Assembly: GCF_000764305.2 (NCBI RefSeq)
Contig: NW_025931267.1
Coordinates: 1-64,000, forward strand
Length of the DNA: 64,000 bases
Origin: Hyalella azteca
Lineage: Eukaryota; Arthropoda; Malacostraca; Amphipoda; Hyalellidae
Reading direction: 5' to 3'
Program-made: the position numbers and the translations under genes
Part shown: one piece after another, positions 1-64,000 of the stretch
Layout of the letters: each line of letters starts with the position of its first letter
Numbering within the stretch: the stretch's first letter is position 1
Notes under the pieces: generated by a model
Told to the model about the DNA's origin: nothing
Databases searched by the model: none
Seen by the model: the letters and a program-made list of their open reading frames with translations, nothing else

Positions 1-20
1 CCTCTTTTTACCACCAACAG

Positions 21-3000
21 ATGGGCGCTCGGAGCTCATCGACGAGGCCGACTTGCCCGCGGAGTTCGAGTGGGCGTCGTGGACTGGCGTGCTCGGACAG
101 CCTGTGAGTCCGTCCGTCCTAAACGCCTCGCCTTAATTTACAAGCTACAACGCAACACAAATGTTGCTCGAGGCTGTAAACTGGGAAACTTTTTGATATC
201 TTTTTGCAATATGTTCTGTGATATCTTGGATAAAAGAGTTCAGGGCGTAGGAGAGTTTTCCCTTATCACTGGTAGTGATAGTGTTACTTCTATGTGGTGT
301 ATGTGATTGTTATATAAGTTCTGCGTCTAGCTATTCAAAAACTATAAGATAACAGTTCAAACTCGACTTTGTAATTGCTCCATTTAAATATAATTGCCGA
401 TTGTTATGGGTATTACAAGTAAAATATAATCGTAGGTTAGAATGTAATCCCGTATTTTAGGTGGCCGGATTATGGCACAAGTACGCCGATCTAAGCGACA
501 TCAACGCCACGGACGCTAATTTCTATTACGGAGTCATCGTAGCTGGCGACGACTTTGGTCTGGTCAAGCTCTTCCGCTTCCCGTGTCCCAAGAGAGGTAA
601 GCAAGACTCTCTTGTGCTTGGTCAGATAAGGTTATGTTTACACAGTTCAAGTGCCGAGTGCAACGATCTTGTTATAGTTGAAGTGATTAGATGGCTTTGC
701 ATTAGCGTTGCGATAACCGAAACCTCTCAGAGAGCGCTCGACACCCACAGCTCATGGCCCCAGTGTTGCTCACGTCACTTTAGAGTGCTCGACTCTCACA
801 GCTCATGGCCCCAGTGTTGCTCGCCTCACTTTAGAGCGCTCGACTCCCGCAGCTCATGGCCCCAGTGTTGCTCGCCTCACTTTAGAGCGCTAGCAGTGAG
901 CCTGAGTCCCGTGACACACTTGTATGTTGCAGTGAGCCTGAGTCCCGTGACACACTTGTATGTTGCAGTGAGCCTGAGTCCCGTGACGCACGACAGCGAC
1001 AGCGGAGAGGAGCTCCTGGACACGGAGGACGAGTACGAGGGCCTGCCTGAGCTCACGCTCGACCTGGAGGCTGAAATCGTCGACCCTGGAATGAAATTAC
1101 CTCCGAGGTGAGCGACTAGTGACTACTGGAGACTGCTGATGACTGCTGGTGACTAATGGTGACTGCTGATGTCTAATGGTGACTACTGGTGTCTAATGGT
1201 GACTACTGGTGACCTCGCAGCCGCAGTGCCATCTGCAGTTCGATTACATTAATAAGTCAGTGCCGCCCCCGCAGACGCATCGCCCCCTACAGTTCGAGGA
1301 GCGACCGCCGGCGGCTTCCGGCGGAGGTGCCTCCGACGAGCGCCTTCAGAAGCCGCGTGAACGCCTCGGACCCCGACACCGCCGTACCTGACACGCCCCC
1401 TCATCACTACCTTAAAATGAAACACGTCTTCGGGTAAGAAAACTCATTTCACTGCTTATATTGAGTTCATATTGAGCTAATTTTATATTCAATATGACGT
1501 CAACACAGTACGCCGCTGCTGTGTGCAGTGCTTCACCATGACGGCCCTCGCTGGATAAGTTGAATGGGAAGTCTGTCTTGGAGAGATATTATTTAATGGT
1601 CAAGCATCGGCAATTTCTTTTACCCGTCTGTGAAATTCAGGCTTCGTTTGTAAAACGTGCCTCAAGGGGCGCATGTAGATACGTTATCTCCTTTTGAAGT
1701 TCTCCTTTCACTCCTTTTAAGATCTCCTTTAAATAGACAGAAATGGCTCTGACAAACTTACGATTACCCAACTCGTCTTGCCCATCGCCTCCCAAGTTGT
1801 GTACCGTCCAGTCAATTACAGTAGAGAATTTCAAGGCCATGCAGTTGCAGCAGAGCACGCAATACTAAACAAACTAAAATCTTTTACGCTATTAAAAAAA
1901 TGGCTATTTCTTTAAAATAACAAACTAAAATCTTTTACGCTATTTTGAATCGTATGCTCTCTCCAAGAGCATGCAAATATATATTTTTTTAATTTGACAT
2001 GAGCTTTTCCGCGAGCTTACGGAGGTAGAACCTTCACCAAACGGAAAGAAAGAAATTACACGAACTTACTTACGCACGACCACCGTTCAAACGTGGCAGA
2101 ATCTGCCTTTCCTGACATTCTTTCCGCATTACTCGTAATTCCTGTTTAAGCAACGGGTTGATTTTGGGGGGCACTGAGGTACTGAGGTCATGGCACTCAG
2201 GTACCGAGCCCACGGGTGCCGCGACAACGCCCACTGGCTGGGGGACGGCAGCCTCGTGTATCACGTGGCAGGCGTATGTGTGGTCCTCGAGCCTCAGGAG
2301 AACAAGCAGCGTCACTACCTTCACCACACCGACGACATCCTCTGCCTGGTGGTGCATCCTGACGGCATCACTGTCGCCTCTGGTCAGGTGATTCATCCTC
2401 ACATGTCATTCAATCCTGATTTTGTGTTTGAAATTTGTCACGTCACCTTTTGAGATATTTTGAATAGAACCCGACGAAATTTTACGATGAGCCATTCATT
2501 TCGCCGTACGATCTGCTCGGACAGATGGGCAAGGCGGCGACGGTGCACGTGTGGAGCAGCAGCACCCTGAGGATCTTATCATTCCTGGAGGGGGGGCACG
2601 TGAGGGGCGTCTCGTGCCTCGCATTCTCCCGCGACGGCGACCGCCTCGCGTCCATCGGCCTCGACGACTCCAACTCCATGGTCATCTGGGACTGGCAGAA
2701 GGGCGTCAAGCTCGCCAGCGCCAGGTGCTGTAAGCCTTCAGTCATAGTCAGGCGTCACGAATCTAATGACCGCTTCTAATCAATTGGGTCATCGTAGTAG
2801 TATTAGTTTAGCGGAGTCAGCGTTCATTAGGCCGTTAGACTTGTCGCCGATTCTTAACATCGCGGAATATTCACAGATTATTGCGGTCTCGAACTCGCAC
2901 TTCACTGATCCAATTTTGCTGTGCTCAATCGCCCGTTAACTTCGCCGATTAATTTGATCAGAACAGTCAGGGGAAGCCGAAGTCGAACCCATAACTTTCT

Positions 3001-6000
3001 GCTCCAACCCTGGTACTCAGAACTGTAGCCACTGGGACACCTAATGTTACAATTCGCATGAACTGGTGCCACAAGAGTGAAGTTCACCAGGCAATTTCAG
3101 GTGCAAGTGTTCGAATCCTTCTGTTGGGTTATTCTGGTTGCGTATTCCCGGTCTTTGCTGATGCCGTATTCTGGATCATTCCATGATTGGTTTTTTATCT
3201 GCTCTAGTAAGCTTACTTGATCATAAATCCCGACAGTGATCGTAAGTTCTTCTAGCTCTACGACGATCATACATTCGCTTCCAACGTCAAAAGGCGGCGA
3301 GTTTAATTCTTGTCGTTGATGGCAATGAACTGATGGCAGAGACATAGCAGCTGTCAACTTCTGAGCGTCGGGCCTCTAATAGCGTCCGTTTCAGTAACCC
3401 GATCGTTTGCTTCATGATCTGTAATGACTATTGACCTAATAAATGTTTTAGCGGATATTTAGAAATAGCTCGCCAGCCAAGCTGATTGCTGGCTTAAATG
3501 TTTTGCGTTGAAATTAGTGCGAGTGATTTATAAATTGTCATTACGCTGACAAGTTTAACGTTGTAATTAGTATCGGCGATGTCTAAATGACCATTAAGTT
3601 GATAACTTGGACGGTATAATTAGTATCAGGGATATCTAAATGATCATCAAGCTGATAAATGTGCATCAGGGCGCACTCTGACAAAGTGTTCGGCGTGCGG
3701 TTCAGCGCCAGCAACTCCCGCAAGCTGCTGACGTTTGGCGTGCGGCACTCGAAGACATGGACGCAAGTGGGCGGCGGCCTCACGTGGCGGCAGGTCAAAC
3801 TCGGCATCAAACTGAGACAAGTGAGCCATCAGGACATAATTATGCGCCAGTCTTGTTGGGACTTGCATGCTGGGACGCCACGCATGCAATGGAAATTTTG
3901 TAGGGACAGAGGCAGTCGGCTTCAAGACGGCTGCTCCCGTTGAATTAATTAACATGTAGGAATTATTACCATGGTAAATTATCCATGATTGTAACATGAG
4001 CGCAATGATGGAGGTATCGTAGCGGTCTTTAGTTAGGAACCCACGCCAAAGTAGTGGACGTACTTAAGTTTCGGAAGATTATTAGCACGTACGTGCTGCC
4101 GCCTGTTCTTTTTATATTCTTCAAAATAAGATCTAAGGCGAGAAATAATAAGTTTCCCACTCGCTTCAATTGTACGTCAACCATGAGTAAAGTGATTTCA
4201 TGGATCCGCAAATTGTTGACGTGGAACCTTAATTTACAACACTCGCTCGAACAACGATGACTACAGAAATGTCTGAAAATGATAGCATTTAGCGTATGTG
4301 TACGGTGTAACATATTAGTGTGTGGGTCCAGGCGTATGTGTACTTTGTGATATTTTAGTGTGTGGTCCCAGGCGTATGTATACGGTGTAACATTTTGGTG
4401 TGTGGGTCCAGGCGTTTGTGTACGAGGGAACATTCAAGTGGTCTAGGCGTATGTGCAGGAGATAAAATTCACGTGTGGTCTCAGGCGTATGTATAGTAGG
4501 TAATATTCAATTGTGGGGCCCAGGAAACGTGCCTGGCTTGTGGTGTGGTGTCACCAGAGTGCACCTCAGACGGGCAGGAGCTGTGGTTGCTGGGGCTCTC
4601 GTCCGGACACATCATCGCTGTTAAGAACGGCGAGGTCGACAAAAAAGTCAAGGCGCACAAGAAAGCTCTGCACACCATCATCGTGCACGGCGAGGTGACC
4701 AGTACTTTTAATTATACAATATGCTCACCTTCAGGAAATACCTTAATTTAAGAAGTGCTTTTGATCATGTTCGAAACTTGAGTCGTATTGATACGTAAAG
4801 GAGTGAGAGCGAGTACAGCAAGAGATGCTTGATTGTAATAAATGCGGCTAGAATGTTACGTCTTCAGTTATTACAGTTTGTAATAACTGAAGTATGACGC
4901 AGTTTGTCTGGAGCGGAGGTGACGATGGGTTCGTCTGCCAGTACGATCTGGAACTTCACCACTGCATCAAAGTCTTCCCAATCAACGATCAATTTTTGGA
5001 CCCTGACGTGGCCATAACTTTGACTTCGTCGCAACCGAGCGTGCGAAGTTTGTCGTTCCTGGCTGGCGGAGACCTGCCGCTGCTGGTGGGCACGCAGCAA
5101 GGCGAGCTCCTGCTCATGCCTGTAGGAGGCGGCCATGCAAACACCTCCAAGTTCAAGATAATTGTTCAGGTGAATAACTTGCCTTTGGGATCTTTTGAGT
5201 CCATTTTCGCTCGCGAAACACAGCCAGACAACATTTTTTTCCTGATTTGGACTTGCAGTTACTATTTGGGCAATACTGACATCAATGGCTTGGCCATCTA
5301 ACCATCATGTACTTCAAGATCTGGGGCCATACTTTCAAAACTCGCTAAATGAACGTAAGTATTTACGCTCTATTTTCTTGTCTATGATTGGTGGATTTTG
5401 CTTGAAAGGCCGTCAATGATTGGCTGATGAACTTACGATCTCTTAACTTTTTTTGAAAGTATGGGCCCTGGCCGTTTCACGTTTGCATCTAACTTTGTAC
5501 TCTTCGCTTGATGAAAGCTTCCTTCTGACTGAATTAGCAGTCCTTTCGTTTAATTTCTAATACTATTAATTGTATATTTGCTGTATAATAATGAATGCAT
5601 GGTCAATCCAAGCTTTGTTCAAATAATATACGTTTAAAAATTACTCTTTGAAGACAACACTTCTAAAGAATCCAGTGTCTCCAATGTTACAGATGTAAAA
5701 TGAATTTCTCATTTTATTTTCGAATATTAAAAAAATTAATTTCTCAATTTTTTTAATGTATAAATTTTTTTTCAAAAGTATTTATTCTGTCAATTGATTC
5801 ATGCATTGCTTCCGACTTCACACAAGTGTGCAAATTTTCAGAGCAATTGGACAGGTAAAAGTGTGTCAAATATCAGTTATAAGATTTGGAGCTGACAAAA
5901 TTATTTTTTCAGTTTTTTTTAATATTGAAAAAATTTAATTTTAAAATCATTAATTTTATCATTTGATTCATGCATTATCTCCAACTTTACGCAAGTGTGC

Positions 6001-9000
6001 AAAATTTCAGATCGATAGGATAAGTAGAAGTGAGTTAAATTTTGATTATAAGATTTGTAGCAGACAGACAGACAAACAAGAAGTGAAGTTAAAGAGAAGT
6101 GTTGTAAAAACTGGCATTGAACGCGATCGTGTCCATTTGCAGATGTGAATCAATCAACATAAGCTTAATTAATTGACGTATTTTCTGGTGAAAATTGAAT
6201 CTTTCTTATGTTTTTACGTCGACTTAAGGGGACCGACTCCCCTAAAATTTTCAATTTTGGCGTTTTCCGGTTTTTGAGCTCATCTTAAAGCTTAGTTTTT
6301 GACGCATCCAACGGTACCAAAGTCATCCCTCTACGTCAAAAAATGATTTCGTAACAGCCCCCCGAAGGGAGGGAGTTTTTAGAGCCCTTAACTGAAGCCT
6401 ATGGGATTAATTAGAAGGCTAGACACACTAAAAAGGAACGTCTGACGTAAAGCGGCCAATCATGGCATTATCCGGTGCTCATACTCATCTTAAAGCTTAC
6501 TTTCTGACGATTCCATTGGTGGTAGAATCATCTTTCTACCTCCATTTTTACGTTCACCACGCCCCATGGAACGGGGGGCGGTGGGGGGCGGCCTTAACAA
6601 ATTCCTAAGGCATTAATTACGGGGCGTGTCTTGATATACTGCCAGATGCAGCCAGGTCTTTCAGTGCCCATCATGACAGCGAGGTGAAAGGTGTGCAGCC
6701 ACTCGCTCTATGAGGGAAAAATGAGAAAAAATGAGAAAATTGGGATAAAACGCGCATAAAAAAAAACTAAGAGGAAAATGAGAAAAATGATCATCATATC
6801 TATAAGTATGGTCCTTACGAACCGAATGATATGTGTCTCGATGTTGTAGGATGATATTTGTAGGAGGAGATAGATTTTCTAAAGTACCCCTTTTTAGCCG
6901 TTTCCTATAAATTTCACGTTTTCTATCAATTTTTTCGAAAAATTCATAATAGCAAAATGTCATTTTTTTACATTTTACGTATTTATGTGAAGTTTCATGA
7001 TGATCGGATAAAAACTGTAGAAGTTTTTCCGGAGGGTAGTCGGTCCCCTTAATCACATCTTTTCAATTGAAAAAATTGACATTTGAGGCAAACCTGTTGT
7101 TATTAATCCAGAAAATGATCGCCAATTTCTGATACAAAAATATGCCGTTATGTGTTTCGTATAGCTACCGCAAATCGGTTAAATTTTCCACGGCCAGGAG
7201 CCAATTATTTTGAAAGCTCTCACCAAAACACAACATCTGTCATCAATTAGTTCCTACTGAACAAGTTCACAACACTTATAAAAGAAATGAAGTTTGCTCG
7301 CGCCTTAACAACGTACAAACAGTTTGCCGTGTATATTTGTGAATGTCGCAGTGAAAAAAGTTCAGTGTCGATTCATCGAGCATATAGATTATTTGTTAAT
7401 AAGATGAACTTTGAAGAATCCAAAAACTGTTTGTTTTGCAATGATGCAGCAACGAACTTTGATGGCCTAGGATCCGCACTTGCCATTGTATACATCAACG
7501 CACGTTCATGTATCATTTCTAATAATTATATTATCTAAGGGGACGATAGAGCTACTATTGAGTACCGCACCGGGTCTTCTGTGATGGAAAGATGCAGCCT
7601 CAATCATGTTTGGTTGTGGCAGTTGGCTCGGCTTCTACTTAGAAATCCTGATAAAGCTTAGACGCAGCACGCGTTAAAAGTTTCAGTTCGATAAATTTAT
7701 TCGGGTTCTTGAAGTAGCTCCTCGAAAGTAGCGCTTTAAGTGGCTGCTCTTGTACCTAGAGGAGCTCACGTCATCGGTTACGGTTCAATCATTGTTGATC
7801 CTCTTCTTCAGAGTTTGACAATTGGACGGTTATAAATAGCTGCGGTGGATACATTAGCAGCATACCATCGTGGTGAAATTTTTATAGCGATAGCTACTCG
7901 TGGTACTCTGTCACCTTCTTTAAACTATGACGTCACCTGAGTAAACGATGTTATGAGTTCGTATCTCCTTGAAACCGTTGAAACCTATGCAATAGGTTTT
8001 GCATTCCTTATGCAATTTGTAGGTCCAATTTTGGCAAAAATCGTATTAATGAAGTTTTTGTACTGATGATGGAGCTGGACTCCGATAAGTTTTCACTGCA
8101 GACAAAATGAATTTTTCGGCGTTTTCTTTGATTTAAATGCTTAGTTCATATGACAAGTTGCTACGAATCCGTCATTTCCTAATCTCAAGTAGAATTGACT
8201 TTGCATATAAATTTAAAAACAACCCACACTTTATCTAACTATGACAATTTGGAATTTTGAAATTTATGCAGAATTTGTCACAAATGTTCATAAAACATCG
8301 AACGAGTATAAATGCATTGACCTAACCTTCATTACTGCATTTCTTCTAACAATGATTAATGCTCTGAGTCCGACTGAGGAAAGTCTAATTCTCAGCTCGG
8401 ATCTTTTTTTGTAGAAGGCCGTAGACTGATTTTCGGATAGATAAAACATAGAATAAATGTTCATCTATATGCATTACCTAAATAATGATCGAAAAGAGGG
8501 CTAAATAGTTTCCACGTTGATTAAAATGATTGGATGTGCTATACTGATTTTTAAAATGTGTTCTAAATTCATGTAAAGAAAAGAGCACTTTTTGCCCTCA
8601 TGTGATGGTGCCCTCATTTTGATGGTGACTTTGAATCTTAATTCCGCACCATGGAAAGGATGGGCAACTCAGACGTCGTCCACCGCATGTAGATTGGGTC
8701 TCTGTAAACAAAATTAGCGGAGCCTCACATACACGACAGACATACGACATTCACCAGATGCAAACGATCAGTCACATGCAGGCTATATCAATCATACAGG
8801 TCATTTTTTCGTCACAAGAAAACGATCACTTATTCGCCACATGCAACCGATCGCTTATTCGCCACATGCACAAGATTAATTATTCGCCATACACATACGA
8901 TCAATTATACGCCACGTGCGAGTGATCACTTATTTGCCACGTGCACAGGATCAGTTATTCGCCATATATATACAATCGACCATTCGCCTCCTGAAAACGA

Positions 9001-12000
9001 TCAATTATTCGTCAACTATTCGCCAATCAATCAACTATTCGCCACATACAAACGTGCACGTATAACGATCATTTATCCGTCACTCAATAAACCGCAAAAA
9101 TGCACCGGGAAAAACTGGTAACCCAGTCTGCTTTTCTTACAAGTTTAAGTTTGATTACACGGGTCTGAAAAAAATCTGAAAATTGTTTTTATTTTTGAAA
9201 TGGTGACTGTTTTTTGCACTGATTTCATTTTGGGTCGCGATAACTTCAATTAATGCCTTGATAGGGCATTAATTTGAATTTAACTCTCATTTTAAACTTA
9301 ATTAAATGTCTATAGCACCTCACTTCCCACCACGATATCGATGAATTTTTGTATAATTTTTAACGACGTCAATATTCTAAGCTCTCCGTTTCCATCTTAT
9401 GCGATTTATAAAGCGTGGAAGTGCACATCCAGCACTAGTATTAGTGGGTATCAAAATTTCTTAGAAACAAGAAAATAGCTAAATATTTTTAATCAAAAAG
9501 TGTTAGACAATAATTTACTATCGACGTGTCAAGTGTTCATGGAATAAAATCACTCAGGAAAACAGCGAATAACATCACCATTGCCTGCCTATTATTTGTT
9601 AGCGTGAAGTTTTTACGGGAAAATTATAGCAGAAGTATTTCCGTTCTTTTGATTTTGCCGCTGTTAAAATGCATTTTTTCGAACAACATTGTCAATCATT
9701 ATTCATTAAAATTTAGTCCCAGCAATCATGAGACGTCGACTCAACGTCATTAAAGACATTACGACGTAATCAACCAGCAATCGATGTTACAGCGTTAGTG
9801 GCGCGGTGGAGCGGATCTATCTAACTGGAGCGCTCCTCTTGTACAGACCAAGGAAGAATTTTGTAAAGAAGAAATATATGTAATATATGTATAATATATA
9901 ATATATATATATATATATATAATACATTGGGGGTTTCAAATTAATGAATTTAGCAAGGCAACTTTGATACTGGCGACATTTTACTTGCTATTTTTGGTTA
10001 GAATAATAAACTGATAAAATATGAGCCATTAAAATATACGTTTAGAAATTAATTTTTACAGACAACACTTCTAAAAAATCCCGTGTCTCCAATGTACAAC
10101 AGGTAAAATGAATTTCTAATTTTAATTTTGAATATAAAAAAATAATTTTTTAATTGTTTAATACATAAAAGAAATTAAATTTTCAAAATTATTTATTCTG
10201 TCAATTGATTCATGCATTGTCTCCGATTTTACGCAAGTCTGCAAAATTTCAGATGGATTGGACAGCTAGAAGTGTGTTATATATTGATTATAAGATTTGT
10301 AGCAGACAAAATTATTTTTCCAGTTTTCTTTATATAAAAAATAAAATTATTTTAAAATTATTAATTTTGTCATTTGATTCATGCATTATCTCCAACTTTA
10401 CGCAAGTGTGCAAAATTTCAGATCGATAGGATAAGTAGAAGTGTGTTAAATTTCGATTATTAGATTTGTAGCAGACAGACAAACAAGAAGTGAAGCTAAA
10501 GAGAAGTGTTGTAATAATTGATCAGATACCTGAAATAAGTAAAGCTATTACACACAAACTAATTAACGGAACATACTGATAGCTCAACCTATAAAAAAAT
10601 ACCTGTACCTATAACATATACATCACATCTTTTTTCACTGTATTGACGCTCTGCACGACTTGTACAAAACTATAGCATCTTTTATTCACTGTATTGACGC
10701 TCTGCACGACTTGTACAAAACTATAACATCTTTTATTCACTGTACTGACGCTCTGCACGACTTGTACAAAACTATAGCGTCTTTTATTCACTATATTGAC
10801 GCTCTGCACGACTTGTACATAAACTATAACATATTTTACTCGCTACGTTTACTCCTTGCACGACTTCCAACACGCTATGCACAAGTCAAGACAATGTCAA
10901 GATAATATTAAGGTAAAATAAATGCGCAGGGCCACTCTAAAGGGGAGGTGTGGGGCCTCGCCATGCACCCCACCCTGAACGTGGCGGTGACGGTGAGCGA
11001 CGATCGCTCCCTCAGGATCTGGGACCTGGACGCCTCCCTCGCTTTAGGTTCCTGCGCCCTCAGGAAGCCTGCGCGCGCCGTGCACTTCCACCCCTCGGCG
11101 GCCGTCCTCGCCGTCGGCTTCATCGATGGTGGGCCTTGAGGGGCGTTGTCCAACGCTGGTGCCTGCGGCGTTGCGTATTACTGTGCCTATAATGCTTATC
11201 GAGCCATGAATATAAGGGAAAGTCTTAGTTCATGTGTTGTGCTCTGAGCTCATAATACTTACAGTGTCGTAAAGAAGATTCGTAGCTCGAGTATTTTCTA
11301 AATTTATCCATACCGAGTCTCCTAATGTACTGTGAATTTAACAATATGTATCGCCGATTATATAATCCGACCTAAGATAAACGAGTAGTTTTGACCGAAT
11401 GAATGACGAGCTTAAATAGCATCTTGGTCTCGAAATTATACTTCATTTAGTCATGCACGCTTAACATGCTCTATTTTAAAAGTAGAATAATAATCTAATG
11501 CTCGTTGATCAACAAATTAGTGAAAGGATTAATATATATAAGAATAATAAAATGGTTGATTGTCAGGCAGCGTGGCGGTCCTGACATACCCCGCCACCAC
11601 ACGCCTAGGCGGCACCCACCACCGCCGGGAGGCCATCTCCGACCTAAAGTTCTCCCCCGACGGGCGGCTGCTGGCGGTGGCGTCCCATGAGGGCGTCGTG
11701 GACTTGTACGTCGTAGACACCGACGGGAGCGCCATGACCAGCGAGGGTGGTGGCCTGCGCAGAGTGGGGGTGTGTCGGGGGGCGGCGTCCTTCGTAACGC
11801 ACCTCACCTGGCACTGAGGTTCAACGCTGCTAAATATGAGGCTCTATTATATATGTATTCTATTACCCCTATAATATATGTTTTATTACCCCTATAATAT
11901 ATGTTATACTACCCATTTAATATAGTATATGCTCCATAATACTACATATTGTTGGCAGGCGATGGCGAGGATCTGTTCTATGAAGCTCCTGGAGGTCGGC

Positions 12001-15000
12001 AGCAGCTCATACCAAACGCTGCGGCCAAGGAGCTGGCTTGGCAGATGCCCCTGACGTGCCCCTTGGATGTTTCCCTCGAGGGCATCTGGGACAAGGGCAT
12101 GGACCTCACAGACGTCAACGCCGTCGCCACTGCTCACAAGTTGCCGCTCGTTGCCACGGCTACAGACAACTGCGGTCTGCTCAGACTCTTCGCGTATCCC
12201 TGCTTTGTAAGCATTGCTTCCTAATTCAATTTTAGACATTTTACGATCTCGTATTCCTGAGCTCATTCAGCTTGTGGGCAAATGAATCATTCATCATCAA
12301 CTTTACCCTATGTCTCACTACAATAATCAAGGATAACATGTAGTAGTCGCCAAGGTTTCGTCTTTTGCAGAGATGGTTCGTAGAAAGCACGTTAATTCAA
12401 GATTCTAGTTAGCCCAAGTAACCTCAATGTAAACTAAAAGCATTGGGGCTTTGATGTCAGTGTAAGCTAAAAGCGCTTGTGACTTTGATGCCAGGGCTCC
12501 TTGAAAAAGTACCGCCACTATGCGGGGCACTGCAGCCACGTCACCAATGTGGGTTGGTCGCCGTCAGACGAGTTCCTCGTCAGCACGGGGGGCGCCGACA
12601 CCGCCGTCATCGTCTGGAGGGTCGTCGGTCACGCCGCTGAAGACGAGGACGACTTCGACGCGCACCTCCTGAAGGCTCCTCACTCGTCCCCTCAGCAATT
12701 CGCAGCCCCGCCTACCGTGCCTCTCGACCTTCGCACTGAAGGTATAAGGGATGCAGAGGTCCTTGTAACTACCCTCCTCAGTTACAATAATACCTACGTG
12801 CCTTGTATGAATACCTTCTTCCCTTAATAATATCTTCGGACTGAAGGTATTAAGAGCTGCAGAGGTCCTTGTAACTACCCTCCGCAGTTACAATAATACC
12901 TACGTGCCTTGTATGAATACCTTCTTCCCTTAATAATACCTTCGGACTGAAGGTATTAAGGGCTGCAGAGGTCCTTGTAACACCTTGTAATACCTTCGTA
13001 ACGAAGTTGTCAACGGCTGGATAAGCTCATTATTCCTATAGTCCACGGTTCTATTTCTTTGATGCATGAACCTATAATACTTACCAAAATATTCACCGAC
13101 ACTGTATTATTAGCTTACTGGAGATATTAATGTCTTTCGAGAATATGCATGCTCGAATATATTTTTTCTGTAATTCGCTTATATCGCGATCAATATCTTT
13201 GCCACGACCTGCAGACTCGGAATTTGCAATCGAAGGTTACATTTATAAATTTTGTCTAAATTCCATCCGTGGTCTGGTGGCCTCAAATTGAGTCACTGGT
13301 AACTAACCTACTTTCAATAACTTACGTTTATCGTTTTTGAAAGCCTATATGTAAAATTAGTCGATCACTCATGTCGATTAGTCGATATTACTTATGTCCA
13401 CAATGAAGTTTATGCGTTTTACAGAGCAATATATTTTCTAAGCAGATTCTTCTTGTATAATTTTATTATTTAAGCCTACTTAGCACTCGCTTCGCTCTCT
13501 TGCGAAAATAATCATTTCGACGGTAAACGATGGTGTTGATGGCGAAACTGAGCAAGCATCCGAGTCAAACTTTCGTGAGTCAATGCTTGACAGAAACGTG
13601 ATAGCATTATTGGTACTTGCCAAATGAGGTATTAAAACATTGTCCTTCATTCTTGTGAGTTGATGAGAGTTTCATGTTTTCGTGTTGCAGCAATATCACT
13701 GAAGGACCTCGACGTTCAGGGGCTGGATGAAACTATGGTGTTAACTCCCGGCATACTCAAGCAACACACCTCTATGTTCAACAAGAACTATGAGGCGACT
13801 TCTGGAACAAAGCCTAATAAAAACTTGCCCTCGCTACGCCCGGGTGATGCCGGGGCCATCAAACTCGTCTCTAACGCTGCTCTGCTCAATGATGACACCA
13901 TACTCTTCCTGGACAATAATAAGATTCTCAAGATGGACATCTCGAATGGTTAGAATAACTCTTGAGGATTCTGTTGCTGCAACGCCAATTCGAGCAACTG
14001 TAGAATAATTTTCACTATTAACTTCGAAAAACATTTGAGGTTTTTTCTAGTACCCAAAAACTAGGAAAAGAAACAAATTATTGAGACAGTTCAGATTTGT
14101 CCACATCAATAAATGCTAGAGGAAAGAAAACGATGGGTTATTTAAGATTTTTTTCAAAACATATAGAACGCATATGCTTGAATTAATGTCACTAGATTGC
14201 TTGAATCGCATTAAATTCCTAACGTATATACTTGTGAAGCAAATTATCGCGTGGTCAAAGTAAGTTTTTGAATCATATATATCATTAAGGCACTGAAAAC
14301 TTGTCCTGTGCTGTGGCAGGACCCATGCCCCCAAAAGTTCTGCACGCTCAGCACTCGACTGTGGTGACTGCGTTGGCGCGCTCGTACGGGGAACCAATGA
14401 TGGTCGCGACGGCGTGTCAGGAAGGCAGCATCGTGGACGATCCCAATGGCTTGCTGGAAGATGAAGGGGCGATGGTGCACGTATGGCGCCCATCAGACGG
14501 CTCCCTGGTCACGGTGCTGCAAGGGGACTCCAAGGATCAGACTATCACATCTTTGTCATTCTCGCCCAAAGGAAGGCAGCTGGCTTTTCTTGCCGATGCT
14601 GCCACTATTTACCTCTTCAATTGGGTTAAAGGTTCGCTCGCACTCTGGCCAGTTAGCACAAATTCAACACTACATCAAAGATTGAAGATCGCCATCGTAA
14701 TCCTAATAGACATCTTTGCATTTATCATAATGTGGCGATTTTATGCGACTTTCAACAACAATTTTCTCGGAAAATTTCACTATATGACTATTCCTTTAGA
14801 ATTAACTTACATTTGATATTCATGAAAGCAAATGTTAGGTAGGGTTACATCATAGCTAGCCAGACTATATTCACAGGCATAGAGTTGGCTCAGAAGCAGC
14901 AACGAGGCGAGTCAGTTCTGTCGCCGTTAAGGTAGAGTTATATCATAGCTAACCAGACTACCTTCACAGGCATACAAAAGCAGCAACGAGGCGAGTCAGT

Positions 15001-16462
15001 TCTGTCGCCGTTAAGGTAGAGTTACATCATAGCTAACCAGACTACCTTCACAGGCATAGAGTTGGCTCAGAAGCAGCTACGAGGCGAGTCAGTTCTATTG
15101 TCGCTGGTGCACGTGAGCGAGACGACCATCGCTGTTCTGACGCCTAAGTCGCTGCTGCTGTGCGACCTCGTGGGTAGCGCGCTCTTCGTCACCCCCGCCC
15201 GTGGCGCGTCCGCCTTCTTGCCGTCCAGAAAAGTCGTCTTCACATCCCTCACTTCGCAGCCAAATGTGAGCACAAATTGTCCAACCCCTATTGCTAATGT
15301 TAACATTATCATGTAAGCTGTATTTTATTAATTGATAAAATTCCTGGAACTTTTTCACGAGATGGAAATTAATTTAGGATTGTGCGTTTCAAATATTTGT
15401 GTTACTAATTTATAACATGAATCAATTCGCCATGTTTTGATGACAAACTCCTGGGAAGAAATTGTAACATCAGTTCAAGACGCGCGAGTGAGCAGCAACT
15501 TGCAATGCAGGAAATATATTAAAACCTATATTGATAAAAAGTTGAAACAGAGGGCATAATAGTAAATAAACTTTAAAAAAACTCGGACCAATAAATGTTA
15601 AATTCACTGACGTTAAAAATCATCGAACTGCTTGAGCTTTCGAAGTTAATGCTTCGATTTCCGGTGTTTCCCGCCCTAATAATTGTAGAATCCCTTACAT
15701 TTTCTTACGAAACGCCATTCTAAATACAGCCTTTTTCTCAGGTCCGCTTTGAGTTGCTAATCGGTAGGTTGGTATGTTTCTCCCAACTCCTATATTTCTA
15801 TGAATTTTTCTTTCATATTCCGGAGAATATAGGTTCATATTTTTTGCAAAATTTTCTATCCAAATTCTGCTGACCTCACTTACGATGTGTTGGTAGCGAG
15901 GCTTGATGTACGTGGGCTGCAGCGACGGCAGCGTCATAGAGATGTTCGGGCGAGCTGCCATACGCAGGGTAGTGCCACCAGCGCAGCTCGCTCATCCTCC
16001 CCCTAAGGACGCCACCGACGTACTGGTCCACACAGTCGCAGGCAACGGCGTTGTCTTCTCCGTCTATCGGTGAATCATCATTTTTATACTTTATTCATCA
16101 GTTGCACTTCACCTAGTTTTCAGCTTTTCAATGACGCAAAAATTACTGAAACTTCTTTTTCATATGCCTCATTACCCATAAATGAGACGAAATATATAGA
16201 ATTTGAAGTTAACCAAATGATAATTTGCAGACTAGAAGCTGTGGTTCGAGTTCAAACCTACTCAACTGACGAAGAACACCTCAAGTTTTATTCCGAAGTT
16301 TCGGTGAAAGTTCCAAGCGAAGAGTGGCGCCCTCTGTCGGTGCGTCTTGGCAAGACTAAACTCATTATGGGCGCTCGTCAGCACCAGCCTGTCATCATCC
16401 TCAACCTCACTACTTCTAAATTTACTCTCTACAAGCCATATGGGGAGAAGAATGCTCTATAG
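21..16462 (+). CDS. EML5/6: EML5/EML6-like microtubule-associated WD40/HELP protein, 3' part
   Basis: Exons read by protein similarity and splice phase: 21-103, 461-596, 969-1107, 1221-1433, 2201-2387, 2525-2724, 3670-3820, 4524-4694, 4903-5169, 10930-11128, 11567-about 11815 (end unresolved), 11959-12206, 12495-12741, 13691-13948, 14320-14631, 15054-15265, 15897-16069, 16231-16462; about 1,220 codons. Landmarks: an EML-type end of one propeller (WASWTGVLGQ, then GDDFGLVKLF), an acidic linker, a HELP motif across exons 4-5 (KHVFGYRAHGCRDNAHW), a full WD40 module (HTDDILCL, GHSKGEVWGLA, THLTW), and a second module end (HCSHVTNVGW, STGGADTAVIVW). EML proteins bind tubulin and microtubules through paired propellers. 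Exons 14-18 encode a diverged WD-like C-terminus without HELP; they could be a separate gene, but phase 1 joins cleanly from exon 13. Splice phases agree throughout except around exon 11. A WD exon expected between 596 and 969 is not visible. EML5 versus EML6 cannot be decided. Confidence 0.85.
731..893 (+). repeat. 51 bp minisatellite in EML intron 2
   Basis: Three copies of a 51-base unit start at 731, 782 and 833, with a fourth truncated start at 884. Each unit begins agagygctcgac and contains agctcatggccccagtg. The period is a multiple of three, so the forward frame stays open, but this lies between EML exons 2 and 3 and is read here as intron. It is followed directly by the 36 bp repeat at the exon 3 acceptor. 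An EML WD40 exon expected in this interval is not present. Confidence 0.85.
893..1004 (+). repeat. 36 bp triplication of the EML exon 3 acceptor
   Basis: Three copies of a 36-base unit contain the 3' splice site and the first exon codons (gcag followed by tgagcctgagtcccgtgac). Possible acceptors end at 896, 932 and 968. All three are in frame, so use of an upstream copy would add 12 or 24 residues of AVSLSPVTHLYV. The last copy runs into unique exon sequence and is the simplest choice of true acceptor. Confidence 0.85.
1108..1220 (+). repeat. EML intron 3 made of gtgactactgg-type repeats
   Basis: This 113-base intron from donor gtgagc to acceptor cgcag is almost wholly degenerate copies of a roughly 10-20 base unit (gactactggtg, gtctaatggtg). 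The intron has no other recognisable content. Confidence 0.75.
2965..3065 (-). repeat. Possible tRNA-derived SINE fragment
   Basis: On the minus strand, about 65 bases run from GTGTCCCAGTGGCTACAG to a B-box-like GGGTTCGACTTCGG, the spacing of internal RNA polymerase III promoter boxes. I cannot fold a complete cloverleaf. A second B-box-like TGTTCGAATCC lies on the plus strand near 3107. It lies in EML intron 6. Confidence 0.3.
4292..4523 (+). repeat. About 40 bp array leading into the EML exon 8 acceptor
   Basis: Six units start near 4292, 4332, 4372, 4412, 4447 and 4485. Each begins gcgtatgtg and most end in a gtgggtccag-like block. The final block, gtggggcccag, is the real acceptor for the exon at 4524. 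Each upstream unit therefore carries an acceptor-like AG. Confidence 0.75.
4862..4892 (+). promoter_or_regulatory. Perfect 13 bp hairpin beside the EML exon 9 acceptor
   Basis: Bases 4862-4874 (cttcagttattac) and 4880-4892 (gtaataactgaag) are exact reverse complements around a five-base loop. The acceptor AG used in the exon model is at 4901-4902. The hairpin occupies the place where a polypyrimidine tract would be expected, and none is obvious. An alternative acceptor at 4876 would give an immediate in-frame stop. Confidence 0.6.
5321..5470. mobile_element. 150 bp palindromic MITE, copy 1
   Basis: It begins ctggggccatactttcaaaa and ends with a near-exact inverted copy (ttttgaaagtatgggccctg). 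A second copy of the same 150-base length, in the opposite orientation, lies at 26081-26230. No coding capacity; it lies in EML intron 9. Confidence 0.75.
5654..6105 (+). mobile_element. 452 bp MITE with ACAACACTTCT ends, copy 1
   Basis: The ends are short inverted repeats (acaacacttct and agaagtgttgt). The interior is two diverged tandem halves, each with gattcatgcattrtctccra, gcaagtgtgcaaa and agatttgtagcagaca. The second copy, 10062-10512, is in the same orientation in the same EML intron. No coding capacity. Confidence 0.75.
6228..7048. mobile_element. piggyBac-like MITE flanked by TTAA, copy 1
   Basis: The element begins GGGGACCGACT and ends AGTCGGTCCCC, flanked on both sides by TTAA (6224-6227 and 7049-7052). 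TTAA duplications are diagnostic of the piggyBac superfamily. Its 821 bases contain no transposase. A second copy in the opposite orientation lies at 44148-45227, and a diverged third at about 50357-51245. Confidence 0.8.
8750..9085. repeat. Degenerate 31 bp tandem array (attattcgccac)
   Basis: About ten units share cgatcaattattcgccac with variable linkers such as atgcaaa. The copies are well diverged, so the array is old compared with those in WDFY2. Confidence 0.7.
9880..9925. repeat. TA-rich microsatellite
   Basis: A run of AT dinucleotides bounded by gtaatatatg and aatacattgg, in EML intron 9. Confidence 0.8.
10062..10512 (+). mobile_element. 452 bp-type MITE with ACAACACTTCT ends, copy 2
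   Basis: It has the same terminal inverted repeats and two-part interior as the copy at 5654-6105, is one base shorter, and has the same orientation, 4 kb downstream in the same intron. Confidence 0.75.
10641..10845 (+). repeat. 51 bp minisatellite upstream of EML exon 10
   Basis: Four units start at 10641, 10692, 10743 and 10794; each contains tattgacgctctgcacgact and tgtacaaaactata. A fifth, degenerate unit follows. The array ends about 85 bases before exon 10 and does not include its acceptor. Confidence 0.85.
11845..11935. repeat. AT-rich short tandem repeat before EML exon 12
   Basis: Two to three copies of a unit around tattacccctataatatatg fill most of the short interval between exons 11 and 12, where the model loses about ten conserved codons. 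Confidence 0.65.
12729..12995 (+). repeat. 105 bp duplication of the EML exon 13 donor
   Basis: Units start at 12729, 12834 and 12940 (the last partial). Each starts cttcgsactgaag followed by gtatwa, reproducing the last 13 exon bases and the 5' splice site. The first copy joins the exon; the others lie inside the intron as decoy donors. Confidence 0.85.
14851..15090 (+). repeat. 84-93 bp triplication of the EML exon 16 acceptor and exon start
   Basis: Units start at 14851, 14944 and 15028. Each contains catagctaaccagacta, an acceptor ttcacag, and the start of the exon (ggcatagagttggctcag). The second copy has lost about ten bases. The first two copies end in ccgttaag followed by gtagag, so they resemble tiny exons with both splice sites. 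The third continues into the true exon at 15054. Confidence 0.85.
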
Positions 16463-16554
16463 AAATAATGATGCATTATGTAAGATATTAAATAATTGTA
16501 AATAGAGTAAGGGTATCTTTTATTATTATAATGAATTGCACAGTTAAAGACTGA

Positions 16555-16560
16555 AATAAA
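16555..16560 (+). terminator. Poly(A) signal of the EML gene
   Basis: AATAAA lies 93 bases after the TAG stop at 16460-16462, in an AT-rich tail. It is the first canonical hexamer downstream and fits a short 3' UTR. Confidence 0.6.
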
Positions 16561-16828
16561 AAACAATTCTTGTTCTCTTGCCAAATAGATGCAAAGCAAG
16601 ATCCCTTTATGTCGAACAGAATAGCAGCATGAGATTTTGAGCTTTAATTGCTCTAAGGCGGCATGCAAGTAGCTGCTTCTCCTGATTGCAAGCTTGATTT
16701 CTTGTAGCTCATGGAGTTGCTATTTTGGGATAAGATAAGTAAGGCATTGAGATGTTCACCATTTTTGAAACATTATCATAGTATTTAAATTCATTGTTTA
16801 ATTATACAGGTCGCAATTGATTTGCTTT

Positions 16829-17190
16829 GTAATTATATAATCACTTAAGAGGTCGCAAAATGATTTAATTCGTCATTATACAATTATTTGTAGGTTGGAA
16901 ATCAAATTGATTCGTGATTATATAATCACTTGAAAGTCACTAAATGAGTTACTTCGTTATCATATAATCATTTAATAGACTGCAAATATATTTACTTCGT
17001 GATTATATAATCACTTAAGAGATCGCAAAAATATTCAGTTCATAATTATATAATCACTTAATTCGTCTCAAATTAATTTATTCACGATTACATAACCATT
17101 TAACAGGTCACAAAAATATATACTTTGTAATTATAAAATCATTTGATCGGTCGCAAATATATTTGCTTTGTAAATATATTATCGCTTGAG
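16829..17190. repeat. 42-43 bp satellite with a palindromic core, nine copies
   Basis: Core blocks start at 16829, 16872, 16914, 16956, 16999, 17042, 17084, 17127 and 17170. The consensus core gtgattatataatcac is a perfect 16-base palindrome. Between cores are degenerate blocks of ttaagaggtcgcaaa type. Spacing is regular at 42-43 bases although the sequence has drifted. Confidence 0.8.
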
Positions 17191-17390
17191 AAGTCGCAGA
17201 TATTGTTAGTTTGTTACTATGTCAACAAAGAAAGTTGCACAGCGATTGCCGCTATAGCCGTTGAATGTAATTGAATTGTTTCCAGTCAGTGGTTCGCTGA
17301 GGAACAAACTTGTAAATATTTGTTTGAGTTTATGTTTATAATAATAATATTTATTAATATAAATTTTTAAAAATATTTATTCGCAGCCCG

Positions 17391-17418
17391 GCGCCCCAAC
17401 AATATCTAGTTGGGGCGC
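17391..17418. other. GC-rich perfect 10 bp hairpin
   Basis: gcgccccaac (17391-17400) pairs exactly with gttggggcgc (17409-17418) around an eight-base loop, in otherwise AT-rich DNA. It resembles the primer-binding region of some LTR elements, but no LTR or retroviral-type coding sequence is near. Confidence 0.5.
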
Positions 17419-19289
17419 GTCTGGGCCTGGAATTTGTTTCTCGTGGGAGAATAGTTCAGGATGATGGGATAGTCAAGGTTATAACGGCGGGATCCAGGAT
17501 GACCGGGTTCGGGGTGGCGGGATTTGGTATGATAGAATAAGGAGTGTCGTGGTCGGTATTACGGTTTCCAGGATTACAGGACGGGATAACGGGATTCTCG
17601 AATTGTCTTGATTATTTAACTTGGAACACTCGGACAAATCTAATAAAGTTGTGACTTAAGACAAAATTTCGGAATTACGAATGTAAAGTAATTTCTATTC
17701 AATTTGATTGAATCGTTTACCATCAATCGGTCGAGCATGACCAGTGCGGTGATATGCTACTGACGGGAATTCATATTTAATGTAATTGAATCGTTAACAT
17801 TCACTCGGTCGAGAATGTTGACAGTTTTCAGTGCGATATTGATAGGAATCCCTGTTATATATCCGTTATCAGGGAATGAATCTCCAAGAACTGGTGGTGC
17901 ACGATGTTCTGAATACTGTCTTTGTATTTAACTTAGGACCGTTCAGCTTTGATGTGAACCTGATCAAGTCTATATAGTATAATATATACGAATATAGTCA
18001 ATAGTCTCTATGTACTATATTCAAAGTTGACTTGTATATTCCTTATGCAATAGGCTCCAGGTGAACACCGCGGCTCTCAAGCATTAATGAAGTAAGATAT
18101 TCCTATGAAAGTTATCAGTTCGTGTGCATAAACATAAATTCAAGCTCCTTATATTGTAAGACAGGGAAAGAAAGACAAAATTAAAGAGAAACGAGCAGCA
18201 CATAGGAAAGAATAAGCTAGTTGTTACAGGTAAACTTCAGAGTAAAGTCTTTGATTTTTATCTAATCCTTTTTTATAATTTTATCCATAAACTCCTCAAT
18301 CACTTTTCGCTCCAAATTACCGCCGGAACTAAATCCAGCCGACAAACCCTCGCAATATGGACCTGATCGCTTCCACTCCAGATTACTCAAAAGATTAGCT
18401 ATATAAGATTACATTGTTGCAATGATAGAGGCAATTGAAGAGTACAGAGGAAGAAAATTTGAGAGTTTATTTCCACAATGAATTGAAGTTTTCAAGGCAT
18501 ATCGGAGCGTAAGTTAATAAAGCAAATAAACTGTTAGCTGCGACCAGATGCTCGTCTACTGATCCTACAAGAACCAACATGCCAAACAAACGAAGCTGTT
18601 CATCGCACTCTCACGGTCGCACCTGAAGTTGAGAAAAACCGTGAGTTCACCAAAGGATAAAAATTTGGTCGTAAGCTGTGAGTTGATAGGGATAAAAATT
18701 TAGTCGTAAGTGTCCAAAGGCCTTGATGTACGTGACCTTCAGTATAAGTATTATTTCAGCCTCAAAGATCCAGTCGTATGAAGAACTATTGGACGTGAAT
18801 ATTATAAAAATACGAGTGTACGCAGGGTTTATTTATGGCTCAAAAAGAAAGAAAAACACTGAAACATGAAGAAAGAACCAACAGCAGGGGCTAGTGTTAT
18901 GAACTAGGAAAAAGAATATGAAAAATAAATTAGGTTCAATTCATCGATGCGACAAAACTTTTTCTCGCTTCGTGTCGCCATGTTCAACTGACTCCTGTTA
19001 GTCCTCTAAACATGTCAGAAATAATACAGGAATCGGTGCCAGGATAAACATGACCTGTTGTCCATGTCGAAATTACTATACTATATTATACTCTGCTATC
19101 CATTTCACTCTATTTTTCGTCCGCGCTGTACGCAGTGTATCCGAGCTCGCGGATGACTTCAGTCTGTCCAAACTTCCAATTAGTAGTTGGTTTACTTGGT
19201 TGCGAACTTGGGAATTTAGAATTTTGCAGACACGCTGTCTTGCATATTGACACTTTAACAGTTACAATTGCTAATTGTTTGGGGCAAAT

Positions 19290-22200
19290 ATGGGCAAGAA
19301 TAATAAGTATAAGTTGATTGAAGAGAAGAAACGTCGAGCAAATGATCTTCAACAACTAGAAAAAAGGCTAGAAGAGGTAAGAAATTGGAGTCATCTTATC
19401 GCGTTCTCGGCAACGGCAAAAGCCAATCAACCTTCTGTTCTGTTCAGTCAGGCTGGCTCCATTGATGCAGCATAAATTGAATTCTGGTTCCACGATGGAA
19501 TTATTTGAATGGTGGATCATGTATTCAATATTGATGCAGCACTGCAGCTGAGTTACATTATGAATCCTGAATTATCTGCTAAAATGTCTAATATTAGAGT
19601 TAATGTTACCTATGAAGGGAATGTGCAGTTGCAAAGATTCTAATTTGAAATTGTTAGCTTCTAATATAGAATAATAGAAAACCTGTAATTTCTGAGCAAG
19701 AATTGGATTTATATTAATATATTTATAAGTATATTCATTTGAGCCATGAAAGTATGAATCCTTATTAAATCTTTGCAAAATTGTTTTAAGCCATGAATTT
19801 ATGTGCTTGTAATAGGGTAAACGTGGTATATTCCGACATCATAGGTAATTCCGTCACCTCTCCAGCTTTTCCTTTATATTAAGCTTTGTTTTAGTTCCAT
19901 GCGTTCATTGATGGTTGAAATGGTGACGTCATACATTTGCGTGTCGAAATACTGCAAAAACACTAGGTCTTGGCCATCTAGTGGGAAAATATTGAGATCC
20001 AAAGAGAGACAATGCATGTCACGTGGTGAGATCATCGAAAAATGTGTCAAATTTGACGGTTGACATGGCTCTACCAAATAGTGAATAACTGTTTTTATAG
20101 GAAGAATATTATGGTTTGAGACTTTTAAATACGTCTGTGAATATATTAGGAATCCTTTAAGTATACTTGTATTCGCTGATTTCAAGTCGTAAATAAATTA
20201 ATAGATGATTAAGTCAAGGTGAAATTCTAGGGGGTTTTAAATGACCAATGGAACGGCCATTGCTTAGCCAATCACAGCCTGGATAACATGACATCATGAT
20301 CCCATAACCAGTCATAACCTGGATAGCATGAGATCATGATCCTATCAGCCAATCACAGTCTTGAGAGGATGATATCATGATCCTATTGACCAATCACAGT
20401 GCAGAAACTTTCTGAAGGGTCATACTTTCTGGCTTCTGCCAGAAAGTATGACCCTCTCAACCAATCACAGATGGGAGATGACATGACTCCGCCCACTCAC
20501 AGATGGGAGATGACATGACTCCGCCCACAAGTACCTTTGAGCACTATATGTTAGAATTCCACCATGGATTAAGTTGAGATGTTGGATTTAGACACATGAA
20601 AACTAATTCCGACACAACTTGAATTGGACACACACAGATCGTTCAAAGCTTTGTACAAAAATTGAAATTTGCTTAATTAAAAGCCTAATAGCTGTTAATT
20701 AAAACGTAATTAAGTAGTGTTCAATATTCGTTAGTGTTCTAATTCAAAGCCGTGTTGTATCCCAATACCTGTCTCTTATACACATCTAGATGTGTATAAG
20801 AGACAGCATATACTGTTATTGTTAGTAGGCTAATTGCAACATAAAAAATAACACTTCAAAAATACAAAAAAGTTGAAAAAATAAAAAAATCAAATAAATA
20901 AAAAAAATCATGAAAAAATAAAAAAAATCACCAACCCTGCAACTACACGAGTTGAACTAACAATGATAAAATGTAAGAAATGTCCGGGACTCCGGGTTAC
21001 TTCTGACTCTTCCGCTTGTCAGATACGGAACATACGGTAATTGTAAACTGCGGCTATTAAACATACGAAATGTAAAAATAGTGTGTTCAGTGTTGCCATA
21101 TGACTTTGGAGATAATTTCTTCCAAAATAAAGTTCTAGATTTCTCATTCACCAAATTTCCGTATCGAGAAAAATCATATATTATTGAAGGATAATTAGAG
21201 GCATACTGTCAATGCCGAGGCATTGTAAACGCCACTTTGGCTTGGGGTAAAAAACGTTCAGCGTTTGTAGCTGGTGGAATTTACTTACAACCGTGGACCT
21301 GCCCAGAGAGCAGGAGAACAAAATACAATAACGAAAACAATAGACTGGCTCAATGAAAATTATGACAAATGACTAATCAAGAACATAAAGCAAATCTAAA
21401 CGTACATGAAAATACTGAACAATAGGTACATGATTCAAAAGGTTTAGCAACTAAACTTAACTTATGTTGATTTTCAAGGGCTGCTCAACGGAACAAAATT
21501 GCGAGACTACTGACAAGATGATAGTTCATCTGTCTAAGACGGCTGCAAGGTGAATGAATTCCTAAAATGCGATAGGCCTAGACCAGGGTTGGCAATGATT
21601 AAATCAAAATGATTAAATCATGTGATTAAATCACTTGATTTTTTTATAAAAAAATCAGGATTTTTTTTATTTTTTCATATATTTAAAAATATTGAGTGAC
21701 AGTCTTTAATTTATATTGAGGTATTGTTATTCATGGTTTAGTATAAATGTGCTATGAATGACAAATTGGTATATAAACTTGTTGCCTTTAGTGTGTATTA
21801 GGTTCCAATAAATGGAATGTTTTTGGTACAGAGGCATCAAGAATGCAATACATTGTACGTAGCTAGCAGCTTAGCTAATTCTTATAAGGCTATAAGTAGT
21901 CTAACTATTTGACTGTTTGTTATATGTTGATTACAATATACAATTTAAATGTGTTAGCTAGCTTATACAGGGTGGGGCAGAATTGATTGAACAGTTTTGA
22001 GGCGAAATAAGAGTAATGGAGGTACATAAAGAAGAAAGTTTATTTTCCTTAAGATTAGCATAACATACCATTTAAAATACTTATGTTTTGAAAACAAATA
22101 TCAGGAAGATGGTGTCTGTTAGCTGCAACACACTGTTCGAGTCGTTCTCGGAAGTTTCCTACAGCACGTTCACACATATGGCGAGGTATGGCCATAACCT

Positions 22201-25200
22201 CTGCAATAATCTGACCCCTTAGCTGTGGTAGGGAGTGAGGGCGACTTCTGAACACCCTTTCTTTTATATGTCCCCAAAGAAAGAAATTGCAATTGCTCGT
22301 ATCAGGTGACCTCGCAGGCCACTGTAAATCACCCCTCAGAGTCTGGGAACATGCGTTTCAAAACATTGAGTGACATTCGAGCTATGTGAGCTGTAGCCCC
22401 ATCCTGCTGGAACCACACGTCTCTCAATGCTTCATTTTCAACAATGTTTTCCATCATGGGCTGCAAGAAATTTTGCAACATTGCAGCATAGCAATCGGAA
22501 TTCACTATCATGGTTACTCCCTCCTCTTAGAACGACTCCAACAGTGTGTTGCAGCTAACAGCCCCCATCTTCCAGATATTGTTTTCAAAACATAAGTATT
22601 CTAAATGGTATGTTATGCTGACCTCTAGGAAAACAAACTTTCTTCTTTATGTACCTCCATTACTCTTTTATTTTACCTCAAAACTGCTCAATCGGATCTG
22701 CTCCACCCTGTATATTGAGAGGTTGAGATTGTATTGACCTTTTAGGCAATTAGAAAGATTTTCCACCCTGATAGTATAGTATCTTCGGCATTTAAAGAAT
22801 AGGCCTGGATAGGCCTGTCGCCGATACGAGTATTCTAATTAAAATATTTAATTTCAATCTTTAAATTTGTGAATTTAAAACTAGAAACAAAACAGTTACA
22901 ATTATAAGACTATATATAAAATAATTAAATGCAGTGAATGGATGTAAAATATTTTAATCGTGCACTTGTTTATTTCAAACAGTGTTAGCTTTTCTCATAA
23001 CTTGAGTCTCGTTTCAAGTCGTATGAGGTTTGCTTGGTTATCATTCAGTTTATGTTTAGTATTGGTTTATTGGTCTGAATTAAATGGGAACAGTGCAGTC
23101 AGTCACTCAGTCACTACTAGTCAGTGTGTATAGAAGGTAGAGTCTGGTAGATTATAGGACATAAAACTAGTAGATCTATTGATAGTGCTGTGCACTGTGC
23201 TATCAGCTACCTATCTGTTGTGTGACTCTTCAATGTTTAGGAGATCTGCATTCCTGAAGTGTTTTTGTATATTGAAGCCAGTTAAATGGTCAATATTTAG
23301 CTCATTACCTTGCTCTATACAAACTTTACAAATCTAATGAAATGGTCAATATTTAGCTCATTACCTTGCTCTATACAAACTTTACAAAGCTAATGAATAG
23401 ACTTATCAATAATTGTTTACCCAAAAATCCCTAAGTGGTAAACACTTAGGGAACACTAAGTAAGGCAATAAGTGCACTTTTTAGCCATCCATTATGATCC
23501 ATATACTGTTATTGTTAGTAGGCTAATTGCAACATAAAAAATAACACCTCAAAAAGACAGAAAAGCTGAAAAAATAAAAAAAATCAAATAAATCAAAAAA
23601 TCCTGAAAAAATAAAAAAAATCATTGAATTTTGATTTTTTTTATTTTTTTAAAAAAATAAAAAAAATCGCCAACCCTGGCCTAGACGATGCTAATCCGCC
23701 GAGTTAATGGTTCTCCGCACACATACTGTACTGAGTATTGCGTCTGTTCCTCCACAAACTGCTCTTGTGCGGCATAGAATTGATGGCCGGGATTGTGCGA
23801 ACTGCAGAAGTCAAGATTAAAGAACCACATTGCAAATCATTCATTCACTATTAAGTGCTAATTGCATAAAAAAAAACACAGGCACCGGAAGAAATCTATC
23901 TTAATTATAAATTTTCATTTTTATTGCAACGATGAAATTTAATTATAGAGGCGAACAACAAACATTAATAAAAATGAGAATAGCTTCAGAGGGACACATC
24001 ACACTTGAAGTCGAAGATCGTTCAGCGTTACTTGAAATCTATAGATGATGTTGCCATTCCATTCAGATAAAAACTATGTCTATCAGAACTGTGTCAGACG
24101 GCTCCGCGGCCCGCGCCGAGTGCTGCGCAGCGTGATTTCGATGACCGTGATTTACACGAACGCGTGCGCGAAGAAAATATAAAAAACTATATATGCGCCG
24201 GAAATTTCCCCGTTTATATACATCTTCCTGAGTGTGGCAATCGTCCAATATTTTGTAGAAATGTTGTAGCAGCTAAACTAATCATAATAGGGTAAATGCG
24301 GTATATTCCGATTTATTAAGGACGTAGCATGAAATGAATGGCTATAAAAATATCACCATATGCGCAACTTGAGTTCTGATTGCTTTATGTCACTCTCAAA
24401 ACACCACACTATGTGCCAGCAACAATGAAACGTTACAAACTGTTGCCATATTTATTTAACAGCCTTTAGAGTATTAACCTACAAAATCCCTGAATTCCGA
24501 CACAGAATAAATTTGGCATATTGTGATACCGTCAACCGGGGCTACTTGGGACTGGCGGGGCAACTCGGGATGCACCTCCGACACGGCGTAAAACTGTTAT
24601 AGTAGCAAAACTAATTGGAATATTGGGCGTAATTTGGAATAGTGGCGTAAACGTCAATATTTTTACTATCTATATAGTATAAAGGAAGTCGAAAAATACG
24701 ACATTTCCTAGCTTTGAAAAATTCCTGAAAAAAATGGTGAAAAACGCTATTTTGAAAAGTTACTTCTGCTAAGGTCTGTAGCAAAAAAATATTCACCGTA
24801 TTAAAAAATTTTACTTACATAAAAGTTGCACCCAGGTGTCGGCTTGAAAACATAATTGACAGATTTTGCCTATCTCATTAAAAAAAAAATGGCAGCCATT
24901 TTTGCACGCCGGGGCTACTCGGGACACACCCCCCCCCCTCCGGGGTTATTCGGGACACCTCCAAAAACGAATTTACAGTAGAACCTCAGTTAGCAAAGGC
25001 TCCAGTTAAGAAAAAAATGGATTAAAAACAAAGAATATTGATTACATTTACCTTGCTCGGCGAAAAAAATTTCACTTATCGAAAAATTAGTGCATCGTTG
25101 GTCATCACAAAATTGCGCATAGAATGTCATATGTAGACTTGTGCACCAGACATCATAGAATGAAAAGTAATTGACCTAAACTATGATTTATTTCTCCAAA

Positions 25201-28200
25201 ACATATGATGGTTGTCACTAAAACATTCCTTTCTGTTTCAGATATGTTTTTCACGATCTTTTTTTATAGTAAATTCACTTAACCCAATCAAAATGTTGTG
25301 AAATTACAAGCCATCTTGAAAGCTTACAGATACAGAAAAAATGCTATATGGCTGCTGATATGAAGCTTGCAGTGGACAAGGTTGTTGTAAATGCTCAATG
25401 GCATGTTCATGGATACGGTAATATTGAATCAATAATACGATAATGTCACATCAATAATACGGTGATTAATGTAATGGCAATATCATATCAATAAAGGATA
25501 TTGCTTCAGAAAAAAGGATTCAGTTGCGATGAGTTCCTGCCAAAAAAATGTAAACATCAAGTTTACGATTACGTAGTTGCGGTCACATTAGAGTGGTCAG
25601 ACTGCATTATCACATGTTCAGTTGACACTTGCTGTACGATCGGACTGTTTTTAGGGTAAAATTAGTTATTTGGTGGAACACATGCATGCAACCTTGTAAA
25701 TAAGTTCGTGGCTTGTAAATAGTTTTTCATTACTCAGCATAAATGGCTTTTCATTAAAAATTACCCAGCGATGCATCTTAAAATTACCCGGCAATGCTTA
25801 GGGCTTAAAAACCCATATATTGGCGACGCTGCATCTACCCTCTGCACCATGGTGTTAGTAATGGATGTGTACACTCTGCATGCTTCAGATGTTTTAAAAT
25901 TAGGTTTTATTTCAAGTGTGCTGTATTACCCCATTCCCATGGGTAATTCAGGACGCTTTTATTTTGCCTCTGGCACCTTACAAATAGCATACCATAAAGG
26001 GGGTAACTTGGACTACTTTTTTTTAAATGATGCCATTTTCTTACTATCTAAATTAAACTTGAATTGAAACATGCAAAATACAGGGCCTATACTTTCAAAA
26101 AAAGTTAAGAGATCGTAAGTTCATCCGCCAATCATTGACGGCCTTTCAAGCCAGATCTATCAATCATAAACAAGAAAATAGAGCGTAAGTACTTATGTTC
26201 ACTTAGCGAGTTTTGAAAGTATGGCCCCAGGTCTATACTCTAGGTTCACTCACCATAAATTGCTGACTCCTGCTTCTCATAGTTTTATGTAATTTCAAAA
26301 AAAGTGATGGTCTTTGTTACCCCAGCTCTTGGGGTATCTTAGACTGGGTGGTAAAATCAATTATATTTTTTGGTAAAATAACTCCAGGTTTTGGTGCATT
26401 GTAGTAGAACTCTTCTAGTTACATATGCAAATGACAAATTTGAGGAAAGTGTCATAGTTTGCAAATGGGGGGCGCTACCTCTGAATGGGGGAACTTAGAC
26501 CACCTAATGTCAGCCGTGATGGGGTAATATTGACCAGCTTGGAAATTAAGTTGAAATTACCATATATAAGACTCTGTAGAGTCTGAAACATAAAGAAAAA
26601 ACATTAATAGGTGTATCAAACATAAAATATGTTAAATATGAGAATTTTAAATTAATTTCCAAGCCGGTCTATGTTAATCCGTCAGGGCTGACATTAGGTG
26701 GTCTAGGTTCCCCCATTCAGGGGCGGTGCCCCCCATTTGCAAACTATGACACTTTCCTCAAATTTGCATATGTAACTAGAAGAGTTCTACTACAATGCAC
26801 CAAAACCTGGAGTTATTTTACCCAAAAAATAAAAAAAATTAAGGGGGTTCTACAACAGGCTTTAAATAATAGCTCTTTTACGTGGGTCACATTTTTCATT
26901 TTTTAACCTATTAGATATGCATAATTTTTATCTTTCTATTGTGTTATGTAGCCTCAGTATTAGGCCTTTAATGCCCATTGACAAAATTTTTCCATGTCAA
27001 ATAGTTTTTGAATTTTGTGGGTTTTTGTTAAAAAAACTAAAATTGGTCTAAGCTACCCCGGGAGTCTAAGTAACCCCCTTTTACAGTATGGAATTGTTTT
27101 AGAGATGCCATACAATAGTCCTCGCAAAGGCCTTTAAGATAAGCTCAAACTTGTTTATGAAATGCTTCATGGTAAGAAGTAATTACCAAAAAATGCTCAA
27201 AACTGTACCTTATTACCCCATTTGATGGTAGGATCTATCTAATCCTGCTAATTCTTGCTTAGCAACTTTGAGCCATTTTCCTGACAAAGAATTTCAAGCC
27301 ATCCTTTTTTTTTTGTTTTGATCTCAGTTGAATTTGGAGCTTCTTAATTATTCCAAGATACAATATAAACTGATGAATATTTCATATAAAATTTACACAG
27401 CTTGGTGGTAGGTACTCAAAGCAGTGCATCATATATGCAACCCAGCCAAGCTTGGCTGACAATATCTGGCAATACTGCTCACCAGGGTTTTGGTAAAATA
27501 CTGTCCCACTCTGTTGGCAAGATAACTCTTGACAGGTGATGGTGTATAGTACCACTTATGTACCATGAGTTTTTTTTTTTTTGCCAAAATCATCAGTATA
27601 ATTTATGTACAAAGGGAATCTTGCTTTCAATGACATGTTCTTAACTGATTACAAAACTGAAATTTATCACCTGCTGATAAGGAAATTTGACATGAGTCAG
27701 CATGTTTAACAAATTTAGGTAGGTAAAAACCTTGGAAATACATCAAGCATAGTACTCATATCTATGGCTTTATTCATCATTTGACACATGGTTGAATCAA
27801 CTAAAAAAGGAATTGGTTGCAAATACAATATTGGTTGCTGCTAAACATTACTTTGATGATTTTTTTTTAGTGGACTGATGTTGATCCTGAATCTCTGAAA
27901 AACTTCAGCCAAGTTCCTCTGAGCACTCCGACCTTCAAGGGACTGAAGTCCTGTGGCTATGTGGAACCAACCCTTGTGCAGAAAATTACTCTACCGCACA
28001 GCCTCAAAGGACGAGATGTCATTGGTGAAGCAAAGACCGGTTCTGGAAAAACTTTGGCTTTTGTTATACCAGTGAGTTTTATCAGTATTTAGAAATTATT
28101 ATTAGTTTTAGATTATTACTATTGTCATTCAGATACATTCCTCCTTATTAAATCTTTGTTATTATTTATTTAAAATTATCCAACTTGGCAAGTTTTTTCT

Positions 28201-31200
28201 TGAATTAACAAGTGGCTGACTTGTAATTACGATGCAGGTAATGGAGTTGCTGCACCGAGAGTGTTGGACAGCAAGGAATGGCATGGGAGCCCTCATCATC
28301 ACACCAACACGAGAGTTGGCTTTACAGATCCATGAAGTAATCAAACCTCTTGCTCTACAACATCAATTGAGCTCTGCTTTAGTGGTTGGTGGCAAGGACC
28401 TGGCTTTGGAATGGCACCACATTGGCTCCATGAACATTGTAGTCTGTACACCTGGGCGTCTCTTCCATCTTATGACTGAATGCCCTAATTTTGACTGGGA
28501 CTCACTGAAAATACTTGTGCTGGATGAGGCCGACTTGTGCTTATCCATGGGCTTCTCTGACAAAATGAATACTATTTTGCTGCAGCTGCCAAAACCTCGC
28601 CAAACGCTGCTTTTCTCTGCCACACAAACAAGAGATGTATTGTCACTAGCAAGAGCAGGCTGCACTGATCCTGTCACCTGTTCTCTGCATGAGAATTCTA
28701 CCACATCTACTCCCTTGACACTCACGCAGTGCTACACCATTTGTGAAGCTCATGACAAATTTAGCTTTCTGTACTCTTTTCTTACAAACTTTAAAAAACA
28801 GAAAATACTGGTATTTTTATCAACGTGCAAACAGGTGAGTTTATACTTGATTAATGTTTCATATGTTCATTACAAGGGTATAGAAATCAAAGATACTATG
28901 AAATGCTGTAAGAAAACCTAATTCTCAATTACGTGGTTGCAACTTTTCTCAATCCAAAACTACAACAATTATTTTTAAAGCACTTATTTTTCAGGCGAAA
29001 TTCTATGGCATTGCTATGGCGATGTTGAAGTTGCCGATGAAGATCTTGTTTTTGCATGGAGATATGAAACAGAGAAGACGATCTGTCATCTACGACACCT
29101 TCAAGGCTGAGAGCAAGATAGTCATGTTGGCTACTGACGTGGCCTCTCGAGGCCTGGGTGAGTTCATTACTTCATGTCTTTATATGGCTGTCCTCTTACG
29201 TGGCCTCTCGAGGCCTGGGTGAGTTCATTGCTTCAGGTCTTTATATGGCTGTCCTCTTACGTGGCCTCTCGAGGCCTGGGTGAGTTCATTACTTCATGTC
29301 TTTATATGGCTGTCCTCTTACGTGGCCTCTGAGTCTGTACGAGGCTGTTTATCTATTGTAATAACTCACTCCTGATGTGCTCGCAGTGACAGTACTGGAG
29401 TTAGTAAGTCTGTGTAAATTCATATTCCCGGCAAAAAAGTTTGGGTTCTGTGATGATTTTAAGTAATGCAATGAACGTGTTTATAATGAATATGTGCATC
29501 ATGTTTAATAGAACTGATTAAAAGGCTTGTCCAAACAAACAAATTGACAAAAGCTACTCGACATTAATTTTGACCGATATAGAATTTTAAATTGTTAACC
29601 CAAGCATATTCAGGAGAGGAAGTTAGAAACTGCCATGCTTCTGGTTTATTTCGTGTACATCAGTGAAAGTTGTTCGCAATAACTGTGCAAAAGAATAGCT
29701 TGACATTGTTGTGTGTGGCAGATTTCACTGGAGTGGACTGGGTGGTGCAGCTCGACTGTCCCGAGGACGTGACGACGTACATTCACCGCGTGGGCCGCAC
29801 AGCTCGCTACTACAGGGACGGTAACGCCTTGCTCGTCCTCACCGCCAGCGAGAGCGCCAGCATGCTTAAGCATCTCGCCAAGAGTAAAGTGCCCCTCGAG
29901 AAAATGGAGTGAGTCTTGCTAAATATGCAACTTTTATTTAGAAACTGTCAAGGATGTGACTTTGAAAATAACTCGGTACTTGGGGGTACAACTAGCGCGT
30001 TAAAGGTGCTAATTATATAGCTATAATTAGCCTATATGAGCAATCAAGTCAACGGCATGAAGCAACGAAAGCTCTCGTGATGGAGTAGTGCATCAGCGAC
30101 GAGCTTCCTGATCTCCAAACAAGGATGGAAGGTGGCACTCAGGATGGCATGCATTAATGTTCTGTTTAATTGAGTGGTTGCTTTAGGGAACTGTATTTTG
30201 TCTTCATTTTATTATCTCAATTTTATATCTTGTGAGCAGTGTGGCACCAGGACAAATCAAGCCCCAGGAACGGCGCATCGAAGACATCGTATGCAAAGAA
30301 CCGTTGGCCAAGGAGGCGGCCGAGAGAGCGTTCAAGGCGTACCTTAAAAATCTCGTCTATATGAAGGACAAGTCTGTCTTTGATGTCACATCGATCGATC
30401 GTGACAAACTGGCCAGGTGAATCTTACGTAACAAATTACTGCTTTCATCAAGCATATCCGATGAATGTCAAGCTTAATCCGACCAGCGTGTCGTTGTATT
30501 TACTTATTTCGTTACAACTTGTCTTGGATGTTATGACAATTTCTTATCATATTCGTTAAGCTTTATTTTTAAAACTCCTATCGCCATCATGAACTTCGTA
30601 AAGGCCCATGAAATATTAACGCTAAAGAGATGGATCACTGTGCTCGCGTAGTTTGTTATTAGATTCATTCATATAACTCTTAAATATCATTACAGGTCTT
30701 ATGGCCTGATCAGCACGCCACGCGTCCGGTTCGTGGAAAGATTTGTGCACAAAACTCAACACAAAATCGCTACTGAACAACACGCAGACGTCAACGAGAC
30801 GAACTCTGGTGACAGCAACGCGGGGCCTGAGCATATTGATCGCGACAGCCGGGAGGTGTTGAAGAACAGCGCCATTAAACCTATCAAAGTTGTGGACGAA
30901 GGTGTCACTTTCGTGGGTGCGTATTCTGTAGCTAATCAAGTGTTTACCATCCGTTACATTCATTATTTGAGGAGCAATTATGTATTTCATATGACAATCA
31001 TTGAAAAATTTTTTAACTTTGACTCCCGAAGAGTCAATGTAATATCCAAAAGTGTTTGTAGTTTCGTATGGATTTGAAGCATCATGCATTCAACTTCAAC
31101 TTATTTGAGCAGGTGACAGAACTCGTTAAAAAATCAAATGTTGTAGATTGGGTCATAAAGTGCTTCAAGTACTATATATTTCAATATTGCTTCCTTTGTT

Positions 31201-32546
31201 CAATTCATTTCCTACGTGAGAATAAATTTTTAGTTTTGCATTCGAGCATTAACTTTTTCATTTGAAGTAAACTTCATTTGAACACTTCCTGGTGCGCCAT
31301 CATGTAAGTTGCATCATGCCTGCCTAAAATGACTGATGTGCAATTGTAAATGTGCGCGCAGATCGGATGGACGAGTTATTTTTATCCGTGCCGGAATCGA
31401 ACGACAGTCGAACTACTGCTCCTAAAAATTTATCCAAGTACTTGACAAATCGAGATAAGAAAATTGTTGACAATGTCACGATTCTACAAACCCACTGCAG
31501 GAGTGAAAAGGTAAGCGTTTCTGAAGTAAGTTGTCTCCATGAAATTATCAACTTAAGCGTGAAACATGAGATGTCGAATAAATTATCATAGATTTGAAGT
31601 TGGGTACGAGATCAAATGCAACATTCGAGAGAACTAGAGGATGGTAGACATGTGTTCTAGTAATTGGTCCTAATGGCATATGAGGATGAATTTGCATACC
31701 GATTAATTTATTGCTGACGGTTAATAAAATGCCTTATTTTTACAGCAAAGATTTTTCACTTTGGACGAGATGTTAGCCTTCAGAAAGGACGATGAGTACA
31801 ACAAGTTCACCCACAGGGATAAGACTAAGACCCGCAAGAGGTGAGACATGAAGATAATTGACGAGTTGCGTTCATAGCAACACGGGCTGTCGTTGTTGTT
31901 ATGGATTCGCGGCATTATTTTTGGTTCGAAAATTTTTGTACATTTCAGCCGGTATTCCGCAAAGTTATGCAATAGTATTAATTATGAAATAGTTGAGTTC
32001 GATAAGGAAAACTTAACACCTCTTAGTGCCACGAGAAACGTTGCAAAAGAAATTTTTTTGCATATGGGCACTCATCACCTCGCGTCATTTCTGTAACCAT
32101 TTTAATAGTTATTCCTGAATTTAAAATTCTGCCTTATTTGAGCTAATCTATTTTTCCCCAACAGAGAGCTCCTGAAGAAACGGGAAGAGAGAAAGAATCG
32201 CGGTAAAGCCCAGAAGTCCATCGATGTTGCCGATGATGAAGATGAGGAAGACCGAAGTGATGATGGTGATGAATTGGATCCGCTGACTCAACAAATTATT
32301 GATGAGCTTCCTGATCCTGATAAAATCCGGAGACGAGACTCTGACAGTGAGCCAAGTGATGATGAAGTGGAGGAACGACCGTGCAAGCGACTCAAGGCTG
32401 ACGACTCGGAGTCTGACTCAGATAAGGGAAGTTCATGTAGTGGAAGTTTTGAAGAAACTGATGAAGAAGAGCATCCGTCTAATCTAAGAAAAATGTCATT
32501 GAACCAGCAAGAGCAGATGGCGCTACGATTACTTGCTGGGAAATAA
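19290..32546 (+). CDS. DDX10: DDX10/Dbp4-type DEAD-box ATP-dependent RNA helicase
   Basis: Exons: 19290-19376, 27871-28071, 28238-28834, 28995-29157, 29722-29908, 30240-30416, 30696-30916, 31362-31510, 31746-31840, 32165-32546; phases agree at every junction and give 752 codons. Helicase motifs are complete: Q region, motif I AKTGSGKT (about residues 83-90), Ia PTRELALQ (119-126), TPGR, II DEAD (192-195), III SAT (223-225), [21 protein letters not shown] (371-378). A Dbp4-specific domain follows ([11 protein letters not shown]), then basic and acidic low-complexity regions and a tail resembling DDX10 ([17 protein letters not shown]). Dbp4/DDX10 acts in the nucleolus in early 18S rRNA processing and release of U14 snoRNA. 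The first exon ([20 protein letters not shown]) is assigned by phase and basic composition and is the least certain; the family N-terminus is usually somewhat longer. Intron 1 is 8.5 kb of transposon relics and contains an adapter artefact. Confidence 0.92.
20245..20530 (+). promoter_or_regulatory. CCAAT-box cluster with GC boxes in DDX10 intron 1
   Basis: Five CCAAT motifs, four in the context ccaatcacag, lie at 20245, 20268, 20349, 20390 and 20461, partly in a 40-80 base repeat with atcatgatcc. Two ccgccc boxes lie at 20489 and 20521 in a 31-base direct duplication. CCAAT plus GC boxes is a promoter-like combination, but tandem duplication alone could have made the cluster. No downstream exon is visible. 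Confidence 0.35.
20417..20454. other. Perfect 16 bp hairpin
   Basis: gggtcatactttctgg is followed after six bases by its exact reverse complement. It lies inside the CCAAT cluster of DDX10 intron 1. It may be a miniature inverted-repeat remnant. Confidence 0.65.
20769..20806. other. Nextera mate-pair junction adapter (assembly artefact)
   Basis: The 19-base transposase mosaic end CTGTCTCTTATACACATCT is followed at once by its exact reverse complement, giving the 38-base circularisation adapter of Nextera mate-pair libraries. It is not biological sequence. The bases on either side probably come from different genomic places. Confidence 0.97.
20807..20939. mobile_element. Right end of a third hAT-like element, cut by the adapter
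   Basis: Directly after the adapter, catatactgttattgttag and the following 130 bases match the right end of the hAT-like element at about 23500-23678, finishing ccaaccctg. Only this end is present, which supports a chimeric join at the adapter. Confidence 0.75.
21968..22710 (-). mobile_element. Tc1/mariner-like element nested in hAT copy A
   Basis: Ends are CAGGGTGGGGCAGA and its inverted form CTGCTCCACCCTG, flanked by TA on both sides (21966-21967, 22711-22712). The inverted repeats extend about 80 bases. It encloses a broken transposase on the minus strand. Confidence 0.85.
22055..22511 (-). pseudogene. Broken DDE transposase (Tc1/mariner-IS630 type)
   Basis: Minus-strand fragments contain [10 protein letters not shown] (second catalytic block), then [17 protein letters not shown] (third block), then a tail with [18 protein letters not shown] frameshift separates the first two blocks, and the N-terminal DNA-binding part and first catalytic aspartate are missing. 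It is not functional. Confidence 0.8.
26081..26230. mobile_element. 150 bp palindromic MITE, copy 2
   Basis: Same family and length as 5321-5470 but inverted: cagggcctatactttcaaaa to ttttgaaagtatggccccag. Confidence 0.75.
26365..26830. repeat. Large inverted repeat with arms of about 190 bp
   Basis: The left arm (about 26365-26559) and right arm (about 26643-26830) are inverted copies; for example ggtgcattgtagtagaactc on the left matches the reverse of gagttctactacaatgcacc on the right. The spacer is about 85 bases. Arms differ by scattered substitutions. Confidence 0.8.
27239..27870. other. Last part of DDX10 intron 1
   Basis: AT-rich sequence with no recognised repeat or frame, ending in a polypyrimidine tract (ttttttttag) at the exon 2 acceptor. 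Confidence 0.5.
29138..29330 (+). repeat. 61 bp triplication of the DDX10 exon 4 donor
   Basis: Units start at 29138, 29199 and 29260, with a fourth partial at 29321. Each begins cgtggcctctcgaggcctg followed by ggtgagttcatt. The first is the real exon end, encoding helicase motif V (VASRGL). The others lie inside the intron and repeat both codons and donor. The unit is not a multiple of three, so use of a decoy donor would shift the frame. Confidence 0.9.
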
Positions 32547-34553
32547 AAGTTATTGAAACGGAAGTGTGGTTTCTTTTACATTATGAACATGAGTTATCAT
32601 ACACGATTATAAGCACAATAATGATAAGTGACACACAAATACGGTTAAGCCACATATGAAGTCCTTGCCTTGTTATGCCTGGTTTTTGCAGGATCAGTTT
32701 CGTTTGTGACTTCAAAACCATTACATGCATTGAAGTTAACATTTTAATGGACTACCGTACTTGCATGTAAAGAGATCGCCGTATAAGATTGATATTACTT
32801 TTGAAAGGACTAGAACAGAAATAGTTTTATGATGTCTTATTTTCAAATGAATAAAATTTGTCATGCTTCATAATTAACTTTTTCACTCTGTACAGTAATT
32901 CAAATTCAGTGGAGAATGAACGGCAAAAAATGAATCTAAGGAACCACTACCATATCTTCCTCCCTCTTCGATAAACGACAATTGATTGATGTATATATAT
33001 GCACTTAATTGCAGATTCAAGTATCTGCTAAAGGCGCATCACGCTGCTGAAGTATGAAGCAGAGACTAAACGAAGATATAAGGGACGTATGGTAACATAA
33101 AATCTGCGGAAAAAAACTAACACTTCCTTACTATTTCAAGCTACAAAATGCAGTATCGTAAAAATAAATTTGCACAAAGTAATGAGAACATCACATGGAA
33201 TGCATTCAGCTCATTAACACAAGTCGCAGAGCAAATATTGGTCACGATCAAAGTTGATAGTAAAACGGCCGAGCGCGAAAAATGCAGCCTCTTCCTCCAC
33301 CGATAAAGACTTTAGTATACAAAAATCAGTACGGTTCAAAAACGTTAATGGAAGGCATCAAGTAGGGCGACACTTCCTCCTACTTCGTCGTGCAGACGAC
33401 AAAACAAACGTCATGGAAAGAAAAAAATGTTTATAATGTTTTTTGTCATAACGAGATCTTAGGCGCCATTCTTCGCAAATCGCGACATATTCCCTGCCAA
33501 TAATTAACTAGCGAATATATTAACAAGCAGCTGCCTAACAGGGAATATTGCATGGCAAGCAGCCATTCGGCCACAAGTAAATCAGCAATAAAATATCAGC
33601 ATTATTAAACAGTTGCATAATAAAGCATCATGAGATACAAAAAGAAATTATAAGAGTACGGAAGCGAAGAAACAGATGCCCATCCCAGTATACAAACGTC
33701 CTAGGCAAGAAGAAAGGGATAAAAAATAAATTCTAACTTTAAACAGGAAAAAAACAACGGTTAATAAAAATTTTTACGTTATTTAAGGACTCTTTAAGAC
33801 GAGGAATACCAAGAATGCGAGCAGAGAAAGTTACGGTCTGCAATGTTATGTCATAAACTCTTGGAGGGCTGGGGCCGTCCCAATCGCTATAAGAACATAT
33901 ATTGCTTATCATCAAGAGAAATAAATTAAATGTTGCATCAACGCTACAGCCACTTCAACATATCACGCTATAGAAATTCCCATCAGTAAATAGTTTAATA
34001 ACATTCAACAACCCAACCGTTCACGATTTTGTCCTACAATGACTTGTAATAAGCAACTACTTATTCGTCCAAATCTTGCAATATCTGAGCTTATTCATCC
34101 TACAAACTCTACGCTGTTTAGAAGACTCCCTATGCTCAGAGTGTTTCTCTTGAACCACAGTATTTGTTGAAGAGATTAGGATTATTGAATTTAAGGGCAT
34201 GCCTGAAAACAGAAATCTTGATGTTAAGACAAAAAAGAAGCTTGCTCATTAGTTCTGTCAAATGCAGGACACTTCATTGAAAAAATTTCCGCTTACGGGA
34301 GATTATTTCTAACTACATTGCACTCAAGGTAAACCCATTGCAAAAACCAAGTCGTATCTGCTAGCTAATTTCGAGCTCGATAAATTATTCCCTTCGCTGA
34401 GAAAGAAAGTGAAGAGAATAAATAGCTGTTACTTTGAAAAATACAAAAGGCAAGGAAGATACGACACGGTGAATCAAGATAGAAATGCAACAACAGAAAC
34501 ACTTGGTAATTAATGATATGCAGGCCCGTAGACGCCAGCACCGCGCTGACGCA
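32547..34553. other. Convergent spacer between DDX10 and WDFY2
   Basis: No coding sequence recognised. It must contain both 3' UTRs. An AATAAA overlaps the DDX10 stop (32542-32547) and another lies at 32850-32855. I could not choose a poly(A) signal for the minus-strand gene. Confidence 0.55.
32850..32855 (+). terminator. Candidate poly(A) signal of DDX10
   Basis: AATAAA 304 bases after the stop. The hexamer overlapping the stop codon at 32542-32547 is an alternative but would leave almost no 3' UTR. Confidence 0.45.
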
Positions 34554-37500
34554 TCAGTTGTTGAGAAGAGGCTTCACGTCCCAAATTTTGATGACGTTGT
34601 CCGTACCTGCAATAGAAAATAGATTCATGCAAGTCCATTCATTCAATTAATAATCATTTTCAGAGACTATGGAGCAACATATGAAAGATAAATATGAATC
34701 ATAGGTTAACCATTAAAATTAATCGTGTTGTCAATGGATTATATCATCGGAAAATTGGATGGATGAGATACCATGAAACATTAGAGCTCATTTTCGATAA
34801 CATGTTTACAGTTGGAAATCTAATCAATGTCAACGCGGACTCTAACACAAAAATATCTACATATGATATCAATATAACATAAAGTACATGAACCTTCACG
34901 ATACAGGTAGGTATTTAGGCCCTTCAAGCCAACAATAAGTCAATAACTAACGTCACGAACAATAGGACGGGTTGACTCACACGAGCAGCCAAAGCTCAAT
35001 GTTACAATCTGCACAATTCAGCACAAGTAAAACATGAAAATGTCCAGCGGTATTAGAAGAAGTAGATGTTAAAACAAGCAAAATGTATGAGAAATTTGAC
35101 GTACCGACAGTTACCAGAGAGCCGCACTCGAGGTCAACGGCCATGGCGGTCACAGGATGCTTGGCTTCATGGAACACAGCCAGACTTTCCTTACTGGAAT
35201 AAACAAATGAAATATTGATAGGGAGATACTGAGTAACTTGCTGTTGGTGAGTTACTGCAATAAACAAATGAAATATTGGTAGAGAGATACTGAGTAACTT
35301 GCTGTTGGTGAGTTACTGGAATAAACAAATGAAATATTGGTAGAGAGATAATGAGTAACTTGCTGTTGCTGAGTTACTGGAATAGAGAAATGGGCTGAAA
35401 TGTTCGTTAACTGTTACTGAGTAGTTTGCTGTAAGTGCCATGTCCATCAAGCGATTTGAAGATAGAGTTTATATGTGAATTAATTTAACGGGATCAAATT
35501 ATTAATATGAGGCATCGAAACTCATACGTAGAAAAGGACATGAAATAAATAGAGAAGGATGAAATTTAACCAATAAATAACTAGCAACTGTGCCACTTAT
35601 GCTACCATCTCATGTCAACATTGTGCAGCTAAAGCTACAAAGGAAAATAGTGTCCCTATTTCTGTGAGCCACAACACATGACTTGCACTCAGTATTTTCA
35701 AGACGCCTGCCACAACTAATCTGTACAAGCCAAGTGTGTTAATTGTATTGCGAAAATTAAATATTTCCAGTCCGCTTGATAAATACGTGCAAATGATAAA
35801 AAGGTCGACATGAGGAAAATATTACAAAAATAAAAATTGAACAGGACAAAATCTCGCCACCTTTACCTCGCCACATTCCTGGGGGCAGCCAGAGAAGAAC
35901 GGTGATTATTTATTGCAACAAGCGGTTTATTGTAGTTATAAACATAGACATGACATGAGATGAAGATAAACGACATGACATGAGATGAGGATAAACATAG
36001 ACATGAAATCAGATGAGGAAGCAAATTATGGCTGATGATAGAAGCTGAACACAACAAACATGATCGCTGCACAGGCGCGCGAGCAGAAAACATAACTAAC
36101 TGCATGCAAACACTGCCAAACAAACTGCATGCAAACACTGCCAAACAAACTGCATGCAAACACTGCCAAACAAACTGCATGCAAACACTGCCAAACAAAC
36201 TGCAGGCAAACACTGCCAAACAAACTGCAGGCAAACACTGCCAAACAAACTGCAGGCAAACACTGCCACACAAACTGCAGGCAAACACTGTCAAACAAAC
36301 TACAGGCAAATTTCACAAAGAGTGCAGTTTGTACCTTCACGTGTAAACCATAACATCACATCTATAAAGGCTTCAATTAAAACATCAATTGATGAAGCCT
36401 AGTAGTTCAAATATTGTATATGTCAATAAGACTGCGATGTCAAACTTGGAAATAAGGGTTTTGGCTAAATAATCAAAATCGTTCATAATATACAACATTA
36501 ATAAATCCATTCAATAAACATCTCTGGATGTGATGCCAATGCATGATGTTAATAAACACGATTAAAGAATTAGAAGGCAAATGTGCAGCACTTCAGAGTG
36601 AAAACCTTGCACTCAAACGGAAAAAGCAATTTGAATGAGAACAGATTAGCATAGAAATGAACTCACTCCTGGTCAGAGATTGTCTCGTAGCAGCGCTCAC
36701 AAACTCTCACGTTGAACTCGAAGCCCATGGCCGGTATGTTGGTGCGGCGGCTGGAGCAGCTGTCGCATACGGCCTTGCCGCACTTCCTGTACAAGAGGAA
36801 TAGTGAGTCCTGTAGCAGTGAGAGAGTCCTATAGCAGTGAGAGAGTCCTATAGCAATGAGAGAGTCCTATAGCAATGAGAGAGTCCTATAGCAGTGAGAG
36901 TCCTATAGCAGTGAGAGTGCTATAGCAGTGAGAGTCCTATAGCAGTGAGAGAGTCCTATAGCAGTGAGAGAGTCCTATAGCAGTGAGAGAGTCCTGTAGC
37001 AGTGAGAGAGTCCTGTACCAGTGAGAGAGTCCTGTAGCAGTGAGAGAGTCCTGTAGCAGTGAGAGCATCACTTGCATGAAGCCTCGGGTCTCGTGTACTG
37101 ATCACCTGCGGTGTGGCTCTGTTCTTTAATTGGCATTAAATGAACTTGATAATTTAAAGAAATAGTATTGTGATATGAAGGACTCCTATCAAGTTCCTTC
37201 GTAGGGACACAGCGTGGGAGCGAAGGTTGGAATAGGGAAGTGTGTCAAGCACCGAAGCAACCAGTCAAAACATACTATTAAGTGACAACAAAAGATATCA
37301 GAGATACTATATTCCCATTGCGCAAGATATCAGAGATACTATATTCCCATTGCGCAAGATATCAGAGATACTATATTCCCATTGCGCAAGATATCAGAGA
37401 TACTATATTCCCATTGCGCAAGATATCAGAGATACTATATTCCCATTGCGCAAGATATCAGAGATACTATATTCCCATTGCGCAAGATATCAGAGATACT

Positions 37501-40500
37501 ATATTCCCATTGCGCAAGATATCAGAGATACTATATTCCCATTGCGCAAGATATCAGAGATACTATATTCCCATTGCGCAAGATATCAGAGATACNACTG
37601 ACCTGCAGTGATGTTGCCTGAGCCCACTAACTGACCTGCAGTGATGTTGCCTGAGCCCCAGCTGCTTCTGGTTGATCATTGCCTTGACGTTCCAGAAGAA
37701 GGGACGGCCGCAGTACTGGCAGTTGTCGCTCTCACTCCACTCTGGGGTCTGACGTAAAACAAATTCAATACTACAAGACAGCAACAAAAATGACTTGAGG
37801 ACAACACGATATAGATTTTGTTCATCAGCATTTTCGTTTTTGGTAATGTAGACAATATAAACCAAAATGAATTTACCGTAATTGAAGGACGTGTAATTGA
37901 AATGCTTAGTTCATCAGCACATATATAACAGATGAGGTAACTAAGAACCTCTTTGCTTTTTAACCTCTTATAAATATAACCAACCAGAGTATTCGACACC
38001 TACGACATAACTACAAGCCTATGCTGTCAAAAACATTACAAGAGTCTGAGACAAGCATGAGTTGGGTTTTAATATTTAAAACCAGCTCAGCGATATATAC
38101 TGAACTGTACAGGAACATGTTAATTTATGCATATATATAGCCAGGATTGTAATCACACTTTCATCCTCAATTTATACAAGAGACTTCAGTGTTATGACAA
38201 TTTTACACAGGCACCTATCACAACATTGCCCCGCATTTCATCATACTGCCGCTCCCCATTCTAGAACTAACGAGTCACGCGCATATCTGAAGAGGAGCTT
38301 ACGACAGGACACGAGGTCGCCATGTCTCACCACACAAGCACCTCGCCTTAATTTACATTAGCTGTAATTGCGTTATTAAAAAGGAGCCCATGACACCTTA
38401 ATTCACGTTAAAGTTGTAATTGAGGCCTCCACCTGGCGAGATGCGCGGCGCAATTATAGTGATCGTCTTCGATCCAGAAGTTATTTTGGCTCCAGAGTCG
38501 ACGTGCTGGCGACCCTCGAGCGCTGTGGCGTTCGCTGGATAAACTTATGAGAAGAAGCCATTAACCAGATGCTGCGGGTGACGTAAGCATGGAGGAATTC
38601 CATGCGATTTTTGAAAACAATATTTCTGCTGCGCTAGCGTCGTCAGCAGATGCTCCGCCGGTAACATTTGCGCCGTGCCCATCGACTGCGTGCTCCAAGA
38701 ATTCACTCGCGTCGCAGCTGACTACCGTAAGTAATCACTGCAGTGCGCGCGCTGCCCAACAAGCAGTGTGCCAGCGATCCGCTGTCGACGTCGTTAATTA
38801 AGGAGAACGTCCTAAGCCCAGCACCTTTCTGGTCGAACTTTTCAACCGCTGCATCTCTGAAGGTGTTGTTCCAGAGAACTTAAAATCAGCTTACATTACG
38901 CCTATTAAAAAACAGACCTTGACGCTTCTTATCCAAAATCATATTGACCCATCTCCAACCTGTCGATTTTTGAAACTCCTGGAACGCGTTGTGGCCCGAC
39001 AGCTGAACAACCATATTCAGTAGTCCGGTTTGGTGCCTCACCTTCAGTCTGCATACCGTCTAAACCACTCGACGGTAACAGCCGCGCTGAAGGAGCTTTC
39101 AGACATCGCGGCATTGGCTTTACTCCACCTGTCGGCCGCATTTGACACGGTCGACCACGCCACTTTAATGCGTCGACTTGAGTAACAATTGAGGTATAAT
39201 TCGGCATGCGCGGCACAGTGATGCAGCCGCTAGAAACCTAACTCAGCAATAGATTCCAATGCATTTGACGTGGGAATTCTTCATCTACGCCACCGTTGGT
39301 CATTGCGGCATTACACAGGGATCAGTCCTCGGCCCGATTCCCTTGCTGTTATATACTGTTGACGTATTGCACATAATTGATTCACATAGTTTGAATCTGC
39401 ATATGTTAGCCGATGACATCCAAATTTATGGCTACTTAGCACCAGCTGACGCTGCAGTGTCGCAGGACCGGATGTCTGCATGGACGTCGTCTCAGACTGA
39501 ATGCGCTCCAACAGGCTCCAGCTCAATGCATAAAAACGATTTTATTCAGTTTGCGACTGCTTAGCGCCGGCATCAGCTTCCAGCCAACCCTGTTCGCGTG
39601 GGCAACGAGTTCGTCATGCCTGAGAGTTCGTTTCGCAACCTGGACATTCTTCTGGACTCAGAACTTGCGACATGAAATCATGTACTATTGGTCGCCTTCT
39701 ACGATAAACAATCACATTTTAGCGCTGTTAGTCGAATACGTAGCGTCAGCCGCCGTCTGTCGAGGCCCTCGTGGTGGCGCTCGTTCTGACCAGATTGGAC
39801 TAAGGTAATGCCACAATCTATGGACTTCCGACCATGGCACTTAATAAACTGCAAACCGTAATGAACGCTGCTGCACAATTCGTGTGCAATAAGCAAAAAT
39901 TCGATCACGTGACGCCGATATTGCGCGATCTTCACTGACTGCGCACGCAGTTCAAGGTCGCTGTTCTGTAGTTTCTATGCCTTCACAATCTGGCGCCTCC
40001 TTATTTCACGGAATGTCTGCAGCGCGTGTTGGATCTGCCTTCCAGAAGACGACTGTGCTCGTCATCAACAGCGGACCTCGTCGTTCCATCTACACGTCAA
40101 TCTACCGTCGGCGACAGAGCGTTTCTGATCGCTGCCGCCAGAACCTGGAACAGTCTGCAGGCTTCCGTAAGTAACATCGGCTCCTTTGTTGCAAGTGTTT
40201 CGTTGACGCCTAAAGACAGAACTATTTCGTAGAGCCTATGAATCAAGTGCTTAATCATTTTTATCACTTCTCAGCCTTTCTCGTGTAGGTATTTATTTAG
40301 TTAGTTACATCAGACGCCACGATAACTGCCTTGTAGAATAATATTAATAGTACTTGCATTATTAACGATGAGCTATGAAATCTTAATTTACATTAAAGTT
40401 ATAATAGCATTATTATGAAAGAGCTTACGACAAGACGCGAGCACGCCATGTCCCACCACACGAGCATACCGTCCTCGCCCCCAGACACGAGCACCCTGCG

Positions 40501-43500
40501 CTCGCTGCAGTGCTTCAGGCCCCGAACTTTGCCTCTGCAATTCACAGTAAAAACTATTATACAACTTGCTTTTATTTATTGAAAATAATTGATTGCCAAC
40601 TCTTTGGTTTTATCCGAAATGAAAAGTTTGAATGGAAGTGAATGCGCAAAGAGATAAAGTTTGCTTTTGGTAATTATAATAAGAAGTACACGAACGAGTG
40701 TTAATAACTCATAGACATTCTGTGTTTTGATAGAAAATCATCTTTACTTTTTACATAAATTCAATACCTATATATTCCCAAGAAATGATTTAAACAACAA
40801 ACATTCAAACCCTTTGAGTTTAAAATCTAGAAATAGAATATAACACAGAGATAATTTACAAACCTAAGCTCACAAAACAAATTAATTATATCATTAGTTT
40901 GCTTATCGTTTTAAAAGGCTAAGAGGTGCATTTACTTATCATTATGTTTGATATAAAATTCTTTGAACTAAACATCACGAAACTGACGTGTGTCCCTGCA
41001 GCTCATAGGCAGCGCCCTTGCCGCCCCCCACGTCCCAGACCATGACGCTGTGGTCGTGTGAGCCGCTGAACAGCTGCTGCGCCGCCCCATCCCATGCCAG
41101 GCCGCTCACACAGCTCGTGTGGCCCTACACACAGCAATACAGGTGTCTTGTGAGGCCCTACACACAGCAATACAGGTGTCTTGTGTGGCCCTACACACAG
41201 CAATACAGGTGTCTTGTGTGGCCCTACACACAGCAATACAGGTGTCTTGTGTGGCCCTACACACAGCAATACAGGTGTCTTGTGTGGCCCTACACACAGC
41301 AATACAGGTGTCTTGTGTGGCCCTACACACAGCAATACAGGTGTCTTGTGTGGCCCTACACACAGCAATACAGGTGTCTTGTGTGGCCCTACACACAGCA
41401 ATACAGGTGTCTTGTGTGGCCCTACACACAGCAATACAGGTGTCTTGTGTGGCCCTACACACAGCAATACAGGTGTCTTGTGTGGCCCTACACACAGCAA
41501 TACAGGTGTCTTGTGTGGCCCTACACACAGCAATACAGGTGTCTTGTGTGGCCCTACACACAGCAATACAGGTGTCTTGTGTGGCCCTACACACAGCAAT
41601 ACAGGTGTCTTGTGTGGCCCTACACACAGCAATACAGGTGTCTTGTGTGGCCCTACACACAGCAATACAGGTGTCTTGTGTGGCCCTACACACAGCAATA
41701 CAGGTGTCTTGTGTGGCCCTACACACAGCAATACAGGTGTCTTGTGTGGCCCTACACACAGCAATACAGGTGTCTTGTGTGGCCCTACACACAGCAATAC
41801 AGGTGTCTTGTGTGGCCCTACACACAGCAATACAGGTGTCTTGTGTGGCCCTACACACAGCAATACAGGTGTCTTGTGTGGCCCTACACACAGCAATACA
41901 GGTGTCTTGTGTGGCCCTACACACAGCAATACAGGTGTCTTGTGTGGCCCTACACACAGCAATACAGGTGTCTTGTGTGGCCCTACACACAGCAATACAG
42001 GTGTCTTGTGTGGCCCTACACACAGCAATACAGGTGTCTTGTGTGGCCCTACACACAGCAATACAGGTGTCTTGTGTGGCCCTACACACAGCAATACAGG
42101 TGTCTTGTGTGGCCCTACACACAGCAATACAGGTGTCTTGTGTGGCCCTACACACAGCAATACAGGTGTCTTGTGTGGCCCTACACACAGCAATACAGGT
42201 GTNATCTCACTCTGAGTGTGGTGACAAGTGAACAGTCTTTCACACCATCTCACTCTGAGTGTGGTGACAAGTGTACAGCTGCCAGCATCAAGCTTGAGCA
42301 TGGTGATGACGCCAGTGTAGTCACCCACGAAGACATGACTTGTAGGAGCATCAAACTCCATAGACGAGCACCAACCTCCACACTCGTACCCACCAAGCCT
42401 GCAACAACACAAACCATTGCTAAATAAATGCATAAGATTAAATAAAAATACAAGGTATCATAAATCAAACAGAGCAACTAAGTATGTTATGTTGGAAGGT
42501 TATTTGGTCATAATTAACACCGAAGCAGAAATAACCTGTGGCCTGTTGTGGTCGAATGGAATGAGAAAAATTTGTCTCTGGATATTGAGAGTATCCAAGA
42601 ATGGCTGCCAGAAAAAAGCACGCCCGTCACACGTCCCTGGTGGCTCAGGTAATCTCGTAGATGATTCAAGCTATTCTCATCTGGGGCTACCTCAAACTCC
42701 TGTGACAAAAAAAATCAGATTGGGATCAGATACAACATTAGCACTTGATTATCACCAGAAATATTCTCAAGAGGAAAAGATACACAATATGGAAGGTAGA
42801 ATATCCTCTTCATATGCTATTCTCAATCTGAGGGAATGCATAAATATATATCACAAAAGAGGCAGAGTTTCAAGAGTTAGTTAACCAGGTTTTAGGCTAC
42901 CTGCTCCTAAATACAACTAATACAATACTACATTTAAGGGAACATGTCTCATAATCAATGCAGACAAGATCCAGCACTGACCATGACGGTTCCATTGTGA
43001 AGACCAATGATAAGTGTCCGAGAAGATGCAGTGTAGTGGAGACTGGTGGGTGGTGATGATAAGTAGTGGCAAACACTTGGCCAGAACTGACCATTTGCTC
43101 GTTGCTGCCATATGCGTACAGACCTGTCACATAATTCTCTCTATGAATATAAATAAAAGTGACTTTACATGAATAAACATCAGAAATGGAAAGCTTTAAA
43201 TATTAGGGATGACAGTCATTTGCAAAACCATTAGCAAATTTTTAACCCATTATTAATGAATAGGGAATAAACTTGAGGAAAAATAGGATGACTTTAGATT
43301 CAGCATCACAGTATTTCAAAGGAAAGTTTAAGCTCTCATATGAAAAGAGAACAATGCTACTGGTAATGACACATAAGTTACAATTCTGAAACTACTGCAC
43401 TTGACCCATGATTGTCCAAAAAACCACATAATACCGGTCAGAACTTCAATGTGTGAGATACCCCACAGTAGCTACAAGGCTAGAAAGTTGTGGTTCAGTT

Positions 43501-46383
43501 ATGTTTAGAGAATAGATTGTTTTCAAGCCAGCACCATATGTGCTGTGGTGTCTTAAGTTTCATTGATTCCTGGATGAAAGCTTCTAATGGAAACTACTAA
43601 TATATTATCTATAATAGTGAGAAAGTGCATATTCGGTCAAGACCAAAAGCTGACAAAATATGGGCATTCAGACTAGCCACAAGCATTGATTACTTAACCT
43701 ATCCCTCAATCTGTCTTCCTGTAAATAGTATCATCTATCCTGAGCACAATGAGGCATCCAAGTTACAATTAAGCATTTCCTACTCTACTGACAGACATTG
43801 ATTTTGCATGCTTTTCTGAAAGCAGTTCAGTTGCTAAATTGCAGCTCTTCCTTCTTTCACAAATAATCTTTGCCAGCCTGTCTACTCTATTGCCTTAAGT
43901 GGCCATACTTGCAGCAATCCGTTGATCTGTGGCAGTTATTTGTACTTTCTGTTTTTTTGTGTTCTGATATTCTTTTGTTGCTTTGAGAGTTTGCAGGGCT
44001 GTAGAATTATTGACGGTCATGCTACTGCCCCCAATAATATGGCAGTTGTGTATTTGGTAGCAGATATATGGCAGTAGGATGGAGCCCATCTGTTCATCAC
44101 GGTTTGTTTTGCAAAAAACACATGCCTCTCATGGCCATTCTTCTTAAGGGGACCGACTACCCTCCGGAAAAACTTCTACAGTTATCATCCGATCATCATG
44201 AAACTTCACATACATACGTAAAATGTAAAAAAAATAACATTTTGCTCATATGAATTTTTCGAAAAAATTGATAGAAAACATGAAATTCATAGAAAACGGC
44301 AAAAAACGGGTTCCATTAGAAAATCTATCTCCTCCTACAAATATCATCCTACAACATCGAAACACGTATCATTCGGTTTGTAAAGACCATCCCTATCGAT
44401 TTGATGAGCACTTTTCTCATTTTCCCCTTAGTTTTTTTATGCGTGTTTTTCCCATTTTTCTCATTTTTCCACCCTCCCCCCCCTTCTCCCCCATATAAAA
44501 AATGAACCAGACTGAAATTCAAAAAAGTGCTCTTCAGTTCGATAGGTATGGTCTTTACAAATCAAATGGTATATGTCTCATTGCTGTAGCTTGAAAACTG
44601 TAGGAGGAGATAGGTTTGCCGTGCGACTAATCGGAGGTTTTCAGGACGCCCAAAAAACTGCCAGGTGGCACGTAAAATGACGTAAAAGAGTCGCAACGTA
44701 GCCAACATACTGCAACCAAGCCTTAAAACTAAGTGAGGAAGGCATAGAGCGAGTGGCTGCACACCTTTCACCTCGCTGTCATGATGGGCACTGAAAGACC
44801 TGGCTGCATCTGGCAGTATATCAAGTCACGCCCCGTAATTAATGCCTTAGGAATTTGTTAAGGTCGCCCCCCACCGCCCCCCATTCCATGGGGCGTGGTG
44901 AACGTAAAAATGGAGGTAGAAAGATGATTCTGCCACCAATGGAATTGTCAGAAAGTAAGCTTTAAGATGAGTATGAGCACCGGATAATGCCATGATTGGC
45001 CGCTTTACGTCAGACGTTCCTTTTTAGTGTGTCCACCCTTCTAATTAATCCCATAGGCTTTACTGAAGGGCTCTAAAAACTCCCTCACTTCGGGGGGCTG
45101 TTACGAAATCATTTTTCGATGTAGAGGGATGATTCTGGTACGGTTGGATGCGTCAAAAACTAAGCTTTAAGATGAGCACAAAAACCGGAAAACGCTAAAA
45201 TTGAAAATTTTAGGGTAGTCGGTCCCCTTAAGTCATGTCTAAGGACCTGTAGGTTGTTCCCTCATAACAACTGCTTAATAATAACCTATTAGCTCAAATT
45301 TTTTGCTTCAATCATCCAATCAATACAATTACTGTATTCATTAAAACCAATATAAGTACCTTTCAATTGAATATCAATTAAGAATGTTCTGAAAAAAGGC
45401 CATGGTTGGCCACATAGTGTGCCTGAAAGTGTTGTTGTTGTTATGGGGGTTTAGAAATATGCTTAAGGATGGTCTCCACATTCTCTTCAACCCTCACAGT
45501 GCACCTTTTTTTTCCACAATGCAGTAATGAGACTATGTTATTTGCACCCAGCAATCCTGAGTTTGAGTCCCACTTGGGATAAATTCTTCTGGGAAGCTCA
45601 GTTCACAGCAAACTCAGTTATTCATCCAATCATGAATGATATACGAGTACCTGGCTGGTCCAGGGCGTAGTGTGATGCAGCAAAATGATTCTGGTATGTC
45701 AGTCAGCAAGTGATTGTTGCCCAACTACTTTAGAAAAACTGATCTATCAAAAAATGGGGCCAACAGTCACCAACTTCCTCAAGTTGCCACTAATAGGATG
45801 GGCAATACACATAATTTTTTTCCTTGAAAGTATTGATGGTAAAGACTGATGGCAACATATGATTGAAACTTTTGCAAAGCTTGGCCATAGTTTCCCTTTA
45901 TATGTATTTGCACCATGCATCTTTTTTCCTTCCTGTTAATCTACTACCATATTGTTCACATTTCACAAATTTGCTCCCCAAATAAATATTAAGGTGCTGC
46001 TGCTTACTGCCATTAATTTACAGTCACTCATATCTGTTCAATCAAAGGCACATAACAGAAAAGGGTAAAATTTATTCAACACACAGACACACAACATGTT
46101 TTCATGACTTAGTCCTAATACTAATGATCTGTAATGGAGGATGAAGATTTGTGTGTTTTTGATAGAAGAGAATGCACTTTAATATTACAATGAATCCAAC
46201 ATGTAATAATAAGACATACCTGTCATCTGAAATGGATAGAATTGATCTGCCTTGTGACAAAATATGAACACCAAATACTTCATGACCAGGACTATCAATT
46301 TTAGACAGCAAATTTGGCTTTTCAGATGTAAGTGTCTTTTGGCTACTTGCAGCACAAGTCATTGGTTTTATCTCAGCAGCCAT
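34554..46383 (-). CDS. WDFY2: WDFY1/WDFY2-like WD-repeat and FYVE-domain protein
   Basis: Ten minus-strand exons: 46383-46220, 43123-42982, 42699-42536, 42398-42254, 41124-40988, 40534-40429, 37748-37636, 36786-36667, 35193-35105, 34606-34554; 1,233 bases, 410 residues, close to vertebrate WDFY2. All phases agree. WD repeats fill residues 1-286 ([43 protein letters not shown]). The FYVE domain (about 287-364) shows CQYC, the basic signature RQHHCRKCG, CDSC and VRVCERC, giving eight zinc ligands. A last WD repeat ends [19 protein letters not shown] domains bind phosphatidylinositol 3-phosphate, placing the protein on early endosomes; vertebrate WDFY2 acts in endocytosis and Akt signalling. The start MAAEIKP matches the family. 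Invertebrates often have one WDFY1/2 gene, so the symbol is approximate. Its introns hold the densest minisatellites in the window and an antisense LINE. Confidence 0.93.
35194..35390 (-). repeat. 61 bp array of the WDFY2 exon 9 acceptor
   Basis: Four units start at plus-strand positions 35191, 35252, 35313 and 35374. On the minus strand each reads ttatttgtttattccag (or gcag) followed by taa. The unit nearest the exon is the real acceptor at 35193. Confidence 0.85.
36097..36310. repeat. 25 bp minisatellite in WDFY2 intron 8
   Basis: About 8.5 copies of aactgcatgcaaacactgcc plus five bases. Copies differ mainly at tgcatgca versus tgcaggca, in two runs, which shows the order of amplification. 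Confidence 0.9.
36790..37070 (-). repeat. 19 bp minisatellite next to the WDFY2 exon 8 acceptor
   Basis: About fifteen copies of agagagtcctatagcagtg on the plus strand. On the minus strand each reads cactgctatagga or cactgctacagga, resembling the real acceptor tcttgtacagga beside it. Two copies have lost a few bases. Confidence 0.85.
37291..37595. repeat. 32 bp minisatellite in WDFY2 intron 7, ending in an N
   Basis: About 9.5 nearly identical copies of agatatcagagatactatat plus tcccattgcgca. It stops at the N at 37596, so its true length is unknown. Near-identity implies recent expansion or an assembly fill-in. Confidence 0.9.
37597..37658 (-). repeat. 33 bp duplication of the WDFY2 exon 7 (FYVE) donor
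   Basis: actgacctgcagtgatgttg and the next nine bases occur at 37597-37625 and 37630-37658. On the minus strand this is the end of the exon (GLRQHHC plus AG) followed by donor gtcagt. The copy joined to the exon is real; the other is intronic. Confidence 0.9.
38297..38345 (-). pseudogene. Decayed copy of the end of WDFY2 exon 6
   Basis: Reading minus, about 45 bases match the last codons of the real exon 6 ([12 protein letters not shown]) and its donor gtaagctc, but the second tryptophan codon of LVWW has become TGA. The neighbouring intron (ttaatttacatt) also matches that beside the real exon at 40429. This is a tandem duplicate later separated from its parent by a LINE. Confidence 0.7.
38440..40260 (+). 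mobile_element. Decayed CR1/L2-type LINE fragment, antisense to WDFY2
   Basis: Broken frames spell non-LTR reverse transcriptase landmarks in order: [93 protein letters not shown] (normally YADD) and the typical tail [19 protein letters not shown]. Many stops and frameshifts make it inactive. It is 5'-truncated, with no endonuclease domain. It lies in WDFY2 intron 6 between exon 6 and its decayed copy. Confidence 0.85.
41123..42202 (-). repeat. 33 bp minisatellite, 33 copies, filling WDFY2 intron 4
   Basis: On the plus strand the unit is ccctacacacagcaatacag plus gtgtcttgtgtgg. There are 32 full periods and one 24-base partial, nearly identical. On the minus strand each unit contains ttgctgtgtgtag followed by ggccacac, which is the exon 5 acceptor and first exon bases. 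The unit has no stop in several frames, creating long false reading frames. An N at 42203 ends it, so the copy number is a minimum. Confidence 0.95.
42204..42273 (-). repeat. 43 bp duplication of the WDFY2 exon 4 donor
   Basis: atctcactctgagtgtggtg and seven more bases occur at 42204 and again at 42247. On the minus strand this is the exon end LVTTLR followed by donor gtgagat. With the acceptor array it leaves almost no unique sequence in intron 4. Confidence 0.9.
44148..45227. mobile_element. piggyBac-like MITE flanked by TTAA, copy 2
   Basis: It begins GGGGACCGACTACCC and ends GGGTAGTCGGTCCCC between TTAA at 44144-44147 and 45228-45231. It is the reverse orientation of the 6228-7048 copy and longer by about 260 bases. 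It lies in WDFY2 intron 1. Confidence 0.8.
45232..46219. other. Rest of WDFY2 intron 1
   Basis: No coding sequence. A B-box-like gagtttgagtccc near 45550 may mark another tRNA-derived SINE remnant; nothing else stands out. Confidence 0.4.
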
Positions 46384-47416
46384 TTCTACTAAAAAAATTA
46401 GTTAAGTAGAAAAAATTCACATAATTTCAAATCTTTGATTCCTGTAAAAGAAGATCAAGTAAATAACATAAATGAACATAGTAAAAAAATAAAATTCAAC
46501 TCCTAGCTAGATCATAAGCAGTTCAGTTATATTATAAAATATAAAATTCGTAATTTGAGGTGCAAAATTCACTAGTTGTGGAAGAGATTAATCTATAATT
46601 GGACACTGAGTCAGCATCAACACATCATACAAACAAGACTGGTAAACAAGTTGGGCAGAAGCACCAAGTCTATTAAAGATCTGGGCACTTTAACAAGCCC
46701 CCCAGATGCTTGCACCACCACAACAATGTAGCCCTCATTGTAGCAGCTAATCTGACCTCATGGTCAAAGATGTTAGCCATGTAGGTACTATATTGGGTTT
46801 GTTACCAATACTACCCCTTTTAATATAAGTCTGGGATAGGACTTACCTCCCTCCAATTAGTTGAAGAATCTGTCCTCAGGTGAGGATAGATTCTTGAACA
46901 ATGTATACTCACAGGTATAGCACAAGATTCATTATAATAGTATTTCAATGGACTCCAGGTTGTTAAGTATCCACATGCTAGTCATTAGGTTCTCCAATTT
47001 GTCAGTAAGTTTTCGTGTAGTCTGACTACTTGACTATCACAATGCTAGTTGTTAAAACATTGATAAGGACATGAACTTCCATCTTTAGTATAATGGATGG
47101 TTTATAAGAATCAAAACTTATGTTTAATGTGAAAATATTTTTAATTCAAACCAACTGGGCCTTCATTTGCCTCAGAAGTGCTTTCATTTGCATAAGGAAT
47201 ATTAAAAAAGCACTATAAGGAAAAGCACTATAAGGAAAAGCACTATAAGGAAAAGCACTATAAGGAAAAGCACTAGAAGGAAGTGCTTTTAAAAGCACTA
47301 TAAGGAATATTGTCTAAAGCACTATAAGGAATATTGTCTCAGTACATTTATTGACATGTATGCTGTATTTTAAAATCCCTTAATAAAACATAACTCTTTT
47401 GGCAATTCTTTACTTA
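46384..47416. other. Upstream flank of WDFY2
   Basis: It should contain the WDFY2 5' UTR and promoter, read leftward. No TATA box was recognised. A short array of gcactataaggaaaa (15 bases, about five copies) lies at 47210-47335. Confidence 0.5.
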
Positions 47417-49727
47417 CCGTTAACCGGGGCTACTTGGGACAGTTTTGAGCATTTTTTTGTTAATAACTTCTTACGATGAAAAATGTCATAGACAAGTTTA
47501 GGCTCATTTTATAGCTCTTTGCGAGGGCTATCGAATGGCATTGTCAAAAAATTCCATATGCTAATCATATGGAATTTTTTTGACAATGCCAAAACAGCAA
47601 AAAAAAAAGTGTCCCAAGTAGCCCCCTCGGTCGAACGGGGCTACTTGGGATACTTGCAATAAAACTTCATTTAAAAATATTTGAAGAATGCAGAGTGTAC
47701 TCATCCATTACTAACAGTACTCTGAAGTCCTCCTCTTTCATTGTAGATGATGTAGAGGTAGAATAAATGACATTTTCTGTGATTTTTACTCATTTTTCCT
47801 TTATTGATATATTACCATAAACATTAAATCCCATCAACTGGGATGACTTTTTGATTTTGTTTTGCAAACAAAAACGGGGTCGTAAACGCCAGGGTTGTAA
47901 ACAAGGTCATAAACAGCGGAGTGACTTTGGCCATCGTTTATGACCCCGCTTTGGCCATCATTATGAACGTGGTCGAATTCCCCAGTTGACAGTACGTACT
48001 GTATTATTGATGGGATATTACTGTATTATTGATGCAATATTACAGTATCCATGAACATGCCATTGAGCATTTACAACAACCTAGTTCACTGCAAGCTTCA
48101 TGTCAGCAGCCTTATAGCATTTTTTCTGTATCTGTAAGCTTACAGGACGGCTTGTAATTTGTGTGACAATAAGTGAACTTTTTTTTTGCTCAGCAAGGTA
48201 AATGTAATCAATATTCTTTGTTTTTAATCAATTTTTTCTCAACTGGAGCCTTTGCTAACTGAGGTTCAACTGTAAATGCGCTTTTGGGGGTGTCCTGAAT
48301 AGCCCCGGGGGGTGTCCCGAGTAGCCCTACCATGCGGAAATGACCGCCATTTTTTTTTTGGAATGAGATAGGCAAAATCTGTCAATTACATTTTCAAGCT
48401 GACACCTGGGTGCAACTTTTATGTAAGTAAAATTTTTTTTACAGTGAATACTACATAGATAGGAAAAATGTTGACGTTTAGGCCACTATATTTAGTTTTG
48501 CAATATTCCAATTAGTTCTGGTACTTGTTTTGGTTTTACGCTGTGTCGGAGGACTTGATTATAAAATTGATGTATGGTTCAAAAGATGTCTACTTCCTTT
48601 TATTTTCCTATTTTCATATAATCGTTGTTCGATATTAGCTCATGCTATTTCTTGAACTGTCCGCTTTAAAACTCACGGCAAACTATCAATTTTTAGTTTA
48701 TCCTCGGCAGAGTTTCTTTTTCATAAAACATTTTAAACTGTCAGGTTGGTTGTACTGGATTTTACATTATCCGAGTGGTCAACGAGGCGCGTAGAAGGTT
48801 CTCTACTAATGGCAGTGCGATTTAACAAGGGAAAAGATACAAATAAGCATGTCAACTCTTATATACTTAAAGACACCAAATTTCACCCTAATACAGAGCT
48901 GGGCACGGTGAGAATACAGGTTTGCTTGTCGACACATTCTATAACAGCTGTTCATGGGACAACAGAAATTTGGTAATACTACTACAGACCCAGAACTATA
49001 ACCTGCTAGTATCCCAAAGTTACACAGATGTACATCACCGGAATCTGTAGAAGCGGCCAATCCATGACGGATCCGGGGCTAGGCAGGATTTCGTCAAGTA
49101 GAATACGAGAACTTCTTCAAAATCATTGAGGTCTTCATTGACTTTGGTTGTCTTCGTGACTTCGGTAGCCGGTAAACAGTGTGCGAGTAATCTAGTGCTT
49201 TCTTAGTAGCCAATCTAGTGCTTTCTTAGTAGCCAATCCGTAGACGTTGACTTCAGGAATGAACTAGGTAGGACTTCGTCGAGTAGTATACAAGAACTTC
49301 AAAAATCATTGAGGCCTTCGTTGACTTCGGTTGTCGGTAAACGGTGTGCGAGTAATCTAACGCTTTCTGAACGGACACTTTTTATCTCACACGCGGAGCT
49401 CTTCCCATAATACGTCTTGGTGCGGAACTCACTGTTTGGTCCAACTGCCTCTAACACTGCAACGGAACTGCTCGCGGTGGCCCGCTCACCCCTACTAAAT
49501 ACTCCCCCGGTCTCGCGCATGCGCGCTAGACGGCTCGAGCTCCACACCCCTTAATTCAAACTTCGCTTCTAAACCCCAATCCCTATTCTTATCTTATTTA
49601 TACTTTATTCCTATTCCTAATCATCATGGGTTTTTAATAAATCATTTAACGGTTATAGTTATATTCTCCTATACTAATCAGACTGTCCCGAGTTACCCCG
49701 CCCTTCCCGAGTAGCCTCGGTTGACGG
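47417..49727. mobile_element. TA-flanked element with CCGTTAACCGGGG ends
   Basis: Left end CCGTTAACCGGGGCTACTT follows TA at 47415-47416; right end CGAGTAGCCTCGGTTGACGG precedes TA at 49728-49729. The 2,311 bases hold a smaller MITE (47831-47992) and no transposase. Interior blocks are shared with 24529, 55311 and 57616. Confidence 0.8.
47831..47992. mobile_element. Small MITE with CAACTGGGG ends
   Basis: Ends ccatcaactggg and ccccagttgacag surround repeated gtcataaacg/gtttatgacc blocks. It matches the 174-base element at 58343-58516. Confidence 0.6.
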
Positions 49728-50356
49728 TACACCATTATTAGACCAATTCAGCTTCAGTTAAGTGTGTTATGAGTTAATCCCCCTGCAGTTGACATGGGAA
49801 CAACAGAAAATGTCATTTATTCTACATCTACATTATCTATAAAGGAAGAGGAGGATTTCACTGTTAGTAAGTACACAATACATGCTTCAAATGTTTTTAA
49901 ATCAAGTTTTATTTCAAGTGTCCTGGATTACCCCATGCCTAGGGGTAATTTGGGACGCTTTTCTTTTGTGTCTGGCACCTTACGAATAGCATATGAATTT
50001 TTTTAAGATGCCATATGATAGCCTTTGATAGAGCTTAAAAATGAGCCCAAACTTATTAATGAAATGTTTCATGATGAGAAGTTATTAAAGAAAAACACTC
50101 GAAACTGGCCCTTATTACCCCATTTGATGGTAGCAGAGTATATTTGACCTGATCATGTCTTGATATAACCTTTTTGAGTTATATTAAACAAACCTCCAAG
50201 TTTTACAGTGTGCTGTGAACTTCATCGAGTTTAAGGCCAATCCAAATTCGTAGTCATAAAAAAATAATGTTGATTAAAATAATGTTTCAGTGTAGCATGA
50301 TGATTAGCAAATAGGGCGGTAGAATTTCAGAAATAATTCTGAACAATTTTATTACG

Positions 50357-51245
50357 GGGAGCGTCCACCCTAAAAATTGAAATTTTTGGCTTTTCCAGTT
50401 TTTAAGCTCATCTTAAAGTTTACTTTCTGCCACATCGAACAGTACTAGAACCATCTATCTACGTTGATTTATGCGTTCAGGACAGATCCCAAAAGGGGGG
50501 AGGGTGGTGGGGTCCCTTCACAAAAGTGTATGGGGATAATTATGGCCAAGTCATATAAAATGGCTATCACTGGACCCGCAGCTCAGTTATCACTCAGCCA
50601 TCATGTAGAAAGGTGTTGATGTAGTCGTCCTATGCACCACTGACTGACTTTGAAGTGAGAAAATGCTTACTTCCTGTATCTAAGCTACGGTACATGCTTT
50701 TACATAGCCCGCCGCAGTTTTTCCTCTACTGGAAAGTTTGAAAACATGAAAACCTCTCTCACGGCAAACCTATCTCCTAGAGTTTTAAAGCTACATAAAT
50801 GAGACATATACCGTTTGATTTGCAAAGAAAAGATCTACAAACTGGTTGTGGGCTTTTTCCAAGTTTGTTATAGTTACGATTTTATTTTGCAAAATGGGGG
50901 GGAACTGGGAAGTGGATGTAAAATAAAAAATTTCAAAAAATTTCAGACAAAATGTTCTCAACACCCACAAAAATGAAAAATTAAAAAAACCCATGACCAG
51001 TTTGTAGATATGGTCTTTATGCATTGAATGATATGTGTCTCGATGTTGTAGCTTGAAAATCCTAGGGAGATAGGTTTTCTAAAGTACCCCTTTTTAGCCG
51101 TTTTCTAAGAATTTCAAGTTTTCTTTTAATTTTTCTGAAAAATTTATGTGAATAAGACCCGAGTTTTTTTAGGGTTTACACATGTGTACCAAATTTCAAA
51201 TTGATCCCTCTGTAAATTACTGTGATAAAATTTAGGGTAGATGCT
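50357..51245. mobile_element. Diverged piggyBac-like MITE, copy 3
   Basis: Ends ggggagcgtccaccct and agggtagatgctcccc resemble those of copies 1 and 2, and the interior has catcttaaagtttactttctg. The right flank is TTAA; the left is TTAC, so the left target site has mutated. Confidence 0.65.
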
Positions 51246-53952
51246 CCCCTTAAATACCAGTATACTACTTAAATTTAATTTTGTTTTGAGTATTAAAGAT
51301 GTCATAGACAAGCAGCTAATTATATAATGCATGCACAACTAAATCCTAAAGAATAGCGTTTACAAGTACATTTGAACAAGGCAATGCATTTCTATGCAGT
51401 GTTCATTGGGTTCAAAAGTATCTTGAATTATTAATTGCTAATTTTGTGCATTAGGTATAGGTTTAGGCTAAAATTCATCATAGAAGTTGTATCCCCATAT
51501 TTTGTTACAAGTGGAATTCGTCACTTGAAATGATAATTTTCAAGTAAAATGTGAAAAGTTGTCAAATGAATTCTCCATTACTATTCTGAATCAACAAGTT
51601 TTTGGTGATAAGTCCTCTATGAATGTAAGGACTATTTCTAACAAAATAGCGGGTTTTCCATAATGTAGTGTCAAGACCGAAGGTTACCTCGAAGGTGGTA
51701 TTGTGTGCGACGGGTTAGTTAGCCTCCTGCCTATTCAGATGCGTGTCCCGTATGCCAATTTCAACCTATTATTCATCTGTGCTGTAAATAAACTGTATTT
51801 GAATAAATGCTTGTGGGAACAAGTCTTCATTAATACACCGACGAAAACTCTTATTAAACTGACTTGGTGAAGAACCCTATCAAGTTATTACAATGAACTA
51901 GTCCTGAGAAGAAAGAAAAAGATAATACAAAAAGTAATTAGTAATGTAGAATGATATATATTTGTTGATATTCAATAATAACAAGTATTAATTATTCAAC
52001 TTGATAAAATTTAACAAGATGAGAAGTATATTATTTCAAGTCTAGAATAGCCCACATACAGATGGCAGCGCCAGCAGAGGTGAGAAAATAAACTACTTTA
52101 TTATTTGGTATATGAGACTGATAAGATAATAATATCCTATTCTGTTTAGGCACAGTCTCTTAGTGTTCCAGCAACATGTGCTCCATTACAAATTATTTAA
52201 ATTTATTTATTTGTGGCGCAGTAAGATGTTGCATTGTGTGACGTCACAGGCAATGTATCACATCATTCAGGTGTGCATGTGTGACGTCACTGCAAGCTCC
52301 ACCTCCCGGCCCAGCCAGCAGTAGGTAAACAAGGCGTTAAGATGGAAGCAGTCTTGCATTGTGGATGAGTGAGATTTGTGAATAACATTTTTGATTGTGA
52401 TATTGTAATATATATTTCTGATTGTGATATTGTGAATAATTTCAATTGTGATATTGACAGTATTGTCAACATTTGAACATCAAAGTTCTAACACCATGAG
52501 TTACAAGGTAAAAGAGAAACAAAGTAGTGAAAGGACTGAACTTCAGGAGCTAGAATGATGGCTGACTGGCTGAGCAACCAATGATCATCTAAGTTGTCAG
52601 TTTTTACATCATTGATATCATTTTTGGAACCAGCATAAGTAACTAAGGAATTTTCCAGTTCTACATATTTCTGGAGAAGGTTGGGATAAGACCACGGGGT
52701 CAGACCATTAGGTTTAGATCCTGTTGCAACTTGCAAGGGGCCTTGCAACGGCTGACAGGTTTAGACTGCCAAACAGCGGATGACCACCATAAGGACCACT
52801 CTTCCTATAATTCCACTATGATTTATACCATCCACAAGGTATTGCACCCCCACCCATTTCCCTCACCCACCTGCAGTTATTATTATTTTATTCTAGTTAT
52901 TAATAACAGATAGCCTACAACAAGAGCTTTCTAATGGTACTAAGATCTTTTAAATTGGCTCATAGGAAACCAGAAAATGTTAGTTTTTGCAAAAAAAGTG
53001 CTAAAAATTTATCCATTTCAGAGAGACAATTTAGTAAAGGAAAAAATGATAGCATTTCCACTTTCATTCTTATACCACCTGTAGTTATATGGTAATTTCT
53101 AATTTTTTTCTCTCAGCTGCATAATTTCCATCAGTTCTTTTCACGTTTTGAGCTTGAGAGTCCTTAAGTATATATTTATCATCTAGCTCAGGCATGCCGC
53201 CTTGTCATCAATAGTTTCAGTGCTGACTCCAAAATGGGAGTTGCATTTTCTGCCTCTGGGCATGGTGGAATTGCAGGAGGCGCTTGGTCATTTAGATACA
53301 CCATGATGACCAGAGTGCCAGGCATGGAACATATCTACTTGGCAAGCCACGACTGGTTTTTTCAAGCTGTGGTTTTATGGGTTTGCCAGCCGTGATTCCA
53401 TTTCTTCCTGCCGTGAATTCGATATCTCTGCTGTCAGCTGTGTGGAATTCTGTGTAGGTAATATATTCTCATGTTAACATAAGAAAATGGATAAAAAAAC
53501 CTACCACATAGCACCTTCCACCACAGTGACAATTGATACACTGAGCTCATCAGATACACTGCCATGCTTCCAATATCTCATGTGATTTGAAATCCAATAC
53601 TGTGTCGGCAATGCCTCCCTTGAATACATTTACTATAGTCGTATATCTGCATCGGACAAATTTTTGGTATTAATATGTTCTAAAATAAAAGAAAAATTAC
53701 ATCAACTTTCACAGAAAATTCTCACAATTTTACCAATACCAACAAAGTTCTCAAAACCACATAAAATGAGGGGATAAACTGCAAATCTTACATGGCATAT
53801 GGGAACATTGTGCTGCCAAGTAAACATTTGACAAGACGGTGTCACACACTTTGTTTTGGTCTTGTCAAGTTCGATTTCACAATAATAGATTTGATTTGCA
53901 TACCACATTGAGATTTAAATGATGGATGGAAAGCTGTTTTAAAATTTAAATA
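51246..53952. other. Mostly unannotated AT-rich region
   Basis: No protein similarity was recognised. It contains the paired CRE motifs at 52239-52289 and a downstream ATG-AGT-TAC-AAG followed by gtaaaa near 52496, which could be a first coding exon, but no continuation was identified. Confidence 0.45.
52239..52289. promoter_or_regulatory. Paired TGACGTCA (CRE) motifs
   Basis: Two perfect 8-base cAMP-response palindromes at 52239-52246 and 52282-52289, 43 bases apart, each as gtgtgacgtcac. GC-richer sequence (cctcccggcccagcc) follows at once. Promoter-like, but no associated gene is proven. Confidence 0.45.
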
Positions 53953-54197
53953 CAGCAATCCCTTGATTAGCACGGTTTTGAATACCGCGGTTTTGATTAA
54001 CAGTTAGCCTTCAACTGGTCAAGATCGCTGCCATATCTACTGCTCACTTTTATCAAACTACACAATTTTCCTTTCCTTTGCTATTTTTGAGGATTCATTA
54101 TAATTATTCCCATATATTCTTAAGTTTGATTAGCGCGGTTTTGCTTAACACGGTAAAACTTGGGGATTTATTAACCGCGTTAATCAAGGGATTGCTG
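53953..54197. mobile_element. pogo/Tigger-like MITE
   Basis: Ends CAGCAATCCCTTGATTA and TTAATCAAGGGATTGCTG are flanked by TA on both sides. Length 245 bases. The inner ggttttgattaa / ggttttgcttaa motifs are typical of pogo-Tigger termini. Confidence 0.75.
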
Positions 54198-55310
54198 TAC
54201 CTATTGAAACGCATCCAGAAATTAATTTTTTTTCAGTTTTTTGCCCTATTTTGTCAATATTGTCTAAATAACTTCACTTCATAATCTGAATGATTATGTC
54301 TCCCATTGCAAGTTTTTGACCATCTCATGTCTTCTAGAAAATGTTGGTTGTTTAATGTTTAGAAGCATTAATTATTTTATTTTTATAAAACAAAGAGAGT
54401 TAAGTCATACAACATGTGGCTTATTAAAATTCAATAGCGGTGATGCTCACAGAATTGCAATCCCAAAAATTTTTGTACGAGTATTTAAAATTCATAAATT
54501 TATACATGAACAAAATAGATAATTAATTTTATATATAAATACAATGCAAAAGTTAATGATCAGTTATGAATACAAGGAAAAATTATTTGAAACAGTTTTA
54601 CAACTTAAAGGACCATCTCCTAAACAAAGAAGCAAGAGGTATTTGTGATTTTATTGCTCAATTTTTGCTGAGGTTATATTGACCAATCAGTAGCAGAACA
54701 ATGCAACACTTCTGCAGCGCCCAATGCTTGGGTACAATTGAACAGCCTTGGCACGTATTTCTACAGCTACTGCGGGTAGAAATAAGCATGTAGGGACCAA
54801 AGGTAAAATTTTCATCTATACATCCTAAATTAAATGACAATGATTGGATTTGGCAAGTATTTCATGAATCTTGCTTATTTATGGTAATGGATTGTCCCTA
54901 CTATTTTAGGAACTGTTCTTGAATAAACTTGTGAAAACTAAAGTTCTGTATTCAATGGAGTATTTGAAATGACAAAAATGTTAAATTTAAAATATTTAGC
55001 AATGTGAGTGAGAGAAGGAGATCATCAAACATCATAGGAGCTGTAAGAAAAAATTCATTGTTTTTGATGTAAAAGAATGTTTTTAATTAAAAAAATGCAA
55101 TACTTGATTTTCAGATATATGATGCAAAAATTATTGATCCGTATTAGAATTCAATAGATATGATGCTTTCAGAATTAAATTGAAAAAGTTGGTACCGATT
55201 TACAATTATTAATTTTATAAATTGCATAATGCAGTGCATAAATTCAAGATCACCACCTATAAGTATGAATGTAAATCTCATGACTGGAAATTTCAAAATT
55301 TATTGTACTA
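54198..55310. other. AT-rich spacer, nothing recognised
   Basis: No repeat, frame or structured motif stood out between the Tigger-like MITE and the next transposon. Confidence 0.5.
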
Positions 55311-57328
55311 CTGTCAACCGGGGCTACTCGGGACTGGCGGGGCAACTAGGGACGCACCTCCAACACGGCGTTAAACTGTTATAGTAGCGAAACTAATTGG
55401 AATATTGCAAAACTAAATATAGTGGTGTAAACGTCAACATTTTTCCTATCTATGTAGTATAAAGGAAGTTGAAAAATACGACATTTACTAGCTTTGAAAA
55501 ATTCCTGAAAAAATGGTGAAAAACGCTATTTTGAAAAGTTACTTCTGCTAAGGTCTGTAGCAAAAAAAAAAAATATTCACCGTATCAAAAAATTTTACAT
55601 ACATAAAAGTTGCACCCAGGTGTCGGCTTGAAAACGTAATTGACAGATTTTGCCTATCTCATTAAAAAATATGGTGGCCGTTTCCGCACGGCAGGGCTAT
55701 TCGGGACACCCCCAAAAACAAATTTACAGTAGAACCTCAGTTAACAAAGGCTCCAGTTAAAAAAAAATGGATTAAAAACAAAGAATATTTATTACATTTA
55801 CCTCACTCAGCGAAAAAAATTTCACTTGTCGAAAAATTAGTGCATCATTGGTCATCACAAAATTGTGCATAGAATGTCATATTTAATGCAGGTTTCATTG
55901 AAGACCAGAGAGTATTTCTTATTGACAATTTTCTTATTGTTTTTCTCTATTCGGCGAATTAGGCTCTTGATAGGAACTGAAAAGTCAAATATCAGGTTTC
56001 CAAGGGACATTTTATTGAATTTTACGACGTTTCGAATGCAACTTCATTCATTATCAAGTAGAGGACAAGTTTTGCAACAAGTGAATTTGAAATTTTGAAA
56101 TGACAATAGTACAAACATAGGGTATTATGGATACAGATTGTAATCAAAGCTTGAATTACGAGAACAATTTTAACGTCCTGACAAATCCGGTAGTTTGTAA
56201 ATTAATAGCTGGTGACTCCTGCTTGATGATGAGAGCCTCAGCTATGGCCAGTCTTGTGGCGTCTGGGCATCTCATGATGATTCTGGTGTGGGTCTCCAAT
56301 GTCGCGCGAGTGACAAGTAATTCAAGCTTTGATTACAATCTGTATCCAAAATACCCTATGTTTGTACTATTGTCATTTCAAAATTTCAAATTCACTTGTT
56401 GCAAAACTCGTCCTCTACTTGATAATGAATGAAGTTGCATTCGAAACGTCGTAAAATTCAATAAAATGTCCCTTGGAAACCTGATATTTGACTTTTCAGT
56501 TCCTATCAAGAGCCTAATTCGCCGAATAGAGAAAAACAATAAGAAAATTGTCAATAAGAAATACTCTCTGGTCTTCAATGAAACCTGCATTAAAGAATGT
56601 CATATGTAGACTTGTGCACCAGACATCATAGAATGAAAAGTAATTGACCTAAACTATGATTTATTTCTCCAAAACATATGATGGTTGTCACTAAAACATT
56701 CCTTTCTGTTTCAGGTATGTTTTTCACAATCTTTTTTTTATAGTAAATTCACTTAACCCAATCAAAATGTTGTGAAATTACAAGCCATCTTGTAAGCTTA
56801 CAGCTACAGAAAAAATGCTATATGGCTGCTGATATGAAGCTTGCAGTGGACAAGGTTGTTGTAAATGCTCAATGGCATGTTCATGGATATGGTTATATTG
56901 CATCAATAATACGATAATGTCACATCAATAATACGGTGATTAATGTAATGGCAATATCATATCAATAAAGGAAAAACAAGTAAAAATCACAGAAAATGTC
57001 ATTTATTCTACCTCTACATCATCTAGAATGAAAGAGGAGGACTTCAGAGTACTGTTAGTAATAAATGAGTACGCTCTGCATGCTTCAAATATTTTAAAAT
57101 GAAGTTTTATTCCCAGTGTCCCGAGTAGCTCTGTTCGACGGGGCTACTCGGGACACTCTCTTTTTGCTTCTGGCACCTTACGAATAGCATATGGATTTTT
57201 TAAGATGCCATTCGATAGCCCTCGCAAAGAGCTATAAAATGAGCCTAAACTTGTTAATGAAATGTTTCATTGTAAGAAGTTATTAACAAAAAACGCTCAA
57301 AACCGTCCCAAGTAGCCCCGGTTGACAG
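55311..57328. mobile_element. TA-flanked element with CTGTCAACCGGGG ends
   Basis: Left end CTGTCAACCGGGGCTACTC and right end AGTAGCCCCGGTTGACAG are flanked by TA (55309-55310, 57329-57330). Its 2,018 bases include a foldback element with its own target duplication (55882-56594). No transposase. Confidence 0.85.
55882..56594. mobile_element. Foldback element, 278 bp inverted arms, 10 bp target duplication
   Basis: Arms 55882-56159 and 56317-56594 are equal in length and almost identical inverted copies, beginning TTTAATGCAGG. They surround a 157-base loop. It is flanked by gaatgtcata at 55872-55881 and 56595-56604. The related uninterrupted sequence near 25124 (catagaatgtcatatgtag) gives the empty site. 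A 9-11 base duplication with long arms suggests a Mutator-like or foldback type. Confidence 0.9.
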
Positions 57329-57615
57329 TATCATGTAAGCATGATATAAGCTTTTTGTCCTTTCAATGAACAAAGTTTATTTAGGTTTTGTTGCAGGGTT
57401 GGCATTGATTAAATCATGTGATTAAATCACTTGTTTTTTTTATAAAAAATAAGTTTTTTTATTTTTTTCAATTTTTTGATTTTTTCTATAGATTTAAATA
57501 TATCGAGTGGCAGTCTTTAATTTATTTTTAGGTATTGTTATTCATGGTTTAGTATAAATGTACTATGAATGACAAATTGGTATATAAACTTGTTGCCTTT
57601 AATGTGTATTAGGTT

Positions 57616-58911
57616 CCGTCAACCGGGGCTACTCGGGACTGGCGGGGCAACTCGGGACGCACCTCCGACATGCCGTAAAACTGTTATAGCAGCGAAACTA
57701 ATTGGAATATTGCAAAACTAAATATAGTGGCATAAACGTCAACATTTTTCCTATCTATGTAGTATAAAGGAAGTCGAAAAATATGACATTTACTAGCTTT
57801 GAAAAATTCCTGAAAAAAATGGTGAAAAATGCTATTTTGAAAAGTTACTTTTGCTAAAGTCTGTAGCAAAAAAAATATTTGCCGTATTACAAAATTTTAT
57901 GTACATAAAAGTTGCACCCAGGTGTCGGCTTGAAAACGTAATCGACAGATTTCAGAACAGAACGTAATCTTGGAATGAGATTACAGAAAACGTAATCTCA
58001 TTCCAAGAAAAAATGGCAGCCATTTCTGCACGGCGGGGCTACTCGGGACACCCCCCCCGGGGCTATTCGGGACACCTCAGTTAGCAAAGGCTCCAGTTAA
58101 GAAAAAAATTGATTAAAAACAAAGAATATTGATTACATTTACCTTGCTGAGCGAAAAAAAGTTCAGTTATCGTCACACAAATTACAAGCCGTCCTGTAAG
58201 CTTACAGATACAGAAAAAATGCTATAATGCTGCTGATATGAAGCTTGCAGTGAACAAGGTTGTTGTAAATGCTCAATGGCATGTTCATGGATATGGTAAT
58301 ATCACATCAATAATACAGTAATATCCCATCAATAATAGGGTACTGTCAACTGGGGGATCCCGCCGCGTTCATAATGATGGCCAAAGCGGGGTCATAAATG
58401 GTTGCCAAAGTCACTCAGGCGTTTATGACCTGGTTTACAACCCAGGCGTTTACAACCCCGGTGTTTACGACCCCAGCATGAATCAAAAACTTGGCCAAAG
58501 TCACCCCAGTTGACAGTAATTAATGTTTATGGTAATATCATATCAATGAAGGAAAAACTAGTAAAAACCACAGAAAATGTCACTTATTCTACCTCTACAT
58601 CGTCTACAATGAAAGAGGAGGACTTCAGAGTACTGTTAGTAGTTGATGAGTACGCTCTGCATGCTTCAAATATTTTAAAATGAAGTTTTATTCCCAGTGT
58701 CCCGAGTAGCCACGTTCGACGGGGCTACTCGGGACATTTTTTTTTGCTTCTGGCACCTTACGAATAGCAAATGGAATTTTTTTGAAGATGCCATTTGATA
58801 GCTCTCGTAAAGAGCTATAAAATGAGCCTAAACTTGTTTATGAAATGTTTCATCATAAGAAGTTATCAACAAAAAACTCTCAAAACCGTCCCGAGTAGCC
58901 CTGGTTGATGG
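57616..58911. mobile_element. CCGTCAACC-type element inserted in hAT copy B
   Basis: Ends CCGTCAACCGGGGCTACTC and GAGTAGCCCTGGTTGATGG. Copy A near 21800 is an empty version of the same site (attaggttccaataaatgg). The flank is TT on both sides rather than the usual TA. A 174-base MITE is nested inside. Confidence 0.85.
58343..58516. mobile_element. 174 bp MITE with CTGTCAACTGGGG ends
   Basis: Left CTGTCAACTGGGG and right CCCCAGTTGACAG, each beside TA. The interior repeats gtttatgacc/gtttacaacc blocks. Its termini closely resemble those of the larger host element. Confidence 0.75.
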
Positions 58912-59074
58912 TTTTAATAAATTGAATGTTTTTGGTACAGAGGCATCAAGTGTTGCAATAGTAAATTGTACATAGCTAGCAGCTTAGCTAATTCTTATAA
59001 GGCTATAAGTAGTCTTTAACTATTTGTTACATATTGATTACAATATACAATTTAAATGTATTAGCTAGCTTACA

Positions 59075-59811
59075 CAGGGTGGGGCAGAACCGATTGAACA
59101 GTTTTGAGGTGAAATAATAGAGTAATGGAGGTAACATTATCATACCATTTAAAATGCTTGTGTTTCGAAAACAATATCAATAAGATGGTGTCTGTTAGCT
59201 GCATCACACTGTTGATGTCATTTTTCAGAAGTGTCCTACAGCTTGTTCACACATGGCAAGGTATGGCAATAACCTCTGCTACAATAATCCATCCCCTTAG
59301 CTGTGGTAGGGTGTGAGGGCAACTTCTGAACACCCTTTTTTTAGATGTCCCCGAAGGAAGAAATTGCAAATGCTCAAATCAGGTGACCTCGCAGGCCACT
59401 GTAAATCACCCCTCAGAGACACGACACCAGATGCCCAGGAAACAGGCGTCTCAAAACATTGAGTGACATTTGACTGTGTAACTGTGTGTACTGTAGCCCC
59501 ATCCTGCTGGAACCACACGTCTCCCAATGCTTCATTTTCAACAATGTTTTCCATCCTGAGCTGCAAGAAATTTTGCAACATTGCAGCATAGCATTCATAA
59601 TTCACTGTCATGTTTACTCCCTCCTCTGAGAACGACTCCCAACAGTGTTTATCAGCTAACAGCCCTCATCTTCCAGAAATTGTTTTCAAAACTTAAGTAT
59701 TCTAAATGGTATGCTATGCTAGTCTCTCAGAAAATAAACTTTCTTCTTTATGTACCTCCATTACTCTTTTATTTTGTCTCAAAACTGTTAAATCGGTTCT
59801 GCCTCACCCTG
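59075..59811 (-). mobile_element. Tc1/mariner-like element nested in hAT copy B
   Basis: It has the same termini (cagggtggggcagaa / ctcaccctg) and the same position within the hAT element as 21968-22710 in copy A. The insertion therefore predates the spread of this hAT version. Confidence 0.8.
59297..59611 (-). pseudogene. DDE transposase fragment, copy B
   Basis: Minus-strand fragment with [10 protein letters not shown] and later WPARSPDLSICNFFLRG in one frame, but with a scrambled segment between them compared with copy A and no N-terminal half. Inactive. Confidence 0.75.
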
Positions 59812-61637
59812 TATATTGAGAGGTTGAGATTGTAGTGACATTTTCGTCAATTGGAAAGATTTTACACCCTAATAGGAGTATTCTTATTAAAATATTTAAT
59901 TTCAATCTTTAAATATGTGAATTTTAAACTAGAAACAAAACAATTACAATTATAAAACTATATATAAAATAATTATACGCAGTGAATGGAAATAAAATGT
60001 TTTAATTGTGCACATGTTTATTTCAAACAGTGTTAGCTTTTCTCACAACTCCAGTCTTGTTTCAAGTCGTTTGAGGTTTGTTTGGTTATCATTCAGTTTA
60101 TGTTTAGTATTGGTTTATTGGTCTGAATTAAATGGGAACAGTGCAGTCAGTCACTCAGTCACTACTAGTTGGTGTGTATAGAGGGTAGAGTGAAGAGTCT
60201 GGTAGATTTATAGGACATAAAACTAGTATGTTTTAAGATATATTTATAGTGCTGTGCACTCTGCTATCAGCTACCTATCTGTTATGTGACTCTTCAATGT
60301 TTAGAAGATCTGCATTCCTGAAATGTTTTTGTATATTGAAGCCAGGTAAATGGTCAATATTTAGCTCATTACCTTGCTCCATACAAACTTTATAAAGCTA
60401 ATGAATAGACTTATCAATAATTGTTTACCCAAAAAAAAAACCTTTCAAAAAGACAAACAAGCTGAAAAATAAAAAAAATCAAATAAATAAAAAAAACATA
60501 AAAATCATTGATTTTTTTTTCAAAGTCAAAAAAATCACCAACCCTGTTCTGTTGATCGAAACGGGTAGAACAATGTGACATATTAGCGGCTATTCAATGG
60601 ATAGGTTGACTCTTGATACCGTAATGGTGTAAGAATATTGCAGTAGACACATCATCCAAAAGTTTCAATGCAACAATTCTTATTTAAAGGATAATAAATT
60701 GATTTGTAATTGTTTGATGCCTCTTATCAATATAAAGGAAGATCATTTGATTTGTTTTAAGAACATTCCATAAATGCGCATTAGAATATTTCCTATGAAT
60801 CAACCAAGTCAAAGTAACAAAGTAATTCATTCAAATTTTAGGATTCTGAAAATTATTTCAAACCTCTATCACAAATAACATAATTAATCATTCTTTTACT
60901 TTGAATATACCAATGATAGTCTATTATTCGGATACCATCAACCATGATCAGTCCAGTACATTATGCACTGGAAATGAAACTACATTAGTTGCATGCCGGC
61001 TCTCCCTGTGATATGTAGTCTTGCTCCTATGAATTGTGTGTTTAGTGTACATCATGAAAAAGTCTGTTTGGCAGCATAGTTGTATTTACTTTATGAAGTT
61101 TAGTTCATTACAGTCAACTTGAGAGACAATTCTTCAACTAACTAATACTTTTTATGAGTCCAATTTTAATTGTTCAGTGATAGCTGCAGGCATGCAACTT
61201 CCATCTTCCAAGTGATTACTTCATGAAAACTTTCCAAATTGGCATACTCATACTTGTTTTAAGCCTTTAGGAAGTTACTTTTTTTGCCTCAAATAAAGCT
61301 GTTGGATCAAAAAACTGTCTTGGTGGATCGGGAATAATATAAGAACCGTCATTTTAAGAATTCCATCCTGCAGTCATGAAAAGCCATTTATGAGCCACAA
61401 ACTTATTATTTACTAAGTCCCATGCTCATGTTACATCACATATCTAATTTTACCCTAAAAACAGCCACTAAAATTTGTCTTCACTTAAGCAGCAATTGAA
61501 CAAGCGAGGTCTACTTCTGTCCACTCTGATGTGACCATGACTATGCAAGTTCAAGGTAACATATAGGGTTGACTTGTTGATGTTATTACATTCTGCATGT
61601 TATTTTGGCTGGAGGTCAGACCATTGAAGTATATATA

Positions 61638-63640
61638 CCATCAAATGGGGTAATAAGGGACAGTCCTCTGACATTTCAGAGAACTGTTGTAGCAGCTGAA
61701 CTAATTAAAAATATTGCAAGACATGAAATAGTGGCATAAAGTTCAACATTTTTCCTATCAATGTAGCATGAATCAAGTTAAGAAATCGTACATTTACTAC
61801 CTCTAAGAAATCCTTGGAAAAAAAGTGTGATTTTGGAAAAGTACTTATGCTAAGGTCTGTATTGCTGAAAGCTCTAGTTGCTGTGCTGCCCTAATGGCCA
61901 CGCCAACAGGAGAGTGAGGAGACGTTTTCCTTGCCTGGGTTTGGGTACATGGTTGTACTTGTAACTTCATAAGGACATCTAATGTTAAACTTAGTTATAA
62001 TTAGTTAAGTCTTCCATTTTTCTAATAAAATCAAGCCTCATGTAGATATCCAAAGTTTCCAAACTACTTCTAAATTGAATTTCTTTCTTCGTTAGTCAAG
62101 TTAACTGGAAATCCATGTGCCTCACTACACTGACTACAGTCTTGTACTCCAACATTTGGGGTGAGCTCTTAAATAGCTCCTAAATTGTTCCTCAAACTTG
62201 TAATATTTCCTTGTATATTGATTGCACCTAATATTGACTTAATCTCAATTCCTATTATATTTTATTTATTCTATGGGTAGAACTTACAGATATCTACACA
62301 CTACACTTAAATACACTTTCCTAACACTTGTCTATCTTGATTAGGCTAATTCTCGTCTAAATCCCTATTCGCTTTTAACTTAGCTTAATAAGCTAATAGC
62401 GGTGCAGAACCAATTCATCGCCCATGGTCAGCCTGTCAGGAAGATGTGCCAGGAGTGCGGGAATTTATATTGTCATTTTATCAGTAATATGTTGCCGCTG
62501 GTAAAAAAATGCACTGTGCGCCATGCTCTGAAAGTTGTTCAAAGATGAATGTGTGGCAATGCCATCACACAGGCACACACTAAAAAGTACCATCAAATGG
62601 GTAAAAAGGAATGGGCGGGGTAATAAGGGACAGTTCTCCAACATTTTGTAGAAATGTTGTCGCAGCTAAACTAATTAAAATATTGCAAAACTAAAAATAG
62701 TGGTGTAAAGTTCAACATTTTTACTATCTATGCAGCATAAAGCAAGTTGAGAAATCATACATTTATAAAAAGTGCGATAAGTGAGATTTTGGATAAGTAC
62801 CTCTGCTAAGGTCTGTAGCAGAAAAAAATATTTGTCGTATTGAAAAATTTTACTTACATAAAAGTTGTACACTAATGTTGGCTTAAAAATGTGATTGATG
62901 GAATTTGCATATCTCGCTCCAAGAAAAAATGGTGGCCATTTCTGCAAAACGGGGTAATAAGGGACACACCTAAAATTGCATTTACAGTAGAGCCTTGGTT
63001 AGCAAAGGCTCCAGGTAATGAAAAAATCAATCAACAGCAAAGAATTTTGATTACATTTACCTTGCTCAGTGAAAAAAAAATTTACTTAATAAAAAATTAC
63101 TGCATCAGTAATCACAAAATTGTGCATAGAATGTCAGAGATAGAATTGGGCACTGGGCAACAAAGAATGAAAAGTAATTAACCTAAAATATGATTTATTT
63201 CTCCAAAAAATATGATGGTTGTCACTAAAATATTACTTCCTGTTTCAGGTATGTTTTTTACGATCTTTTTTGTTATAGTGAAATCACTTGACTCGATTAA
63301 AATGGTGCGAAATTAAAAACCAAAACCATCGTGTAAGCTTACAGTCTTACAGATACAGAAGAAATGCTACATGGCTGCTGATATGATGCTTGCACTCTTT
63401 GCAGTGGACAATGTCATTGTCAATTTGTCAAATAAATTGTCAATGCTCAATGGCATGTCCATGGAATACAGTAATATCACATTAATAATACAGTAATGTA
63501 TGGATAAGGTAATATTACATATATCAATGAAGAAAAACCAAGTAAAAATCACAGAAAATTCCTTCTATTCTACATTTACATCATCTACAAAGGAAGAGGA
63601 GGACTTCAGAGTACTGTTAGTAATAGATTAGTATGTAGTG
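61638..63640. mobile_element. Decayed copies of the CCATCAAATGGGG-ended family
   Basis: Left ends CCATCAAATGGGGTAATAAG at 61638 (breaks off near 61860) and CCATCAAATGGGT at 62590, both preceded by TA. The second continues with interior blocks shared with 24529 and 55311 (gtaaatgctcaatggcatgt-like) to about 63640. No right end was identified. Confidence 0.55.
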
Positions 63641-63730
63641 AACGACTTAAAAATGTATTATTTCATTTTGTCATGAATTATAAAATAAGGCATGTTCAGG
63701 ACAATTATAAATGTACCTAGTTAGCCTGCA

Positions 63731-63856
63731 CATACCGTCAACCGGGGTAATTCGGGACGATTTTGAGCGTTTTTTGTTAATAACTTCTTACGATGAAACA
63801 TTTCATAAACAAGTTTAGGCTCATTTTATAGCTCTTTGCGAGGGCTATCGAATGGC
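63731..63856. mobile_element. CCGTCAACC-type element end, cut by an adapter
   Basis: It starts CCGTCAACCGGGGTAATTC after TA and matches the termini of the 47417 and 55311 elements until it stops at the adapter remnant at 63857. Confidence 0.75.
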
Positions 63857-63873
63857 ATGTGTATAAGAGACAG
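63857..63873. other. Partial Nextera mosaic-end adapter (assembly artefact)
   Basis: ATGTGTATAAGAGACAG is the last 17 bases of the 19-base Nextera mosaic end. It marks a likely false join between the transposon end and the following unrelated 127 bases. Confidence 0.9.
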
Positions 63874-64000
63874 GAGTACGCTACTCCTGATGCAATATCC
63901 AAGTTTGTATTGACATACTGGCCAATGTCTATCCATGGGGGTACATAATCCCCGACTGGGACAGGCACACGACGGCATGAAAGCCCAAGGGAGTGCATGT

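Follow-up and report, generated by a model that had tools for sequence, protein, structure and literature searches.

Minisatellite arrays over exon–intron boundaries in three genes of the amphipod Hyalella azteca

Human introns made of tandem arrays were reportedly described by Zhuo et al. in 2007. Internal tandem repeats in human genes, with minisatellite units of about 30 bp and some of them at exon–intron boundaries, have already been published by De Grassi and Ciccarelli in 2009 (PMC2812944); the passages of that paper on the fate of such repeats state that additional copies can be removed by splicing or become introns. The relevant part of Ma et al. 2016 (PMC4974935) describes a tandem duplication in a potato RdRp gene that crosses an intron–exon boundary and turns exonic sequence into intronic sequence, and sets out the Rogers model, in which an intron is gained by duplication of an exon segment containing AGGT. 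PMC4039745 reportedly deals with minisatellites in relation to alternative splicing in C. elegans. Among amphipods, the Trinorchestia longiramus genome paper (PMC7062882) reports Nextera mate-pair libraries and SSPACE assembly, and finds tandem repeats to be the largest repeat portion, at 6.18% of the genome; such libraries also served for Platorchestia hallaensis and Parhyale. There was no paper on amphipod splice-junction minisatellites among the matches listed in the open-licence PMC literature.

The window analysed here is a stretch of 64,000 nucleotides from H. azteca (contig NW_025931267.1, positions 1 to 64,000). Minisatellite arrays lie over exon–intron boundaries in it, as in the human repeats of PMC2812944; those repeats, as that paper presents them, vary between recent human paralogues and are supported by RNA, whereas the present case comes from the DNA of one assembly. 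As in the passage on potato RdRp (PMC4974935), duplication across a junction turns exonic sequence intronic, but the potato duplication created a new intron and here existing introns lengthen. The Rogers model, as outlined in the same paper, and the present arrays both feed exon sequence into introns by tandem duplication. Introns of the Rogers type itself, with donor and acceptor from one segment, were rejected for the 34 introns of the window: the mean run shared by donor and acceptor was 2.38, against 2.24 for mismatched pairs. WDFY2 intron 1 is an exception, with a run of 8 that was reached by 0 of 1122 mismatched pairs.

Arrays at the junctions of three genes

Gene models were built from translations of the window and GT–AG boundaries. 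An EML-like gene (multi-module EMAP; 21..16462, forward strand), with 18 exons placed from its spliced translation and Pfam matches to EML propellers and HELP, is truncated at the left edge, its 5′ end lying beyond the window; its exon 11/12 join is broken and the exon 11 donor is doubtful. In the DDX10-like gene (27871..32546, forward strand) nine exons were placed and the first exon was unplaced; the product matches DEAD, Helicase_C and SPB4-CTE and is supported by PDB chains from solved DDX10 and HAS1/DDX18. The ten-exon WDFY2-like gene (34554..46383, reverse strand) encodes WD40 and FYVE matches, and its intron 6 holds a degenerate reverse-transcriptase stretch (PF00078, E 0.0046, in one of four frames tried) that is below the Pfam cut-off. 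Together the three models contain 34 introns, giving 68 internal junctions, and adding the earliest listed acceptor of each of EML and DDX10 makes 70 boundaries, among which the doubtful EML exon 11 donor is counted.

A sequence-only reading of the window had listed eleven junctions as tandemly duplicated. At eight of these sites a tandem duplication includes the splice site along with 3–43 exon bases, and arrays overlap 8 of the 70 boundaries by at least 3 bases on either side. The listed arrays consist of head-to-tail units of 19–106 bp, in keeping with the roughly 10–100 bp of minisatellites. Three of the eight are in the EML-like gene (forward strand): at the acceptor of exon 3 (893..991; 2.8 copies of 36 bp, both full units identical; boundary 968/969; 23 exon bases in the unit), the donor of exon 13 (12727..12981; 2.4 copies of 105/106 bp; boundary 12741/12742; 15 exon bases) and the acceptor of exon 16 (14837..15096; 84-bp units with a diverged third copy; boundary 15053/15054; 43 exon bases). 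The donor of DDX10 exon 3 is spanned by 3.2 copies of 61 bp (29137..29330, forward strand; boundary 29157/29158; 21 exon bases). In WDFY2 (reverse strand) the arrays lie at the acceptor of exon 9 (35191..35392; 3.3 copies of 61 bp; 3 exon bases), the donor of exon 7 (37597..37658; about two copies of 33 bp, cut by an N; 23 exon bases), the acceptor of exon 5 (41117..42202; 32.9 copies of 33 bp, ending at the single N at 42203; 8 exon bases) and the donor of exon 4 (42204..42278; about 1.7 copies of 43 bp, cut by an N; 25 exon bases). The exon overhangs are 3, 8, 15, 21, 23, 23, 25 and 43 bases, and across the eight spanning arrays the splice site does not fall at a constant position within the unit.

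The other three listed sites differ in kind. A decayed donor duplication proposed at 38297–38345 was confirmed as a copy of the last part of WDFY2 exon 6 with its donor (38295..38340, reverse strand; 2.1 kb from that junction), the alignment scoring 62 over 46 columns against 26 for the best of 300 shuffles. The array at the EML exon 8 acceptor (4292..4516, forward strand; 35–40-bp units; boundary 4523/4524) is a partial case, not counted as spanning, in which the AG is repeated and at most one exon base is shared. The array near the WDFY2 exon 8 acceptor (36805..37065, reverse strand; 14 copies of 19 bp), with units that show only a loose CAG/GA similarity, stops 18 bp inside the intron and does not span the junction. 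Absent from the earlier list is an array of 2.1 copies of 33 bp that ends on the EML exon 13 acceptor (12424..12494, forward strand), its two copies sharing zero exon bases. A perfect intronic array in WDFY2 (37292..37595, reverse strand; 9.5 copies of 32 bp) ends at the single N at 37596.

The units had been said to have position and not sequence in common, and comparison of 13 units agrees with this: 3 of 78 pairs scored above each of the 60 shuffles made for them, where about 1.3 were expected. The same comparison of 13 units gives no support to the idea that they all came from one transposon. The proposal that arrays are a source of intron growth holds locally, since 1128 of the 1129 bp of WDFY2 intron 4 are array, of unreliable copy number.

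Used sites and decoys

In all eight spanning arrays the exon-proximal copy keeps the reading frame, and in four it has homology support. An alignment with HAS1 passes the DDX10 donor 3 junction (residue 320) and is ungapped there; in WDFY2 the WD40 match contains the exon 4/5 junction (residue 205) and the FYVE match the exon 7/8 junction (residue 323). The exon ends at WDFY2 acceptor 9 and at the three EML arrays have no homology support.

All scored decoys equal the used site in four arrays and in the other four at least one decoy is at most 0.4 bits below it, the EML acceptor 8 decoy score and the second EML donor 13 decoy being left out of these results. Use of the nearest decoy would give a frameshift or a stop in six of the eight arrays (that of EML acceptor 16 would add 84 bases, in frame, containing a stop) and an open in-frame insert in two, of 12 residues at EML exon 3 (acceptor 3) and 11 residues at WDFY2 exon 7 (donor 7). 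The latter insert would duplicate GLRQHHCR, presumably part of the FYVE motif. The in-frame exon-proximal copies fit the earlier suggestion that duplications are tolerated where they leave the original sites usable. The nearest decoys of WDFY2 donor 7 and EML acceptor 3 would keep the frame as well.

Frequency at junctions and origin of the arrays

Local duplications with units of up to 120 bp occupy 15% of intron positions, compared with 3% of intergenic and 2% of exonic positions. With so much of the introns duplicated, many matches at junctions are expected. Eight of the 70 junctions were covered, against 10.5 expected. Gapped probes, a test that ignores the 30 bp flanking the probe on either side and fails to detect WDFY2 donor 7, gave 8 of 68 covered against 11.7–14.1 expected at score thresholds of 26–40, and 7 against 10.2 at a threshold of 50. 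When arrays were counted instead, 8 of the 25 genic arrays spanned a junction against 1.5–5.0 expected, a 1.6- to 5.4-fold excess whose p value ranged from 3e-5 to 0.07 according to the null used. Pooling of abutting arrays gave p values of 0.006–0.05, and removal of those touching gaps left 5 of 21 spanning against 3.2 expected (p 0.17). Were only 7, 6 or 5 arrays spanning, p would be 0.049, 0.13 and 0.29 under the genic null (K=1000) and 0.0084, 0.032 and 0.10 under the own-intron null (K=1000). All these enrichment statistics come from a window picked because the pattern had been noticed. Arrays are on splice sites about as often as is expected in a repeat-rich region, or up to a few-fold more often; coverage shows no sign of their centring on junctions above chance, and the count per array gives an excess whose significance varies with the null. 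Several of the per-array tests give p below 0.01, a result not predicted if arrays were purely indifferent to junctions.

Duplication starting at splice sites had also been proposed. Array edges are near-symmetric around junctions, eight crossing by 3–43 bp and six ending 7–40 bp short, and as the exon overhang is variable too, it is improbable that splice sites seed the arrays; the proposal also finds no coverage excess and no fixed register in its favour. Arrays do crowd near exons, 14 of 25 lying within 50 bp of one or spanning its end where 7.4–8.5 were expected (p 3e-4 to 0.003). The explanation favoured below gives no account of this crowding.

What has to be explained is a set of observed features: the arrays, their exon content, an in-frame exon-proximal copy and decoys of similar score. 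These are probably ordinary minisatellites of a tandem-repeat-rich genome, seeded without regard to splice sites, denser near exons, and tolerated where they straddle a junction. Seed duplications, produced by slippage or break repair, would arise irrespective of splice sites but at a higher rate close to exons and would later expand, and selection would remove copies lying within exons. A duplication that straddles a junction would be tolerated because the outermost original site, the first donor or the last acceptor, still bounds an intact exon. The extra copies, exon fragment included, would turn into intron, and the outcome would be a longer intron in which spare splice sites, roughly as strong as the used one, remain. 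Such duplications would be neutral and the decoys presumably mostly unused. Since a decayed copy exists, the process is not only recent.

It is unlikely that splice junctions are instead hot spots of tandem duplication, for example where RNA–DNA hybrids form or polymerase pauses at exon ends. One set of nulls speaks for such hot spots, with 1.5–3.6 spanning arrays expected where eight were found (p 3e-5 to 0.015), as does the presence of a copy at 9 of 68 junctions, the decayed one counted in. However, the coverage tests show no excess, significance is lost without the gap-touching arrays, the overhangs have no common register, six arrays end just short and the window was selected post hoc.

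Assembly artefact, by which the arrays would have been made or inflated in short-read assembly and gap filling, is quite unlikely. Arrays flank both single-N gaps (37596 and 42203) on both sides, those abutting the gaps on the left are 99–100% identical, and the sequence retains a putative adaptor remnant that we take to be a mate-pair adaptor. Against an artefact, three of the eight spanning arrays touch a gap but the other five do not, four of these five have copies differing by substitutions or small indels, and the decayed copy is hard to account for as an assembly product. It is very unlikely that the repeats create alternative splice sites in use, adding variable peptides or regulating expression. 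In favour of such use, decoy scores resemble those of real sites, two nearest decoys would give the open inserts at EML exon 3 and WDFY2 exon 7, and it is reported in the part of PMC2812944 on human repeats at exon–intron boundaries. Against it, six of the eight nearest decoys would bring a frameshift or stop and the WDFY2 insert would repeat GLRQHHCR.

Implications for intron evolution

It is conceivable, if doubtful, that exon ends are true hot spots of minisatellite birth in this lineage and that much of the growth of short introns goes by way of boundary-straddling arrays. On that view WDFY2 intron 4 would be a small ancestral intron now made wholly of donor- and acceptor-derived units. 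The crowding of arrays near exons is the aspect that most deserves genome-wide attention. If duplications straddling junctions are a regular, tolerated class of mutation, they would explain part of intron lengthening, and natural genes would supply near-identical competing splice sites, a test of how the spliceosome chooses among equals.

Arrays at the splice junctions

Thirty-four introns were placed in the window across the EML-like, DDX10-like and WDFY2-like genes, whose identities are backed by Pfam domains and by alignment with solved chains of DDX10 and HAS1. Comparing the window with itself without gaps (minimum score 14, shifts of 10-300) gave 38 tandem arrays, 25 of them genic, and eight of the latter span a splice junction, taking in 3 or more bases to either side of it. 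Numbered by exon, these are at EML acceptor 3 (893-991), donor 13 (12727-12981) and acceptor 16 (14837-15096), DDX10 donor 3 (29137-29330), and WDFY2 acceptor 9 (35191-35392), donor 7 (37597-37658), acceptor 5 (41117-42202) and donor 4 (42204-42278). A decayed copy of the end of WDFY2 exon 6 was added by gapped search. The sequence-only reading had listed 11 tandemly duplicated junctions: the duplication was found at nine, whereas one array reaches the AG only and another stops 18 bp short; 12424-12494 had been overlooked. The GC content of the spanning arrays is 0.34-0.57 vs 0.39 for introns, as expected with exon bases included.

Differing arrays adjoin each other at 731-991, 37292-37658, 41117-42278 and 47206-47339, as if an existing array favoured the birth of the next. 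The window has just two Ns (37596 and 42203), each a single base with tandem arrays on both sides, and it was probably the arrays that broke the assembly at these points. Assembly joins are suspect at two places: 20769-20806, a perfect 38-base palindrome that is presumably the junction adaptor of Nextera mate-pair libraries, and 63859-63873, near the right end, where 15 bases of that palindrome recur. The join of EML exons 11 and 12 (11567-11958) contains a stop and lacks PF23414 profile positions 134-143; as a 23-bp array occupies about half of the intron there, sequence may have been lost or a microexon left unplaced.

Used copies and decoys

The reading frame is continued by the exon-proximal copy in all eight spanning arrays, and in four this copy is also backed by homology. 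The HAS1 alignment crosses DDX10 donor 3 (residue 320) with no gap there. A WD40 match (38 residues against 38 profile positions) contains the junction common to WDFY2 donor 4 and acceptor 5 (residue 205), and the FYVE match contains that of WDFY2 donor 7 (residue 323). For the three EML cases and WDFY2 acceptor 9 we infer that the exon-proximal copy is the used site.

Decoys, the further copies on the intron side, score much as the used sites do on a matrix built from the window's own 34 introns. The scores are equal at DDX10 donor 3, WDFY2 donors 4 and 7 and WDFY2 acceptor 5 (where only three decoys were scored). Used sites and decoys scored 9.4 vs 9.4 and 2.2 at EML acceptor 3, 5.6 vs 5.6 and 6.8 at EML acceptor 16, 1.8 vs 1.4 and 1.4 at EML donor 13, and 6.6 vs 9.4, 6.6 and 4.9 at WDFY2 acceptor 9. 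Splicing at the nearest decoy would shift the frame or introduce a stop in six of the eight arrays and would give an open in-frame insert in two (EML acceptor 3 and WDFY2 donor 7).

Chance placement and nearness to exons

The further claim, that junctions are duplicated more often than by chance, fared differently in two kinds of test, which disagree: coverage tests showed no excess, and per-array tests gave p values from 2.8e-5 to 0.17, all uncorrected for the choice of this window, which was picked because the pattern was seen in it. At a maximum unit of 120 bp, duplications occupy 15.0% of intron, 1.7% of exon and 3.3% of intergenic positions and cover 8 of 70 junctions vs 10.5 expected, with 8 or more in 63% of rotations; a maximum of 300 bp raises the expectation to 12.2 and the share of rotations reaching 8 to 78%. 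Gapped probes found a copy at 8 of 68 junctions vs 11.7-14.1 expected at score thresholds of 26-40, and at 7 vs 10.2 at a threshold of 50. Coverage is a harsh yardstick, since a junction array can reach only slightly into the exon.

In the per-array tests, random placement of units or whole arrays over all introns, or of units within their own intron, predicted 1.5-3.6 spanning arrays out of 25 (p 2.8e-5 to 0.015). Whole arrays placed in their own intron predicted 2.9, 4.1 and 5.0 at allowed overhangs of 25, 43 and 60 (p 0.001, 0.02 and 0.07, respectively). Pooling abutting arrays left 7 of 20 spanning vs 3.2-4.2 expected (p 0.006-0.05), and omitting the four gap-touching arrays left 5 of 21 vs 3.2 (p 0.17).

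The stand-out feature of the arrays is their nearness to exons: 14 of the 25 span a junction or lie within 50 bp of an exon, vs 7.4-8.5 expected (p 3e-4 to 0.003). By nearest edge, eight cross a junction by 3-43 bp, six end 7-40 bp inside the intron, one lies at 41-80 bp, one at 81-120 bp and nine farther away. The junction as such does not stand out within this near-exon zone.

On the simplest account, minisatellites arise blind to splice sites and selection acts afterwards. Arrays within exons would be purged, and those at the edge spared because the outer splice site still functions. Mutation may also favour the surroundings of exons, or deep intron sequence may instead be younger DNA derived from transposons.

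Intron growth and precedents

Arrays make up 25-100% of the introns with a spanning array, and 1128 of 1129 bp in the WDFY2 intron at 41125-42253, where the copy number is untrustworthy, the array of 33 copies being 99% identical and stopping at a lone N. The seven introns concerned measure 372-1473 bp vs a median of 331 bp for the others, a gap that the arrays partly create. In WDFY2 intron 1 (43124-46219), donor and acceptor share the 8 bases TGACAG|GT, an identity that none of the window's 1122 mismatched pairs of donor and acceptor reaches and that hints at an origin of this intron by tandem duplication. A degenerate reverse-transcriptase-like stretch at 38.5-40.3 kb (PF00078, E 0.0046, below cut-off) has WDFY2 exon 6 on one side and the decayed copy of that exon's end on the other.

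This kind of feature is already known: precedents are human internal repeats located where exon meets intron (PMC2812944) and a potato duplication crossing a splice junction (PMC4974935). In Drosophila, some intron positions are tied to tandem duplication or sliding (Lehmann et al., PMC2891723). The new part would be the density of junction arrays in one window, if it holds genome-wide.
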